From Roseovarius sp. (GTDB lineage Bacteria; Pseudomonadota; Alphaproteobacteria; Rhodobacterales; Rhodobacteraceae), in contig JAJFIA010000002.1 of the NCBI GenBank assembly GCA_021775255.1, forward strand, positions 1-64,000: a DNA stretch of 64,000 bases. The letters run 5' to 3'. Numbering within the stretch: the first letter of the stretch is position 1; each line of letters opens with the position of its first letter. The translations under genes and the position numbers were made by a program. Below the pieces are notes generated by a model that had not been told where the DNA came from, did not search any database, and was given only the letters and a program-made list of their open reading frames with translations. This document shows, one piece after another, positions 1 through 64,000 of this stretch.

Positions 1-138
1 CGCGCGATTGCCAGACCGCAGGATGGCGACCCGACAGGTGTTAGGTCCACTTTATCCCCGCCAAATCCGAAAAACCTCAAACCTGAGTGCTTTCCTCACC
101 AAATCGCCAGCCCGTCCGGGCGGTCTGGCAATCGCGCG
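1..138. repeat. 19-bp perfect inverted repeat around about 100 bp
   Basis: Positions 1-19 are the exact reverse complement of positions 120-138 (arm gcggtctggcaatcgcgcg). The 100 bp between them carries no convincing gene. The left arm begins at the first base of the window, so the repeat may extend further left. It lies just downstream of an AT-richer accessory gene (188-946, minus strand). The pair could be the end of a small mobile unit, a very large hairpin or a duplicated site; the sequence alone does not decide. Confidence 0.7.
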
Positions 139-187
139 GCGACCTGCGGCCTCGATTCCGCGCTGGGTGGTGTAAACTGTAAAACGA

Positions 188-946
188 CTATGCGATCTTT
201 GCACTCTGTTCCCAAATTGCTTCGTAATGCTCTATCTTCATCAGCCCTAATTCGGCATCTGCGCGTGTTACCGATGCGGGCGAACGCTTAGCAATGTCCT
301 TTATCGACTGCGAGACTAGCCATACTTCCTTACTGTCTAATACAATAAGGCGGTCGTGTAACTCACTTGCAGTTGCGTAACGAATCTCGACAGGATGGGC
401 CTTTGAAATTTCGTCAGCTTGCCATTTATCGTTGGTTGCAAGAAGTTCAGAGTGATTAGACGACCTCTTCGCGGTCAAACATCGAATCCCTTTGTTGGAT
501 ACCGAATGAGGAGCAAAATGTAAAAAGATGTCAGAGTTTAGATATGGATCGACTATTAAAATGTCGTCGCTCGAAGTTTGCACAAGCTTAACGAGCGCCG
601 CATACCCGTCCCATGTATCTCCTGCCGGTATGAATGCCCCCTGCAAAGATGCAGGAACCAAAAGCTCCATGCGACTTAATGCGTCATAAAGGGGCATAAG
701 GAGATTTTGACGGTCGTGGTTGTAGGTATTTAGGGCTTTACGGGCCGTATCGAAATTGACCCTAGTCGAAATCTCACCAGATATCTCGAGTAAAGCGTAG
801 GACCTGCCCAACCACCGTATGTCGTTTTCGCTTAGTTGCTCCTGATACACGAATTCTGGCGCATCGCGAATTGCCGATTGCAATAGAGCTAAAATCTGTT
901 CTGGACTGTGTTGTTTCCGATCTACCATTGGCAATTTCTGCTTCAT
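188..946 (-). CDS. PLD-like hypothetical protein with HDR motif
   Basis: A 252-residue cytosolic protein with no signal peptide or membrane segment. The C-terminal half resembles the phospholipase D-like fold: a strand with LIVDPYLNSDIF near residue 130, and later ELHDRLIVLDSKEVWLVSQS, where the classical HxK is replaced by H-D-R. An HDR variant followed by an SIKDIA-like stretch is known in uncharacterised PLD-superfamily proteins, so catalysis is uncertain. Base composition is visibly lower in GC than the ribosomal genes beside it, and no clear Shine-Dalgarno precedes the ATG. It lies downstream of rplW on the same strand, beyond a terminator, where rplB would be expected. It is probably an acquired gene of unknown function. 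Confidence 0.75.
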   Translation of the reverse strand: MKQKLPMVDRKQHSPEQILALLQSAIRDAPEFVYQEQLSENDIRWLGRSYALLEISGEISTRVNFDTARKALNTYNHDRQNLLMPLYDALSRMELLVPASLQGAFIPAGDTWDGYAALVKLVQTSSDDILIVDPYLNSDIFLHFAPHSVSNKGIRCLTAKRSSNHSELLATNDKWQADEISKAHPVEIRYATASELHDRLIVLDSKEVWLVSQSIKDIAKRSPASVTRADAELGLMKIEHYEAIWEQSAKIA

Positions 947-1025
947 TTTGATTGAGGTAACAAGAGTAAGCTATGTATTTTGTTAGCTGTGCGGTAGTCG
1001 CCGCTTTGTGCTCAAAGCAGCCATA

Positions 1026-1066
1026 CCAAAAAGAAAAACCCCGGCCGCTTGCGCAACCGGGGTGTT
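1026..1066 (-). terminator. Rho-independent terminator after rplW
   Basis: Read on the minus strand, arms ACCCCGG and CCGGGGT enclose a 12-base loop and are followed by TTTTTCTTTTT. This is a classical intrinsic terminator about 100 bp beyond the rplW stop codon, so it ends or attenuates the str-S10 transcript before the accessory gene. Confidence 0.8.
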
Positions 1067-1080
1067 CTTCTCACTTCCCG

Positions 1081-1155
1081 CCCCGGACCTGATCCGGGGC
1101 CTCAGTGTTCATATGTTCCACCAAAAGGCGCGAGGTCCCGGGTCAGGCCCGGGAC
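1081..1155. repeat. Two CCCGG-TGATC-CCGGG type palindromes
   Basis: Two GC-rich palindromes lie between the terminator and rplW: ccccggacctgatccgggg starting at 1081, and gtcccgggtcaggcccggga starting at 1135. A third member of the same family lies at 24316-24336 after tsaC. They look like a dispersed intergenic palindrome family; here they could form stable hairpins in the 3' untranslated region of the rplW transcript. Confidence 0.7.
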
Positions 1156-1161
1156 GGGGCT

Positions 1162-1458
1162 TCAGAGCCCCGTACTCACGTCAATCGTATTGCCCTCTTC
1201 GAGGGTCACATACGCCTTTTTCACGTGGTTACGGCGGCCCAAAGCGCCTTTGAAACGCTTGACCTTGCCTTTGGTGATGGTGGTGTTTACCGCCTTCACC
1301 TTTACACCAAAGAGCGCCTCAACAGCCTCTTTGATCTGCGGCTTGTTGCTGTCCATCGCCACTTCAAACACAACCGCGCCGTGCTCGGAAGCCATGGTGG
1401 CTTTTTCCGTGACAACCGGCTTGCGGATCACGTCATAATGCTCGGGTTTCGCGCTCAT
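1162..1458 (-). CDS. rplW: 50S ribosomal protein L23
   Basis: A 98-residue L23 of usual bacterial length. It binds 23S rRNA at the peptide exit tunnel and is the docking site for trigger factor and SRP. The opening [17 protein letters not shown] and the later [21 protein letters not shown] are family hallmarks. Its start overlaps the rplD stop by four bases, so it is translationally coupled. It is the last recognisable gene of the str-S10 transcript here: the following DNA holds palindromes and a terminator, not rplB, which normally follows closely in bacteria. Confidence 0.97.
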
Positions 1459-2072
1459 TTCAAACGGGCCTCCAGTGCTTCGACACCCGCCTTTGTGATC
1501 ACCAGAGTGTCACGCTTGAGGATGTCATATACGTTAGCGCCGATTGTCGGCAGGATATCCAGACCGTCAATATTGCGCGCGGCGTTGGCGAAATCGGCGT
1601 TTATTTCCGCACCGTCAATGATCAGCACACGCTTCCAGCCCAGATCCTTGATCTGCTTGGCCAATGCGCCGGTCTTGCCGTTAGCAGCCGCCTCATCAAT
1701 CACCACCAGCGCACCGGCTTTCGCCTTGGCGCTCAGGGCGTGCTTCAGCCCCAGCATCCGCACCTTTTTGGGCAGATCATGGGCGTGGCTGCGCGGGGTC
1801 GGGCCTTTGTAAACCCCACCACCGCGAAAGATCGGCGCCGAACGTGCGCCGTGGCGTGCGCCGCCGGTGCCCTTCTGGCGGTAAATCTTCTTGGTGGAGT
1901 AATTCACTTCCGAGCGGGTTTTCACCTTGTGGGTGCCCGCCTGCGCCTTGTTACGCTGCCAGCGCACAACCCGTTGCAGGATGTCGCCGCGCGGCTCAAG
2001 GCCAAAGATATCCTCGCCCAGGTCAACCGAGCCGGCCTTTTTGCCATCGAGTTTGATCACGTCAAGTTTCAT
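1455..2072 (-). CDS. rplD: 50S ribosomal protein L4
   Basis: A 205-residue L4. It binds 23S rRNA domain I, and its long loop lines the exit tunnel; in E. coli it also represses the S10 operon. The tunnel-loop signature [20 protein letters not shown] lies near residues 63-82, with [13 protein letters not shown] following. Both ends overlap neighbours by four bases (rplC before, rplW after), typical of tight coupling in ribosomal operons. Whether autoregulation as in E. coli applies here cannot be told from the sequence. Confidence 0.97.
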
Positions 2073-2929
2073 GCGTCACCCTCTTTCTTCTCAGCTGCTT
2101 CCGCTTCTGCAACCGTATCAACCTTGGCTTCCTCGGCCTCGGCTGCTTCCATCTGAGCTTGTTCTGCTTCGGCTGCAGCGGCTGCGGCTGCTTCTTCCTC
2201 TGCGGCGGCTGCGGCTGCGGCTGCTTCAGCGGCTTTTTCAGCTTCGGCTGCGGCAGATCTCAATGCGGCGGGCAGGATGGCACTCTCGGGGAACGGTTTT
2301 TTTACCGCATCCTTGATTGTCACCCAACCGCCTTTTGACCCCGGAACAGCGCCCTTGATCATGATCAGGCCGCGATCCACATCGGTGCGTACCACTTGCA
2401 GGTTTTGCGTTGTTACCTTCGCAGCCCCCATATGGCCGGCCATTTTCTTGCCTTTGAACACCTTGCCAGGATCCTGACACTGACCGGTTGAACCATGCGA
2501 GCGGTGGCTGATCGAGATGCCGTGCGTGGCCTCCAGACCTTTGAAATTATGCCGCTTCATCGCCCCGGCAAAGCCTTTACCGATCGAGGTGCCGCTGACA
2601 TCAACGAACTGACCCTCATAGTAATGGTTGGCAATAATCTCCTCGCCCACAGCGATCAGGTTTTCAGGGGCTACCCGAAACTCCACAACCTTGCGTTTGG
2701 GCTCCACCTTGGCCACGGCAAAATGGCCGCGCATGGCTTTCGAGGTCCGCTTGACCTTGGCCGAGCCTGCGCCAAGCTGAACCGCCGAATAGCCGTGGCT
2801 CTCAGGGGTCCGTTGGGCAACAACCTGAAGTTTGTCCAATTGAAGAACGGTGACAGGTATCTGCCGACCGTCTTCCATGAAAAGCCGGGTCATGCCGACT
2901 TTCTTTGCGATTACACCAGAGCGCAACAT
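2069..2929 (-). CDS. rplC: 50S ribosomal protein L3 with Ala/Glu-rich tail
   Basis: A 286-residue L3. It is an early assembly protein that reaches toward the peptidyl-transferase centre. The core runs from [17 protein letters not shown] to about residue 225 and includes [20 protein letters not shown]-type L3 features (seen here as [19 protein letters not shown]). After the core comes a tail of about 60 residues composed almost only of Ala and Glu with a few Lys, absent from E. coli L3 (209 residues). The tail is acidic, probably helical or disordered, and of unknown role. The stop overlaps the rplD start by four bases; rpsJ lies 14 bp upstream. Confidence 0.96.
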
Positions 2930-2943
2930 CCGTCCTGCCCTCC

Positions 2944-3252
2944 TTAAACCGAAATTTGAACGTCCACACCGGCGGCCAGGTCGAGCTTCATCAGCGCGTC
3001 CACGGTCTGCGGTGTGGGATCAATGATATCCAGCAGGCGCTTATGCGTGCGGATCTCAAACTGATCACGGGATTTCTTGTTGACGTGCGGGCTGCGCAGA
3101 ACAGTATATTTTTCAATCTTGTTCGGCAGTGGGATCGGCCCACGAACGTCGGCACCGGTGCGCTTGGCGGTGTTGACGATCTCTTGTGTACTGGAATCCA
3201 GTACACGATAATCAAACGCCTTCAGGCGGATGCGAATTGTCTGGCTTTTCAT
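2944..3252 (-). CDS. rpsJ: 30S ribosomal protein S10 / NusE
   Basis: A 102-residue S10 opening with [18 protein letters not shown] and carrying [20 protein letters not shown], both strong family signatures. S10 sits in the 30S head and, as NusE, also links RNA polymerase to NusG during antitermination; nusG is itself encoded in this window. It follows tuf by about 100 bp, a gap that holds a palindromic repeat, and precedes rplC by 14 bp. It is the first gene of the S10 part of the joined str-S10 operon. Confidence 0.97.
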
Positions 3253-3322
3253 GTCTTAGCCTCTCGCGGCAATAATAGAGTTGATAGGAGGAAGGCCGGA
3301 TCATTCCGGCCCCCTCGTCGAA

Positions 3323-3349
3323 CCCGTAGGGTGGGTGAAACCCACCCTG
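3323..3349. repeat. GGGTGGGTGAAACCCACCC palindrome between tuf and rpsJ
   Basis: A near-perfect palindrome (arms GGGTGGGT and its complement around a GAA/AAC centre) sits just past the tuf stop. The same unit recurs at 4561-4582 (diverged) and twice, inverted, at 33274-33338 between rplL and rpoB. As RNA it would form a strong hairpin in the operon transcript. Confidence 0.75.
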
Positions 3350-3354
3350 CTAGA

Positions 3355-4530
3355 TTACTCGATGATCTTCGATACAACACCCGCACCAACGGTACGGCCA
3401 CCTTCACGAATGGCGAAACGCAACCCGTCTTCCATCGCGATGGGCGCAATCAGCTCAACGGTGAATTTCAGGTTGTCACCAGGCATCACCATTTCCGTGC
3501 CCGAAGGCAGTTCAACCGTGCCGGTCACATCCGTTGTGCGGAAGTAGAACTGTGGACGGTAATTGGCAAAGAACGGCGTGTGACGGCCACCCTCATCCTT
3601 GGTCAGGATATAGGCTTCGGCCTCAAACTTGGTATGCGGGTTAACCGATTTCGGCTTACACAGTACCTGCCCACGCTCAACACCTTCACGGTCAATACCG
3701 CGCAACAAAACGCCAACGTTATCGCCGGCCTCACCACGATCCAGCAGTTTGCGGAACATTTCCACACCGGTGCAGGTGGTTTTCTTGGTGTCGCGGATAC
3801 CGACGATTTCAAGCTCGTCACCAACATTGACAACACCGCGCTCAATCCGGCCGGTTACAACCGTACCACGGCCAGAGATCGAGAACACGTCTTCAACCGG
3901 CATCAGGAAGGGCTGGTCAACCGCACGTTCCGGCGTCGGGATATATTCATCCACAGCCTTCATCAGCTCGCGAATCGAGTTCTCACCGATCTCAGGCTGA
4001 GTGCCGTTCATGGCATGCAGAGCCGAACCACGAACGATCGGAATATCGTCACCAGGATACTCGTATTTGCTCAGAAGCTCGCGAATTTCCATTTCCACCA
4101 GTTCCAGCAGCTCTTCGTCGTCAACCTGATCAACCTTGTTCATGTAGACAACCATGTAAGGAATGCCCACCTGACGGCCCAGCAGAATGTGCTCACGGGT
4201 CTGAGGCATCGGGCCATCAGCCGCGTTCACCACCAGAATCGCGCCATCCATCTGCGCCGCACCGGTGATCATGTTTTTCACATAATCCGCGTGACCGGGG
4301 CAATCGACATGGGCGTAGTGGCGTGCATCAGTTTCATACTCAACATGCGCGGTCGAGATGGTGATGCCACGGGCTTTTTCTTCCGGTGCGCCGTCAATCT
4401 GATCATAGGATTTGAAATCGCCAAAATATTTGGTGATCGCAGCGGTCAATGTGGTTTTGCCGTGGTCAACATGGCCGATTGTGCCGATGTTCACGTGGGG
4501 TTTTGAGCGGTCAAACTTTTCCTTAGCCAT
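3355..4530 (-). CDS. tuf: Elongation factor Tu
   Basis: A 391-residue EF-Tu, the GTPase that brings aminoacyl-tRNA to the ribosome. G motifs are intact: GHVDHGKTT (residues 18-26), DCPGHADY, and NKVD. Domains II and III follow with no disruption, and the protein ends VSKIIE. The start [14 protein letters not shown] is preceded by a purine-rich AGGAGG-type site. It lies between fusA and rpsJ as in other alphaproteobacterial str operons. Proteobacteria often carry a second tuf elsewhere; none is in this window. Confidence 0.98.
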
Positions 4531-4560
4531 GGTGGCCTCCTTTTTCTTTCTTTGGTCGGC

Positions 4561-4621
4561 GGGTGGGTTGCACCCATCCTACGGGGGGGTAGAGGTAGGC
4601 CGGGCTTAAGCCCGGCTTACG
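4561..4621. repeat. Two palindromes between fusA and tuf
   Basis: Position 4561 begins a diverged copy of the GTGGGT...ACCCA palindrome (gggtgggttgcacccatcct). A second, perfect palindrome, gccgggcttaagcccggc, follows at about 4598-4615 and touches the fusA stop. Both would fold in the fusA-tuf message. No T-run follows on the minus strand, so they look more like mRNA-processing or stabilising hairpins than terminators. Confidence 0.65.
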
Positions 4622-6739
<2,118 letters not shown>

Positions 6740-6764
6740 TGTCTTTGCCTCTAGGGTTCTATTC

Positions 6765-7235
6765 TTACCAGCGGTAATGGCTGAAGGCTTTGTTCGCCTC
6801 GGCCATCTTGTGGGTATCTTCGCGTTTCTTCACGGCCGAACCACGGGAATTGACCGCATCCAGCAATTCACCCGCCAGACGCTCTTCCATGGTATTTTCG
6901 TTGCGCCCGCGCGAGGCCTTGATCAACCAGCGGATCGCCAGTGCTTCACGGCGCTCGGGGCGCACGTCAACCGGCACCTGATAGGTGGCACCACCGACAC
7001 GGCGTGAGCGCACCTCAACCGAGGGCTTGATGTTCTCAAGCGCCTCATGGAACACCTCCACAGGGGCGCGTTTTATTTTGTCTTCAACCCGGTCAAGCGC
7101 GTTATAAACGATACGCTCGGCAACGGATTTCTTACCGTCGACCATCAGGTTGTTCATGAATTTGCTCAGAACCAGATCGCTAAATTTGGCATCGGGCAGG
7201 ATTTGGCGCTTTTCGGCGGCGTGACGACGAGACAT
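6765..7235 (-). CDS. rpsG: 30S ribosomal protein S7
   Basis: A 156-residue S7 that nucleates assembly of the 30S head and contacts tRNA at the E site. It opens [18 protein letters not shown] and contains [20 protein letters not shown] and the C-terminal [10 protein letters not shown] of the long (156-residue) form. It lies 12 bp after rpsL and 25 bp before fusA, so it is certainly cotranscribed with them. In E. coli S7 represses its own operon; whether this occurs here is not visible. Confidence 0.98.
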
Positions 7236-7247
7236 CTGATATTCCTC

Positions 7248-7619
7248 TTACTTCGGACGCTTGGCGCCGTATTTCGAACGGCGTTGCTTACGGTCTTTGA
7301 CACCTTGGGTATCAAGCACACCGCGCAGAATGTGATAACGCACACCGGGAAGGTCTTTTACCCGGCCGCCACGGATCAGAACAACGCTGTGTTCCTGAAG
7401 GTTGTGGCTTTCACCGGGGATATAGCTGATAACCTCAAAACCATTGGTCAGGCGCACTTTGGCAACCTTGCGCATGGCCGAGTTCGGCTTCTTCGGTGTG
7501 GTGGTATAAACCCGTGTGCACACGCCGCGCTTTTGCGGACACCCCTGAAGGTGCTGCGATTTCTGGGCTCTGACTTTTGGCTGCCGCGGCTTGCGGATCA
7601 GCTGTTGGATCGTTGGCAT
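7248..7619 (-). CDS. rpsL: 30S ribosomal protein S12
   Basis: A 123-residue S12, part of the decoding centre. The segment [18 protein letters not shown] carries Lys43, the residue altered in many streptomycin-resistant mutants, in its wild-type state; [13 protein letters not shown] is also wild type. It is the first gene of the str-S10 operon, so the main promoter should lie in the 348-bp region upstream. A purine-rich stretch (cggggataaaccgga) precedes the ATG as ribosome-binding site. Confidence 0.98.
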
Positions 7620-7967
7620 TCCGGTTTATCCCCGTCTCTTCAACACATGTGTATGCACACCTGAATGTGCGGTTAATTTCTCAAGCACCTTTACGCGTCC
7701 GCAAAAGCGCACAAACCGCGTGTCATCCCCGTTCATTCAGGGACGGACGCGGTGGGTTTCCAGAGGATCGGGGCTGTTTGGCCCGGATCTTGTCCACTTC
7801 AGTTCTGATTTCAGCGCAAAAAGTTACCCCTTTGGCCGGATGTGGCGCGTATAGGGCGACTCGCCCCCCATGTCAACAGCCCCGCGACGCGCATTTCACC
7901 CCCCGGTGCAGCCAATAAATACAGGGCAAATTGCCTGCACTCACAAGGCCTTGTCGCAAAGCCCGAT
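7620..7967 (-). promoter_or_regulatory. Upstream region of the str-S10 operon
   Basis: This 348-bp gap between rpsL and the transporter gene has no convincing ORF. As the only sizeable space before rpsL it should hold the operon promoter and leader. On the minus strand I see a TTGAGA-like box about 65 bp before the start codon and the dyad tgtgcatacacatgtgt nearer the gene, but no strong -10 hexamer. Exact promoter positions cannot be assigned from sequence alone. Confidence 0.5.
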
Positions 7968-8894
7968 TTACCGTCGCTGTGAGCCACGCAAAGGCCACGG
8001 ATACGCCCGGTTATCCGCCCTGATTTTGCGCGCCAGCATGGCCTCACGGTAAAGCGTGAATATCCCGCTTCCCACTACAATCGCCGCCCCCAAAAGCGTT
8101 ATCCCATCCGGCCATTGCCCAAACACCAGCCAGCCAAGCCCCAGCGCCCAGATCAGGCCGGTATATCGAAACGGGGCGACATAGCTGATCTCGCCCACGC
8201 GCATCACCATGATCGAGCAAAGATAACCGCCGATGATCATCACCCCAGCCCCGATTGTGAGCGCCCCGGTGCGCATATTCATTGCCGCCCAGTCCCCCGT
8301 GAGGCTCGCCAGGCCAAAGATAGCCATGATCGAGACCGATGTGACAAGCGTGACAAACAATGAAGGCACCTCTTTCGACAATCGCCTTGTGGCCAGATCG
8401 CGCAGCGTCACAAATCCCACCGCCGCCAGAGCATAAATCACGTTTGCATTAAACCCTTCCGGCCCAGGACGCACAATCAGCAGCACCCCGACAAATCCGA
8501 TCAAAATCGCCAAAAGCCGCCGCCAGCCGATCGGTTCACGAAATATGAGCGCCGCAGCGAAAGTGATTGTCAGCGGCAACGCCTGCATGATCGCCGTGAT
8601 ATTGGCAATCGGCATTTTGAAAAGCGCCGTCAGAAAGCAATAAGTAGCCAGGCTTTCGGCCGTAATCCTCAGAACAATCACCCACCTGTCCCGGCGGGGA
8701 ATTTTCGGCCACAGCACTCTCATCCGCCAGGCCATCACCGCCACCAGAATCGAGGTCAGCGCCCCGCGCAAAAACAAAAGCTGAAACAGCGGTATTTCCC
8801 CGGCCATGGATTTCATCATGGTGTCATTCAGAGTGAAGGCCGCCATCGACGCCATCATCAGAATCGCGCCGGTCAGATTGTCAGAACGGATCAT
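7968..8894 (-). CDS. EamA/DMT-family transporter
   Basis: A 308-residue, very hydrophobic protein with about ten predicted membrane helices in two repeats, typical of the EamA (drug/metabolite transporter) family. The first repeat starts ILMMASMAAFTLNDTMMK and includes LFLRGALTSILVA; the second begins around residue 150. Substrates vary widely in this family, so none is proposed. It is the only gene in its unit; tag lies upstream on the same strand, with a 122-bp gap that contains a TGTACA-rich repeat. The 3' neighbour is the str operon leader, on the same strand. Confidence 0.88.
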   Translation of the reverse strand: MIRSDNLTGAILMMASMAAFTLNDTMMKSMAGEIPLFQLLFLRGALTSILVAVMAWRMRVLWPKIPRRDRWVIVLRITAESLATYCFLTALFKMPIANITAIMQALPLTITFAAALIFREPIGWRRLLAILIGFVGVLLIVRPGPEGFNANVIYALAAVGFVTLRDLATRRLSKEVPSLFVTLVTSVSIMAIFGLASLTGDWAAMNMRTGALTIGAGVMIIGGYLCSIMVMRVGEISYVAPFRYTGLIWALGLGWLVFGQWPDGITLLGAAIVVGSGIFTLYREAMLARKIRADNRAYPWPLRGSQRR

Positions 8895-8972
8895 GAAACT
8901 GCCTTATGAAACCCATCCCGGCATTAGGCCGGATTTTGCACCTGCGGCAAGCAAAAATGCCAAAAATGGCAG

Positions 8973-9019
8973 TTTGTACAAAACACCGGTACAAATTGTA
9001 CAATCAGTACAGGATTTCA
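8973..9019. repeat. TGTACA-rich 47-bp element, copy A
   Basis: A stretch with spaced TTGTACAA and GTACA units that begins TTTGTACAA and ends GGATTTCA. It matches the element at 46158-46204 on the opposite strand at about 36 of 47 positions with no gaps. Its last three bases are the reverse complement of the tag stop codon. Read on the plus strand it encodes LYKTPVQIVQSVQDF, very close to the peptide from the other copy. Confidence 0.65.
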
Positions 9020-9598
9020 GAATTCCGGCCTTGCCAGCGCCGCCACCTTCCTGTGGCAGGGGCACCCCGCCAGATGATCATTGATCAATCCACAGGCCTG
9101 CATGAAGGCATACACAATCGTAGGCCCGCAAAATTTGAATCCTTTTTTCTTCAAATCTTTGGAAATTTTTTGCGATAATTCGGTCTGCGCCGGCACATCT
9201 TTTTGCTGCTGCCAGTGGTTTTCAACCGGCCTGCCATCCACAAACCCCCAAAGGTATCTGTCAAACCCCTGATCCGCCTCGATCACCTGCCAGGCGCGGG
9301 CATTTCCGATCGTTGCCTCGATCTTTCCCCGGTGCCTTATGATGCCCGGATTTGCCAGCAATCTCAGCACATCTTCCTCGCCCCATTTGGCGATAATATC
9401 TGGGTCAAACCCCTGAAATGCCTCACGAAAGCCATCCCGCTTCTTCAGGATGGTGAGCCAGCTCAGCCCGGCCTGAAAGCCGTCAAGAATAAGCTTTTCC
9501 CACAATGCGCGGCTGTCATATTCCGGCACGCCCCATTCCGCATCATGGTAGGCAATATATATCTCTTCCTGCCCGACCCAGTCACATCTATCCGCCAT
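9017..9598 (-). CDS. tag: DNA-3-methyladenine glycosylase I
   Basis: A 193-residue Tag-family enzyme that removes 3-methyladenine from alkylated DNA. Conserved features are RCDWVG near the N-terminus, YHDAEWGVP, the helix-hairpin-helix-like core FQAGLSWLTILKKRDGFREA, and the C-terminal zinc ligands in a CGLINDHLAGCPCH segment that pair with the N-terminal Cys and His. Length is normal for Tag (about 187-195). Its stop codon overlaps the TGTACA-rich repeat. The divergent neighbour encodes an EAL-domain protein. Confidence 0.95.
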   Translation of the reverse strand: MADRCDWVGQEEIYIAYHDAEWGVPEYDSRALWEKLILDGFQAGLSWLTILKKRDGFREAFQGFDPDIIAKWGEEDVLRLLANPGIIRHRGKIEATIGNARAWQVIEADQGFDRYLWGFVDGRPVENHWQQQKDVPAQTELSQKISKDLKKKGFKFCGPTIVYAFMQACGLINDHLAGCPCHRKVAALARPEF

Positions 9599-9710
9599 TT
9601 CAAGCCCCTTTTTACGCGATTATTCCCAAGGTAATTCAAATTCACCATTTAACCCATCCTTAGCGATAATACCCCAGCCTGTGAACCAAGTATCAAACTT
9701 GGAGGCCCAG

Positions 9711-10553
9711 ATGGCGCGAAGACCGAATCGTAAATTGGCGGATATCCCCGCCGGAAAGGGCGATCCATTGTCCTATGCTGTCACCTCGCGCGATGAATCG
9801 GTGCTTGACATGGTTAAAAATGCCGTCAAGCACAAGCAAGTTATGCTTGCATATCAAGTGGTTGTCACAGCCGGCGCGCAAAATAAGGTGGCCTTTTACG
9901 AGGGTCTGATCCGGGTGCTTGATGATACCGGCCGGGTCATCCCGGCGAAGGATTTCATCAATCAGATCGAAAACACCGAAACCGGCCGGTTGATTGATTG
10001 CCTTGCATTGGAGAAAGGCCTTAACGCGCTTGCACGATTCCCCGAGCTGCGCCTTTCTATAAATATGTCAGCACGTTCAATAGGTTACAGCCAATGGGGC
10101 CGCATTCTCAAACGCGGGCTCAGCCATGATCCAACAGTGGCCGAGCGGCTTATCCTTGAAATATCCGAAGAATCCGCGATGCAGGTGCCCGAACTTGTCA
10201 CCAGCTTCATGTCGGAATTGCAAAGCCGGGGCATCAGCTTTGCCCTTGATGATTTCGGGGCCGGGTTGACCTCGTTCAAATATCTGCGGGATTTCTATTT
10301 TGACATCTTCAAGATTGACGGGCAGTTCATCCGGGGGATTATAAATAACCCTGATAATCAAATACTTACAGCCGCGATGGTCGCAGTTGCCCAACAATTT
10401 GATATTCTGACTGTGGCGGAAAATGTTGAAAACTCCCGGGAGGCCACCTACCTGACCGAGCTTGGTATCAACTGCCTTCAGGGCTATAATTTCGGCGCGC
10501 CAACCGTAAAACCCCCCTGGCTTGATGGCAAACAAGCACAAAAATCTGCCTGA
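9711..10553 (+). CDS. EAL-domain protein (c-di-GMP phosphodiesterase-like)
   Basis: I choose the ATG at 9711 because GGAGG lies five bases upstream; a GTG at 9681 would add ten residues but has no such site. The 280-residue protein is a stand-alone EAL domain without GGDEF, PAS or membrane segments. The signature reads EGL (E64) rather than EAL; N118 (SINMS), E150 (LEISEE), D180-D181 (DDFGAG), K201, E237 and Q257 of the usual metal and substrate set appear present. It may therefore be an active c-di-GMP phosphodiesterase, though Thr-to-Ala in DDFGTG could matter. It is divergent from tag and is followed by phaA after 127 bp. Confidence 0.9.
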   Translation: MARRPNRKLADIPAGKGDPLSYAVTSRDESVLDMVKNAVKHKQVMLAYQVVVTAGAQNKVAFYEGLIRVLDDTGRVIPAKDFINQIENTETGRLIDCLALEKGLNALARFPELRLSINMSARSIGYSQWGRILKRGLSHDPTVAERLILEISEESAMQVPELVTSFMSELQSRGISFALDDFGAGLTSFKYLRDFYFDIFKIDGQFIRGIINNPDNQILTAAMVAVAQQFDILTVAENVENSREATYLTELGINCLQGYNFGAPTVKPPWLDGKQAQKSA

Positions 10554-10680
10554 GAAGTGATCTTCCATTGGTTGCCGCAGCGCGGCATCTGCGCTATCAC
10601 CACCTTATAAAGGGATTCCGGGCGCATTTTACATCATGGCCTGATGGTTTCCCGTCAACCTGACCTGGTGGAGAACATTC

Positions 10681-11856
10681 ATGACCAACGTAGTAATCGC
10701 CTCGGCAGCCCGTACCGCTGTCGGTTCTTTTTGCGGCTCCTTTGCCGCCACACCTGCGCATGACCTTGGTGCAACGGTTCTGGACGCGGTTGTGACCCGC
10801 GCGGGCATCGAAAAATCAGAAGTGTCTGAAACAATCCTCGGTCAGGTGCTCAGCGCAGGCCAGGGTCAGAACCCGGCCCGTCAGGCCCATATCAACGCCG
10901 GTCTGCCCATCGAATCCGCGGCCTGGGGCATCAATCAGGTTTGCGGTTCGGGCCTGCGCGCTGTGGCCCTTGGGGCACAGCATATCATGCTCGGGGATGC
11001 CAGCATCGTCGCTGCCGGTGGTCAGGAAAGCATGTCGCTCAGCCCGCATGTGGCGCATCTGCGTGCCGGGACCAAAATGGGCGATGTGAACTACATCGAT
11101 TCGATGATCCGCGACGGCCTTTGGGATGCCTTCAACGGCTACCACATGGGCCAGACCGCCGAGAACGTGGCCGAGCAGTGGCAGATCAGCCGCGAAGCCC
11201 AGGACGCATTTGCCGTTGCCAGCCAGAACAAGGCAGAAGCCGCTCAAATCGCAGGAAAATTTAATGATGAAGTGGTGCCTTTCACGGTCAAGACCCGCAA
11301 GGGCGACATCATCGTGGACAAGGATGAATATATCCGCCACGGGGCAAATATCGAGGCCATGCAAAAGATGCGGCCTGCCTTCACCAAGGATGGCACCGTC
11401 ACCGCCGCCAACGCTTCGGGCCTTAATGACGGCGCCGCCGCAACCCTTCTGATGAGCGCTGATGAAGCCGAAAAGCGCGGCATCGAGCCGCTGGCGCGCA
11501 TCGCCTCTTATGCCACCGCCGGGCTTGACCCGTCGGTCATGGGTGTCGGCCCGATCTATGCCTCGCGCAAGGCGCTGGACAAGGCGGGCTGGTCGGTTGC
11601 CGATCTTGATCTGGTCGAGGCCAATGAAGCCTTCGCCGCTCAGGCCTGTGCCGTGAATAAGGAAATGGGCTGGGATCCTGAGATCGTAAACGTCAACGGC
11701 GGCGCCATTGCCATTGGTCACCCGATCGGGGCCTCGGGCTGCCGGGTTCTCAACACGCTTTTGTTTGAAATGAAACGCCGCAATGCCAAGCGCGGCCTCG
11801 CCACTTTGTGCATTGGCGGCGGCATGGGCGTGGCACTTTGTGTGGAACGCCCATAA
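10681..11856 (+). CDS. phaA: Acetyl-CoA acetyltransferase (beta-ketothiolase)
   Basis: A 391-residue thiolase condensing two acetyl-CoA to acetoacetyl-CoA, the first step of polyhydroxybutyrate synthesis. The nucleophilic Cys is in [11 protein letters not shown], the catalytic His in [15 protein letters not shown] and the second Cys in [15 protein letters not shown] lies ahead of the ATG. An acetoacetyl-CoA reductase follows downstream, which supports the PHB role over fatty-acid degradation. A terminator at 11887 separates the two genes, so they may be transcribed separately. Confidence 0.96.
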
Positions 11857-11886
11857 GATTTTTAGCGCTTATGATTCGCTTTGATC

Positions 11887-11918
11887 ATGGGGCATCCAGG
11901 CGGTGCCCCATTTTCTTA
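11887..11918 (+). terminator. Intrinsic terminator after phaA
   Basis: Arms ATGGGGCA and TGCCCCAT enclose a nine-base loop and run into TTTTCTT, 30 bp past the phaA stop. This predicts that phaA transcription ends before phaB. Confidence 0.75.
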
Positions 11919-11928
11919 ACAGATAACC

Positions 11929-11970
11929 AAAGCGTTTCGCCTCATTGTTGGATCACAAAAATGCGGCAAA
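11929..11970. repeat. Fragment of the two-hairpin repeat family
   Basis: The bases AAAGCGTTTCGCCTCATTGT here match, in reverse orientation, the right arm of the full element at 44684-44800 (arm sequence ending CGAAACGCTTTA). The partner strand of the hairpin has decayed (atgcggcaaaa instead of a paired arm). This is a truncated copy between phaA and phaB. Confidence 0.6.
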
Positions 11971-11974
11971 ATAC

Positions 11975-11995
11975 ATGCGCAATAATATTGCGCAT
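11975..11995. promoter_or_regulatory. Dyad upstream of phaB, candidate operator
   Basis: ATGCGCAAT and ATTGCGCAT form a perfect 9-bp dyad with a 3-base spacer, about 57 bp before the phaB start. Its position after the phaA terminator and before phaB fits an operator of a dedicated promoter. PHB genes in related bacteria are controlled by PhaR, which binds TGC/GCA-type dyads; assignment to PhaR is inference. Confidence 0.5.
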
Positions 11996-12051
11996 TCACA
12001 ACCTAACAAGTAACAGTATTACCAACGCACCAAATCTGACAGGAGATCATC

Positions 12052-12774
12052 ATGACACGAACAGCACTCGTCACCGGCGGCTCACGCGGCATCGGCGCGG
12101 CCATCTCAAAAGCCCTCAAGGCAGAAGGCCACAAGGTTGCCGCCACCTATGCGGGCAATGATGAGGCCGCCGCCGCCTTCACCGCGCAAACCGGCATCAA
12201 AACCTATAAATGGAACGTCGCAGATTACGATGAAAGTGCGGCGGGCATCGCGCAGGTCGAGGCCGATCTTGGCCCGATTGATATCGTCGTCGCCAATGCG
12301 GGCATCACCCGCGACGCCCCGTTCCACAAGATGACGCCCGAGCAATGGCATCAGGTGATCGACACCAATCTTACCGGCGTGTTCAACACGGTTCATCCCA
12401 TCTGGCCCGGTATGCGCGACCGCAAGTTTGGCCGCGTCATCGTGATCAGTTCGATCAACGGCCAGAAAGGCCAGTTCGCACAGGTAAATTACGCCGCCAC
12501 CAAGGCCGGAGATCTGGGCATCATCAAATCACTCGCACAGGAAGGCGCGCGCGCGGGCATCACCGCAAATGCCGTCTGCCCCGGTTATATTGCCACGGAA
12601 ATGGTGATGGCCGTGCCGGAAAAGGTGCGTGAAAGCATCATCGCCCAAATCCCTGCCGGCCGCCTGGGCGAGCCGGAAGAGATTGCCCGTTGCGTCACAT
12701 TCCTGGCCTCGGACGAGTCCGGATTTATCAATGGCTCAACCATCTCGGCCAATGGCGCGCAATTTTTCGTCTGA
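12052..12774 (+). CDS. phaB: Acetoacetyl-CoA reductase
   Basis: A 240-residue short-chain dehydrogenase making (R)-3-hydroxybutyryl-CoA from acetoacetyl-CoA with NADPH. TGGSRGIG (residues 8-15) is the cofactor loop; VVANAGITRDAPFHKM, the Ser in VISSINGQKGQFAQ and the NYAATKAG Tyr/Lys pair are the SDR active site, with wording typical of PhaB rather than FabG. AGGAG precedes the ATG. A palindromic operator candidate and its own upstream space suggest separate control from phaA; a strong terminator follows. No PHB synthase gene is in the window. Confidence 0.95.
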   Translation: MTRTALVTGGSRGIGAAISKALKAEGHKVAATYAGNDEAAAAFTAQTGIKTYKWNVADYDESAAGIAQVEADLGPIDIVVANAGITRDAPFHKMTPEQWHQVIDTNLTGVFNTVHPIWPGMRDRKFGRVIVISSINGQKGQFAQVNYAATKAGDLGIIKSLAQEGARAGITANAVCPGYIATEMVMAVPEKVRESIIAQIPAGRLGEPEEIARCVTFLASDESGFINGSTISANGAQFFV

Positions 12775-12775
12775 C

Positions 12776-12812
12776 AAAAAAAGGCCGGTCTGATCATGAC
12801 CGGCCTTTATAA
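12776..12812. terminator. Bidirectional terminator between phaB and YdcH-like gene
   Basis: Perfect 11-bp arms AAAGGCCGGTC and GACCGGCCTTT enclose a seven-base loop. A-runs on the left and T-rich sequence on the right allow it to serve both phaB (plus) and the converging small gene (minus). Confidence 0.85.
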
Positions 12813-12821
12813 TTCTGCGGG

Positions 12822-12992
12822 CTAAGCCTCGATGGATAGTCGCTCAATTTCTTCCTTGAGCCTCAATTTCTGTTTCTTGAGTTCTGCAATCTCCAGATCA
12901 TTTGATCCGGGAGCACGTTGCGCTGCTTCCACTTCCTGCGCGAGAGTTTGATGTTTTTTCTTCAGTTCCTCAACATGCGAACTCAAGTTCAT
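12822..12992 (-). CDS. YdcH-like DUF465 small coiled-coil protein
   Basis: A 56-residue ORF starting MNLSSHVEELKKKHQTLAQE and ending KLRLKEEIERLSIEA. It is highly charged and predicted to be helical coiled coil throughout. It matches the DUF465/YdcH pattern, with a conserved LKKKHQTL-like N-terminal helix, a short break (PGSND) and a KKQKLRLKEEI second helix. AGGAG lies upstream of the ATG. Function is unknown for the family. It stands alone between phaB (converging) and the methyltransferase unit. Confidence 0.88.
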   Translation of the reverse strand: MNLSSHVEELKKKHQTLAQEVEAAQRAPGSNDLEIAELKKQKLRLKEEIERLSIEA

Positions 12993-13108
12993 GGGCGTTC
13001 TCCTCTCAAGATTTCAATGCCGGTAAGTTGAGTGCATCATAAAATGAATGTTCTGTCACGCCCCAACCTTGATTTTGCTGTTACAAATATTGTCGAATTA
13101 TCCGGGCA

Positions 13109-13879
13109 TCAGTGCGGAAAAAGCAGTGGTGCGCCCTGCCGCAGGACCGAAGCCGTTGCCTTTGCATAGTTTTCCCGGTCGCCGTCATGCGCGGCACCAG
13201 CGTGCATCACCCATCCGTCATGCAGCCGGAAATCCGCCCGCCCGCCTTTGCGCCCGCGCAAAAGCACCAACCGGGCGGCGCGGCGCTTGCGGGGAATCAG
13301 CGGCATAAGCTCCAGACTGCCCAGATATTGCTTCATTTCGCTGATCAGATCGGGCGCGCGCTCCGCCCGGTGGATGAATGTCACTGTGCCCCTTGGGGCC
13401 ACCCTTTTTGCCGCCGCCCTGATCCATACGGCCATGGGTACCGCTTCGCCCAATGCCGCTTCTCGCCCTTTATCTGGCGCGGATGATCCGGAATTTCTGT
13501 TGAAATACGGGGGGTTAGATATGACATGGGTGAACTGCTCCTGGCGCAAATTCTCTGGCATTTCAGCAACATCGCCGGTGATGACATTCATCCCCTGCCC
13601 ATTTGCGCGGGCATTTTGCCGGGCCAGTTCAGCATAATCGCCTTGCAATTCCAACCCGTTCAACGACAAATCCGGCACCCTGACCCCAAGGCACAGGCTG
13701 GCCACGCCCACGCCACAGCCCAATTCCAAAACGCTGTCACCGGGGGCGGCGGGCACGCTCGCGGCCAGCAAAACCGGATCAACCCCGGCCCGGTAGCCAC
13801 GTTTGGGTTGCAGGATTTTCAAGCGCCCGCCAAGGAAATCATCGCAACTAAGCTGATCCTCGGGCCAGCCCTCAGTCAC
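13109..13879 (-). CDS. TrmN6-like tRNA adenine-N6 methyltransferase
   Basis: A 256-residue SAM-dependent methyltransferase of the YfiC/TrmN6 group, which methylates A37 of tRNA1(Val) in E. coli. Motif I is VLELGCGVGVASLCL, and the catalytic HVISNPPYFNRN is the N6-adenine NPPY motif. The N-terminal DDFLGGRLKILQPKRGYR is typical of this family. Its start overlaps the stop of the DUF2007 gene by eight bases, so the two are coupled. The tRNA target is inferred from family only. Confidence 0.87.
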   Translation of the reverse strand: MTEGWPEDQLSCDDFLGGRLKILQPKRGYRAGVDPVLLAASVPAAPGDSVLELGCGVGVASLCLGVRVPDLSLNGLELQGDYAELARQNARANGQGMNVITGDVAEMPENLRQEQFTHVISNPPYFNRNSGSSAPDKGREAALGEAVPMAVWIRAAAKRVAPRGTVTFIHRAERAPDLISEMKQYLGSLELMPLIPRKRRAARLVLLRGRKGGRADFRLHDGWVMHAGAAHDGDRENYAKATASVLRQGAPLLFPH

Positions 13880-14087
13880 TCAACTCAATCCCGTTATCTG
13901 TCAGCACCCGCGCCGCCTTTTTGTAATCACCATCGGCAACCATCACCCGGCGGCCAAACACCCCGATTGAACCCTCGAGCACGCTCATATTTACGTCCAA
14001 TTCAAAGCAGTCTATACCCTCGCCCTGAAGCAGGGCCTGGGCAAAGGCGATCGAGGCCGGATCATTGGTACGCATGAGCTGTTTCAT
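13872..14087 (-). CDS. DUF2007-domain protein
   Basis: I use the ATG at 14087 (MKQLMRTNDPASIAFAQALL), giving 71 residues; a longer frame to 14192 would overlap the divergent prenyl synthase start. The protein has the DUF2007 (putative signal-transducing) pattern: an N-terminal LLQGEGIDCFELD strand-helix and VFGRRVMVADGDYKKAARVL. No catalytic residues are apparent. Coupled to the downstream methyltransferase by an 8-bp overlap. No strong Shine-Dalgarno is seen, so the start is moderately certain. Confidence 0.8.
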   Translation of the reverse strand: MKQLMRTNDPASIAFAQALLQGEGIDCFELDVNMSVLEGSIGVFGRRVMVADGDYKKAARVLTDNGIELSD

Positions 14088-14138
14088 GGGTTGACTTAAA
14101 AGCACCGCGCGGCATTTGTCGAGCGGTGACAAAAAGGA

Positions 14139-15143
14139 ATGACGCGATTGGATCACGCCGTAACCAAACCACATGAAAAACTGGCCACGCATCTTGCCGG
14201 TAAACTGAGCGCGGTAAATGATCTGATCCGCGCGCGCATGGTATCACGCCACGCGCCGCGTATCCCCGAAGTGACGGCGCATCTGGTTGAGGCCGGGGGC
14301 AAACGCCTGCGCCCGATGCTGACGCTGGCGGCGGCGGATTTATGTGGCTATGGCGGCGAATATGACGTGCATCTGGCGGCGACGGTCGAGTTTATTCACA
14401 CGGCCACCCTGCTGCATGATGACGTGGTGGACGAAAGCGCCCAACGCCGCGGGCGGCCCACGGCCAATCTGCTGTGGGATAATAAATCAAGCGTGCTGGT
14501 GGGTGATTATCTGTTTTCTCGGGCGTTTCAACTGATGGTCGAGCCCGGCTCGCTCAGGGTTCTGGATATTCTCGCCAATGCCTCGGCGACGATTGCCGAG
14601 GGCGAGGTGCTGCAACTCAGCGCGGCGCAGGATTTGCGGACCGATGAAAGCATCTACCTGCAGATCGTACGCGGCAAAACGGCGGCATTATTTTCCGCAG
14701 CAACCGAGGTGGGGGGGGTGATTTCCGATGCCCCCGAAGCTCAGGTAAAGGCGCTTTATGCCTATGGTGACGCGCTTGGCATTGCCTTTCAGATCGTTGA
14801 TGATCTACTGGATTATCAAGGGGATAGCGCGGCCACGGGCAAAAACATCGGCGATGATTTTCGCGAATGCAAACTGACATTGCCGGTGATCAAGGCGGTG
14901 GCGGCGGCGAATGAGGAAGAGCGCGCATTCTGGTCACGGGTGATTGAACGCGGCAAACAGGGCGCGGGCGATCTTGAGCATGCACTTACGCTGCTCAAGG
15001 CGCATGATGCTTTGGAACAGACCCAGCAGGACGCGCTTGGATGGGCCGCAAAAGCCAAATCCGAGATTGCGAAATTGCCGGATCATCCGGTGCGTCAGAT
15101 GCTCGGCGATCTGGCGGATTACGTGGTTACGCGGGTCAGCTAA
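14139..15143 (+). CDS. ispB: Long-chain polyprenyl diphosphate synthase
   Basis: A 334-residue trans-prenyltransferase building the isoprenoid tail of ubiquinone. The first Asp-rich motif is LLHDDVVDES and the second IVDDLLDYQGD; GGKRLRPMLTL is the IPP-binding site. Such bacteria commonly use ubiquinone-10, so decaprenyl is the likely product, but chain length cannot be read directly. It is divergent from the DUF2007 gene, with only 51 bp between starts, and its stop overlaps that of moeA tail-to-tail by eight bases. The symbol ispB is by homology; ddsA is also used. Confidence 0.9.
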   Translation: MTRLDHAVTKPHEKLATHLAGKLSAVNDLIRARMVSRHAPRIPEVTAHLVEAGGKRLRPMLTLAAADLCGYGGEYDVHLAATVEFIHTATLLHDDVVDESAQRRGRPTANLLWDNKSSVLVGDYLFSRAFQLMVEPGSLRVLDILANASATIAEGEVLQLSAAQDLRTDESIYLQIVRGKTAALFSAATEVGGVISDAPEAQVKALYAYGDALGIAFQIVDDLLDYQGDSAATGKNIGDDFRECKLTLPVIKAVAAANEEERAFWSRVIERGKQGAGDLEHALTLLKAHDALEQTQQDALGWAAKAKSEIAKLPDHPVRQMLGDLADYVVTRVS

Positions 15144-16395
15144 AACTTGAAAACGGGATAAAGCGCACGGGATCGCCGGGGCTGATCTCAATCGCGCCAT
15201 CGCCCAGTTCCACCAATCCGTCGGCCCAGCTCAGGCCGCTGATACGCCCCGACCCTTCCGAGGCAAAAACCTCTGCGCGGCCCTCACGGATACGCGCCCG
15301 CAAATATTCCCACCGCCCCGGTTTTTTGTGTTTCTCAAAGGCAGCGGGCAGGCTGTAACCCTGCGGCACTTTCCAGCCGCTTCCGGCCATGACCCCCATT
15401 GCCGGGCGGGCAAAAATCAGCGCACAAACCAGCGCCGCCACCGGATTTCCCGGCAGGCCAAAAACCGGGGTTCCCTGCCACAGACCCATGGCAATCGGGC
15501 GGCCCGGCTTGAGGGCAACGCGCCATTCGGCCATCGCCCCAGCCTCATTCAGCAGGGCCGAAACATGGTCTTCGTCCCCCGCCGATGCGCCACCCGAGGT
15601 GAGGATCACATCCGCCTTTTCCGCCGCTTTGTTGAATGCCTCACGCAGATCATCGCGGCAATCGGGGACAATGCCCATATCAATCGGGTGATAGCCAAAT
15701 TGCTGCACCAACCCTGTCAGCATCGGTCGGTTGGCATCATAAATCTGCCCCTCCCCGGCGGGTTGCCCCGGCTCAAGCAATTCATCCCCGGTTGAGATAA
15801 CCGCCACTTTCAGCGGCAGATATACCTGTATTTCATCCACGCCAACCGCCGCCAGCAGCGCCAGATCAGCAGGGGTTACAACCCGTCCTGCATCAAGGGC
15901 CACTTCCCCGGCGGCAATGTCCTCACCCGCTTTACGTGTATTGGCACCGGGCTTAACCCCGGCCCGAAAGGCAATTTCGCCGTTGCCCAGCGTAACATCT
16001 TCCTGCATCACAACCGTATCCACCCCCTTGGGCAGTGCCGCCCCGGTCAGGATACGGATGGCATGGCCCTTTGGCACATGGCCCGGATAACGCGGGCCAG
16101 CGGCGGCACGACCGGGGGCCAGCGGCAACACATGATCGCCCCCCGTGAGGATTTCCCCGGCAAACCCATAGCCATCCACCGCCGTATTGGCCAGCGGCGG
16201 GTTGGCACGGGCGGCGATCACCGGCTCGGCCAGAATACGGCCTAATGCGTTGGTAATATTACAGGTTTCCTGCCCCACAACCGGGTGCAACCGGGCGCGC
16301 AATCGGTCCAATGCCTGATCCACCGGGGTCCAGTCAACGCCCGCAGGCAAGGCAAAACAATCGTCGCGCAGCGGCGGTGGCTTCAGCCCGCTCAC
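15136..16395 (-). CDS. moeA: Molybdopterin molybdenumtransferase
   Basis: A 419-residue MoeA that inserts molybdate into adenylylated molybdopterin. It contains NTAVDGYGFAG (the DGYA-type loop), RILTGAALPKGVDTVVMQED, and the MoaB-like fold with VISTGDELLEPGQ and ILTSGGASAGDEDHV, all typical. It is the last of four genes, each overlapping the next by four bases: fdhD-mobA-mobB-moeA. This organisation points to cofactor maturation for a molybdoenzyme, probably a formate dehydrogenase given fdhD. Confidence 0.95.
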   Translation of the reverse strand: MSGLKPPPLRDDCFALPAGVDWTPVDQALDRLRARLHPVVGQETCNITNALGRILAEPVIAARANPPLANTAVDGYGFAGEILTGGDHVLPLAPGRAAAGPRYPGHVPKGHAIRILTGAALPKGVDTVVMQEDVTLGNGEIAFRAGVKPGANTRKAGEDIAAGEVALDAGRVVTPADLALLAAVGVDEIQVYLPLKVAVISTGDELLEPGQPAGEGQIYDANRPMLTGLVQQFGYHPIDMGIVPDCRDDLREAFNKAAEKADVILTSGGASAGDEDHVSALLNEAGAMAEWRVALKPGRPIAMGLWQGTPVFGLPGNPVAALVCALIFARPAMGVMAGSGWKVPQGYSLPAAFEKHKKPGRWEYLRARIREGRAEVFASEGSGRISGLSWADGLVELGDGAIEISPGDPVRFIPFSSFS

Positions 16396-16883
16396 AGCCC
16401 GACCTCGGACAGGATAAAATCAGCAACCGCGACGGTATCATCAAGATCAAACACCGGACGATCAAGATCAAGGCTCGTATCGCTGGCCACGGCGCGAATT
16501 GTCGGGTCATCCACCGCAATCAAAGGGTTGCCGGTGACGCTGCGATAAGCTTCAACTTTGGCGTGTGTGTCACGCTTGTAGCCCTCAACCAACACCAGAT
16601 CGACAGGCGCCATTTTTGCAAGCAGCATATCAAGCGAAGGCTCATCCTCGCCGCGCAATTCATGCATCAAGGCATAGCGTTTGCCCGAGGCCAGAAAAAC
16701 CTCTGTCGCGCCCGCCGCGCGGTGGCGAAAACTGTCTTTGCCGGGATGGTCCACGTCAAATTGGTGATGCGCGTGCTTGACAGTGGACACGGTAAAGCCG
16801 CGGGTTGTTATTTCAGCCACAAGCCGCTCCATCAGCCCGGTTTTTCCGGCGTTTTTCCAGCCGGTTACGCCATAAATTTTCAT
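16392..16883 (-). CDS. mobB: Molybdopterin-guanine dinucleotide adapter protein
   Basis: A 163-residue P-loop GTP-binding protein. The Walker A motif is GWKNAGKTGLMERLV near residues 8-20, followed by TVKHAHHQFDVDHPGKDSFRHR, a segment characteristic of MobB. It helps MobA attach GMP to molybdopterin in E. coli but is not essential there. It overlaps mobA upstream and moeA downstream by four bases each. All expected motifs are present and length is normal. Confidence 0.94.
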   Translation of the reverse strand: MKIYGVTGWKNAGKTGLMERLVAEITTRGFTVSTVKHAHHQFDVDHPGKDSFRHRAAGATEVFLASGKRYALMHELRGEDEPSLDMLLAKMAPVDLVLVEGYKRDTHAKVEAYRSVTGNPLIAVDDPTIRAVASDTSLDLDRPVFDLDDTVAVADFILSEVGL

Positions 16884-17482
16884 GCCTTTGCCTTTTGAAT
16901 TTCATGTGCAAGTTCAAGATCCTGAGGGGTATTGACGTTGAAAAACGGATCCCCCGGACCGGGAAAATACGCGGTGCGGGCACCATGCGCATCGGTCCAT
17001 TGCACCACTTTTCTAAGCCCGCCCCCAAGCGCCGCGCGCAGGTCATCGCGCAGCGCCACGGGCCACAGGCCAAAGGTCGGGTGGCGGCCGCTTGTTGTTT
17101 CGGCCAGAACCAGCGGATTTTTCATGCCCTCACCGGCCAAAAGCAGGTGCGGCACCATATCACAGGGGAAAAACGGCGTGTCCACCGCGACGCTGACGAT
17201 GCTGTCGGCACCCTGATCCGCGGCCCAATCCAGCCCTACCAGAATCCCCGCGAGGGGGCCTGCAAAGCCTTCGATACTATCGGCCAGAACCGGCAGGTTG
17301 AACCGCGCAAACCGCGTGGCATCGCCATTGGCATTAAGCGCCAGCCCATTGACCTGCGGCGCAAGGCGGGCGATGGCGTGATCGAGCAGGGTTTCGCCGT
17401 TAAGATTCAATAACGCCTTATCGCCGCCGCCCATGCGCCGGGCCTGCCCCCCGGCAAGGATAACGCCCAAAGGTTGCTTCAT
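16880..17482 (-). CDS. mobA: Molybdenum cofactor guanylyltransferase
   Basis: A 200-residue nucleotidyltransferase producing molybdopterin-guanine dinucleotide, the form used by DMSO-reductase family enzymes. It starts GVILAGGQARRMGGGDKAL, the canonical LAGGxxxRMGGxDK motif, and keeps VSVAVDTPFFP as the metal-binding Asp segment and a C-terminal FFNVNTPQDLELA. It overlaps fdhD upstream and mobB downstream by four bases. The chain fits a single operon for MGD maturation. Confidence 0.95.
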   Translation of the reverse strand: MKQPLGVILAGGQARRMGGGDKALLNLNGETLLDHAIARLAPQVNGLALNANGDATRFARFNLPVLADSIEGFAGPLAGILVGLDWAADQGADSIVSVAVDTPFFPCDMVPHLLLAGEGMKNPLVLAETTSGRHPTFGLWPVALRDDLRAALGGGLRKVVQWTDAHGARTAYFPGPGDPFFNVNTPQDLELAHEIQKAKA

Positions 17483-18363
17483 GTTCTGGCCCCCTTGCGC
17501 CCGGATTTGCGCGGCTCATCCGCCACCTTTTCAAGGTCGGCATCACGCAACAGGCGCTGCTCACCACTGAGGCAGACAAACCGTTTGCCGCGCATCCGGC
17601 CGATTAAAGTGAGCCCCACATCACGGGCAATCTCAACCCCCCAGGCGGTAAAACCCGAGCGCGAGGCCAGCACCGGAATGCCCATCAACGCGGTTTTGAT
17701 CACCATCTCGGACGTAAGCCGCCCGGTAGTGTAAAGCAGCTTGTCATCCGCGCCGACACCTTCCGAGAGCATCCAGCCGGCGATCTTGTCAACCGCGTTA
17801 TGACGCCCGACATCTTCCATGTAAACCAATGGCTTGGCCCCCTGACACAGCACGGTGCCATGGATTGCCCCGGCCTCGAGATAGAGCGACGGCGTGCGGT
17901 TGATCCGTGCTGCCAACGCATAGAGATCCGAGGTTCTAACCTGCATATCCGGCAGGGTCTTGCCCTCAAGCCCCTCCATCATATCGCCAAATACCGTGCC
18001 CACGGCACAACCGCTGGTGCGGGTCTTTTTCTTCAGCTTTTCCTCATAGCTGGTCTGCCCGTCGGTGCGCACCACGACGGTTTCAAGCTCCTCGTCGTAA
18101 TCCACTCGCAGGATCGCCTCATCCTCGCGCAACATCCCCTGATTGCGCAAAAACCCAAGCGCCAGATATTCAGGATAATCGCCGATTGTCATCGCCGTGA
18201 CAATTTCCTGACCGTTAAGGAAAATCGTTAACGGGCGCTCTTCTACCACGGAAATATGCGAGGGATTGCCCTCATGATCCGTACCATCCACTGCGCGGGT
18301 CAGGCGCGGGGCGGCGGGATCTGGCGCAATCAGGTAGTCAGATGTATCATTAGTTGTAGACAA
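17479..18363 (-). CDS. fdhD: Formate dehydrogenase accessory sulfurtransferase
   Basis: I choose a TTG start at 18363 (MSTTNDTSDYLIAPD), with GAGGAG seven bases upstream; the frame stays open further but would run into azlC. The 294-residue protein is FdhD, which transfers sulfur from IscS to the MGD cofactor of formate dehydrogenase. Family signatures include ERPLTIFLNGQEIVTAMT, LALGFLRNQG, YMEDVGRHNAVDKIAGW and TTGRLTSEMV. The sulfur-shuttle region reads TSGCAVGT, with one Cys (C119) where E. coli has a CxxC pair. It heads the Mo-cofactor operon. Confidence 0.93.
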   Translation of the reverse strand: MSTTNDTSDYLIAPDPAAPRLTRAVDGTDHEGNPSHISVVEERPLTIFLNGQEIVTAMTIGDYPEYLALGFLRNQGMLREDEAILRVDYDEELETVVVRTDGQTSYEEKLKKKTRTSGCAVGTVFGDMMEGLEGKTLPDMQVRTSDLYALAARINRTPSLYLEAGAIHGTVLCQGAKPLVYMEDVGRHNAVDKIAGWMLSEGVGADDKLLYTTGRLTSEMVIKTALMGIPVLASRSGFTAWGVEIARDVGLTLIGRMRGKRFVCLSGEQRLLRDADLEKVADEPRKSGRKGART

Positions 18364-18426
18364 ATGCGTCTCCTCGCGTAAAACGGTAGGATGCTTAACA
18401 TACCAATGACAGTTTAAGGCCAAGCT

Positions 18427-19158
18427 GTGCCAACGGAAACCACCAAATCCATCTTCTGGCAAGGGGTGCGTGACGGGGTGCCGTTTATTCTGGTGGTGGT
18501 GCCGTTTGCCCTGTTGTTTGGGGTGGTGGCAACCGAGGCAGGGTTGCAGGTGTATGAAACCCTCACCTTTTCGGTGCTTGTGGTGGCCGGCGCAGCGCAG
18601 TTTACCGCTTTGCAGCTTTTGCAGGAAGGGGCGCCCACCATCATTGTTGTGATCTCGGCGCTTGCCGTCAATCTGCGGCTGGCGATGTATTCTGCCGCGT
18701 TGACCCCGCATCTAGGGGCGGCATCCCTGAAACAACGCGGGTTGGTGGCCTATTTCACCATTGATCAAAGCTATGCCTGTTCGGTGCATAAATTTGAGGA
18801 AAACCCCCATTGGGGGCTGCACCAGAAGCTGACATATTTCTTTGGCACGGTCACGCCGGTTTGCCCGTTCTGGTATGGGTTTACCCTCATCGGGGCGCTG
18901 GTTGGCTCGGCGATTCCCGATGGTCTGGCGCTGGATTTTGCCGTGCCGGTCACCTTTCTGGCGCTGATCTCGCCGATGCTGCGCACCCCGGCGCACAGGG
19001 CGGCGGCAATGGCCTCGGTTCTCACCTCGCTGATCTTTGCATTCCTGCCTTACAGCCTTGGCCTGTTGCTTGCCGGGGTGGCGGGAATGATAACCGGGGC
19101 ACAGGTGGAATTGATGCATACGCGCCGCGCAGAACCCACGCTAGAGGCCGCAGAATGA
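18427..19158 (+). CDS. azlC: AzlC-family branched-chain amino acid exporter subunit
   Basis: A 243-residue membrane protein with a GTG start and about six hydrophobic segments. It shows FWQGVRDGVPFILVVVPFALLFG, VVAGAAQFTALQL and AVNLRLAMYSAALTPHL, all characteristic of AzlC. AzlC pairs with AzlD to export branched-chain amino acids or related compounds. azlD follows after nine bp. It is divergent from fdhD with a 63-bp spacer, which must contain both promoters. Confidence 0.92.
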   Translation: MPTETTKSIFWQGVRDGVPFILVVVPFALLFGVVATEAGLQVYETLTFSVLVVAGAAQFTALQLLQEGAPTIIVVISALAVNLRLAMYSAALTPHLGAASLKQRGLVAYFTIDQSYACSVHKFEENPHWGLHQKLTYFFGTVTPVCPFWYGFTLIGALVGSAIPDGLALDFAVPVTFLALISPMLRTPAHRAAAMASVLTSLIFAFLPYSLGLLLAGVAGMITGAQVELMHTRRAEPTLEAAE

Positions 19159-19167
19159 GCCGTAAAC

Positions 19168-19494
19168 ATGATTGATAAAACCACACTCTGGACGGTGATT
19201 ATCCTGTTGGGGATTGGCAGCTTTGGCCTGCGCTTTGCCTTTATCGGCCTGATTGGCGATCGCACCCTGCCGGAATGGCTACTGCGGCATCTGCGTTATA
19301 CCGCCGTGGCCATCCTGCCGGGGCTTGTGGCGCCTTTGGTTATCTGGCCCGAGGCCACCGGCGGGGTGATTGATGCGCCGCGCCTGATTGCCGCCGTGCT
19401 GACCGTGATCACCGGTTTTGTCACCCGCAGCGTCAGCGCCGCGATTGCTGTGGGGGCTGCAAGCCTGCTGTCTGCCCTGTATTTGCTGGGTTAA
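19168..19494 (+). CDS. azlD: AzlD-family transport subunit
   Basis: A 108-residue protein with about four membrane helices, the small partner of AzlC. The start MIDKTTLWTVIILLGIGSFG and the conserved LRFAFIGLIG, LPEWLLRHLRYTAVAILPGLVAPL are typical AzlD features. It follows azlC by nine bp in the same unit and converges on a lipoprotein gene whose stop it overlaps by four bases. Substrate specificity cannot be inferred. Confidence 0.9.
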   Translation: MIDKTTLWTVIILLGIGSFGLRFAFIGLIGDRTLPEWLLRHLRYTAVAILPGLVAPLVIWPEATGGVIDAPRLIAAVLTVITGFVTRSVSAAIAVGAASLLSALYLLG

Positions 19495-20093
19495 CCCGCC
19501 GGATCCCAGGCCGCCAGAACCTTTGAATTATCAGCACTGTCATATTCATAAAGATCCCGCGACGCGACGCCGGGTATTTCACCAAACTGCTTTGCCAGTT
19601 TCACTGGAAACCATGTTTGCCTGATATGCTCAAAACCGGGCAGGCGGGCAATGATCTGTGAGGTGGCGTTCGCGCATCTTGCCTTGCCAACCGCACCATT
19701 TGCCAATACTTCACGCATCGCCATCTCGGCCACCTCGGGCGAGACATCAATCTGTTGCACCTTGACATGATAGGTCAGGCGGGCGTGATAGCGGGTATAA
19801 ACTTCGGCCATCCGGGGCGTGACACCAAACACGACATCATTGCGTTCGGGAACCGATTCATGCCGAAATGATCCCGCCGGATCAAAGATCACCCGCTGCG
19901 AGGCGTTGATCATCAAGGATGAATGCATCCCCGCGCCGGTTTTGTTGTTAATCATTGTAAACAGAGTCAGCCGCGCCGGGCCATCATTGCGATAAGCGGC
20001 TTTGGTGACGTCCACATCAGGGGCCGATTGTTTTTGCTCAGCGCAGGCGCTCAATGTGATTGCTGTGGCTATCAGTAATACCCATCTACGCAT
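19491..20093 (-). CDS. Putative lipoprotein of unknown function
   Basis: I start at the ATG at 20093, with AGGGGG upstream, because the protein then begins with a clear lipoprotein signal: MRRWVLLIATAITLSAC, lipobox LSAC. The mature 180 or so residues contain no enzyme motif I recognise, but phrases such as LTLFTMINNKTGAGMHSSLM and QRVIFDPAGSFRHE suggest a conserved envelope protein seen in related bacteria. Likely attached to a membrane facing the periplasm. Cytochrome oxidase subunit IV lies 35 bp upstream on the same strand; a functional link is not shown. Confidence 0.82.
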   Translation of the reverse strand: MRRWVLLIATAITLSACAEQKQSAPDVDVTKAAYRNDGPARLTLFTMINNKTGAGMHSSLMINASQRVIFDPAGSFRHESVPERNDVVFGVTPRMAEVYTRYHARLTYHVKVQQIDVSPEVAEMAMREVLANGAVGKARCANATSQIIARLPGFEHIRQTWFPVKLAKQFGEIPGVASRDLYEYDSADNSKVLAAWDPAG

Positions 20094-20128
20094 TACACCC
20101 CCTTGGAATTTTTTACGCCATGGGGCAC

Positions 20129-20263
20129 TCAGCCATTCACCAGGGCGATAAAAATCAGCAGGCACAGAATAAAAACAATCGACCGGCCAACAAATTTGAC
20201 AAAGCCTTCAAACGTGTGTTCCTGAACCTCGGCATTCATTTCGCCATGTGTATGATCGGCCAT
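20129..20263 (-). CDS. aa3-type cytochrome c oxidase subunit IV
   Basis: A 44-residue ORF: an N-terminal soluble part MADHTHGEMNAEVQEHTFEG and one transmembrane helix (about residues 25-43, SIVFILCLLIFIALVNG). The MADHxHGEM...QExTFEGF pattern is that of the small bacterial subunit IV (COX4_pro_2) of aa3 oxidases, which spans the membrane beside subunits I and III. GAGGA precedes the ATG. The other oxidase subunits are not in this window, so it is a detached gene. Confidence 0.9.
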   Translation of the reverse strand: MADHTHGEMNAEVQEHTFEGFVKFVGRSIVFILCLLIFIALVNG

Positions 20264-20338
20264 ATTATTCCTCATGGGTTATCAAGTTTTGTTTATGTCT
20301 GGATACTTTAATTTCAAAACCATGTCACGCCCATTTGC

Positions 20339-21382
20339 TCACGGCCTGATCTGCCAGAGCCAGGCACCATCATCCCGCCTCAGACGGCTGATCTCACCCG
20401 CCTGATGCAGGTGATTGAGATGGGCCACCGCCTCAACAAGGGCCAGACCATAGGTGCCGCCGTCAATTTTGCGCTTGAACAACGGCGGAAAACATTCCGC
20501 AGCCACATGCGGCGTGGTGAGGTGATCGCGCAGCCGCGCCAGCGCGCCATGGTGATTCTCGGCCAGTTGCCGCATCCTGAGGGGCAACCCGTTGAAGGGC
20601 AGTTTATGACCGCTGAGCACCAGATGATCCGCCCGCGCCAAACCGCCAAGGCGGGCGCAGGCCTCAAACCAGTCAGACAGCGGATCGGCCTCGGGCTCGG
20701 TTGGATAGACGCCGATATTGGGGCTGATCGAGGCAATGATCTGATCGCCGGCGATGACCAGATTATCGTCACGGCTCCAGAATGTCAGATGCTCGGGCGC
20801 GTGGCCATTGCCGATATGCACGTCCCATGTACGACCCCCCGCGTGCAGCACATCGCCTTGCTTCAGACGGGTATAACCCACCGGCAAAGGATGGCAGATA
20901 TCGGCAAAATTGAATGGCCGCGCGTCTTTGCGGGTGTCGTAAACATCCTTGTCCATCCCGGCGGCGCGCCACAGGGCAAGCGCCTCATCTGTCGGGCGCT
21001 CTTCTTCATCCAAAATCAGCATCCGCGCCATCAGCCACGCGGTGCGCGAGGCCAGTAACTCACTGCCAAATCTTGCCTGCAGCCACCCGGCCATGCCAAT
21101 ATGATCCGGGTGGTGATGCGTCAAGATCACCCGGCCCACCGGTTTGCCCGCAAGCGGGCCTTGCAGCACATTTTCCCATATTTCCACGGATAACCGGCTT
21201 TTCAGCCCGGTATCAACGATGGTCCAGCTACCCCCATCATCCAGCGCATAGATATTGACATGATCCAGCGCCATCGGCAGCGGCAGGCGTATCCACAGCA
21301 CAGCTTCGGCCACTTGCATGGCCGTGCCGTGGTCGGGTGGGGATTCCCAGGGGTATCTTATGATATTTTCAGCCCCGTCCAT
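20339..21382 (-). CDS. MBL-fold metallohydrolase
   Basis: A 347-residue metallo-beta-lactamase-fold protein. The metal motif is LTHHHPDHIGMAG, with further ligands at GNGHAPEHL and VIAGDQII, and a C-terminal winged-helix-like part (KRKIDGGTYGLALVEAVAHL) typical of the LACTB2/hydroxyacylglutathione-hydrolase-like group. Its ATG shares a base with the stop of the acyl-CoA dehydrogenase gene, so the two are coupled and probably act in one pathway, plausibly thioester or acyl-CoA turnover. Substrate is unknown. Confidence 0.9.
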   Translation of the reverse strand: MDGAENIIRYPWESPPDHGTAMQVAEAVLWIRLPLPMALDHVNIYALDDGGSWTIVDTGLKSRLSVEIWENVLQGPLAGKPVGRVILTHHHPDHIGMAGWLQARFGSELLASRTAWLMARMLILDEEERPTDEALALWRAAGMDKDVYDTRKDARPFNFADICHPLPVGYTRLKQGDVLHAGGRTWDVHIGNGHAPEHLTFWSRDDNLVIAGDQIIASISPNIGVYPTEPEADPLSDWFEACARLGGLARADHLVLSGHKLPFNGLPLRMRQLAENHHGALARLRDHLTTPHVAAECFPPLFKRKIDGGTYGLALVEAVAHLNHLHQAGEISRLRRDDGAWLWQIRP

Positions 21383-23100
21383 CAGGCGCTCAGATCATCG
21401 GGCGAAAGTGCATAAAGATCGTCTGCTCCGGCCGTGGCATGGGCCAAAAGCCCGGTATATTCAGGCAGAAGGCGGGTGATATAGAACCGCGCCAGTTTTC
21501 TGCGCGGGCCGTTTTCGCCATCCGAGACTGCCGCGATAAGATGAAAATGCCCGCCCAGAACCCGGGCAAAACCCAAAAGAAACGGCACCGACCCGGCAAA
21601 ACGCTGATTGAGATCGCTCTGTGACAGCATCCATTCCACCGCCTCGCGGAGGGATTCAGATGCCTGCCAGACCGGCCCGGCCAGATCGGGCAGGGTGGCC
21701 CGGGCGGCCTCGGCCTGTGCTTCTATTTCATCCAGCAGGGCAAAGGCCGCCTCACCGCCATCGGACAATTTGCGCGCCACCAGATCCATCGCCTGAATGC
21801 CGTTGGTGCCTTCATAAATCGCCGTGACCCGCACATCGCGGCAATATTGCGCCGCGCCGGTTTCCTCGATAAAGCCCATGCCGCCATGCACCTGAAGGCC
21901 CATATTGGCCACGCTGATGCCGGTTTCAGTGCCAAACGCCTTGGCAATCGGTGTCAAAAACGCCGCCCGCGCGGCCCAGCCTTTGCACCCGGTGGCATTT
22001 TGCATATCAATCGCCACGGCACAGCAAAGCGCAATCGCCCGCGCCACGTATATATCGGCCTTCATGGTGGTCAGCATCCGGCGCACATCGGCATGATCGA
22101 TGATCGTCCCGGTGCCGCCTGTCATCGCGCTGTGGCCCTGTTTGCGCTCAAGCGCATAGGCCAGCGCATGTTGATAGGCCCCCTCGGCCACGCCAATCCC
22201 CTGCCCGGCCACGCCAAGGCGCGCGTTGTTCATCATCGTGAACATCGCCCGCATCCCGCCATGCGCCGCGCCCACCATCCAGCCGGTTGCGCCGTCATAG
22301 TCCATCACCGCCGTGGGGCTGCCATGCAGGCCCATCTTGTGCTCAAGGCTCACCGGTTTGAGGCTGTTGGGTTTGCCCGGATTGCCATCCGCATCGGGGA
22401 TATATTTCGGCACCATGAACAGGCTGATCCCCTTGGTGCCGGGCGCGCCACCCGGCAACCGCGCAAGCACCATATGGCAGACATTCCCGGTGAAATCATT
22501 ATCGGCCCAGCTGATGAATATCTTCTGACCGGTGATGGCATATGTGCCGTCGCCATTATCCACGGCACTGGCGCGCAAAGCCCCCACGTCACTGCCCGCC
22601 TGCGGCTCGGTCAGGTTCATCGTGCCAGCCCATTCGCCGCTGACAAGTTTGGGCAGATAAAGCTGTTTCATCGCGTCATCCGCGTGATGCTCCAGCGTTT
22701 CAATCAGGCCCTGGGTCATCAAAGGATTAAGCTGCAGGCTCAGACACGCCGCCGACATCATTTCATTCACCATGGCGGTGACCGTCAAAGGCAGGCCCAT
22801 GCCGCCATGATCCTCAGAGGCGTTGATCGAAATCCAGCCGCCCTCGGCAATCGCCTTATAGCCCTCGGCAAAGCCCGGGCTGGTACGCACAACACCGTTT
22901 TCAAGAACAGCCGGGTGCAGATCACCGCCCCGTTGCAGCGGATACAAGATCTCTTCACACATCCGCCCGGCCTCGGTTAGAATCGCGTGAACCATATCGG
23001 GGCCAGCATCGGAAAACTTCCCCGAGGCCGCCACCTGTTCAAACCCGACCACATGATCAAACAGGAATTTATAATCTTCAACCGGCGCGCGATATGGCAT
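21382..23100 (-). CDS. Acyl-CoA dehydrogenase, DmdC-like
   Basis: I start at ATG 23100 (MPYRAPVEDYKFLFDHVVGF), with AGGAGGGT just upstream; the frame continues into a palindromic repeat but that extension is not protein-like. The 572-residue enzyme has the long form with an extra C-terminal domain. Signatures: MNLTEPQAGSDVGALRA, SLEHKMGLHGSPTA, QVHGGMGFIEETGAAQYCRD and IYEGTNGIQAMDLV. It resembles the DmdC group (3-methylmercaptopropionyl-CoA dehydrogenase of DMSP catabolism) but other medium-chain substrates are possible. FAD-dependent, cytosolic. Coupled to an MBL hydrolase. Confidence 0.92.
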   Translation of the reverse strand: MPYRAPVEDYKFLFDHVVGFEQVAASGKFSDAGPDMVHAILTEAGRMCEEILYPLQRGGDLHPAVLENGVVRTSPGFAEGYKAIAEGGWISINASEDHGGMGLPLTVTAMVNEMMSAACLSLQLNPLMTQGLIETLEHHADDAMKQLYLPKLVSGEWAGTMNLTEPQAGSDVGALRASAVDNGDGTYAITGQKIFISWADNDFTGNVCHMVLARLPGGAPGTKGISLFMVPKYIPDADGNPGKPNSLKPVSLEHKMGLHGSPTAVMDYDGATGWMVGAAHGGMRAMFTMMNNARLGVAGQGIGVAEGAYQHALAYALERKQGHSAMTGGTGTIIDHADVRRMLTTMKADIYVARAIALCCAVAIDMQNATGCKGWAARAAFLTPIAKAFGTETGISVANMGLQVHGGMGFIEETGAAQYCRDVRVTAIYEGTNGIQAMDLVARKLSDGGEAAFALLDEIEAQAEAARATLPDLAGPVWQASESLREAVEWMLSQSDLNQRFAGSVPFLLGFARVLGGHFHLIAAVSDGENGPRRKLARFYITRLLPEYTGLLAHATAGADDLYALSPDDLSA

Positions 23101-23171
23101 GATACCCTCCTGATAGAATGCATTAGCCATGGCTTGGCATTGAGCGCCAGCCCCTATATGCATTTTATTCT

Positions 23172-23288
23172 TAAAGCGTTTCGAGATTAAGCCCAAATCG
23201 CAACTTGATCTTGAAACGCCCACAACATTAATAGGCTCCGCGCGTTTCACCTTATTGTTATCATCCAACAATAAGGCGAAACGCTTTA
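23172..23288. repeat. 117-bp two-hairpin element, copy 1
   Basis: Begins TAAAGCGTTTCG and ends CGAAACGCTTTA. It contains a left hairpin (GCGTTTCGAGATTAAG pairing with CTTGATCTTGAAACGC, some G-U pairs), a central unpaired stretch with ACAACATTAATAGG, and a right hairpin (CACCTTATTGTT pairing with AACAATAAGG). It is about 88 percent identical to the copy at 44684-44800, same length and orientation. It sits in the divergent gap between the acyl-CoA dehydrogenase and tsaC. Confidence 0.85.
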
Positions 23289-23352
23289 GCCATAGGGTAA
23301 TTGAACGCCCCCCGGCATCAACCAGAACGCGGCGTCAGAAGGGGAAAAAGGC

Positions 23353-24300
23353 TTGCAGACACGTCACCTCAGTGCTGATCCTTCAGGGTTTGATGCCGCC
23401 GCTGGCCTGTTGCGTGACGGCGCGCTTGTGGCTTTCCCGACCGAGACGGTTTACGGCCTTGGCGGCGATGCGCGCAGTGATATAGCGGTGGCGCGAATAT
23501 TTGAGGCCAAACAGCGGCCGCAGTTCAACCCATTGATCGTGCATGTAAATTCCATTGAATCCGCGCAAGAATATGTTGAATGGCCGGATATGGCAGATCA
23601 CGTTGCCCGCGCCTTCTGGCCCGGTCCCTTGACGCTTGTCTTGCCACTGAGGCCGGATGCGGGTCTGTCGCCTTTGGTCACGGCGGGCCTTCCAACCGTG
23701 GCCATTCGGGTGCCGGCGCATCCGGTGGCGCAGGCGCTGCTTGCGGCCTTTGGTGGCCCGGTGGCGGCCCCGTCGGCCAATCCATCGGGGCGGATCAGCC
23801 CGACAAATGCGGCCCATGTCGAGGCCGGGCTTGGCGGCCGGATTGCGGGTATTCTGGATGGGGGCACCTGCGGGGTTGGCGTTGAATCCACCATTTTGGG
23901 CCTGTCAGACACGCCCACCCTGCTGCGCCCCGGCGGTTTGCCGGTTGAGGCCCTTGAAGCCGCGCTTAACATGCCGCTTGAGAAACATATCAGCGGTGAT
24001 CCCCTGACCGCGCCGGGCCAGATGGCCTCGCATTACGCCCCCGGCGCGCGGGTGCGGCTGGAGGCCTTGGGTAAACAACCCGGTGAAGTGCTGCTGGGGT
24101 TTGGCGCAGTTGAGGCTGATCTCAATCTCTCGCCCGCCGGGGATCTGACCGAAGCGGCGGCCAACCTGTTTCATCACCTGCATGCGCTGGATGCCATGGG
24201 GGCCGATGTGATCGCCGTCTCACCTGTTCCAGATCAAGGGCTTGGCCGCGCCATCAATGACCGCCTGCGCCGGGCGGCTGCACCGCGTTTTGACAGCTAA
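23353..24300 (+). CDS. tsaC: L-threonylcarbamoyladenylate synthase
   Basis: A 315-residue Sua5/YrdC/YwlC enzyme making the threonylcarbamoyl-AMP used for t6A37 in ANN-decoding tRNAs. I accept the TTG start (MQTRHLSADPSG) because the alignment-like opening is typical and GAAGGGG precedes it. The YrdC domain shows AFPTETVYGLGGDA, KQRPQFNPLIVHV, WPGPLTLVL and AAPSANPSGRISPT. The C-terminal Sua5 domain follows (PGQMASHYAPGARV). The two-domain form is usual in many bacteria. It converges on rpoC across a bidirectional terminator. Confidence 0.94.
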   Translation: MQTRHLSADPSGFDAAAGLLRDGALVAFPTETVYGLGGDARSDIAVARIFEAKQRPQFNPLIVHVNSIESAQEYVEWPDMADHVARAFWPGPLTLVLPLRPDAGLSPLVTAGLPTVAIRVPAHPVAQALLAAFGGPVAAPSANPSGRISPTNAAHVEAGLGGRIAGILDGGTCGVGVESTILGLSDTPTLLRPGGLPVEALEAALNMPLEKHISGDPLTAPGQMASHYAPGARVRLEALGKQPGEVLLGFGAVEADLNLSPAGDLTEAAANLFHHLHALDAMGADVIAVSPVPDQGLGRAINDRLRRAAAPRFDS

Positions 24301-24315
24301 GGTCATCTTTCCCAC

Positions 24316-24336
24316 GTCCCGGACTTGATCCGGGAC
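24316..24336. repeat. CCCGGACTTGATCCGGG palindrome
   Basis: The bases tcccggacttgatccggga form a near-perfect palindrome just after tsaC. It matches the pair at 1081-1155 beside rplW. It lacks a T-run, so it is not an obvious terminator. Confidence 0.65.
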
Positions 24337-24351
24337 CCCTTGCCAAGCACC

Positions 24352-24466
24352 TAAAGCGTTTCGCCTTAAACCTGAGACAGGGTTAAGGCGAAACGCCATG
24401 TAACATATCAGTGTTTCGCGCGTTTCGCGACAAACCCGTTATTCAGGTTTATCGCGAAACGCTTTA
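24352..24466. repeat. 115-bp two-hairpin element, copy 2
   Basis: Begins TAAAGCGTTTCG and ends CGAAACGCTTTA. Left stem GCGTTTCGCCTTAA pairs perfectly with TTAAGGCGAAACGC; the centre contains GTAACATATCAGTG; the right stem GCGTTTCGCGACAAACC pairs with GGTTTATCGCGAAACGC. Stem interiors differ from the other copies but pair within the element. Lies between tsaC and the rpoC terminator. Confidence 0.85.
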
Positions 24467-24504
24467 AGCCCCGGCGCGGGGGCGGGTACATGGGGATACA
24501 CCCA

Positions 24505-24546
24505 AAACAAAAGGCCCCGCGAATTACACGCGGGGCCTTTCATAAT
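24505..24546. terminator. Bidirectional terminator between tsaC and rpoC
   Basis: Perfect 12-bp arms AAAGGCCCCGCG and CGCGGGGCCTTT enclose the loop aattaca. A-rich and T-rich flanks permit termination of tsaC (plus) and of the rpoBC transcript (minus), whose last stop is at 24564. Confidence 0.88.
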
Positions 24547-24563
24547 TAACTTATCAAACGGCT

Positions 24564-27500
24564 TTATTCTTCGCCGCCCTCAGGGGTTTCAGCAAAAACC
24601 CCAGCTTCTTGCGCGCCTGCCATTTCATCCTCGGAAGGTGCGGCAAGCGCTGCGGCTGCCTCGGCTTCAACCCGGCGGGCCTCGACCACGACATTATCCC
24701 GCTGCTGCGCTATATTGCGCATCTCCTGCGTCGCGCCACCGGTGCCAGCCGGGATCAGGCGGCCAACAATGACGTTCTCTTTCAGGCCAACCAGTTTGTC
24801 ACGCTTGCCCTGAACCGATGCCTCGGTCAGAACGCGCGTCGTTTCCTGGAAAGACGCCGCCGAGATAAAGCTGCGGGTCTGCAAGGATGCCTTGGTGATC
24901 CCCAGCAAAATAGGCTCGCCCTTGGCCATACGCCCGCCTTTTGATGTGGCCTTTTCATTGGCCTGATCAAATTCGAGCTTGTCCACATGCTCGCCCTTCA
25001 GAAGGGTGGTATCACCGCTGTCAAGGATTTCCCATTTCTGCAACATCTGGCGCACGATCACTTCGATATGCTTGTCGTTGATCTTCACGCCCTGCAGACG
25101 GTAGACCTCCTGCACCTCGTCGATCATGTAATTGGCAAGCGCCTCGACCCCCATGATGGAAAGGATATCATGCGGCGCCGGGTTGCCATCCATGATGTAA
25201 TCACCCTTCTGGACATAATCACCTTCCTGAACCGGAATATGCTTGCCCTTGGGCACCATGTATTCGACCGTTTCCTGTGTTTCATCCGCCGGTTCAATGC
25301 TGATACGGCGCTTGTTCTTGTAGTCGCGGCCATAGCGCACATAGCCGTCAATCTCGGCAATGATCGCGTGGTCTTTGGGGCGTCGAGCCTCGAACAATTC
25401 GGCCACACGCGGCAGACCACCGGTGATGTCCTTGGTTTTGGCCCCCTCGCGCGGGATCCGTGCAACCACATCACCGGCAACAATTTCCTGCCCTTCTTCA
25501 ACCGATAGAACCGCATCCACCGACATCGGATATGTTACCGGATTGCCCGCATCGTTGCGTACCGGTTCACCATCCTTGCCAACCACCAGTATTTCCGGCT
25601 TGAGCTCATTGCCTTTGGGCGCGGTGCGCCAGTCAATCACAACTTTTTGCGACATGCCGGTGGCATCATCGGTCACATCCCGCACCGCAACACCGGTGAC
25701 AAGATCGACATATTTGACCGTACCGGCTTTTTCCGCCAAAATCGGCAATGTGTAGGGATCCCATTCAAACATCTTGTCGCCGCGCGAGACCTTGGTGCCC
25801 TCTTTGACAAACAGCTTGGTACCATAACCCACCTTGTGACTGGCAAGTTCAACCCCGTTTTTACCGATGATCCGTATCTTCATATTGCGGCCCATAACCA
25901 GCATGGCCCCATCGGAATCTTCCAGCGTCTGGGCGTTGTCAAACTCGATCTTGCCTTCCCGACTGGCCTCAAGGAAGGATTGCTGACCGGCCTGTGCCAC
26001 ACCGCCGATGTGGAAGGTCCGCATCGTCAGCTGTGTACCCGGCTCACCAATGGATTGCGCCGCGATGATGCCCACGGCCTCGCCGGTATTGACCGGCGTA
26101 CCACGTGCCAGATCACGGCCGTAGCACATGGCGCATACCCCATCTTCGGCGTCACAGGTCAGCGGCGAACGAATGCGCGCATTTGGCACCAGTGCTTCTT
26201 CGACAGCATCGGCCATGTGTTCATCAATCAGCGTGGATTTCGCCACGATAACTTCGCCCGTTACCGGATGAATAATATCCTCAGCCGCAACCCGGCCCAG
26301 AATACGTTCACCCAATGTGGCAATGACTTCACCATCATTCACGGCCGCTTCTGAGGTGATTGACCGCTCGGTGCCGCAATCACGTTCACGGATGATGCAA
26401 TCTTGTGCCACATCCACCAATCGCCGGGTCAGATAGCCCGAGTTGGCGGTTTTTAGTGCGGTATCCGACAGGCCCTTGCGCGCGCCGTGGGTCGAGTTGA
26501 AATACTCCAGAACACTGAGGCCCTCTTTGAAGTTCGAGATGATCGGCGTCTCGATGATATCGCCGTTCGGTTTGGCCATCAGGCCACGCATACCGCCCAG
26601 TTGTTTCATCTGTGTAACCGAGCCACGCGCACCGGAATGGGCCATCATGTAAACCGAGTTCGGCTCCATCTCGGCGTTATTCTCATCACGTTTCGAGGCC
26701 GAAATCGCCCCCATCATGGCATCCGTCACCTGATCGTTACATTTTGACCAGGCATCGACAACTTTGTTATATTTCTCACCCTGAGTAATCAGGCCGTCCA
26801 TATATTGCTGTTCAAATCCTTTGACCTGATCGCGGGTTTCATCAACGATCCCCCATTTGCTGTCGGGGATTACCATATCGTCCTTGCCAAAGCTGATGCC
26901 GGCCTTGAACGCTTCGCGAAAGCCCATTGTCATGATCTGGTCACAGAAGATAACCGATTCCTTCTGCCCGCAATAGCGATAGACACTGTCAATCACCTGC
27001 TGCACATCTTTCTTGCGCAAAAGTTTGTTCACAAGGCTATAGGGAGCTTTGGCGTTTTTCGGCAGAAGCGCCCCAAGGCGCACCCGGCCCGGCGTGGTTT
27101 CCACTCGGATAAACTCTTCATTGCCTTCATCGTCAATCTGCGGAATACGCGCGATTATTTTGGCATGCAGATGTACTTCACCCGCGTCCAGCGCGTGCTG
27201 CACCTCGTCAAGGCAAGAAAACGCCATGCCTTCGCCCTTCATGCCCTCACGCTCAAGCGTGATGTAGTAAAGGCCAAGGATCATATCCTGCGAGGGCACA
27301 ATAATCGGCGCGCCGTTGGCGGGCGACAGCACGTTATTGGTCGACAGCAGCAGAACCCGGCATTCAAGCTGGGCTTCCAGTGAAAGCGGCACGTGAACAG
27401 CCATCTGATCGCCGTCAAAATCGGCGTTAAAGGCCGAACAAACCAGCGGATGCAGCTGAATCGCCTTGCCTTCGATCAAGACCGGCTCAAACGCCTGAAT

Positions 27501-28808
27501 GCCCAAACGGTGCAGCGTTGGCGCGCGGTTCAGCATTACGGGATGTTCGCGGATCACCTCGTCAAGAATATCCCAAACCTCAGGGCGTTCTTTCTCAACC
27601 AGTTTCTTGGCCTGTTTGACCGTCGAGGAAAGCCCCATCGCCTCAAGACGCGAGTAGATGAACGGCTTGAACAGCTCCAATGCCATCTTCTTGGGCAGGC
27701 CGCATTGATGCAGCTTCAGTTCCGGCCCCGTCACAATCACCGAGCGGCCCGAGAAATCAACCCGTTTACCCAACAGGTTCTGCCGGAAGCGGCCCTGTTT
27801 GCCTTTGAGCATGTCCGACAGTGACTTGAGCGGGCGCTTGTTGGCCCCGGCAATCACCCGACCGCGACGGCCATTGTCAAACAGTGCATCAACAGATTCC
27901 TGCAACATCCGCTTTTCATTGCGCACGATGATATCGGGCGCGCGCAGCTCAATCAGACGCTTGAGGCGGTTGTTGCGGTTGATCACCCGGCGGTAAAGAT
28001 CGTTAAGATCAGAGGTGGCAAACCGGCCCCCATCGAGCGGCACCAGCGGGCGCAGCTCTGGTGGGATCACAGGGATCACCGTCATCACCATCCATTCCGG
28101 GCGATTGCCGCTTTCCAGGAAGCTTTCAACCACTTTGAGGCGCTTGATGATCTTCTTGGGCTTCAATTCACCAGTGGCCACGGCCAGATCGGCACGCAGA
28201 TTTTCGGCCTCGGATTCCAGATCAATCTGGCTAAGCATTTCACGGATCGCTTCGGCACCGATGCTGGCGGTAAAGGCATCCATGCCATAGGCATCCTGGG
28301 CATCCATATACTCTTCTTCGCTGAGCATCTGGCCATAGTCGAGATCCGTGAGGCCCGGCTCGGTTACCACATAATTTTCAAAATACAGCACCCGCTCCAG
28401 ATCGCGCAGGGTGAGATCCAGCATCAGGCCAATGCGCGACGGCAGCGATTTAAGGAACCAGATATGCGCACAAGGTGCGGCCAGCTCAATATGGCCCATG
28501 CGCTCGCGCCGGACCTTTTGCAGCGTCACTTCCACGCCGCATTTTTCGCAGACAACACCGCGGTATTTCATCCGCTTGTATTTGCCACAGAGGCATTCAT
28601 AATCCTTGACCGGGCCAAAGATACGGGCACAGAAAAGCCCGTCACGTTCAGGCTTGAACGTGCGGTAGTTGATGGTTTCGGGCTTCTTGATCTCGCCATA
28701 AGACCAGCTCAGAATACGCTCGGGGCTGGCCAGAGAGACCTTGATTTCATCGAACACCTTGACCGGAGCAACCGGGTTGAAGGGGTTATTTGTCAGTTCC
28801 TGGTTCAT
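24564..28808 (-). CDS. rpoC: RNA polymerase subunit beta-prime
   Basis: I start at ATG 28808 ([13 protein letters not shown]), with GAGGAA upstream; the in-frame codons above it are not typical. The 1414-residue protein has the N-terminal zinc site (C72, C74, C87, C90), the catalytic [12 protein letters not shown] metal loop, bridge and trigger helices (around [17 protein letters not shown]) and the second zinc site including [13 protein letters not shown]. The tail is Ala/Glu rich. It is the last gene of the ribosomal/RNA polymerase operon, 91 bp after rpoB. Length agrees with alphaproteobacteria. Confidence 0.97.
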
Positions 28809-28849
28809 TTTCAATTCCTCGAATTCGGGCAAAGGGTGGGAGGGGGCCA

Positions 28850-28899
28850 AGATTTTTTAGAAAAAATCTTACCAAAAATTTTATTTAAAATTTTTGCCC
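28850..28899 (-). repeat. AT-rich tandem hairpins after rpoB
   Basis: Immediately after the rpoB stop, minus-strand DNA contains two adjoining A/T hairpins (AAAATTTT-type arms around attt, then AAGATTTTTT pairing with AAAAAATCTT), separated by three bases. The same layout follows the M3 peptidase gene at 53869-53914. They could slow polymerase or shield mRNA ends in the rpoB-rpoC gap; termination here would block rpoC, so full termination is unlikely. Confidence 0.65.
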
Positions 28900-31800
28900 C
28901 TACTCGTCTTCCTCTGCATCCAGGAGTTCCATGTTCAGACCAAGGCCACGGACCTCTTTAACCAGAACATTGAACGATTCAGGCACACCAGCCTCGAAAT
29001 TATCGTCGCCTTTGACTATGGATTCATAGACTTTTGTCCGGCCTGCCACGTCATCGGATTTCACCGTCAGCATTTCCTGCAAGGTATAGGCAGCACCGTA
29101 TGCTTCCAAAGCCCAGACCTCCATTTCCCCAAAGCGCTGACCACCAAACTGCGCCTTACCGCCCAGCGGTTGCTGGGTGACGAGGCTGTAAGGACCGGTT
29201 GAGCGGGCGTGGATTTTATCATCCACCAGATGGTGCAGTTTCAGCAGGTATTTGACACCAACGGTAACCGGACGGGCAAACTGTTCGCCTGTACGGCCAT
29301 CGTAAAGCACCGATTGTCCACTTGTGTCAAAACCCGCGCGCCTGAGCGCATCGTTGACATCAGATTCCTTGGCACCGTCAAATACCGGCGTTGCAATCGG
29401 CACACCGTGCGTCACATTCCCAGCGGCTTCAAGCAACTGATCCTCACCCATGTCCTTGATGCCCTCGTCGTAGACATCATCGCCATAGGCCGTTTTCATC
29501 GCCTCGCGCACCGGCGTCATATCACCTGAACGGCGATATTCCTGCAAAGCCTCATCAATCTTCACGCCCAAAGCCCGCGCGGCCCAGCCCATGTGGGTTT
29601 CCAAAATCTGGCCCACATTCATCCGGCTGGGAACGCCAAGCGGGTTGAGACAGAAATCAACCGGTGTGCCATCGGCCAGAAACGGCATGTCTTCCATCGG
29701 CACAACCTTGGAGATCACACCCTTGTTACCATGACGGCCCGCCATCTTGTCGCCGGGCTGCAGCTTGCGCTTGACCGCGATGAATACCTTGACCATCTTC
29801 ATCACGCCCGGTGGCAGATCATCCCCCCGGCGGACTTTTTCGACCTTATCTTCAAACCGCGCATCCAAAGTGCGTTTTTGCACCTCATATTGCTCGTTCA
29901 GAGCCTCAACGATCTGGGCATCCTTTTCGCCCTTCAGTGCCAGTTGCCACCATTGGCCTTTGGTCAGGGTTTCCAGCAATTCCTCGGTGATTTTCGAGTT
30001 GGCCTTGACCCCTTTCGGACCTTTGACAGCAACCTTGCCCATGATCAGCGATTTCAGACGGGCATAGATATTGCGATCCAGGATCGCCAGCTCGTCATCA
30101 CGGTCACGCGCCAGGCGCTCAACCTCTTCACGCTCGATCTGCAGGGCGCGCTCATCTTTCTCAACGCCGTGGCGGTTGAATACACGTACCTCAACCACGG
30201 TGCCAAAATCACCGGGCTTCACCCGCAATGATGTATCACGCACGTCGCTGGCTTTTTCGCCAAAGATGGCACGCAGCAGTTTTTCTTCCGGCGTCATCGG
30301 GCTTTCGCCCTTGGGGGTGATCTTACCCACCAGGATATCGCCCTGCTCCACGTCGGCACCGATATAAACGATGCCGGCCTCATCAAGGTTGCGCAGCGCT
30401 TCTTCACCCACGTTTGGAATATCACGGGTGATCTCTTCGGGGCCAAGCTTGGTATCGCGTGCGGCCACTTCGAATTCCTCGATATGCACCGATGTGAACA
30501 CGTCATCGCGGGCGATGCGCTCGGAGATCAGGATCGAATCTTCGTAGTTATAGCCATTCCATGGCATGAAGGCGGCAATCACGTTTTTGCCCAGGGCCAG
30601 CTCGCCCATATCGGTTGAAGGGCCATCGGCAATCACTTCGCCTTTGACCACCGTATCACCCACCTTCACCAGCGGTTGCTGATTGATGCAGGTGTTCTGG
30701 TTCGAGCGCTGGAATTTGCGCATGCGGTAGATATCCACACCGGCATCGCCCATCTCAAGATCTTCAGTGGCCCGCAGAACGATCCGAGTGGCATCCACCT
30801 GATCAACAATCCCGGCGCGTTTTGCCATGATCGCAGCACCCGAATCGCGGGCCACGACACCCTCGATCCCGGTGCCGACAAGCGGCGCCTCGGAACGCAG
30901 GGTCGGCACCGCCTGTCGTTGCATGTTCGAGCCCATCAGGGCGCGGTTGGCATCATCGTTTTCAAGAAACGGAATCAGCGAGGCCGCAACCGAGACAAGC
31001 TGTTTGGGGCTGACGTCAATCAGATCGACATTTTCACGCGGCGACAGCCTGTAATCACCCGACTGGCGCGTCGATACCAGATCGTTGATGAAATTACCCT
31101 TGTCATCCAGCGAGGCATTGGCCTGCGCCACGGTGTGACGCATCTCTTCGGTGGCCGACATATATTGCACTTCGTCGGTCACATGGCCGTTTTCAACGCG
31201 GCGGTAAGGGGTTTCAATGAAGCCGTATTTATTGACCCGCGCGAATGTCGCCAGAGAGTTGATCAGGCCAATGTTCGGCCCCTCCGGCGTTTCAATCGGA
31301 CACATCCGGCCATAATGGGTGGGGTGCACATCGCGCACCTCAAAGCCCGCGCGCTCGCGCGTAAGCCCCCCCGGCCCAAGCGCCGACAGGCGGCGTTTGT
31401 GGGTGACTTCCGACAAGGGGTTGGTCTGGTCCATGAACTGGCTTAGCTGACTTGAGCCAAAGAATTCACGCACCGCGGCAGCGGCCGGTTTGGCATTGAT
31501 CAGGTCCTGCGGCATCACCGTGTCGATCTCAACGCTCGACATGCGTTCCTTGATCGCACGCTCCATGCGCAACAGGCCCACACGGTACTGATTTTCCATC
31601 AGCTCGCCAACCGAGCGCACCCGGCGGTTGCCAAGGTGGTCGATATCATCAATGTCGCCCTTGCCATCGCGCAGGCCCACAAGCGCCTTGATGCAGGCGA
31701 CAATGTCTTCGCGGTCCAGCGTGCGCTGCGTATCAGGCTTGTCAAGGTCAAGGCGCATATTCATTTTCACCCGGCCAACAGCCGAGAGATCATAACGCTC

Positions 31801-33036
31801 ACTGTCAAAAAACAGCGTGTCAAACAGCGCTGATGCGGCATCTTCGGTGGGTGGCTCACCGGGGCGCATGACACGGTAAATATCCATCAGTGCGGTGCTG
31901 CGGTTCATGTTCTTATCCGCCGCCACGGTGTTGCGCATGTAGGGGCCGACATTGATATTGTCGATGTCAAGCACCGGAATATCGGTGATCCCCGCATCCA
32001 GCAATTCCTGCAGGCTACCGCCGGTAACCTCACCTTCCTTGTCATATTCCAGCGTCAGCTCATCCCCGGCTTCGACATAAATCGCACCGGTTTCTTCATT
32101 GATGATGTCCTTGGCCACGAATTTGCCCAGGATATGTTCGTAAGGCACCAGCAAATCCTTGACCTTGCCCTCGTCAATCAGCTTCTTCACCGCCCGCGGC
32201 GTCACCTTCTTGCCGACTTCCGCAATCACCTTGCCGGTCTTGGCATCGACCAGATCAAACAGCGGGCGGGTGCCGCGCACACGCTCCGGGAAAAACGGCA
32301 TGATCCAGCCCTTGTTCTTCTTCAGCTTGAACTGAACCGTGTCATAATAGGCATCCATGATGCCTTCCTGATCCAGGCCCAGCGCATAAAGCAGGGTTGT
32401 CACCGGCAGTTTGCGGCGGCGGTCGATGCGGGCGAAAACAATATCCTTGGCGTCAAATTCAAAATCCAGCCACGAGCCGCGATAGGGGATAATACGGCAG
32501 GCAAACAAGAGCTTGCCCGATGAGTGGGTTTTGCCTTTGTCATGGTCAAAGAAAACACCGGGCGAGCGGTGCATCTGGCTCACGATCACCCGCTCGGTAC
32601 CGTTGACCACGAAAGTGCCGTTGGGGGTCATCAGGGGCATATCGCCCATGAACACATCCTGTTCCTTGATGCCCTGAACCGATTTGGCACCTGTATCGTC
32701 ATCAACATCAAACACAATCAGGCGCAGGGTAACCTTCAGCGGCGCGCTATAGGTCATGTCGCGCTGCATGCATTCTTCTACGTCATATTTCGGTTTTTCC
32801 AGGTCATAGCTGACAAATTCCAGCACACTGGTTTCATTGAAATCCTTGATCGGGAATACCGACTGGAACACACCATTGATGCCTTCGCCATCCATCGGCT
32901 CGGGCTGATCACCGGACTTCAGGAACAAATCATAAGATGATTTCTGCACCTCAATAAGATCTGGCATTTCAAGGACTTCGCCAATTTTGCCGTAATATTT
33001 ACGCAAACGCTTCTGGCCGATATAGGTTTTAGCCAT
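28900..33036 (-). CDS. rpoB: RNA polymerase subunit beta
   Basis: I use ATG 33036 ([19 protein letters not shown]), with AAGGTGAC upstream, over a GTG 12 bases earlier. The 1378-residue subunit has the rifampicin region [19 protein letters not shown] through [11 protein letters not shown], in sensitive-type sequence as in E. coli, then [19 protein letters not shown] and the C-terminal [20 protein letters not shown]. It follows rplL after a gap containing hairpins and repeats, and precedes rpoC. Essential core enzyme subunit; no oddities in the protein. Confidence 0.97.
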
Positions 33037-33175
33037 GGTCAATGTCACCTTTCATTTCTCACCGGTCATGTTGCTGTCGGGGCACAGCAACAGGGCCATT
33101 CGAGAGGATGGGTTTTGATCAATTCGTGGCACCCGCGTCCCATCACGAGGCCTCCCGATCATATGAACCAATCCT

Positions 33176-33249
33176 TAGAAAAGGCTTTGATCCGGCAAAG
33201 CCCTTGCTAAGACAGGTTCGGCTGAGTCCGGATTTTGCCGGGCTCAGCC
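33176..33249 (-). terminator. Attenuator-like hairpins between rplL and rpoB
   Basis: On the minus strand a long hairpin comes first (GGCTGAG and CTCAGCC arms with an inner CCGG/CCGG, 33220-33249), then AAGGGCTTTG pairing with CAAAGCCTT, followed by TTTTCT (33176-33205). The second is terminator-like. In E. coli a partial terminator at the same place lowers rpoBC relative to rplL; the position suggests the same role here. Confidence 0.65.
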
Positions 33250-33273
33250 TTGTTCTTGATGGGTTGCGGCCGC

Positions 33274-33338
33274 GGTGGGTTTCACCCACCCTACAATCCG
33301 CCATCACCGTCACCCCCGTAGGGTGGGTGAAACCCACG
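33274..33338. repeat. Inverted pair of GTGGGTGAAACCCAC palindromes
   Basis: GGTGGGTTTCACCCACCCTA at 33274 and TAGGGTGGGTGAAACCCACG at about 33319 are inverted copies of one another, each itself palindromic. They match units in the str operon (3323, 4561). They lie directly after the rplL stop, in its 3' untranslated region. Confidence 0.75.
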
Positions 33339-33343
33339 CTTGC

Positions 33344-33724
33344 TTACTTCAGTTCGACCTCGGCACCCGCTGCTTCCAGCTTGCCTTTGATGTCTTCTGC
33401 TTCGTCTTTGCTGCAGCCTTCCTTGACAGCTTTGCCACCGGCCTCAACCAGATCCTTGGCTTCTTTCAGGCCCAGACCGGTGATGGTGCGCACTTCTTTG
33501 ATCACGTTGATCTTGGACGCGCCAGGCGATTTCAGGATCACATCAAATTCAGTTTGCTCTTCACCGGCATCACCACCGGCGTCACCACCGGCTGCCGCCA
33601 TCATTACAGCGCCGCCAGCGGCGGGCTCGATGCCATACTCGTCTTTGAGGATGGTTTTCAGTTCCTGTGCTTCGAGAAGCGTCAGACCAACGATCTCTTC
33701 AGCAAGTTTTTTCAGATCAGCCAT
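33344..33724 (-). CDS. rplL: 50S ribosomal protein L7/L12
   Basis: A 126-residue L7/L12 stalk protein. I start at [13 protein letters not shown] (33724); the upstream in-frame MKTKESK lacks conservation. The N-terminal dimerisation segment, an Ala/Gly-rich hinge ([20 protein letters not shown]) and the C-terminal domain with [20 protein letters not shown] and [19 protein letters not shown] are all normal. L12 recruits translational GTPases such as EF-Tu and EF-G. It follows rplJ by 71 bp; downstream comes the attenuator before rpoB. Confidence 0.97.
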
Positions 33725-33795
33725 TTTTGACTCTTTCGTTTTCAAGTTGTGTTCTAACGTCGGGCAATCACCCTACGCGAAGTATTTCAGTTGCT

Positions 33796-34314
33796 TTATG
33801 CAGCTTCGGCCTTCTCTTCGAGGGTCGAAAGGATGCTCGCGATGTTGCTGCCAGGCGCGCCAATGGCCCCCGCGATGTTCGAAGCAGGAGCGCCCAGCAT
33901 GCCGACGATCGTTGCGATAAGTTCATCGCGCGACGGCAGTTTGGACGTGGCTTCAACACCAGCACGGTCCAGTGCATTCTCACCCATGGCCCCGCCGAGG
34001 ATCTCAAACTTCTTGTTATCCTTGGCAAAACCCTCGGCAACCTTGGCCGCAGCCACAGGATCCTCCGAGTAGGTCAGAACGGTCATACCCGAAAGGTGAT
34101 CGGCGATGCTTGCGCAGGGCTTTCCCTCAAGGGCAATTTTGGCGAGCCTGTTCTTGGCAACACGAACCGATGCTTGTGCCTCACGGGCACGGGCACGCAG
34201 ATCCTGCATTTCCACAACTGTAAGACCCGCGTAGTGGGCAACCACTACAACGCCAGAGCTTTCAAAGATCTGGCCGAGTTCCTCGACCACTTTCTCTTTC
34301 TGGGCTCTATCCAC
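33796..34314 (-). CDS. rplJ: 50S ribosomal protein L10
   Basis: A 172-residue L10 starting with GTG ([17 protein letters not shown]), with GGAG upstream. L10 anchors the L12 dimers on the ribosome; its C-terminal helix ([16 protein letters not shown]) is the L12 docking site. [20 protein letters not shown] and [12 protein letters not shown] are family features. A 325-bp untranslated region precedes it, where the L10-L12 complex represses translation in E. coli. rplL follows 71 bp downstream. Confidence 0.97.
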
Positions 34315-34639
34315 AGTTACACTCCAAATTTGGGGGTTTCCCCCCGGCTCAGTTATGCCCCGGATGATATCCGAAGCGTTTCGGGTCCAATTTCAGGGTC
34401 CCGAGGCCAAAATCACCCGAAGGTTTGCACCCTCATGAGTTTCAATCTCGTTTCCCATCTCAGGAAGGAATTATTCGCCACATGTGTGACGAACCCTCCG
34501 TCTCGGACAGAGGCAAGGCCAAGTTGGCGGCCCCGCCATCTGCTTTCGGGCCGAAGCCCGCCAGCAAATTCTTTGTGCTGGCCGCGAATGCTGCGCATTC
34601 CCTTTCCCAGCAAAGTCAATTCGCTTGCGCGATTTGACG
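34315..34639 (-). promoter_or_regulatory. Leader region of rplJL-rpoBC
   Basis: This 325-bp gap between rplA and rplJ has no supported gene. Placement exactly before rplJ matches the L10 leader, an mRNA structure bound by L10(L12)4 to repress rplJL in many bacteria. On the minus strand a TTGACT box occurs near 34619, a possible internal promoter without an obvious -10, and GC-rich stems occur nearer rplJ (GAGGGTGCAAACC and TCGGGACCCTG regions). I did not fold it fully, so the L10-leader call rests mainly on position. Confidence 0.55.
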
Positions 34640-35338
34640 TTATTCGACGGCAGCGTTGCTCACGTCGATGGTCACGCCGGGGCCCATGGTCGAGCTCAGC
34701 GAGATTTTCTTCATATAGGCACCTTTGGCACCGGCAGGCCGGGCCTTTTGCACCGCACCGATAAAGGCACGCACATTTTCAACCAGCTTGGCCTCGTCAA
34801 ATGACGCCTTGCCAACACCGGCATGCACAACCCCGGCCTTTTCCGCCTTGAACTGCACTTCGCCGCCCTTGGCCGCCTTCACAGCATCGGCCACATCCAT
34901 CGTCACCGTGCCCACCTTGGGGTTCGGCATCAGGTTGCGCGGGCCAAGAACCTTGCCCAGACGGCCAACAACCGGCATCATGTCAGGGGTGGCAATGCAG
35001 CGATCAAAATCAATCTTGCCGCCCTGCACGATCTCCATCAGATCCTCGGCGCCGACGATATCAGCACCTGCCGCTTTGGCCTCATCGGCCTTGGCATCAC
35101 GGGCAAAAACCGCCACGCGCACGTCTTTGCCGGTGCCATTTGGCAGGCCGACAACACCGCGCACCATCTGATCGGCGTGGCGCGGATCAATGCCCAGACA
35201 CATGACAATATCAACGGTTTCGTCAAATTTGGTTTTGGCGTTGCCTTTTACAAGGGCCACAGCCTGTTCCACGGTCACATTGCTTTGGCCTTTGAAGGCC
35301 TCACGCGCGGCGCGGGTACGTTTTCCTGTTTTTGCCAT
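34640..35338 (-). CDS. rplA: 50S ribosomal protein L1
   Basis: A 232-residue L1 of the ribosomal stalk near the E site. It carries [20 protein letters not shown]-type sequence (seen as [18 protein letters not shown]), [20 protein letters not shown], and the C-terminal [16 protein letters not shown]. It begins one base after the rplK stop, so the two are coupled. In E. coli L1 represses its own rplKA message. It is followed by the long rplJ leader. Confidence 0.97.
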
Positions 35339-35339
35339 C

Positions 35340-35765
35340 TTACTTCACCTCGATGCCCATGGAACGCGCCGAGCCGAGGATGATTTTCATCGCCGCCTCA
35401 ATATCGTTTGCGTTCAGGTCTTTCCATTTCAGCTCGGCTATTTCCTTGACCTGCTTGGTGGTCACGGAACCAACCGTTTCCCGACCGGGCAGTTTGGCGG
35501 CTGATTTCAGCTTGGCGGCTTTCTTCAGGTAATAAGACGCGGGCGGCGTCTTGATATCCATGTCAAAGCTTTTGTCTTGATAATAGGTGATCAGCGTGGG
35601 GCACGGCGCACCGGGCTCCAAATCCTGCGTCTTGGCGTTGAACGCCTTGCAGAATTCCATGATGTTGATACCGCGCTGGCCCAGCGCCGGGCCTACCGGC
35701 GGCGAGGGGTTTGCCTGCCCTGCGGGCACCTGCAGCTTCATCGTACCTGCGAGTTTCTTGGCCAT
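35340..35765 (-). CDS. rplK: 50S ribosomal protein L11
   Basis: A 141-residue L11 forming the GTPase-associated centre with 23S rRNA. It has [35 protein letters not shown], and the C-terminal RNA-binding [26 protein letters not shown]-type sequence precedes the ATG. It lies 107 bp after nusG and 1 bp before rplA. The proline-rich N-terminal loop targeted by thiostrepton-like agents looks normal. Confidence 0.97.
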
Positions 35766-35872
35766 CTGGCCTCTCCTTCATATCCAACACCTTCGGGGCG
35801 CGCCCCTCAGGCCTTAAGTTGTCGTGGTCCGGTTTGGGTGCCGCGGCCCCCTCGCCTCCCACGCTTTTCACG

Positions 35873-36406
35873 TCAGGTTTGTTTGGTAACCTGCGTAAAT
35901 TCCAGTTCGACCGGGGTTTCCCGGCCAAAGATCGAAACCGTCACCTTCAGGCGCTGGTTGTCTTCGTCCACTTCCTCGACCTGACCGTCGAAATCCTCAA
36001 ACGGCCCGTCATTGACCTTGACCTTCTCGCCCACCTCATAGTGGATCAGGGTGCGCGGCGAATCTTCGCCTTCCTGCACCCGGTTGAGGATCACGTTCAC
36101 CTCGGCATCGCGCATCGGCATCGGCCGGCCCTGCGGGCCCAAAAAGCCGGTCACACGGTTGATCGAATTGATCAGGTGATAGCCATGATCCGACATCTCC
36201 ATCCGCACCAGCACATAGCCGGGCATGAAGCGGCGCTCGGCGGTGACTTTCTTGCCGCGGCGCACTTCGATCACTTCTTCCGTGGGCACCAGTACTTCTT
36301 CGATATCGTCCTCAAGGCCGTTCTCGATGGCAGAGGTTCTGATCTGCTCGGCAATCTTCTTCTCGTAATTTGAGAGAACACTGACCGAATACCACCGTTT
36401 TGCCAT
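35873..36406 (-). CDS. nusG: Transcription antitermination factor NusG
   Basis: A 177-residue NusG with the NGN domain ([20 protein letters not shown], then [16 protein letters not shown]) and a C-terminal KOW domain ([20 protein letters not shown]). NusG binds RNA polymerase and Rho or NusE/S10, coupling transcription to translation. It lies between secE (263 bp upstream) and rplK (107 bp downstream). A predicted terminator sits in the secE-nusG gap, so nusG may need its own promoter. Confidence 0.97.
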
Positions 36407-36482
36407 TGCTCAACTTGCCCTCATCTGTGCCAGCTTGCCGGCCAAAATTAATATATTACAGGCAGTTACGCCCTTACATCCG

Positions 36483-36522
36483 AAACAAAAAGCGGCGCGC
36501 AACCCGAATCATTGCGCGCCTT
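36483..36522 (-). terminator. Terminator between secE and nusG
   Basis: On the minus strand perfect 9-bp arms GGCGCGCAA and TTGCGCGCC enclose a nine-base loop and run into GCTTTTTG. It lies about 150 bp after the secE stop and 75 bp before nusG. This would uncouple two genes that are usually cotranscribed. Confidence 0.75.
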
Positions 36523-36590
36523 GTTCCAATCTGTGCCGTCACCTACCGCCCTTCGCCTGTGATTTCAAGGGTCCAAACAGATATTTCCAC

Positions 36591-36637
36591 TAAAGTGTTT
36601 CGGGATTAACCTGAGCCCAAAGTTGATTTCAAAACGC
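36591..36637. repeat. Fragment of the two-hairpin family (left arm)
   Basis: TAAAGTGTTTCGGGATTAAC followed by a loop and TTGATTTCAAAACGCC matches the left hairpin of the 117-bp elements, with several mismatches. No right arm is seen. A decayed copy in the secE-nusG gap. Confidence 0.6.
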
Positions 36638-36669
36638 CCTGTTCCGATCCATCATGACTGTCGGCAATT

Positions 36670-36867
36670 TCATCCAAACAGATTCAATATGCCCTGCAAA
36701 CCGTTGCGGATAAGTATATCAATCACTGAAAAGAAGATCGCCGTCAGTGTCGCCATGATAAAGACCATCACCGTCGTCAGCATCACCTCACGGCGGGTTG
36801 GCCAGATAACCTTGGATATTTCCGATCGGGTTTGCTGGATGAACTGAAGCGGGTTTGTACGTGCCAT
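36670..36867 (-). CDS. secE: Preprotein translocase subunit SecE
   Basis: A 65-residue SecE of the short, single-helix type common in alphaproteobacteria. It begins MARTNPLQFIQQTRSEISKV, has the conserved VIWPTRREVMLTTVMVF amphipathic-to-membrane junction and one transmembrane helix (about residues 30-58). SecE clamps the SecY channel. nusG follows on the same strand as usual, but a terminator and a repeat fragment lie between. Upstream is a 93-bp gap to an uncharacterised gene. Confidence 0.94.
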   Translation of the reverse strand: MARTNPLQFIQQTRSEISKVIWPTRREVMLTTVMVFIMATLTAIFFSVIDILIRNGLQGILNLFG

Positions 36868-36960
36868 TTGCGCTTTCTTCTCATGTTGATTGCTACTTGA
36901 TTGCTACGCGCCACATACGCGGGCAGATTGGCAAATTCAAGGGCCGATCTGAATTGCCGG

Positions 36961-37716
36961 TTATCTCTGTTCGCGCTCCTGCCGGGCCTCGGCGGCCAGC
37001 TTTTCAAACGGGTCCGGGCCTTCACGCAACTGATCCTGCGTCTGGTCGTCACTGGAATAATCCGGCAGGCGCAGGCGTACAGCCCACCTGCCCGGCACCC
37101 GGCTCAACACAGTATTCACCCGCTTCACAATGGCCTGAAAACGATGCCTGATTTTCTCGGCCCGCTCCGGATTGCGCGCCTGTATTCCAAGCCAACGCCC
37201 GTAAACAAGCTCAGAGATGCGATCCGGGCCAAGGCTCAGCCAGATGATTGCAAGCAGCAGCAACAAGGCAAATATGGATATGGGTATCAGCCATGGCCGG
37301 AAAAATACAACCAGAGCCAGTATCGCAAAGACAATGTGCTTTGCCGTCGGCCGATAGGCAATTACCTTTGCAACAACCGGCTTCAGCACCCCCCACAACA
37401 TGCCCCGGAAAGAGGATGAGGCCCTGCTGATCTTCCCCGCACCCCGGTGATTGCCCTCTGATTTCCGTTCTGCGGGCCGCTTCGTTGCGATGGTTTTGCG
37501 TATGAGCCCCGCAAGCCTGAGTTTTGAGGGCGGTATGCCTTTTTTACCACCTTCCTGATCATCCATGACATTGCGGATTAGCCCCAGAAGACTGTCATGT
37601 GCGGCCGCTCCTTCAATTTCATTACGGCGCTCTTCCTCATAGCACCCGCCGGGCATTTCACGGCTTGACCGGGCAAAGCCCTCAAGCGGATATGAATGGT
37701 TTTCAGCGTTTGCCAT
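36961..37716 (-). CDS. Uncharacterised basic membrane protein
   Basis: A 251-residue protein I do not recognise. The first 100 residues are polar and charged, with many Lys/Arg and Glu. Two adjoining hydrophobic stretches follow (AKHIVFAILALVVFFRP and LIPISIFALLLLLAIIWLSL, about residues 124-162), so two membrane helices are likely. The C-terminal part is Arg-rich (RNPERAEKIRHRFQAIVKRV) and ends in a charged EKLAAEARQEREQR. It is divergent from mreB and upstream of secE. A link with cell shape is only a positional idea. Confidence 0.75.
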   Translation of the reverse strand: MANAENHSYPLEGFARSSREMPGGCYEEERRNEIEGAAAHDSLLGLIRNVMDDQEGGKKGIPPSKLRLAGLIRKTIATKRPAERKSEGNHRGAGKISRASSSFRGMLWGVLKPVVAKVIAYRPTAKHIVFAILALVVFFRPWLIPISIFALLLLLAIIWLSLGPDRISELVYGRWLGIQARNPERAEKIRHRFQAIVKRVNTVLSRVPGRWAVRLRLPDYSSDDQTQDQLREGPDPFEKLAAEARQEREQR

Positions 37717-39079
<1,363 letters not shown>

Positions 39080-39082
<3 letters not shown>

Positions 39083-39197
39083 AGCGTTTGCGAGTTTATG
39101 TTGGAACAGCGTAAACTTGCAAACGCAGTGCAACATATCAACGTGGTGGGCGTTTCCAGCAAACGCTGTGATTGAAACGTTTACTGGAAACGCTTTA
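39080..39197. repeat. 118-bp two-hairpin element, copy 3
   Basis: Begins TAAAGCGTTTGC, the TAA being the mreB stop, and ends GGAAACGCTTTA. Left stem GCGTTTGCGAGTTTATG pairs with CGTAAACTTGCAAACGC (two G-U pairs); centre contains GCAACATATCAACG; right stem GCGTTTCCAGCAAACG pairs with CGTTTACTGGAAACGC. Inner stem sequence differs from other copies while pairing is kept. It fills most of the mreB-mreC gap. Confidence 0.85.
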
Positions 39198-39222
39198 GGG
39201 CCTCTGACGAAAGGGCCTCCTT

Positions 39223-40140
39223 TTGGCGAAGGACAGAGCACATAACGGCGATTACACCGGCCCTTTGAAGCGTTTGCTGGTTGGGGTGCTGGCGCTGTGC
39301 CTGCTTGGCGTTTTTCTGGTCTGGCGGATCGACAGCCCCAGGGTCGAGCGCTTCCGGGCGCAGGTGATTGACAAGGTGGTGCCAAGCTTTGACTGGGCCA
39401 TGGCGCCGGTCACCGGTACGGTGAATATCCTGCGCGATTTCCAAAGCTACCAGCGGATTTACCAGCAAAATCAGGAGTTGCGCCGCGAGTTGCAGCAAAT
39501 GAAGGCCTGGAAAGAGGCCGCCCTTCAACTGGAACAGGAAAACGCCCGCCTGCTCGATCTCAACAATGTGCAGCTTGATGCGCGCCTGACATTTGTTACC
39601 GGCGTGGTGCTGGCCGATAGTGGCTCGCCTTTCCGGCAATCGGTGCTGATCAATGTGGGTGCGCGCGATGGTATCGTGGATGGCTGGGCGGCAATGGACG
39701 GGCTTGGCCTTGTCGGGCGCATTTCAGGCGTGGGCAACAATACCGCGCGGGTTATCCTTCTTTCCGATACCTCAAGCCGCACCCCCGCCCTCATTCAGCC
39801 CTCGGGGCAGAAAGCGTTGATCGCAGGCGACAACACCATTGCCCCGTTGATTGAATTTGTCGAAAACCCCGATAAAATACGCCCCGGTGACCGGGTGATG
39901 ACATCCGGCGATGGCGGCGTGTTTCCGGCTGGCCTTTTGATCGGGCAGGTCGCCAAGGATCCGTCCGGGCGCATCCGCGTGCGCCTCGCCGCCGATTATG
40001 AGCGGCTTGAGTTTCTGCGGGTTTTGCGCAGCTATGGCCATGACGCCATTACCGGCACGGGGCAGGTTATTGCTCCACCACCGCCGCAGGATGAAAACAT
40101 GACCGCCACCGATGAAGAAGGGGAAGATAGCGATGGCTGA
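39223..40140 (+). CDS. mreC: Rod-shape determining protein MreC
   Basis: A 305-residue MreC with an N-terminal membrane helix (LKRLLVGVLALCLLGVFLVW), a periplasmic coiled coil (YQQNQELRRELQQMKAWKEA) and the beta-barrel domain holding DGWAAMDGLGLVGRISGVG and RPGDRVMTSGDGGVFPAGL-type MreC sequence. It links MreB to penicillin-binding proteins in the periplasm. The start is weakly defined because the repeat ends just upstream. Its stop overlaps the mreD start by eight bases. Confidence 0.94.
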   Translation: MAKDRAHNGDYTGPLKRLLVGVLALCLLGVFLVWRIDSPRVERFRAQVIDKVVPSFDWAMAPVTGTVNILRDFQSYQRIYQQNQELRRELQQMKAWKEAALQLEQENARLLDLNNVQLDARLTFVTGVVLADSGSPFRQSVLINVGARDGIVDGWAAMDGLGLVGRISGVGNNTARVILLSDTSSRTPALIQPSGQKALIAGDNTIAPLIEFVENPDKIRPGDRVMTSGDGGVFPAGLLIGQVAKDPSGRIRVRLAADYERLEFLRVLRSYGHDAITGTGQVIAPPPPQDENMTATDEEGEDSDG

Positions 40141-40672
40141 TCGTGCAATTTCTCATCTTTGGCTCATGCGGTTCATCTGGCTTGGGCTGTGTCTGGTGCT
40201 GATTATCCTGCATTTGCTGCCGCTCGATACCACGCCCAAAGGCTGGGCCGCGCCGCAACTGATCCTTGCGCTGACATTTGCCTGGGTCCTGCGGCGGCCG
40301 GATTATGTGCCGCCCCTGATGATTGCGCTGGTGTTTTTGCTGACAGATTTTTTGTTTCAGCGCCCGCCGGGGCTTTGGGCGGCGCTGGTGCTGATCAGCT
40401 CCGAGGCCTTGCGCGCCCGTGCCACCCGGCTGCGCGATCTGGCCTTTGCGGCAGAATGGCTGCATGTTGCCATAACGCTTGTGATCATAACGCTCATCTA
40501 CCGTGTGGTGCTTATGCTATTGCTGATAGATCAGGCCCCTCTTGGCCTCAGCCTGATTGAGATGATCATGACGCTGATCGCCTATCCTTTGGTTGTGCTT
40601 ATCTCGCAAATCCTGTTTCGGGTGCGCAAACTGGCCCCCGGAGATGTGAACGCCATGAGGCAAAGCCTGTGA
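40133..40672 (+). CDS. mreD: Rod-shape determining protein MreD
   Basis: I start at ATG 40133 (MADRAISHLWLMRFIWLG), with AAGGGGAAG upstream. The 179-residue protein is an integral membrane protein with about five helices, the usual MreD profile (LHLLPLDTTPKGWAAPQLIL, LRRPDYVPPLMIALVFLLTD). It is a membrane partner of MreC in the elongasome. It overlaps mreC by eight bases and mrdA by four, showing tight translational coupling. Confidence 0.92.
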   Translation: MADRAISHLWLMRFIWLGLCLVLIILHLLPLDTTPKGWAAPQLILALTFAWVLRRPDYVPPLMIALVFLLTDFLFQRPPGLWAALVLISSEALRARATRLRDLAFAAEWLHVAITLVIITLIYRVVLMLLLIDQAPLGLSLIEMIMTLIAYPLVVLISQILFRVRKLAPGDVNAMRQSL

Positions 40673-42612
40673 AACATCCCCTCCGCGATACCGCCGAAAG
40701 CCAGCGCCGGATTACCCGCCGGGGGCTGATCCTTGGCGGCGGGCAGATCGGATTCATGGGGCTGTTGGCGTTGCGGATGCGTTATATGCAGGTGGAACAG
40801 GCCGATGAGTTTCGCCTTCTGGCCGAGGAAAACCGCATCAGCATCCGCCTGATCACCCCGGCACGCGGCCGTATTTTTGATCGTAACGGTGCGGTGATTG
40901 CGCAAAATTCGCCCAGCTACCGGATCAATATGGTGCGTGAACAGGCCGGTGATGTGGATAATATCATCGCCCGCCTTGCCCGTTTGGTTGAGCTTGACGC
41001 GGATGAGCTTGAACGCGCCCGGCGCGAATTGCGCGACCTGCGCGGCGATACCGAGGTCACGATCGCCGATCGGGTCAGTTGGGAAGATATCAGCCGGGTG
41101 GCGGTGAACGCCCCTGCCCTGCCCGGTGTCACCCCCGAGGTCGGCCTGTCGCGGCATTACCCGGCGGGGGCGGATTACGCCCATATCGTTGGCTATGTCG
41201 GCCCGGTCAGCGACCGCGACCTTGAAAACATTGACGCCCCGGATCAGCTTCTGCTGATCCCCCGGTTTCAGATCGGCAAGATCGGGGTCGAGGCCAAACT
41301 CGAAGACGTCCTGCGCGGCAAGGCCGGGACCAAACGGGTTGAGGTCAATGCCAGCGGCCGGGTCATGCGCGAGCTTGACCGCCAAGAGGGTCAGGCCGGT
41401 GCAGATGTACAGCTCACGCTTGATAATGAACTGCAATCTTATGTTCACGCCCGGCTGGCGGGTGAAAGTGCCGCCGCCGTGGTGATTGATTGCGAAACCG
41501 GCGATTTGCTGGCCTGCGCCTCAACCCCCGGATTTGACCCTAATTTATTTGTGCGCGGCATATCGGTCGCGGATTACAAGGCTTTGCTGGATAACGAATT
41601 CCGCCCCCTGCCCAACAAGGCGGTTCAGGGTGTCTATCCGCCGGGGTCAACCTTCAAGATGGTGACCGCGCTTGCCGCATTGGAAGATGGCCAGCTTGAT
41701 GCCGGTGACACCGTGCCTTGCCGGGGCTTTATTAAAGTCAGCAACCGCAGGTTTCATTGCTGGAAACGTGCGGGTCACGGCAATGTCAATCTTCTGCGCA
41801 GCCTGCGCGAAAGTTGCGATGTATTTTACTATGAAATGGCGCTGCGCACCGGGATTGAAAAGATCAGTGCCATGGCCCGCCGTCTGGGACTTGGGCAGGT
41901 GTATGATCTGCCGATGACAAGCGTGGCCAAGGGGCTGGCCCCGACCAAAGAATGGAAAGAGGCCGCCAAGGGCGAAGAATGGGTGATCGGCGATAGCGTC
42001 AACTCGGCCATTGGGCAGGGGTTTGTGCTGGCCTCGCCTTTGCAACTGGCGGTGATGATTGCGCGTATTTCCACCGGGCGGTCGGTTATGCCGCGCCTGG
42101 TCAAATCCATTGACGGGATTGAACAACCATTGGGCACGGGCGAGGATATGGGCCTTAATCCCAACAATCTGCAACAGGTGCGCAACGCCATGTTCGAAGT
42201 GTCAAACAACCGCCGTGGCACGGCTTACCGCAGCCGCATCATCGAAGATGCGTACCGCATGGCCGGCAAAACCGGCACCAGTCAGGTGCGCAATATCACA
42301 GCGGCCGAGCGTGCCCGGGGCGTGACCCAAAACAGTGATTTGCCATGGGAGCGGCGCGATCATGCGCTGTTCGTGGATTTCGCACCGTTTGATAATCCCA
42401 GGGTCGCGGTGGCGGTGGTGGTTGAGCATGGCGGTGGCGGCTCGGTTGCGGCGGCCCCGATTGCACGCGACATCACCTTGCAGGCGCTTTATGGCGAAGA
42501 CCCGCCGCTTGACGCCTATCCCGCCGCGGACCGGGACAGCATCCGCGAACAGCAGGAAAAGCTGCGCCGCGACCGGCCAGCCTCCGGCACAGATGAAAAT
42601 GACCGCGCATGA
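40669..42612 (+). CDS. mrdA: Penicillin-binding protein 2 (transpeptidase)
   Basis: A 647-residue class B PBP making lateral-wall cross-links. After a short cytosolic part comes one membrane helix (LILGGGQIGFMGLLALRM), a pedestal domain, and the transpeptidase domain with S327-x-x-K330 (PPGSTFKM), S443-V-N and KTGTSQ near residue 534. Starts with GTG and overlaps mreD by four bases (GTGA), and rodA by four (ATGA). The order mreD-mrdA-rodA fits the elongasome, with RodA as its glycosyltransferase partner. Typical target of amdinocillin-like beta-lactams. Confidence 0.96.
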   Translation: MKHPLRDTAESQRRITRRGLILGGGQIGFMGLLALRMRYMQVEQADEFRLLAEENRISIRLITPARGRIFDRNGAVIAQNSPSYRINMVREQAGDVDNIIARLARLVELDADELERARRELRDLRGDTEVTIADRVSWEDISRVAVNAPALPGVTPEVGLSRHYPAGADYAHIVGYVGPVSDRDLENIDAPDQLLLIPRFQIGKIGVEAKLEDVLRGKAGTKRVEVNASGRVMRELDRQEGQAGADVQLTLDNELQSYVHARLAGESAAAVVIDCETGDLLACASTPGFDPNLFVRGISVADYKALLDNEFRPLPNKAVQGVYPPGSTFKMVTALAALEDGQLDAGDTVPCRGFIKVSNRRFHCWKRAGHGNVNLLRSLRESCDVFYYEMALRTGIEKISAMARRLGLGQVYDLPMTSVAKGLAPTKEWKEAAKGEEWVIGDSVNSAIGQGFVLASPLQLAVMIARISTGRSVMPRLVKSIDGIEQPLGTGEDMGLNPNNLQQVRNAMFEVSNNRRGTAYRSRIIEDAYRMAGKTGTSQVRNITAAERARGVTQNSDLPWERRDHALFVDFAPFDNPRVAVAVVVEHGGGGSVAAAPIARDITLQALYGEDPPLDAYPAADRDSIREQQEKLRRDRPASGTDENDRA

Positions 42613-43748
42613 GCTATCTTGAATATTCCGTTAAATCCATACCCACGGGATTGCGCAAAATCCTCTATCTCAACTGGCCGCTGACAATCCTGCTGATCGC
42701 GGTGGCAAGTGTTGGGTTTTTGATGCTTTATTCCGTCGCCGGCGGCTCGTTCACGCCCTGGGCCGAGCCGCAGATGAAACGCTTTGCCCTGGGTCTGTTT
42801 CTCATGCTGAGCGTGGCGATGGTGCCGATCTGGTTTTGGCGCAATATGGCTGTTCTGGCCTATGGAAGCGCCCTGTTACTTTTGATGTTGGTAGATCGAT
42901 TGGGATCCGAGCGCATGGGCGCGCAGAGGTGGATTGATTTGGGCTTCATGGTCCTGCAACCATCTGAATTAATGAAGATAACTCTGGTGATGCTGTTGGC
43001 TGCCTATTATGACTGGCTGCCGCTTAATCGCACATCAAAGCCGTTTTGGGTGCTGCTTCCGGTGATCTTCATCCTGATCCCCGTGGCCCTTGTCATCCGG
43101 CAGCCCGATCTTGGAACCGCAATATTGCTGCTTACCTCGGGGGCGCTGCTCATGTTTCTGGCCGGGGTTCACTGGGCCTATTTTGCCAGCGTGTTTGCGG
43201 CGGTCGCGGGGCTTGTCACCACCGTGTTCAAAAGCCGGGGAACCGATTGGCAAATGATCAAGGATTATCAGTTCCGCCGGATAGATACATTTCTTGATCC
43301 TTCCAGTGATCCGCTTGGCGCGGGGTATCATATCACCCAGTCAAAAATTTCATTGGGATCAGGGGGGTGGTCCGGGCGTGGCTTCATGCAGGGAACGCAA
43401 TCACGGCTGAATTTCCTGCCCGAGAAGCATACCGATTTCATCTTTACCACCCTGGCCGAAGAGTTTGGCTTTGTGGGGGCGTTCTCACTTTTATGCCTTT
43501 ACGCCCTGATCATCGTGTTTTGCATCTCGGCGGCCATGTCAAATCGTGACCGGTTTTCATCGCTGCTGATCCTTGGCATCGCGGCCACGTTTTTCCTGTT
43601 TTTCGCCGTTAACATGTCGATGGTCATGGGGCTTGCCCCGGTGGTTGGCGTGCCTTTACCATTGGTCAGTTATGGCGGCTCGGCGATGCTGGTGCTGCTG
43701 ATTGGTTTCGGCCTTGTACAAAGCGCTCACATCCATAAACCAAGGTAA
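42609..43748 (+). CDS. rodA: Peptidoglycan glycosyltransferase RodA
   Basis: A 379-residue SEDS-family polymerase with about ten membrane helices. Signatures include YGSALLLLMLVD, LGSERMGAQRWIDLGFMVLQ, PSELMKITLVMLLAAYY, RQPDLGTAILLLTSGALLMF, and the C-terminal GLAPVVGVPLPLVSYGGSAM. It polymerises glycan strands together with PBP2. Last gene of the mre operon, overlapping mrdA by four bases; ghrA begins five bp later on the same strand and might be cotranscribed. Confidence 0.96.
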   Translation: MSYLEYSVKSIPTGLRKILYLNWPLTILLIAVASVGFLMLYSVAGGSFTPWAEPQMKRFALGLFLMLSVAMVPIWFWRNMAVLAYGSALLLLMLVDRLGSERMGAQRWIDLGFMVLQPSELMKITLVMLLAAYYDWLPLNRTSKPFWVLLPVIFILIPVALVIRQPDLGTAILLLTSGALLMFLAGVHWAYFASVFAAVAGLVTTVFKSRGTDWQMIKDYQFRRIDTFLDPSSDPLGAGYHITQSKISLGSGGWSGRGFMQGTQSRLNFLPEKHTDFIFTTLAEEFGFVGAFSLLCLYALIIVFCISAAMSNRDRFSSLLILGIAATFFLFFAVNMSMVMGLAPVVGVPLPLVSYGGSAMLVLLIGFGLVQSAHIHKPR

Positions 43749-43753
43749 TATCA

Positions 43754-44686
43754 ATGCCCGTTAACATCCTGTTTGCCGCCCATGCCGAGCGCTGGGAAAC
43801 CTATGAAAACCCTTTGAATACAGCACTTTCCAACGCTGGAGTACAGGCCAACCTCAGCACCGACATTGCTCCCTTTGAGGTGGATTATATCGTCTATGCC
43901 CCCAACAGCGATGTGCAGGATTTCACCCCCTTCACCCGCGCCAAGGCGGTGCTGAATCTCTGGGCCGGGGTTGAGGATGTGGTGGGCAATACCACCCTGC
44001 GCATCCCGCTGGCGCGGATGGTGGATGGCGGGCTGACGCAAGGCATGGTGGAATGGGTTACGGGGCATGTGCTCAGGCATCATCTCAACACCGATTTGCA
44101 GGTGCTTAACCAAGATGGGATCTGGCGCAAGCATATCCCACCGCTGGCCTGTGACCGGCCGGTTGCCATTCTTGGGCTGGGGGTGCTTGGGCAGGCCTGT
44201 GCAAAGGCGCTGGCGGGGCTTGGGTTTGACGTGTCAGGCTGGAGCCGATCCCCCAAGGACGTGCCGGATATTACCTGCCTCAATGGCGATGACGGGTTGC
44301 AACAGGCGCTGAAACGTGCAGGAATTATCGTTTTATTACTGCCATTTACGCCGCAAACCGAGAATATCATCAACGCCGGCGCTCTGTCCCTGATGCCCAA
44401 GGGTGCTGTGATCATCAACCCCGGGCGCGGGCAGTTGATTGCGGATGAGGCGCTGTTGAATGCGCTTGATCAGGGCCAGATCGGACATGCTACTTTGGAC
44501 GTGTTTCGGCAAGAACCCTTGCCGCCGGAACATCCCTTTTGGGCGCATGACAAGGTGACGGTGACGCCGCATATTGCTTCGGAAACACGGGCGAAAACGG
44601 CGGCGGAAGTGATTGCCGAAAACGTGCGCCGGGGCGAGGCGGGAGAGCCTTTTTTGCATCTGGTGGATCGTGATTTAGGTTACTAA
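43754..44686 (+). CDS. ghrA: Glyoxylate/hydroxypyruvate reductase A
   Basis: A 310-residue D-2-hydroxyacid dehydrogenase. The NAD(P)-binding motif is LGLGVLGQACAKALAGLGF, with GWSRSPKD after strand 2 suggesting NADPH preference, and catalytic Arg, Glu and His lie in INPGRGQLI, RQEPLPPEHPFW and VTPHIASET. It reduces glyoxylate or hydroxypyruvate to glycolate or glycerate. It starts five bp after rodA, probably read-through rather than shared function. Its TAA stop is supplied by the first bases of a two-hairpin repeat. Confidence 0.9.
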   Translation: MPVNILFAAHAERWETYENPLNTALSNAGVQANLSTDIAPFEVDYIVYAPNSDVQDFTPFTRAKAVLNLWAGVEDVVGNTTLRIPLARMVDGGLTQGMVEWVTGHVLRHHLNTDLQVLNQDGIWRKHIPPLACDRPVAILGLGVLGQACAKALAGLGFDVSGWSRSPKDVPDITCLNGDDGLQQALKRAGIIVLLLPFTPQTENIINAGALSLMPKGAVIINPGRGQLIADEALLNALDQGQIGHATLDVFRQEPLPPEHPFWAHDKVTVTPHIASETRAKTAAEVIAENVRRGEAGEPFLHLVDRDLGY

Positions 44687-44800
44687 AGCGTCTCAAAATT
44701 AAGCCCAAATCACAACTTGATCTCGAAACGCCCACAACATCAATAGGTTCCGCGCGTTTCGCCTCATTGTTGTGATCCTACAATGAGGCGAAACGCTTTA
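44684..44800. repeat. 117-bp two-hairpin element, copy 4
   Basis: Begins TAAAGCGTCTCA (TAA is the ghrA stop) and ends CGAAACGCTTTA. Right stem GCGTTTCGCCTCATTGT pairs perfectly with ACAATGAGGCGAAACGC; the left stem is less perfect. The centre reads ACAACATCAATAGG. About 88 percent identical to copy 1. It occupies the whole convergent gap between ghrA and the SseB-like gene and could act as a bidirectional transcription end. Confidence 0.85.
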
Positions 44801-44801
44801 A

Positions 44802-45578
44802 CTACCTGAGAACAGGCGGTTTTTCCGGGTCTGTGCCGGGGGCCACCGGCACATGTTTTTCAGGTTGAGGCAGATCAAACCGAAGCCCGTTTTTGGCTAA
44901 TGTGGCCGCAACAGGATCGCTGGCCTGAAAGAAGGCAACATCAAGCACCTCGGTATTTAACCCGGAAAAAACAAGGGCTTGCGCGACAGTTTTCACCAAT
45001 GAGTCACAGGCGTCCGGCAGGGCATCAATGAAAGCCAGCAGATGGCCTTGCGTGCCGTCTTCATAGGTCACGCCAACCAGATAGGCCATGGCGGCAAGCC
45101 CGGTGGCGGCGGCAAGGCGGGTGTCGAGAAGGGTCAGAAAATCCTGATCCAACCCCTTGGGAGTGCTGAAATTTCTGGCTTTCTCTTCCCGCATCTCGGG
45201 GGCGGTTTCCATATCGGCAACCCAGCGCACCGCCTCGGGCGGGATCAGGGTTGAGGAAGGCGCAACATCAAGATTGAGGCCAAGGCCAAGATTGTTTTCA
45301 GACAGCATTTTGCATATCCCCTGCCCCGAGAGCGCGGCATAGGGGGAGGGCTGACCGGTGAAGCCGCTTAAACGGTCCTCGCGGTCAAACGCCAGAACAT
45401 AGGAATTATCAGGTAATTCAAAGACTTCCGGGGATATCTGATCACCGGAAGCCTCGGATTTCAGCAGCAAAAACAGCTCAACCCCGGCAAATTTCTCATA
45501 GAAGCGCAACCGGGCGGCGGAATTGTTAACATCGGCCTGCATGTCGGCGTGTGCTTTATCCAGTAAAGTTTCAGTCAT
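44802..45578 (-). CDS. SseB-family protein
   Basis: I begin at ATG 45578 (MTETLLDKAHADMQADVNN), giving 258 residues. The N-terminal half has the SseB_N pattern: ARLRFYEKFAGVELFLLL, YVLAFDREDRLSGFTG, and LGLGLNLDVAPSSTLIPPEA. The C-terminal half is predicted to be mixed alpha/beta. SseB in E. coli is a poorly understood protein affecting serine sensitivity, so no role is assigned. Its start overlaps the stop of the UDG-family gene by eight bases, giving a two-gene unit. Confidence 0.85.
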   Translation of the reverse strand: MTETLLDKAHADMQADVNNSAARLRFYEKFAGVELFLLLKSEASGDQISPEVFELPDNSYVLAFDREDRLSGFTGQPSPYAALSGQGICKMLSENNLGLGLNLDVAPSSTLIPPEAVRWVADMETAPEMREEKARNFSTPKGLDQDFLTLLDTRLAAATGLAAMAYLVGVTYEDGTQGHLLAFIDALPDACDSLVKTVAQALVFSGLNTEVLDVAFFQASDPVAATLAKNGLRFDLPQPEKHVPVAPGTDPEKPPVLR

Positions 45579-46158
45579 ACATAAGCCTTTGAATCTCATG
45601 GCGTAATTGCGGCAAAAGATTTTCCTCAAACCACGGGTTTTTCTTTAACCACCCGGTATTACGCCATGACGGATGCGGCAAGGGAAAGATGCAGGGCGCG
45701 TGTGATTCCCATGCTTTCACTGTCTCGGTCACGCCGGTTTTAACCTGCATGTGATATTTTTGGGCATACCCACCCACAAGCACGGTTAGCGCAACCTTAT
45801 CAAGGGATTGCATCACCTGTGCGTGCCATGTCTCATTACAGATGCGCGGCGGCGGCAGATCCGAGCCTTTGGCATCATAGCCGGGAAAGCAAAACGCCAT
45901 CGGCACCACCGCCACCCTGGATTTATCGTAGAATTCTGAAGGGCTTAGCCCGAGCCAATCGCGCAGACGATCGCCTGAAGGGTCATCAAACGGGATCCCT
46001 GATTTATGCACCCGCATCCCCGGCGCCTGCCCGGCGATCAAAATCCGCGCCGAGGGCTTGAACCACACAACCGGCCGGGGCGCGTGATTGGTATGCGTCG
46101 CGGCAAAGCGGTCGGCGCAAAGGCGGCAGGCGGATATGTCAAGCGCAAGGTCGGTCAT
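45571..46158 (-). CDS. Uracil-DNA glycosylase superfamily protein
   Basis: I use ATG 46158 (MTDLALDISACRLCADRFAA). The 195-residue protein has UDG-superfamily features: ILIAGQAPGMRVHKSGIPF (motif 1-like GQAPG), FDDPSGDRLRDWLG, and HPSWRNTGWLKK as the C-terminal loop with the His. N-terminal CRLC is reminiscent of the [4Fe-4S] families, but the other two Cys ligands are not clear. Activity on uracil is thus unproven. The frame remains open upstream through a TGTACA-rich repeat, encoding LYKTPMQHVQVVQDF; no Shine-Dalgarno fixes the start, so an extended form cannot be excluded. Confidence 0.86.
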   Translation of the reverse strand: MTDLALDISACRLCADRFAATHTNHAPRPVVWFKPSARILIAGQAPGMRVHKSGIPFDDPSGDRLRDWLGLSPSEFYDKSRVAVVPMAFCFPGYDAKGSDLPPPRICNETWHAQVMQSLDKVALTVLVGGYAQKYHMQVKTGVTETVKAWESHAPCIFPLPHPSWRNTGWLKKNPWFEENLLPQLRHEIQRLMYD

Positions 46159-46204
46159 GAAATCTTGTACAACTTGTACATGTTGCATGGGAGTCTTGTA
46201 CAAA
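46158..46204. repeat. TGTACA-rich 47-bp element, copy B
   Basis: Spaced TTGTACA units (cttgtacaacttgtacatg, then cttgtacaaa). It is the reverse complement of the element at 8973-9019, matching about 36 of 47 bases without gaps. It lies directly ahead of the UDG-family start codon, so it could be an operator or an N-terminal coding extension. On the minus strand it reads LYKTPMQHVQVVQDF. Confidence 0.65.
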
Positions 46205-46286
46205 ACACAGGCAAACCCAAGGGGGCAGCGGGGAAAATGAACAATCGGGGGTGATTTTTGAATTTTCAGCCGGGAATTTCACTTTC

Positions 46287-46346
46287 ATTTCGATAAATAT
46301 AGAAATAAACCTTGCGCGCCTCGAATATTTCGCTATTTCTAGAATC
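46287..46346 (+). promoter_or_regulatory. Two ATTTC-N10-GAAAT dyads before arsR
   Basis: ATTTC-N10-GAAAT at 46287-46306 and ATTTC-N10-GAATC at 46327-46346 are spaced 40 bp centre to centre; the second ends at the ATG. They lie in an AT-rich stretch likely to hold the promoter. Symmetry and site match the way ArsR/SmtB repressors block their own promoters, so these are candidate operators for the next gene. Confidence 0.6.
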
Positions 46347-46691
46347 ATGAAACATTCAACACCCCATGATCTGGATATTGAAGTGGCCGCCTCAAGTTTT
46401 GCCGCCCTTGGCAGTGAACAGCGGCTGATGGTGCTCAAATGCCTTGTGCGGGCCGGGCCGGAGGGCTTGCGGATTGGTGAGCTGGGCCAACGCAGCGGCG
46501 TGACCGGATCAACGCTGACGCATCACATGAAAATTCTGACAAATGCCGGGCTGGTGACGCAGGCGCGGCAGGGGCGCAGCATCATTTGCGCTGCCGTGGC
46601 GTATGACGAATTGCACTCCCTGTCGGAGTTTTTACTACGCGAATGCTGTGCCGATACTGCGCACCCGCATGAGGGACATGAACATGGCTGA
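46347..46691 (+). CDS. ArsR-family transcriptional regulator
   Basis: I start at ATG 46347 (MKHSTPHDLDIEVAASSF), giving 114 residues; earlier in-frame codons lie in the promoter. It is a winged-helix repressor: AALGSEQRLMVLKCLVRAGP, RIGELGQRSGVTGSTLTHHM (recognition helix) and GLVTQARQGRSIICAAVA. CC and a His-rich tail (AHPHEGHEHG) could bind metal, but the classical alpha3 ELCVCDL motif is absent, so the inducer is uncertain. It overlaps the permease gene by eight bases, making it the probable regulator of that transporter. Confidence 0.9.
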   Translation: MKHSTPHDLDIEVAASSFAALGSEQRLMVLKCLVRAGPEGLRIGELGQRSGVTGSTLTHHMKILTNAGLVTQARQGRSIICAAVAYDELHSLSEFLLRECCADTAHPHEGHEHG

Positions 46692-47712
46692 CAGCACCCA
46701 TCACGCACATCCCGCGCGGAGGCTGAAAATTGACAAGGCCTGGGCGGCTTTGGGGATTATTCTGGCTCTGGTGGCGGTGCTGGACGGGCCGCAATTCTGG
46801 CCGATGGTCCGCTTTGCATCGGGGGCCTTGTTGCATACCGCGCCGTTCATTGCCTTTGCGGTGCTGGCGGTGGCTTATCTGAAGGCCTCGGGTGCCGAAA
46901 CATTACTGGCGCGCGCTTTTGAAGGGCGGCAGGCAAAGATGGTTGTGATGGCGGCGCTGCTGGGCGGGCTGTCGCCGTTTTGCAGTTGCGAGGTGATCCC
47001 GTTCATAGCCGCGATGCTGGCGCTTGGGGCGCCCCTGGGGGCGGTGATGGCATTCTGGCTGGCCTCGCCTTTGATGGATCCGGCGATGTTTTTGATCATT
47101 GCCGGTACGCTGGGATGGAAATTTGCCGTGGCCAAGGCGGTGGCGGCGGTGGGGATCGGCCTGTTGGGCGGCTTTGCCACGATGATTGCGGCGCGCTCGG
47201 TGGTATTTGCCAATCCGCTGCGGGAAAAGCCACATGTGGGGGGCTGTTGTAGTGCCAACAAGCCGTTTGAGGGCAAGCCTCTGTGGCGGTTCTGGAGCGA
47301 GCAGAAGCGGCGTGATACATTCCGTGCCACCGCTATTGAGAATGCGGTGTTCTTGCTCAAATGGCTGGCGCTGGCCTATGTATTTGAGGCTTTGATGCTG
47401 AATTATATCCCGGCCGAAGCAGTGGCGAATGTGCTGGGCGGCGGCGGTTTGATGCCGATTATCCTGGCGGCATTTGTGGGCGCACCGGCCTATCTTAACG
47501 GCTATGCGGCGGTGCCGCTGGTGGAGGCGTTGCTGACACAGGGCATGAGCCAGGGGGCGGCGATGAGTTTCATGATCGCGGGCGGGGTAAGTTGCATCCC
47601 GGCGGCGATTGCGGTTTGGGCGCTGGTGAAGCCACGGGTTTTTGCCGCCTATCTCGGCTTTGCCGTGAGCGGCGCGGTTCTGGCCGGGGTTGTCTGGCAG
47701 ATGATACCCTGA
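46684..47712 (+). CDS. DUF318/ArsP-like permease
   Basis: A 342-residue membrane protein with about eight helices, started at ATG 46684 with GAGGG eight bases upstream. GLSPFCSCEVIPFIAAMLAL and LASPLMDPAMF are features of the YraQ/ArsP permease family; a GGCCS cluster (VGGCCSANKP) lies in the cytosolic loop, and GAPAYLNGYAAVPLV in the second half. Members export trivalent organoarsenicals or Cu/Zn. Cys-rich motifs together with an adjoining ArsR regulator support metal or metalloid efflux. Exact substrate unknown. Confidence 0.85.
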   Translation: MADSTHHAHPARRLKIDKAWAALGIILALVAVLDGPQFWPMVRFASGALLHTAPFIAFAVLAVAYLKASGAETLLARAFEGRQAKMVVMAALLGGLSPFCSCEVIPFIAAMLALGAPLGAVMAFWLASPLMDPAMFLIIAGTLGWKFAVAKAVAAVGIGLLGGFATMIAARSVVFANPLREKPHVGGCCSANKPFEGKPLWRFWSEQKRRDTFRATAIENAVFLLKWLALAYVFEALMLNYIPAEAVANVLGGGGLMPIILAAFVGAPAYLNGYAAVPLVEALLTQGMSQGAAMSFMIAGGVSCIPAAIAVWALVKPRVFAAYLGFAVSGAVLAGVVWQMIP

Positions 47713-47803
47713 AGCCCGCCCTACGGGATGGATGCCCTGTTGCTTGCTCCATCTATTCAAATACCCTATTTAGATTTCAAACCAATCTAACAGGATTATT
47801 TGA

Positions 47804-49051
47804 ATGTATCGTGTCTGGAATTTTGTCACAAATTATTCTCTTCTATTGATTTTTGGCGCAACAACAGCGCTTATCTGGGCAAATACCAGCCCTGAAACCT
47901 ACCATTATTTTGTTGATTTTGAGATCTGGGAAAATGCGCCGATCGGGCATTTGCATGACGGCCACCGGACGCTGACGCTGCATTATCTGGTCAATGATGT
48001 GCTGATGGCGCTGTTTTTCGCCATTGCCGCCAAGGAAGTATGGGAGGCGGTGATCCTTAAAAACGGCTCATTGCGCGGCAAAAAGGCGGCAACGCCGCTG
48101 GTTGCCACGGCGGGCGGCATGTTTGGGCCAATCGCGGTTTATCTGGGGCTGGCGATGGTCATGGGATCGGACACGTTCAATGCGGTTGCCAATGGCTGGG
48201 CCATCCCTACCGCCACGGATATTGCGTTTTCATATCTGATTGGGCGGCTGGTGTTTGGCGCGGGGCATCCGGCGGTCAGGTTTTTGCTGTTGCTGGCGAT
48301 TGCCGATGATGCCGCGGGCCTGATCATTCTGGCGATTTTCTATCCCAGCGGGGATCTGGCACCGGTCTGGCTTTTGCTTTCTGTTGGCGCGGCGGCCCTG
48401 GTTTTTGTGCTGTTCAACTGGCTGCCCCGGCGGATTGACAGGGGCAATCAGGAGCGGCCCTGTTCAACCAAGATGCGCCGGGCCTTTGGCGGGCTGCCTT
48501 ATATCGTGGCCGGGTGCGCCAGTTGGTACGGGTTCATGCGTTCGGGCCTGCATCCGGCACTGGGGCTGTTACCGGTTGTGGTTGTGATCCCGCATGCGGA
48601 CCGGGCTTTTGGCATCTTCAGCGAAGCCGAGAAATACCTGCATGATCTTCTTAACGTGCTGGAACATGCGCTGAAACACCCGGTTGAGATTGTTCTTTTC
48701 TTCTTTGGGCTGCTCAATGCCGGGGTGGAATTTTCGGCGATTGGCGATGCCACATGGCTGGTGCTCGCAGGGCTGATCATCGGCAAGCCGGTGGGGATTT
48801 TCATCTTTGGCTGGATCGCCGCGAGGCCGATGCGGCTGGGCCTGCCGCAGGGGATGCGGATCATGGATCTGGTGGTGATCGGCTGTGTCGCCGCGATTGG
48901 CTTTACCGTGTCGCTGTTCGTGGCCTCGGTGGCGTTTGATACGGGGCCTGTGCAGGATGCCGCAAAAATGGGCGCTTTGTTCAGCTTTGCCGCCGCGGGT
49001 ATTTCGTTTGTTGTGGGCAAGATGTTGCGGGTGGAAAAGCAGGAATTGTAA
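47804..49051 (+). CDS. nhaA: Na+/H+ antiporter NhaA
   Basis: A 415-residue antiporter of the inner membrane with about twelve helices. The TDIAFSYLIGRL and LLAIADDAAGLIILAIFY segments carry the Asp pair of the ion-binding site; other family features are GWAIPTATDIAF and HPALGLLPVVVVIPHA. It exports sodium in exchange for protons, expected in a marine or saline bacterium. AGGA precedes the ATG. It follows the arsR-permease pair by 91 bp and is probably a separate unit. Confidence 0.95.
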   Translation: MYRVWNFVTNYSLLLIFGATTALIWANTSPETYHYFVDFEIWENAPIGHLHDGHRTLTLHYLVNDVLMALFFAIAAKEVWEAVILKNGSLRGKKAATPLVATAGGMFGPIAVYLGLAMVMGSDTFNAVANGWAIPTATDIAFSYLIGRLVFGAGHPAVRFLLLLAIADDAAGLIILAIFYPSGDLAPVWLLLSVGAAALVFVLFNWLPRRIDRGNQERPCSTKMRRAFGGLPYIVAGCASWYGFMRSGLHPALGLLPVVVVIPHADRAFGIFSEAEKYLHDLLNVLEHALKHPVEIVLFFFGLLNAGVEFSAIGDATWLVLAGLIIGKPVGIFIFGWIAARPMRLGLPQGMRIMDLVVIGCVAAIGFTVSLFVASVAFDTGPVQDAAKMGALFSFAAAGISFVVGKMLRVEKQEL

Positions 49052-49245
49052 CGCTGGCGGCAGATAAAACATGAAAGAATGGTAAACAAATGCCGGGTGT
49101 TCCCGCAAAAAGGCATAAAAAAGCCCCGATCTGCGGTGATAAGCGGCATAATTCAGCCAAAGTAGTGCAAATTTTAACCGATGATACCATCTTAACCAAG
49201 CTGCGCTAAAACTAGCCAGGGCCCGAGCAGAACCGGAGCAATACA

Positions 49246-49905
49246 ATGCTCGAATTTGAAAATGTCAGCAAGTCTTTCTGGACCGGCACGCAGCGCAAGG
49301 TGATCCTTGAGCGCGTGAATTTCAAGGTTGAGCTGGGCCGCTCGCTTGGCATTCTGGCCCCCAATGGCACCGGTAAAACCACTTTGATCAACATGATGGC
49401 CGGGCTGGAAAAGCCGGATGAGGGCACCGTCCGGCGTGATTGCCGGATCAGCTTTCCGCTTGGCTTCATGGGTGGCGTGATCCCCAAATTATCGGCAATG
49501 GACAATGCCCGGTATATCGCCCGGCTTTACGGGCTTGATCCGGATTATATCGAGGCGTTCTGCCGCTGGATGTGTGGCCTTGGGGAATATTTTGATCAGC
49601 CGCTTGGCACCTATTCATCGGGGATGAAATCGCGCTTTACCTTTTCACTGATGCTGGCACTGGATTTTGATATCTATCTGATTGATGAGGGCATGCCGGG
49701 ATCAATGGATGTTGAGTTCAACCGCAAGGCGGGTGATATTTTGCAGGAACGCCTGCGCACCACAACCACAATCATCGTATCACATGATCCCAACATACTT
49801 GAAAAATTCGCCAGCGAGGCCGCCGTTCTGATGGGTGGCCAGCTTTATATGTTTGACACCTTGGAAGAGGCAAAGCAGCTTTATGACTATGAAACCCAGG
49901 GTTAA
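49246..49905 (+). CDS. kpsT: Capsule polysaccharide ABC exporter ATPase (KpsT-like)
   Basis: A 219-residue ABC ATPase of the KpsT/CtrD/BexA group. Walker A is LAPNGTGKTTLINMM; the signature appears as TYSSGMKSRFTFSLML; Walker B is DIYLIDEGMPGSMD; the switch His is in TIIVSHDPNIL. This wording, especially the SSGMKSR signature, is characteristic of group 2 capsule exporters. GGAG precedes the ATG. A KpsE-like protein and kdsA follow, but no KpsM permease is present, so the partner must be elsewhere. Confidence 0.92.
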   Translation: MLEFENVSKSFWTGTQRKVILERVNFKVELGRSLGILAPNGTGKTTLINMMAGLEKPDEGTVRRDCRISFPLGFMGGVIPKLSAMDNARYIARLYGLDPDYIEAFCRWMCGLGEYFDQPLGTYSSGMKSRFTFSLMLALDFDIYLIDEGMPGSMDVEFNRKAGDILQERLRTTTTIIVSHDPNILEKFASEAAVLMGGQLYMFDTLEEAKQLYDYETQG

Positions 49906-51502
49906 AAAATTCCGCACCCGCCGTAGCGCGGCAGAACCGTCCGCAAGCGGGCCTCAGGCAGGGCAAGCCACAGATGCGCCCGTGGGTCAGGCCGTACAGG
50001 ATGGTGAAATCAGCACCGCCAGTGAGGTCAGATCATCGCAGAATATTGATGATATCCGCAAAGAAGAGCTAACCGGCAGGCAGTTGCGCATGGCCCGGCG
50101 TATGGCAATCAAGAACGGCCTCAAACCGACATCTGATTTGGATGCCGTCAGATTGTTGCGCGCCAAGGGCATTGATCCGTTCCAGCGCACGAATATAATT
50201 GAACTGCTGGCCAATGACGAGAGCAATGCCCCGGGAAAGGCGGGGGGCGACGGGCAAAAAAACCAAAGGGGCAAGTCAAGGAAAGTTCAACTGCCTCAGA
50301 CCATTCCCATGGGCACGCCAAAACTGCCCGCAACCGAACTGAGCCCGGCAGAACGGCGGGCGCAGGACATCAGGAAAATTCAACGCGACATTGGCAGACG
50401 CCGCCGTCACAAGCTTTTCCTGCTGAGCACGCGGTTGTTGTTTTTTGTATTTTTCCCCACTTTTATAGCGGGGTATTATTACTATGGGGTTGCCACCCCG
50501 ATGTATACGACCAAATCCGAGTTTCTGATCCTGACGGCTGATGGCTCCGGGGCAGCGGCCGGCGGGCTTGGCGGCTTATTGCCCAGCCAGTTTGCCACCG
50601 GTCAGGATTCGGTGGCAACGCAATCTTATCTGCAGTCCAAGGATGCGATGCTGCGGCTGGATGCCGATGAAGGTTTTCGCGCGCATTTCTCTCAGGATTG
50701 GATTGATCCGATCCAGCGGCTTGACCCTGAGGCCAGCAATGAAACCGCTTTCAAACTTTTTAAAAAGTATATCAAGCTGGGTTATGACCCGACAGAAGGC
50801 ATGATCCGGATGGAGGTTTCGACCGCCATACCCGAGCTGAGCGCAATATTTTCCGATAAGCTGATCGAATACGCCGAAGAGCGGGTGGATGATCTGAGCC
50901 GGAGAAAACGCGAGGATGCTGTTGTCACGGCCAATCAGGGCCTTGAGGATGCCACCGAAAACCGCCGTGCGGCGCAAAAGCGGCTGGTTGAGCTTCAGGA
51001 AGGCAGCATACTTGATCCTGTGGGCGAGATTGCCGGTATCAGGGCGCTGATCAATTCGGTTGAGTTGCGGCTGCAGGAAAAACAACTGGATTTGAATATT
51101 CAGTTGAGCAATGCGCGGCCAAATCAGATCAAGGTTGATGCTTTGCGCGGCGAAATCGCAGTCTATCAGGAAGAGCTGAACAAGCAGAACGCGCGCCTCA
51201 ATCAGGCCAGTGACGGGCAGGCCTCACTGGCGGAGCTGACCTCGGAAATTCAGATTGCCCAGGCCGATCTGGCCACCGCTGATCTGGTGTTGCAAGCCGC
51301 TCTCGAAAACAAACGCCTGAGTGAGATCGAGGCCAATAAGCAGGTGCGGTATCTGACGGTTTCGGTGCGGCCGGTGGCCTCGGATGATCCGTCATATCCG
51401 CGGGCGTTTGAGAATACCATCCTTGCATTTCTGGTTTTCTCGGGTATCTACCTGATGCTGTCACTGACCGCATCCATCCTCAGAGAGCAGGTATCGTCAT
51501 AA
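49889..51502 (+). CDS. KpsE-like capsule export inner membrane protein
   Basis: I start at ATG 49889 (MKPRVKKFRTRRSAAEP), overlapping kpsT; ATG 49883 is equally possible. At 537 residues it is longer than E. coli KpsE (382). Residues 1-170 are an extra cytosolic, Gln/Arg/Pro-rich region with RQLRMARRMAIKNGLKPTSD. Then one helix (about 175-199, LLFFVFFPTFIAGYYYYG), a large periplasmic coiled-coil domain of the PCP type (EELNKQNARLNQASDGQASL), and a C-terminal helix (NTILAFLVFSGIYLMLSLTA). It would link the ABC exporter to the outer-membrane channel. Confidence 0.88.
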   Translation: MKPRVKKFRTRRSAAEPSASGPQAGQATDAPVGQAVQDGEISTASEVRSSQNIDDIRKEELTGRQLRMARRMAIKNGLKPTSDLDAVRLLRAKGIDPFQRTNIIELLANDESNAPGKAGGDGQKNQRGKSRKVQLPQTIPMGTPKLPATELSPAERRAQDIRKIQRDIGRRRRHKLFLLSTRLLFFVFFPTFIAGYYYYGVATPMYTTKSEFLILTADGSGAAAGGLGGLLPSQFATGQDSVATQSYLQSKDAMLRLDADEGFRAHFSQDWIDPIQRLDPEASNETAFKLFKKYIKLGYDPTEGMIRMEVSTAIPELSAIFSDKLIEYAEERVDDLSRRKREDAVVTANQGLEDATENRRAAQKRLVELQEGSILDPVGEIAGIRALINSVELRLQEKQLDLNIQLSNARPNQIKVDALRGEIAVYQEELNKQNARLNQASDGQASLAELTSEIQIAQADLATADLVLQAALENKRLSEIEANKQVRYLTVSVRPVASDDPSYPRAFENTILAFLVFSGIYLMLSLTASILREQVSS

Positions 51503-51503
51503 C

Positions 51504-52337
51504 ATGAAACGGGTTGAATTTGCAGGGTTGAGCGTTGGCAATGATCAGCCGCTCAGCGTGATCGCAGGCCCCTGCCAGCTTGAAAGCACCGATCATGCGC
51601 TGATGATTGCGGGGCAGATGCGCGATATCTGTGCCGCCCACGGCGCCCAGTTTATCTTCAAGGGCTCGTTCGACAAGGCCAACCGCACCTCGCTTGGTGG
51701 TAAGCGGGGCCTAGGCATGGAGGCGGGCCTTGAGGTGATGCAGGCGGTGAAACAGGCGCTTGGCGTGCCGGTTTTGACGGATGTGCATCTGCCGGATCAA
51801 TGCGCGCGCGTGGCCGAGATATGTGACGTGTTGCAGATCCCGGCTTTTTTGTGCCGTCAGACGGATTTATTGCTGGCCGCAGGCGAAACCGGCGCGGTGA
51901 TCAATGTCAAAAAGGGGCAGTTTCTTGCGCCCTGGGACATGCCGAATGTGATCTCGAAGATCGAGGCCACCGGTAATACCCGGATCATGCTGACCGAACG
52001 CGGCACCTCATTTGGCTATAATACGCTGGTGGCGGATATGCGGTCTTTGCCGCAGATGGCCGCCACCGGGTATCCGGTGGTGATGGACGCCACCCATTCG
52101 GTGCAACAACCCGGCGGCAAGGGCGGATCCTCCGGCGGGCAGCGCGAATTTGCCCCGGTGATGGCGCGCGCGGCGGTGTCTTTGGGGGTAGCGGCGGTAT
52201 TCATTGAAACCCATGAAGACCCTGATTCAGCCCCAAGTGACGGCCCCAATATGATTCCGCTGAATGAGATGGATGGGCTGATCAAGAACCTGATGCAGTT
52301 TGATCAACTGGCCAAGGCCAATCCGCTGCGCATTTAA
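51504..52337 (+). CDS. kdsA: 3-deoxy-8-phosphooctulonate synthase (KDO-8-P synthase)
   Basis: A 277-residue aldolase condensing phosphoenolpyruvate with arabinose-5-phosphate to KDO-8-phosphate. Typical segments are VIAGPCQLESTDHALMIA, FKGSFDKANRTSLGGKRG, TDVHLPDQCARVAEICDVLQ, VNVKKGQFLAPWDM and DATHSVQQPGG. KDO is used in lipopolysaccharide and in the linker of group 2 capsules. Starting one base after the KpsE-like stop, it is surely cotranscribed with the capsule exporter genes. Confidence 0.96.
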   Translation: MKRVEFAGLSVGNDQPLSVIAGPCQLESTDHALMIAGQMRDICAAHGAQFIFKGSFDKANRTSLGGKRGLGMEAGLEVMQAVKQALGVPVLTDVHLPDQCARVAEICDVLQIPAFLCRQTDLLLAAGETGAVINVKKGQFLAPWDMPNVISKIEATGNTRIMLTERGTSFGYNTLVADMRSLPQMAATGYPVVMDATHSVQQPGGKGGSSGGQREFAPVMARAAVSLGVAAVFIETHEDPDSAPSDGPNMIPLNEMDGLIKNLMQFDQLAKANPLRI

Positions 52338-52355
52338 TAAAAGTGAGGGCGATGC

Positions 52356-53852
52356 GTGAGCCGACCTGAATATCAAGTAAGCCAGAACACCTGGGAATTT
52401 TTGCGTGATGCGATGATCATGCCCACCGGCTTTCGCGAATATGATGCGCGCTGGAAATACCCGGATGAGATCAACCTGCCGGGGATCACCGCCCTTGGCC
52501 TTGGCCTTGGCACCCAGATACAAAAGCGCGGGATCAGGCCGGAAATTGCAGTGGGCAATGATTACCGCGCATATTCATTGTCGGTCAAGAACGCGCTGAT
52601 GCTGGGGCTGATGCAGGCGGGAATTGCTGTGAAGGATATCGGCCCCTGCCTGAGCCCGATGGCGTATTTTTCGCAATTTCATCTTGATCTGCCGGCGGTG
52701 GCGATGGTGACGGCGTCGCATAATCCCAATGGCTGGACCGGGGTGAAAATGGGCTTTGAGCGGCCCCTGACCCACGGCCCCGATGAAATGAATGAGCTTA
52801 AAGAGATCGTGCTGAATGGCGAAGGTGAGGCCCGACCCGGCGGCGGATATGAGTTTGTCAGCGGTGTGCGCGAGGCCTATCTTGATGATCTGGTGGGTGA
52901 TTTTCGCATGACGCGCAAGCTCAAGGTGGTTTGCGCCACTGGCAATGGCACCGCCAGCGCCTTTGCGCCGGAATTGTTTGAACGCATCGGTGTTGAGGTG
53001 GTGCCCAGACATAATGAGCTGGATTATACCTTTCCGCATTACAATCCAAATCCTGAAGCGATGGAAATGCTGCATGACATGAGCGCCAGCGTTCTGGCCT
53101 CGGGCGCTGATTTTGCGCTTGGGTTTGATGGCGATGGCGATCGCTGCGGGGTAGTGGATGATGAGGGCGAGGAAATATTCGCCGATAAGGTGGGCGTGAT
53201 CATGGCGCGGGATCTGAGCGGGATATATCCAGGCAGCACCTTTGTGGCAGATGTTAAATCAACCGGGCTTTTTGCCAGCGATCCGGTGTTATTGGCCAAT
53301 GGGGCTAAGGCGGATTACTGGAAAACCGGGCATTCTCATATGAAACGGCGGGTGAAGGAAATTGGCGCGCTGGCCGGGTTTGAGAAATCCGGGCATTACT
53401 TTCTGGCTGAACCAATCGGGCGCGGCTATGATTGCGGGCTGCGCGTGGCCATTGAGATTTGCAAGCTGATGGACCGCAACCCGGACCAATCCATGTCAGA
53501 CCTGCGCCGCGCTTTGCCACAAACATGGGCCACGCCAACGATGTCACCCTATTGCGCGGACACGGAAAAATACGCGGTACTTGAACGGCTGGTGGCCCGG
53601 CTGGTGGCACGCTTTGAGGCTGGTGAGCCATTGGCTGGCCGCAAGATTGCACAAGTGGTCACGGTCAATGGCGCACGGGTTATACTGGATAATGGCAGTT
53701 GGGGGCTGGTGCGGGCCTCATCCAATACGCCCAATCTGGTAGTGGTCTGTGAAAGTTCAGAATCTGAGGCCGAGATGCGGGCAATCTTCGCCGATATGGA
53801 CGCAGTGATCCGGACGGAAGATGCGGTTGGAGAATATGATCAGACTATCTGA
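52356..53852 (+). CDS. Phosphomannomutase/phosphoglucomutase
   Basis: A 498-residue alpha-D-phosphohexomutase with GTG start and GAGG upstream. The phosphoserine loop is VTASHNPNGWTGVKMGF, the metal loop GFDGDGDRCGVVDDEG, sugar-binding EKSGHYFLAEP (family GEMSGH) and a C-terminal phosphate-binding loop with RASSNTPNLVV. It interconverts mannose- or glucose-6-phosphate and the 1-phosphate for nucleotide-sugar synthesis. It lies 18 bp after kdsA, so it probably supplies capsule sugar precursors. Confidence 0.92.
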   Translation: MSRPEYQVSQNTWEFLRDAMIMPTGFREYDARWKYPDEINLPGITALGLGLGTQIQKRGIRPEIAVGNDYRAYSLSVKNALMLGLMQAGIAVKDIGPCLSPMAYFSQFHLDLPAVAMVTASHNPNGWTGVKMGFERPLTHGPDEMNELKEIVLNGEGEARPGGGYEFVSGVREAYLDDLVGDFRMTRKLKVVCATGNGTASAFAPELFERIGVEVVPRHNELDYTFPHYNPNPEAMEMLHDMSASVLASGADFALGFDGDGDRCGVVDDEGEEIFADKVGVIMARDLSGIYPGSTFVADVKSTGLFASDPVLLANGAKADYWKTGHSHMKRRVKEIGALAGFEKSGHYFLAEPIGRGYDCGLRVAIEICKLMDRNPDQSMSDLRRALPQTWATPTMSPYCADTEKYAVLERLVARLVARFEAGEPLAGRKIAQVVTVNGARVILDNGSWGLVRASSNTPNLVVVCESSESEAEMRAIFADMDAVIRTEDAVGEYDQTI

Positions 53853-53868
53853 TCAAGCGCGGGCCGCA

Positions 53869-53914
53869 AATCTTTTATAAAAAGATTTGGCAAAAGTTTT
53901 TCAAAAACTTTTGC
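53869..53914 (-). repeat. AT-rich tandem hairpins after M3 peptidase gene
   Basis: Two adjacent hairpins: CAAAAGTTTTT pairing with AAAAACTTTTG, then AAATCTTTT pairing with AAAAGATTT, two or three bases apart. Same layout as the element after rpoB (28850-28899). Here it sits between the convergent phosphomannomutase and peptidase genes, three bases after the latter's stop; it may end transcription. Confidence 0.65.
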
Positions 53915-53916
53915 GC

Positions 53917-55926
53917 TCACCACGATAACCCGCGCCCCCTGAGCAGCGCCTCAACACCCGGCAGCTTGCCGCAAAACGCGAGGTATAGCTCTTCTGCATC
54001 GCGCGAACCGCCGGTGGAAAGGATGTTGGCCTCAAGGGCCGCAGCACGCGCCGCATCAAACGGGCCGCTTGCTTTTACAAATGAAGCGAAGGCATCCGCG
54101 TCCATCACTTCCGACCACATGTAGCTGTAATATCCTGAACTGTAGCCATCGCCGGAAAATACATGTGCAAAATGCGGTGTGGCGTGGCGCATGGTGATGG
54201 CGGGAGGCATGCCAAGAGAAGCCAGAATCTCCGATTGCAGAACCATCGGATCAGCCAGGGCCGCACCTTCATGAAATGTCAGATCAACCAATGCCGAGGC
54301 GACATATTCGACCGTCTGAAACCCCATGTCAAAATTGGCAGCGCTGAGGGCTTTTTCCAAAAGCTCAGATGGCATTGGCGCGCCGGTCTCAGAATGAACG
54401 GCAAATTCGCGCAGCACCTCCGGCACCTCAAGCCAATGTTCAAAAAGCTGGCTGGGCAATTCAACAAAATCGCGGGCGACAGAGGTGCCCGAGATTGATT
54501 CGTAGGTCACATTTGAAAGCATCTGATGCAACGCATGGCCAAATTCGTGAAACAATGTGCGGGCATCATCATAGCTGAGCAAAGCCGGATCACCTTTGGC
54601 GAAATTGCAGACATTGATCACCACCGGAGCCTGAACTCTGGGGAATCTGGCCTGCCCGCGCATGGCCGAGCACCACGCGCCTGAGCGTTTTGACGCGCGG
54701 GCGAAGTAATCGCCAATAAAAATTGCCATATGCCTGCCATCGCGGGTGACTTCCCAGGCACGGCAATCAGGATGGTAAAGTGGTATTTCTAGGGGTGTGA
54801 ATTCCAGCCCAAACAAGCGATGCGCACAGGAAAAAACTGCTTTTATCATCTGATCTAGCGAAAGATAGGGCTTGAGCGCGGCTTCATCAAAATCATGTTC
54901 GGCCAGGCGGCGCTTTGCCGCGTAATAATGCCAGTCCCACGGTTCAAGATCGCCGTTTATGCCGTCCTGATGCATCACTTTCGTGAGAATTTCTGCATCA
55001 CGCCCGGCCTGTGCTTTGGCAGGCTCCCAGACATCCATCAGCAATTTACGCACCGCCCCCGGAGTTTTGGCCATCTCGGTTTCCAGCTTGAAATCAGCAA
55101 AGCTTTCATAGCCCAGCAAGGTTGCACGCTCATGGCGCAGGGCCAGAATTTCTGCGGCGATGGGGCGGTTATCGGTATCGCCTGCATTGGCACCGCGGGC
55201 CTTCCAGGCGGTGAAAGCTTTCTCGCGCAGATCACGGCGGGGGGAGAATTGCAAAAACGGCGTAATCAGCGAGCGTGACAGCGTGATGACAGGATTTTTG
55301 AGGCCTTTCTCAGCCCCCGCCGACCGGGCAGCAGAGACCAGAAAATCAGGCAAACCCACAAGATCGGTTTCGGATAATTCCATGTACCAGCCGGCCTCAT
55401 CCGCCAGCAGATTTTGCGTGAACTCGGTGCCAAGATCAGCAAGTCGCGACATGACCGCGCGCATCCGGATGTCCTGCGCCCCTGTGAGATTGGCCCCCGC
55501 GCGGCGAAAACTGCGGTGGGTGAGCATCAGAACGCGCTGTTGCTCGTCGGTGATATCGAGTGTGTCGCGGGCATCCCACAGGGTTTTGATGCGGCCAAAC
55601 AGCGCTTTGTTGCCGTAGATTGACGAGGAATGCGCCGCCAGTTTCGGGCTGAATTTGCGCTGCAGCTCAAGCCGTTTTGGATTGCTATCGGCACCGGCCA
55701 GCGTGAAAAATACCGACAAAACCTGATCCAGCGCTTTGCCCGAGGCCTCAAGCGCCTCGATCGTGTTGGCAAATGTGGGCGGTGCCGGGGCGTTGGCGAT
55801 GGCTGCAATTTCGGCCTCGGCCTCGGCCAGAGCGGTCTCAAATCCGGGGGCAAAATCATCGTCGGATATCGCATCAAACGGGGCGATTTCAAAGGCGGTG
55901 GTCCAGTTAGCCAGCAGCGGGTTCAT
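53917..55926 (-). CDS. M3-family metallopeptidase (oligopeptidase A/Dcp type)
   Basis: I start at ATG 55926 (MNPLLANWTTAFEIAPFDAI), AGGA eight bases upstream. The 669-residue cytosolic peptidase has the zinc motif HEFGH at 460-464 (TLFHEFGHALHQM) with a downstream Glu, and FIGDYFARASKRSGAWCSAM typical of the Dcp/PrlC group. These enzymes degrade short peptides, including cleaved signal peptides. It overlaps moeB-like gene by 20 bp, last in the unit. Confidence 0.93.
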   Translation of the reverse strand: MNPLLANWTTAFEIAPFDAISDDDFAPGFETALAEAEAEIAAIANAPAPPTFANTIEALEASGKALDQVLSVFFTLAGADSNPKRLELQRKFSPKLAAHSSSIYGNKALFGRIKTLWDARDTLDITDEQQRVLMLTHRSFRRAGANLTGAQDIRMRAVMSRLADLGTEFTQNLLADEAGWYMELSETDLVGLPDFLVSAARSAGAEKGLKNPVITLSRSLITPFLQFSPRRDLREKAFTAWKARGANAGDTDNRPIAAEILALRHERATLLGYESFADFKLETEMAKTPGAVRKLLMDVWEPAKAQAGRDAEILTKVMHQDGINGDLEPWDWHYYAAKRRLAEHDFDEAALKPYLSLDQMIKAVFSCAHRLFGLEFTPLEIPLYHPDCRAWEVTRDGRHMAIFIGDYFARASKRSGAWCSAMRGQARFPRVQAPVVINVCNFAKGDPALLSYDDARTLFHEFGHALHQMLSNVTYESISGTSVARDFVELPSQLFEHWLEVPEVLREFAVHSETGAPMPSELLEKALSAANFDMGFQTVEYVASALVDLTFHEGAALADPMVLQSEILASLGMPPAITMRHATPHFAHVFSGDGYSSGYYSYMWSEVMDADAFASFVKASGPFDAARAAALEANILSTGGSRDAEELYLAFCGKLPGVEALLRGRGLSW

Positions 55927-56965
55927 CAGCATGTCCTTTTCCGCCGCAAACCGGACAATCGGCGCGGGGTTTGAGGGAAAATTTGCGCGTCTCACCGTAA
56001 AGCGCATCATATATCAGCATTTCCCCGCGAAGGGGTTTCCCCGCCCCGGTAATCAGCTTGATCGCCTCGGCGGCCATCATCGCGCCCATCACGCCGGGCA
56101 AAGGGCCAAGCACGCCTGCCTCGGCGCATGAAGGTGCAAGGCCTTCGGCTGGGGCTTGTGGGAAAATGCATTGGTAACAGGGCGCGCCATGGGCCGGATC
56201 AAACACGCTCAACTGCCCTTCCCATTGGGATAATGCCCCTGATATCAATGGTTTGGAGTTTTCACAAGCAGCAACATTGACCAGATACCGGGTGTCAAAA
56301 TTATCCGTACCATCGAGGATCAGATCATACCCGGCAAAAAGATCAGCGGCGATATCGGCGGTCAGGCGGCGCTGGTATGGGCGTATTGTTATATGCGGAT
56401 TTTGCGCCGTCATGGCGCGGGCGGCAGACAGGGCTTTGGGGCTTCCGATGTCGGCATCACGGTGGATCACCTGCCGTTGAAGGTTGGAATTATCCACCAG
56501 GTCATCGTCGATCACACCAATGGTGCCGACCCCGGCAGCCGCAAGATACAGCAGCGCCGGAGAGCCAAGACCGCCCGCACCAATCACCAGAACGCGGGCG
56601 TTTTTCAGGGCTTTCTGGCCCGGCCCGCCGATTTCATGCAATACGATATGGCGGGCGTAGCGCTCAAGCTCGGTATCGGAAAACGTGCCTTTTTGCGGGC
56701 TGTCAGGCGGCGCGGCTTTTGCTTTCAGCCACAGCAGCCCCGCACGATACACCAATACAAGCCCGGCAAATCCCCCAAGCATCAGCCATAATGCGGCACT
56801 TTCCCCGGTAGCCATGCGAAAACCATGCCCATCGGGCAGCAGCAGATGCAAAACAATCACCGCCAGCCACAAAATGCCGATCATCACCAAACGCAGCGGT
56901 TTAGGCGTGCCAAGCGCCATGCCAAGCCCCCATAAAACACCGGCAAGGATCAGCACCAGCGCCAT
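55907..56965 (-). CDS. moeB: ThiF/MoeB-type adenylyltransferase with membrane anchor
   Basis: A 352-residue E1-like protein. The first 85 residues hold three hydrophobic segments (about 2-19, 24-45, 57-79) not found in E. coli MoeB. The catalytic part follows: RYARHIVLHEIGGPGQKALK, VLVIGAGGLGSPALLYLAAA (ATP loop), LVDNSNLQRQVIH with the Arg finger, and the DGTDNFDTRYLVN site. Zinc ligands are CYQC and C337-PVC. It would adenylate a MoaD- or ThiS-like C-terminus. It shares a base with dut upstream. MoeB versus ThiF cannot be settled here. Confidence 0.85.
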   Translation of the reverse strand: MALVLILAGVLWGLGMALGTPKPLRLVMIGILWLAVIVLHLLLPDGHGFRMATGESAALWLMLGGFAGLVLVYRAGLLWLKAKAAPPDSPQKGTFSDTELERYARHIVLHEIGGPGQKALKNARVLVIGAGGLGSPALLYLAAAGVGTIGVIDDDLVDNSNLQRQVIHRDADIGSPKALSAARAMTAQNPHITIRPYQRRLTADIAADLFAGYDLILDGTDNFDTRYLVNVAACENSKPLISGALSQWEGQLSVFDPAHGAPCYQCIFPQAPAEGLAPSCAEAGVLGPLPGVMGAMMAAEAIKLITGAGKPLRGEMLIYDALYGETRKFSLKPRADCPVCGGKGHADEPAAG

Positions 56966-57426
56966 CAGCCGCGCCCCGTGGAACCAAAGCCGCCTGCGCC
57001 ACGGGCGGTTTCATCCAATCCCTCAACCAGATCAAACGCGGCCCGCACCACCGGGGCAACAATCATCTGCGCAATGCGAAGCCCGTGCTCAATATGAAAT
57101 TCCCCGGTCCCGGAATTAAGCACGATCACCCCAAGAGGCCCGCGATAATCACTGTCAATGGTGCCGGGGCTGTTGGGCAGGGTGATCCCATGCTTCAGGG
57201 CCAGCCCCGAACGCGGCCGGATCTGCACCTCAAATCCCGCCGGAACAGCCAGCCGCAGCCCGGTGGACACAAGCGCGCGCGCACCGGGTGCAAGGGTCAG
57301 GCCACAGCGCGCCTCTGGCAAAAAATTCGCCCTGAGATCCGCCCCCGCCGCGCCCTCGGTTTCATAGGCCGGCAGGCCCAGCGCCCGATCCGCCCCCTCA
57401 ACCCAGGCAAACTTTACCGTGACCAT
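56965..57426 (-). CDS. dut: dUTP diphosphatase
   Basis: I choose ATG 57426 ([20 protein letters not shown]), giving 153 residues, the normal length. All five dUTPase motifs are visible: [55 protein letters not shown] and [13 protein letters not shown] homotrimer that hydrolyses dUTP to keep uracil out of DNA. It lies 37 bp after coaBC, a gap that includes an AT-rich repeat, and its stop overlaps the moeB-like start by one base. dut with coaBC is a common pairing. Confidence 0.97.
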
Positions 57427-57433
57427 CCCCAGC

Positions 57434-57456
57434 CTTTCATTTTTCCAAAAATACTC
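57434..57456. repeat. GAGTATTTTTGGAAAAATG repeat, single copy
   Basis: The minus strand reads GAGTATTTTTGGAAAAATG then AAAG, located between the coaBC stop and the dut start. The identical 23 bp occurs at 61871-61893, where it forms an inverted repeat with a neighbour. In this position it might contribute to the dut ribosome-binding region. Confidence 0.7.
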
Positions 57457-57463
57457 AAAAACC

Positions 57464-58657
57464 TCAGCCCAGCGCCTGTGCGATCCGGTCTGCAAGTTGC
57501 GCGGCAACCTGCGTCTTGGACATGCGCGGCCAATCCTCGGTGCCGTCATGGGTGATCAGAACGATGTCATTATGGCTGCCGCCCATGATGCCGGTGGCCG
57601 GGTTTACGTCATTGGCAACGATCCAGTCACAGCCCTTGCGCTTGCGTTTGTTGATGGCGTTTCTCACCACATCATCGGTTTCGGCGGCAAAGCCCACCAC
57701 CAGCGGCGGGCGGCCTTTGTTCATATGCGCCACTGTCGCCAGAATGTCGGGATTTTCAGTAAAATCGAGCTGCTTCAGGCCAGATTTGGATTTCTTCATC
57801 TTATTCCTTGCCGGTTCCGTCATCCGCCAGTCGGCCACGGCGGCAGCAAATACAGCCGCATCCACCGGCAGCGCCGCTTTCACCGCCTCAAGCATCTCCT
57901 GCGCGGTTTTCACTGCCCTCACCTCAACCCCTTTTGGCGGGGGCACCTCGGCCGGGCCGGTGACAAAAATCACCTCGGCCCCAAGCGCCGACAGGGCGCG
58001 GGCCAATGCAGTTCCCTGCGCCCCAGAAGAACGGTTGGCAATATAGCGCACCGGGTCAATCGGCTCATGGGTGGGGCCGGATGTCACCAATATGCGCTTG
58101 CCGCTCAACGGGCCATTTGCAAGGGCGGCTTCAATCGCGGTGACAATCTCAAGCGGCTCGGACATGCGACCGGGGCCATGTTCACCGCAGGCCATATCGC
58201 CGTCATTGGGGCCGCTGAACAGGATGCCATCGCTTTTCAGGGTGGCAATATTGCGCTGCGTCGCCGGGTGCTGCCACATGCGTACATTCATCGCAGGCGC
58301 AATCAGAACCCGCGTATCCGTGGCCAAAAGCAGGGTCGATGCCAGATCATCCGCAAGCCCATGCGCCATTTTCGCCATCAGATCGGCGGTGGCCGGGGCC
58401 ACCACAATCAGATCGGCACTGCGGCTCAGCTCGATATGGCCCATCTCGGCCTCGGCGGTGAGATCAAACAGATCACTATGAAGTTTTTCTCCGGCCAGTG
58501 CCGACACCGACAGGGGCGTTACAAATGCGCCCCCCGCGCGGGTCAGTACCGGGGTGACATCCGCCCCGCGTTCCCGCAGCCGCCGGATGAGATCAAGCGA
58601 TTTGAAAGCGGCAATGCCGCCGCCAATGATCAAAAGAATGCGTTTCGATGCCAGCAT
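57464..58657 (-). CDS. coaBC: Bifunctional phosphopantothenoylcysteine decarboxylase/synthetase
   Basis: I start at ATG 58657 ([20 protein letters not shown]), with AAGGA upstream; a TTG two codons earlier is less likely. The 397-residue protein has the CoaC flavin decarboxylase ([33 protein letters not shown] with the PAMN motif), then the CoaB synthetase ([35 protein letters not shown]). It catalyses two successive coenzyme A steps. It is followed by dut, and preceded by rpoH 144 bp upstream. Confidence 0.96.
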
Positions 58658-58801
58658 GGGCAATGTTCCTTATCCATCCCCATGCGACAGTATGATGTGG
58701 TTTGCCCCGAGACAAGAGCAACTGCTGCTCATCGCGCCCTTGCGTGCGCGCCTCGCGAAGCGGCCACGTCAGGGGGCGATGAGCGGCCCTGTTAAATGGT
58801 T

Positions 58802-59680
58802 TCATGCCAGCAGGCCCATAACCTCGGGCCGTTCCCGCTCAAGATACAGGCGCATTTTACCAAGGGCAGCGGCCTCAACCTGCCGGATACGCTCCTTGCT
58901 CAGGCCAAGCTCAATCCCGAGGCTTTCCAATGTGCTCGGAGTATCGCTTAACCGGCGCGCCCGCACGATGTGGCGTTCGCGCGCAGAAAGCCCTTCCATG
59001 GCTGCCATCAACCAGCCGCGCATGGCCCCAAGATCATGATCCCGCTCTGCCACCTGATCGCCGCGCGGGGCCTCGTCTTCCAGCGCCTCGATCCATTCGC
59101 GGGCTCCTTCATCGCCGGATTGGCTGGCGTTGAGCGACAGATCCGTACCCGCAAGCCGTTCCGTCATCAGTTCGACATCGCGCAGGGGCACACCAATTTC
59201 AGAAGCGATATGCGCCCGCAGTTGATACCCGGCAAGCTCATCCCCCCGCGCCATGGCCTTGCGTTCAAGCTGCGCCTGTACCCGGCGCATGTTGAAAAAC
59301 AGCGATTTTTGCGCCGAGGTGGAACCGGTACGCACCAACGACCAGTTGCGCATCACGTAATCCTGAATGCCCGCCCTGATCCACCAGACAGCATAGGTTG
59401 AAAACCGCACGCCGCAGCCGGGATCAAATTTTTGTGCTGCTTTCATCAGGCCCAGCCCGGCCTCTTGTATCAGGTCATTCATCGGCGCGCCGTAACGGCG
59501 GAATTTTGTCGCCATCGAGATTGCCAGCCGCATATAGGCGGTGATCAGACGGTGCAGCGCCGCCTCATCGCCGCGCTCGCGCCAGGCCGTGGCCAACATG
59601 AATTCGGTTTCGGCATCCAGCATTTCCGCCCGCATCGCGATACGCGGAAGCTGAGCTGTGTGAGGGGTATCAAGCGGCAT
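58802..59680 (-). CDS. rpoH: RNA polymerase sigma-32 factor (RpoH)
   Basis: I use ATG 59680 (MPLDTPHTAQLPRIAMRAEM), with GGAG six bases upstream. The 292-residue sigma factor has region 2 (LIQEAGLGLMKAAQKFDPGC, RFSTYAVWWIRAGIQDYVMR), the RpoH box-like LVRTGSTSAQKSLFFNMRR, and region 4 (LESLGIELGLSKERIRQVEA). QKxLFFNLR is the RpoH signature. Many Rhodobacteraceae have two rpoH genes; the short divergence suggests the RpoHII type used in oxidative stress, which is inference. A candidate RpoE-type promoter precedes it. Confidence 0.93.
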   Translation of the reverse strand: MPLDTPHTAQLPRIAMRAEMLDAETEFMLATAWRERGDEAALHRLITAYMRLAISMATKFRRYGAPMNDLIQEAGLGLMKAAQKFDPGCGVRFSTYAVWWIRAGIQDYVMRNWSLVRTGSTSAQKSLFFNMRRVQAQLERKAMARGDELAGYQLRAHIASEIGVPLRDVELMTERLAGTDLSLNASQSGDEGAREWIEALEDEAPRGDQVAERDHDLGAMRGWLMAAMEGLSARERHIVRARRLSDTPSTLESLGIELGLSKERIRQVEAAALGKMRLYLERERPEVMGLLA

Positions 59681-59741
59681 GGCTTTCTCCGAATAAATCG
59701 GCCACATGAACCGATTGTGGTCTTTTTCACTGTGGCATCAA

Positions 59742-59771
59742 ATGCTAGTCAGGGCTAATCAAGTTGGATCA
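59742..59771 (-). promoter_or_regulatory. Candidate RpoE-type promoter for rpoH
   Basis: The minus strand has TGATCC then, after 17 bases, CTAGCATT, about 60 bp before the rpoH start codon. In Rhodobacter sphaeroides the RpoE consensus has TGATC as its -35 and a TA-rich -10 about 18 bases on, and rpoHII is an RpoE target. The match here is good at -35 and weaker at -10. Confidence 0.4.
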
Positions 59772-59791
59772 AAAAAGGGTGCTTGGCTGTT

Positions 59792-60313
59792 ATGTTGCCG
59801 GAATTGACATTGGTTTTGGGCGGGGCTGCATCGGGGAAATCGGCCTATGCGGAAGGGCTTGTGGCGGCAGACGGGCGGCGCAAGATATATCTGGCCACGG
59901 CGGAGATTCTTGATAATGAGATGCGCGCCAAGATGCACCGGCACCGCGAGGCGCGCGGACAGGGCTGGCGCACCATTGAGGCGCCGCTGGATATCTCAAC
60001 GCCGTTGAATGCCGCCACCAATGAACAGATCGTGCTGCTGGATTGCGCCACCATGTGGCTGAGCAATCACCTTCTGGCGGAAAATGACATGGCTGAGGCC
60101 AGGGCCGCGCTGATGACCGGCCTTGCGATGGCTACTGCGCCGGTTGTTATCGTCAGCAATGAGGTGGGGATGTCGGTGGTGCCGGAGAATGCTTTGGCGC
60201 GGCGATTTCGCGAAGAACAAGGCAGGCTCAATCAGGAACTGGCGGCCAAAGCCGATCTGGTGGTGAATGTGGTAGCCGGATTGCCGCAGGTGCTGAAGGG
60301 CCGCTTGCCATGA
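59792..60313 (+). CDS. cobU: Adenosylcobinamide kinase/guanylyltransferase
   Basis: A 173-residue bifunctional enzyme (CobU/CobP) that phosphorylates adenosylcobinamide and then attaches GMP during vitamin B12 lower-loop assembly. I use ATG 59792 (MLPELTLVLGGAASGKSAYA). The P-loop GGAASGKSAYAEGL, IVLLDCATMWLSNHLL and IVSNEVGMSVVPENALARRF are diagnostic. It is divergent from rpoH, and the next gene overlaps it by four bases. No cobalamin riboswitch was recognised in the 111-bp gap. Confidence 0.94.
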   Translation: MLPELTLVLGGAASGKSAYAEGLVAADGRRKIYLATAEILDNEMRAKMHRHREARGQGWRTIEAPLDISTPLNAATNEQIVLLDCATMWLSNHLLAENDMAEARAALMTGLAMATAPVVIVSNEVGMSVVPENALARRFREEQGRLNQELAAKADLVVNVVAGLPQVLKGRLP

Positions 60314-60882
60314 GCCGGATTTTCTGGGTCCGGCATGGACCGACCCACGCCAAGGCGCTGGTCGGGTGGTCGGATGTACCGGCGGATCTGAGTAATACCG
60401 ATCAGATTGCCCGGCTCAGCGCCCACCTGCCGCAAGATGCGCTTGTTGTCTCTTCTGATCTGCTCCGCGCCAGCGCCACGGCTGATGCCATCGAAGCAGG
60501 CCGCGAACGACTGCCGCATGATACCGATCTGAGGGAAATCCATTTTGGCGACTGGGAAATGCGGCGCTTTGATTCTGTCGCCGATCAGACCAAATTACGG
60601 GCCTTTTGGGAAAACCCCGGCGATGTGCGCCCGCCCGGCGGCGAAAGCTGGCATCAGGTGAGCGCGCGGGTGGATCAGGCCATTGCCCGTTTGCTTTTGG
60701 CACATCCGGGGCGCGATATCATCGCCGTGGCCCATTTCGGCGTGATCCTGACACAGGTGCAACAGGCCTTGCGGGTGGGGGCCTATGAGGCCTTCAGAAA
60801 CAGGATCGACAACCTGTCGGTCACCGAACTGCACTGGCAGGCGGGGGGCTGGCGCGCGGAAATGATCAATCACATCCCGTGA
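60310..60882 (+). CDS. Histidine phosphatase, possible alpha-ribazole phosphatase
   Basis: A 190-residue histidine-phosphatase family enzyme. RHGPTH near residue 7 carries the phospho-accepting His, LREIHFGDWEMRRFD the Glu, and VAHFGVIL the second His. Overlap with cobU by four bases suggests the CobC role (dephosphorylating alpha-ribazole-5-phosphate), but the fold is shared with phosphoglycerate mutases, so specificity is inferred from context. Confidence 0.85.
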   Translation: MSRIFWVRHGPTHAKALVGWSDVPADLSNTDQIARLSAHLPQDALVVSSDLLRASATADAIEAGRERLPHDTDLREIHFGDWEMRRFDSVADQTKLRAFWENPGDVRPPGGESWHQVSARVDQAIARLLLAHPGRDIIAVAHFGVILTQVQQALRVGAYEAFRNRIDNLSVTELHWQAGGWRAEMINHIP

Positions 60883-60940
60883 TGGGCGCGTCACAAATCC
60901 TGGTTTTGCCGACTGCGTTGAAGCGGATATTGTCGCCGCC

Positions 60941-61810
60941 ATGACTTATGAATTGATCCTTGGCGATTACGCCTATTCAAGCTGGTCCCTGCGCGGCTGG
61001 CTGTTGTTTGAGCGCTTTGGCCTGCCGCGGCAGACCAAACTGGTGGATTTCAAAAAAGGCGGTGTGCCCGAGCAGATGCCGGGCTGGACCCCGGCCAAAA
61101 CCGTGCCGGCGATGCGTACGCCCGAGGGGGCAATCGTGGGCGATTCCCTGGCCATTGCCGAAGAGCTTGCCAGCCGCTTCCCGGAGGCGGGCCTGTGGCC
61201 CAAGGGCGCAAAGCCCCGCGCCGTAGCGCGCAATCTGGCGGCGGAAATGCATGCGGGATTCACGGCGCTCAGGGGAGAATGCCCGATGAATTTGCGGCTG
61301 GCCTATACCGGGGTTGAGCCCTCAGACGCGACTCAAACCGATCTGCGGCGGCTTGAGCTGATCTGGGATCACGCCCGCGCCACCTGTGGGCATGATGGCC
61401 CATGGCTATGTGGCGATTACAGCGCAGCAGATGCCTTTTACGCGCCGGTTGCAGCGCGGATTGCCGGCTATGGCCTGCCCGTCTCGGCCTCGGCGCAGGC
61501 CTATGTGGCGGCACATCTGGCTGATCCCGCGTTTCGCCGCTGGCGGGCGATGGGGCTGGTGCATGGCTCGACCCTGAACCGCTATGCCAAACCCCATGAT
61601 CTGACAGACTGGCCCGGCCCCGTCCCCCTGCCCGCCCAGGCGGTTGAAAACGGCACAGCCGTAAACGACACCTGCCCCTATTCCGGCAAGCCCGTTACCC
61701 ACCTGATGCAGCTTGAGGGCCGGATATTTGGCTTTTGCAACGGTTTTTGCCGCGATAAAACAGTGGCCGACCCCGAAGCATGGCCCGATTTCATGGCCCT
61801 GCGCGGGTAA
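60941..61810 (+). CDS. Glutathione S-transferase with Cys-rich C-terminal tail
   Basis: A 289-residue protein. Residues 1-80 form the thioredoxin-like GST domain (YSSWSLRGWLLFERFGLPRQ, TVPAMRTPEGAIVGDSLAIA with the ES-type glutathione site seen as GDS), followed by the helical domain to about 220. Residues 245-289 add a tail with CPYSGKPVTHLMQLEGRIFG then FCNGFCRDK, which resembles a YHS-like metal or redox module (C-x4-G...C-x3-C). It starts 58 bp after the phosphatase gene. Substrates unknown; the tail suggests a link to metal or thiol chemistry. Confidence 0.88.
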   Translation: MTYELILGDYAYSSWSLRGWLLFERFGLPRQTKLVDFKKGGVPEQMPGWTPAKTVPAMRTPEGAIVGDSLAIAEELASRFPEAGLWPKGAKPRAVARNLAAEMHAGFTALRGECPMNLRLAYTGVEPSDATQTDLRRLELIWDHARATCGHDGPWLCGDYSAADAFYAPVAARIAGYGLPVSASAQAYVAAHLADPAFRRWRAMGLVHGSTLNRYAKPHDLTDWPGPVPLPAQAVENGTAVNDTCPYSGKPVTHLMQLEGRIFGFCNGFCRDKTVADPEAWPDFMALRG

Positions 61811-61834
61811 CAGGCTCCGGACCGCCTACGGCGG

Positions 61835-61893
61835 GAGTATTTAAGGGAAAAATGAAAGCAGCAACACTATCTTTCATTTTTCCAAAAATACTC
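61835..61893. repeat. Inverted repeat of GAGTATTT...GAAAAATGAAAG
   Basis: GAGTATTTAAGGGAAAAATG then AAAG (61835-61858) and its near-complement CTTTCATTTTTCCAAAAATA then CTC (61871-61893) enclose a 12-base loop. The right arm equals the repeat at 57434-57456. It lies after the GST gene and could terminate transcription, though it lacks a GC-rich stem. Confidence 0.75.
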
Positions 61894-61986
61894 AAAACCC
61901 CAAAGCTCACCAAATATCCCGGCGTTAACCATTCTTAAAGCCGTCAGCGCGTACCGTTAACCAAGATTGACGGGAGTTGACAGCAC

Positions 61987-63501
61987 ATGATCGCACGCGC
62001 CTATACGGTGGCATTTGAGGGGGTGGAGGCGCGCCAGGTTGAGGTGCAATGTGCCATCACGCCCGGCATGCCCGCCTTCTCAGTCGTAGGCCTGCCTGAC
62101 AAGGCGGTGAGCGAGGCGCGCGACCGGGTGCGCACGGCGCTCAGTTCGATGGCGATTGCCCTGCCTTCAAAACGCATCACCATCAATCTGTCGCCTGCAA
62201 ATATCCTCAAGGAAGGCAGCCATTTCGATCTGCCAATCGCGCTTTGCCTGCTTGCCGCGCTGGAAATCATCCCCAAAGATGCCATTGAGGGCACCACATC
62301 CTTGGGCGAGCTATCGCTTGACGGCACGCTTGTGCCGGTCCTCGGTGCCTTGCCCGCGGCCATGGCCGCGGCGCAGGAAGAACGGGCATTGCTATGCCCC
62401 AAAGCCTCGGGCGCCGAGGCGGCCTGGGTTGAGGCGGTACAGGTGATCGGAGCCGGGTCTTTGGCCGAGATTGTCCGGCATTATACCGGTCAGTCGCCGC
62501 TGCCGCCGTCAAAACCGGGGGAGGTTGTGAATCAGACGGGCGCGCGCGATCTGCGGGATGTCAAAGGGCAGGAACGGGCCAAGCGGGCGCTGGAAATTGC
62601 CGCAGCCGGGCGGCATCATCTGATGATGGTGGGCACGCCGGGATCGGGCAAATCCATGCTGGCCGCGCGTTTGCCGGGCATCTTGCCGCCGCTCAGCCCG
62701 GCCGAGGCGCTGGAGACCTCGATGATCCATTCACTGGCCGGGCTTTTGGATGAGGGCGGGATCAGCCGGACACGGCCGTTTCGCGAGCCGCATCACACCG
62801 CCTCGATGGCGGCGATTGTCGGCGGCGGCCGCCGCGCCAGCCCCGGCGAGATCAGCCTGGCGCATAATGGCGTCTTGTTCATGGACGAATTTCCTGAATA
62901 TGCCCGCCCCGTATTGGAAACCCTGCGCCAGCCGATTGAGACCGGTGAAGTGGTGGTGGCGCGGGCCAATGCGCATGTGAAATATCCCTGCCGTTTCATG
63001 CTGGTGGCTGCGGCAAACCCTTGTAAATGCGGCTATCTTTCCGATCCGGCCCGCGCCTGTACCCGTGCGCCCATTTGTGGCGAGGATTATCTCGGGCGCA
63101 TCAGCGGCCCTTTGATGGACCGGTTTGATCTCAGGGTTGAGGTGCCGCCGGTGAGCTTTACCGACCTCGATTTGCCCGCCTCGGGCGATAGCTCGTCCAC
63201 GGTTGCAGGCCGGGTCGAACAGGCCAGGGCGGTACAGACGGCAAGGTTTGGCGACCGGTCGAACATGCGCCAGAATGCCGATGCCGAAGGCGAGGCCCTT
63301 GAGGAAATTGCCTCGCCCGATGCGGCGGGCCGTGATCTGATCAACCGCGTGGCCGAGCGGTTTGGCCTGTCGGCGCGGGGTTATCACCGGGTGCTGAGGG
63401 TGGCGCGCACCATTGCCGATCTTGAAGGCGCAGAAGATGTGCGCCAGCCGCATGTGGCCGAGGCTGTCAGCTATCGCTTGTCGGGGGTGAAAGAGCTGTG
63501 A
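61987..63501 (+). CDS. YifB-family Mg chelatase-like AAA ATPase
   Basis: A 504-residue protein of the YifB/ComM family. The N-terminal S5-like part (MIARAYTVAFEGVEARQVEV, FSVVGLPDKAVSEARDRVR) precedes the AAA domain with Walker A MVGTPGSGKSMLAARLPG, Walker B LFMDEFPEY, FREPHHTASMAAIVGGG and a C-terminal C-K-C-G zinc-like segment. In some species ComM is a helicase aiding branch migration in natural transformation; the role here is inferred. Its stop overlaps the convergent hydrolase gene by 35 bp. Confidence 0.93.
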   Translation: MIARAYTVAFEGVEARQVEVQCAITPGMPAFSVVGLPDKAVSEARDRVRTALSSMAIALPSKRITINLSPANILKEGSHFDLPIALCLLAALEIIPKDAIEGTTSLGELSLDGTLVPVLGALPAAMAAAQEERALLCPKASGAEAAWVEAVQVIGAGSLAEIVRHYTGQSPLPPSKPGEVVNQTGARDLRDVKGQERAKRALEIAAAGRHHLMMVGTPGSGKSMLAARLPGILPPLSPAEALETSMIHSLAGLLDEGGISRTRPFREPHHTASMAAIVGGGRRASPGEISLAHNGVLFMDEFPEYARPVLETLRQPIETGEVVVARANAHVKYPCRFMLVAAANPCKCGYLSDPARACTRAPICGEDYLGRISGPLMDRFDLRVEVPPVSFTDLDLPASGDSSSTVAGRVEQARAVQTARFGDRSNMRQNADAEGEALEEIASPDAAGRDLINRVAERFGLSARGYHRVLRVARTIADLEGAEDVRQPHVAEAVSYRLSGVKEL

Positions 63502-64000
63502 TCCACCCGGATAACTCGTCCAGTGTCTGCCGGGCTTCCGGCAAATACCCGTGAAACAACGGCCAGACATGCGGCAGGTTCCGTGCCTCGGTGAGGGTAA
63601 CTTCCACGCCCTGTTTGCGCAATGCGGCGGCAGAATTGCGCGAATCATCAAGCAATATCTCAGTGTCCCCCACTGCCAGCCAGACCGGCGGCGCATTGGT
63701 AAAATCAGCAAAAAGCGGCGAGGCGCGGGGATCGCGCGGATCAGCGCCTCGCAGGTACATTTCCGCCATTACATCTGCGCTCTGAGCTGGCAAAACCACA
63801 TCCGAGCGCGCGTTATTTGCAAAACTGTCGCTTGAAAATGTCATGTCGGTGAGCGGGGAAAATGCGAATGTGCCTTTGGGTTTGGGCAGGTCGCGGGCGA
63901 TGATTTCAGCCAGCAGGGCCAGGGCCAGCCCGCCGCCCGCAGAATCGCCGCCAATCACCACCCCGCCAGGGTGATCCATGATTGCCTGATAGCTGGTCAG
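63467..64000 (-). CDS. Alpha/beta hydrolase, partial (N-terminus beyond window)
   Basis: Reads off the right edge: seven further codons (LTSYQAI) precede the internal Met at 63979, so the real start lies outside. The visible part has GGDSAGGGLALALLAEI (nucleophile Ser in GDSAGG), the catalytic Asp region VGDTEILLDDS, and the His within NLPHVWPLFHGYLPEA. This is the hormone-sensitive-lipase-like (HSL, family IV) esterase type. Cytosolic; substrate unknown. Ends 35 bp inside yifB, tail-to-tail. Confidence 0.88.
   Translation of the reverse strand: MTSYQAIMDHPGGVVIGGDSAGGGLALALLAEIIARDLPKPKGTFAFSPLTDMTFSSDSFANNARSDVVLPAQSADVMAEMYLRGADPRDPRASPLFADFTNAPPVWLAVGDTEILLDDSRNSAAALRKQGVEVTLTEARNLPHVWPLFHGYLPEARQTLDELSGWITALSPPTSDS

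Follow-up and report, generated by a model that had tools for sequence, protein, structure and literature searches.

The window analysed here, 64,000 nucleotides of a Roseovarius sp. genome, carries several copies of a repeat of about 117 bp containing two hairpins, which raises the question of what the repeat is, by what it was dispersed and why its stems remain paired. Four full copies with TAAAGCG and CGCTTTA ends, two hairpins each and an AACAT-containing centre had been described in a sequence-only reading of this DNA, and all were confirmed. The same reading had reported fragments at 11929 and 36591; both are present, the former as a half element retaining the right hairpin and the latter as a weak remnant of a left half. 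The features are:

23172-23288, plus strand: full copy of the putative miniature transposon (MITE), 117 bp; left hairpin 23176-23219, right hairpin 23242-23284 (boundaries taken from the sequence)
24352-24466, plus strand: full copy of the putative MITE, 115 bp; left hairpin 24356-24396, linker 24397-24419, right hairpin 24420-24462
24352-24379, plus strand: left terminal inverted repeat of this copy, 28 bp, like the IS630 left end, ...AACCTGAGACA
24439-24466, minus strand: right terminal inverted repeat of this copy, 28 bp, ...AACCTGAATAA; it resembles the IS630 right end ...AACCTGAATCG less clearly than left resembles left
39080-39197, plus strand: full copy of the putative MITE, 118 bp; left hairpin 39084-39126, right hairpin 39150-39193
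44684-44800, plus strand: full copy of the putative MITE, 117 bp; left hairpin 44688-44731, right hairpin 44754-44796
11929-11971, minus strand: half element, right hairpin only, 91% identical to query positions 78-120; weak model match at 11928-11998 (E 0.036)
36591-36672, plus strand: weak left-half remnant (model E 0.0136)

According to gene calls and Pfam, the copy at 23172-23288 lies between divergent genes, acyl-CoA dehydrogenase-like (minus strand) and Sua5-like (plus strand), and that at 24352-24466 between the Sua5-like gene, which is convergent, and rpoC. The first three bases (TAA) of the copy at 39080-39197 form the stop codon of mreB (38036-39082), with mreC downstream, and a D-2-hydroxyacid dehydrogenase-like gene (43754-44686) has its stop codon in the TAA of the copy at 44684-44800. 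Since both ends of the repeat read TAA inward, a gene whose stop codon is hit at its TA regains a stop, TAA, from the element, so that such sites would be harmless. Allowing up to two mismatches, the window contains TAAAGCGTTTC 22 times where 11.2 occurrences are expected, a count that 100 shuffles never equalled.

A genome-wide covariance-model search, which the sequence-only reading had proposed as a check, located the repeat family at 74 places in the 3.4-Mb genome, 63 of them full-length. Most positions are intergenic and many lie directly at gene 3' ends. The uniform orientation noted for the full copies holds within the window but not genome-wide, where both strands are used; likewise, the length is clustered rather than fixed, 101 of 107 elements measuring 113-118 bp in a set picked only for its ends, at spacings that admit 101-131 bp. 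The family thus consists, as expected of a MITE, of many dispersed copies, each too short for a transposase gene. Eleven 115-bp copies, including that at 24352-24466, are letter-identical and sit in flanks unrelated to each other, which implies recent movement. The repeat family is real and mobile. Its distribution is patchy across genomes: among 24 genomes of the genus, 13 have the element and 11 do not. One blastn query and a search for one exact end pattern gave no match in phage and viral collections. A search for solo ends in the own genome returned just chance matches, single-hairpin forms and partial or separate copies, and a 2.8-kb end pair in Aliiroseovarius crassostreae was rejected, only matches of these kinds being involved.

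Strains of A. crassostreae provided filled and empty versions of one site, in keeping with the mobility already suspected from the sequence. At this clean site the empty form CAAAT-TA-ATTTTGC becomes CAAAT-TA-AAGCG...CTT-TA-ATTTTGC when filled (three of seven aligned plasmids), showing a duplicated TA; two of the four empty forms are letter-exact and the other two have nearby substitutions. A second polymorphic site, filled in two and empty in three of five aligned sequences, is not base-exact. The clean site alone would fit a TTAA target too. However, the bases outside the TA vary at 212 ends, all of which have TA by construction of the search, and this rules out a fixed TTAA target. The base before the TA is C at 108 of these ends, T at 83, A at 21 and G at none. 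Duplication of a TA target is known from ISY100, an IS630-type element described in PMC2170065 as inserting at TA and duplicating it in vitro.

Up to 26 of 28 positions agree between the ends of the identical subfamily and the ends of IS630-family elements, 1.05-1.1 kb long, from roseobacter plasmids and Celeribacter. The left end agrees with the IS left end at 26/28 positions in Celeribacter and 25/28 in Octadecabacter pow41, and the right end with an IS630 end at up to 22/28. The shared terminal inverted repeat is weaker in other subfamilies, and the other three full copies of the window match IS ends only moderately beyond the core. Over 106 own-genome ends, positions 13-28 matched the best IS end at 9.89 of 16 positions, as opposed to 6.57 after shuffling (maximum 6.95 of 200). 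Left-to-left matches beat left-to-right ones in 10 of 11 IS; right-end correspondence is weak, right-to-right beating right-to-left in six of the 11, with two ties and three losses. Of 13 loci examined, 11 contained an IS630 element with such ends, each flanked by Y-TA...TA-R; two of 12 plasmid relatives were without the end pair. These plasmid relatives are not independent, having been fetched by similarity to the copy of Celeribacter persicus, which has an in-frame stop and belongs to the only one of eight named genomes tested in which the parent IS was found. One conjugative plasmid, pow41, bears both the MITE and the IS630.

Dispersal, recent movement, duplication of the TA at one clean site, the target rule and ends in common with IS630 are apparent from the sequences compared, and the last three make it most likely that the repeats are non-autonomous MITEs of the IS630 (Tc1/mariner-type) family, a reading to which we assign a probability of roughly 0.87. 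An IS630 transposase would then be the probable mover. No DDE_3 (IS630) match was found in the own genome. In the genus, DDE_3 matches occur in 5 of the 13 genomes with the MITE and 6 of the 11 without it (24 genomes), and among 19 DDE_3 loci, some cut by contig ends, none carried these ends both left and right; in A. crassostreae the IS630 element has a different end pair. The lack of an IS630 match in a genome with 11 identical copies suggests that bursts of transposition are driven by visiting plasmids.

Other enzymes were considered. The single own-genome match to DDE_Tnp_1 (PF01609) lies at a locus without these ends, and of two own-genome matches to PF13340 the one locus returned had none of them. 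Frames recurring beside copies, inspected by eye in the best 60 and best 25 entries, revealed none near the copies that looked like a shared transposase; the transposase entries of one of the two listings come from loci fetched by PF01797. The exception was an IS in a few A. crassostreae loci, which has other ends and, though beside one copy in one locus, is located elsewhere in another; it was rejected.

In architecture the element is unusual: just inside each terminal repeat stands an inverted copy of that repeat, so that two hairpins form, separated by a linker of about 22 bp whose sequence differs between subfamilies. Conserved, covarying pairing had been claimed from four copies and was borne out in 20 from the own genome, where 90.6% of stem cells pair. 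Covariation in these copies scores 0.364; shuffled sets score 0.170, none of 500 reaching the real value, and sliding the stem partners by 1-3 columns gives 0.046-0.106. In a MAFFT alignment of 32 elements the consensus shows the left hairpin only, the right arms looking misaligned, and an alignment-free partner-swap test was used instead: inner arms pair with their own partner at 6.76 of 8 positions but with swapped partners at 4.42 (maximum 4.72 of 200). Sequence itself is conserved in the outer 12 bp and in the loop (positions about 22-28). One mid-stem position, by comparison, is CG in 27, AT in 14 and GC in seven of 64 hairpins (32 clusters). Inner-stem stability drops only weakly as ends decay (Spearman 0.22, p 0.11, n 53).

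Compensatory changes accumulate with distance. They make up 1 of 469 stem differences at up to 8% divergence, 8% at 8-16%, 25% at 16-30% and 40% at 30-60%. Between close copies stem changes are nearly random, pair-keeping single changes amounting to 33%, slightly above the random expectation of 29% (54 changes unpaired in both copies were tallied apart from pair-breaking ones). Selection thus seems to act on lineages that jump. The selection on structure inferred from the sequence alone survives in this form, fitting still-jumping lineages better than resident copies, in which changes are close to random.

Could the stems be kept by the host, each copy being a functional structured RNA such as a terminator, an mRNA stabiliser or a small RNA? 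The strong covariation, the position of many copies at gene 3' ends and the slight excess of pair-keeping changes would suit such a role. However, the repeat matches no Rfam family above a gathering score (the sole Rfam match in the window is Rhodo-rpoB, 33067-33161), its distribution is patchy, only TTTA and no U tract follows the right hairpin, and close relatives change almost at random. Moreover, wobble pairs scored on one strand are GU 198 versus AC 95 in the left hairpin and GU 84 versus AC 183 in the right, a bias mirror-symmetric about the element's centre, unlike selection on one transcript. We consider a host RNA very unlikely. Reading inward from each end, the preference for GT over AC is modest (89 versus 58 over 32 clusters) and was dropped as proof since a few positions drive it. 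Near-perfect inverted repeats, which the arms are, are also the substrate for template-switching events that correct one arm from the other, so that paired stems could arise by mutation and without selection. Such correction predicts double changes in very close copies, where one in 469 differences was seen (these comparisons share sequences and carry no formal test), and is judged unlikely.

A different account would have the inner arm serve as a second double-stranded binding site for the transposase, the arms resembling each other through recognition by the same protein and not through folding. The inner arms indeed end in GAAACGC/GCGTTTC, a motif belonging to the terminal repeat. Recognition by a protein should limit variation, whereas the mid-stem is highly variable yet paired, and we regard this account as doubtful. 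The layout of head, hairpin, linker, inverted hairpin and head is also that of a REPIN, and the element might be moved through a folded single strand by a REP-associated Y1 tyrosine transposase (RAYT), TAAA then acting as the REP head. In PMC3116915, REPINs are likewise described as two inverted repeats forming one mobile unit, with compensatory changes and with singlets as remnants. A REP-type transposase, which the sequence-only reading had proposed to look for, was rejected: the own genome, 99.7% complete, gave no match to Y1_Tnp (PF01797) with an E threshold of 0.001, as against matches in 5 of 14 control genomes, and the domain occurs in 2 of 13 genus genomes with the element and 3 of 11 without. 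Neither TA duplication nor IS630-like ends would be predicted by this mechanism, and a RAYT origin is hardly credible. The earlier idea of copying through a folded form is correct as to mobility, but a folded form is not needed for movement, since an IS630 (DDE) transposase is indicated by the termini, by the duplicated TA and by the target rule.

For the IS630-family MITE, then, the following course may be envisaged. A transposase whose gene lies elsewhere, to judge from the present data often on a roseobacter plasmid, would recognise the terminal repeats of about 28 bp and excise the element, which would be inserted at a TA not preceded by G, with duplication of the TA. The outer 12 bp and the loop are probably read by the transposase, and the upper stem would be free to vary provided pairing stays. 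Pairing kept in the long term between lineages, together with roughly random change between close copies, suggests a probable role of the hairpins in movement of the element or in its survival on arrival.

Full-length plasmid IS630 elements (Roseovarius sp. THAF8, Octadecabacter sp. SW4) share the terminal repeat and the Y-TA-R target but are about 1.05 kb long, carry a DDE_3-type gene and have no inverted copy beside the terminal repeat. MITEPye1 of Paracoccus yeei, from the same bacterial order, is also a MITE foldable as RNA; according to the relevant part of PMC11578231, it differs in its IS1182-family ends and its 1-3 chromosomal copies. A closer precedent is RUP of Streptococcus pneumoniae, covered in a section of PMC2229807: 107 bp long, present in many copies, with ends similar to those of an IS630 element and a TA target, it was proposed to be mobilised by IS630-Spn1. 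It belongs to another phylum and has another sequence. There, arms and a linker are ascribed to CIR alone, the stem of the other repeats being made by their two ends, whereas each end of the roseobacter MITE folds on itself, with a linker between the two arms.

That two-armed layout is described for CIR1-4, the CcrM-associated intergenic repeats of Caulobacter, Brucella and other alphaproteobacteria (Chen and Shapiro 2003, via PMC2229807), whose mobility the review's CIR section leaves open and for which it names no parent transposase. By this description CIR are intergenic, about 110 bp long, with two long arms, a linker and a loop GANTC in one arm; the roseobacter repeats agree with it in size, arms, linker and mostly intergenic position. 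They differ in that GANTC is present in just 43 of 102 and 22 of 53 elements. Overall, 65 of 155 elements have one, a total near the shuffled expectation, and 56 of 70 sites centre exactly 25 nt from an end. Dam sites time transposition to replication for some insertion sequences. It is conceivable, and we put it forward tentatively, that CIR repeats are two-armed IS630-family MITEs of this kind, with self-folded ends selected during jumping; if so, the loop GANTC would lie within the right end read by the transposase, and CcrM methylation could time transposition to replication.

A probable moving enzyme is thereby offered for a two-armed repeat layout whose mobility stood open; a class of repeats that had gone unexplained in related bacteria gains a possible origin, and a testable prediction arises for the CIR elements. 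The family further seems to be a natural example of structural covariation resulting from selection on mobility, not on host RNA function, a warning for covariation-based searches for non-coding RNAs.

All four full copies of the element that the sequence-only reading had described in the window (23172-23288, 24352-24466, 39080-39197 and 44684-44800) were found at these positions, with their features. The genome to which the window belongs (3.396 Mb in 27 contigs, 99.7% complete; the window is contig 2, 1-64000) was then searched on both strands with a covariance model built from 20 copies. At E values up to 0.1 the model gave 134 matches, corresponding to 74 places; 63 of these are 108-121 bp long and comprise 53 distinct sequences. 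Eleven places in this genome carry a 115-bp copy identical to the letter, each with different flanks. The window also contains the following features:

33067-33161 (minus strand): Rhodo-rpoB cis-regulatory RNA (Rfam RF03074), as fits a roseobacter; the large gene in the rpoB position, 28900-33036 (minus strand), begins shortly downstream of it
57434-57463 and 61871-61900: dispersed motif CTTTCATTTTTCCAAAAATACTCAAA, present also in locus L229 and partially in the upstream flank of locus L029
3302-3348 and 33294-33340: second palindromic repeat, resembling GTAGGGTGGGTGAAACCCAC, its two copies 79% identical
8973-9019 and 46158-46204: two stretches in inverted orientation with many TTGTACAA-like boxes, 77% complementary to each other; they may be operators for a single regulator

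Counting this genome, the element is present in 13 of 40 relatives. All 13 are among the 24 genomes from the same genus, and none of the 16 genomes from other families in the class has it. A family-wide sample yielded at least 13 carriers among 295 genomes, a lower bound since 12 candidates were scored per genome. When named genomes were scanned for the ends alone, at least 105 stretches were recovered; among the 80 titles listed, 77 name genera or families of the Rhodobacterales, one reads just "Alphaproteobacteria", and two are bins from metagenomes, labelled Planctomycetota in one case and Verrucomicrobia in the other. The element was not found in a viral collection with the exact end pattern, nor in a phage collection with one blastn query. 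Among plasmids, one query matched 9 records, and a second one, run at a laxer limit, matched 11.

Insertion was analyzed in 107 elements picked by their 11-bp ends. Length is 113-118 bp in 101 of them, the remainder measuring 105 bp (three), 111 bp (one) and 128 bp (two). On A. crassostreae plasmids, strains differ in whether one particular site is filled or empty. The empty form of this clean site is CAAATTAATTTTGC in two of four empty records, the other two having nearby substitutions, and in the filled form TA flanks the element on both sides. A second polymorphic site is compatible with TA duplication, though not base-exact. TA at all 212 ends was required by the construction of the search; the preceding base is C at 108, T at 83, A at 21 and G at none, and no conservation was detected further outside across these ends. 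Genes were called with a simple codon model. By these calls, 91 of the 107 elements are clearly intergenic; of the other 16, 8 extend over the end of a gene, 1 falls within one and 7 stand at the edge of their locus. Among the 91 intergenic elements, 29 supply the stop codon of an adjacent gene through their TAA, as happens in the window at mreB and at a hydroxyacid dehydrogenase gene; counted by gene 3' ends, this applies to 34 of 116. Of the target sites that non-coding sequence offers, counting stop codons among them, 8% are stop codons. The simplest reading is that such insertions are harmless; targeting is a possible alternative. Some copies may touch coding sequence, as with a copy lying under an annotated putA gene on A. 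crassostreae plasmids (matches H113 and H114).

The Y1 transposase of REP-type systems was rejected as the mover: it has no match in the window's genome, and among genus genomes its presence does not track the element. DDE_3, the domain of the proposed IS630 transposase, also has no match in this genome; within the genus it occurs in 5 of 13 MITE-carrying genomes versus 6 of 11 that lack the MITE, and element ends on both sides were not found at 19 DDE_3 loci of the genus. Three of eight named genomes have the domain. One of these, the MITE carrier Celeribacter persicus, harbors a 1,100-bp IS630 element with element ends on both sides. Similar IS630 elements of 1,053-1,058 bp reside on plasmids of Roseovarius, Sulfitobacter, Pseudosulfitobacter, Paracoccus, Roseivivax, Octadecabacter and Dinoroseobacter. 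The end pair is present in 11 of 13 IS loci examined (absent from L277 and L281), and Octadecabacter plasmid pow41 has both MITE and IS630 aboard. At locus L157 (1354-1400), an IS starting near CAGGCTGCTGAAATAG directly adjoins a MITE end. In C. persicus, a degenerate IS630 relative has a MITE-like copy within its transposase gene (L241, about 1867-1979), and a short palindromic stretch around CCAGTGGGGCGTTTCCCCGA, which may be another small inserted repeat, recurs within reading frames, including an IS630 transposase stretch (L238, near 983 and 2014; L241).

The consensus end of the MITE, TAAAGCGTTTCG...T.aactTGA..CAc, can be compared with the left (TAAAGCaTTTCta.TTTAACCTGAG.CATA) and right (TAaAGCgTTTCga..aAAaCCTGAATCG) consensus ends of the IS, all 11 copies of which are set as Y-TA...TA-R. 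In the subfamily of identical 115-bp copies, left-to-left identity exceeds left-to-right with 10 of 11 IS; right-to-right identity exceeds right-to-left with 6, equals it with 2 and is lower with 3. Because the right-end comparison is mixed, it is the left end that tells the two sides apart. GANTC sites are centred exactly 25 nt from an element end in 56 of 70 cases, and occupy that place in 10 of 11 right and 0 of 11 left ends of the IS, which are mutually related. The signal is one of position only, since total counts are near expectation (46 versus 38.4; 24 versus 21.2). This position may be set beside the CIR repeats of Caulobacter, Brucella and other alphaproteobacteria, described as two long arms joined by a linker, with GANTC in the loop of one arm (PMC2229807). 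RUP of pneumococcus has been described as a repeat that IS630 mobilises and that targets TA (PMC2229807), so the kind of element is already known. No description of this MITE family was found in searches of an open-licence literature library.

Directly inside each MITE end lies its own inverted copy, whereas IS ends have none beside them. The stem pairing score is 0.364 versus 0.170 in shuffles, none of 500 being as high. In 101 elements picked by ends only, 6.76 of 8 inner pairs form with the own partner versus 4.42 with a swapped one. The wobble bias mirrors itself about the centre and does not favour one strand. The A. crassostreae genome, with 186 such ends, has 51-bp single hairpins with both terminal repeats (four among the end places listed: L245, L246, L247 and L248), either deletion products across the 7-bp repeats or a minimal mobile unit.

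Host RNA function and template switching have both been considered as the origin of the pairing. Of 469 stem differences between hairpins no more than 8% apart, 152 are single changes paired in both copies, 251 are paired in one only and 54 in neither; a further 11 are double changes that leave one copy unpaired, and 1 is compensatory. Single changes are thus paired in both copies in 33%, in one in 55% and in neither in 12%, against 29%, 65% and 7% when single changes were placed at random in these hairpins. The compensatory share climbs with divergence, to 8%, 25% and then 40%. All these comparisons are descriptive, as sequences are shared between pairs and arms are assumed unbulged. They suggest that copies which have settled are almost free to drift, whereas still-jumping lineages keep the structure. 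This speaks against a role as host RNA at most sites and, with a single compensatory change among 469, against template switching as the chief source of the pairing.
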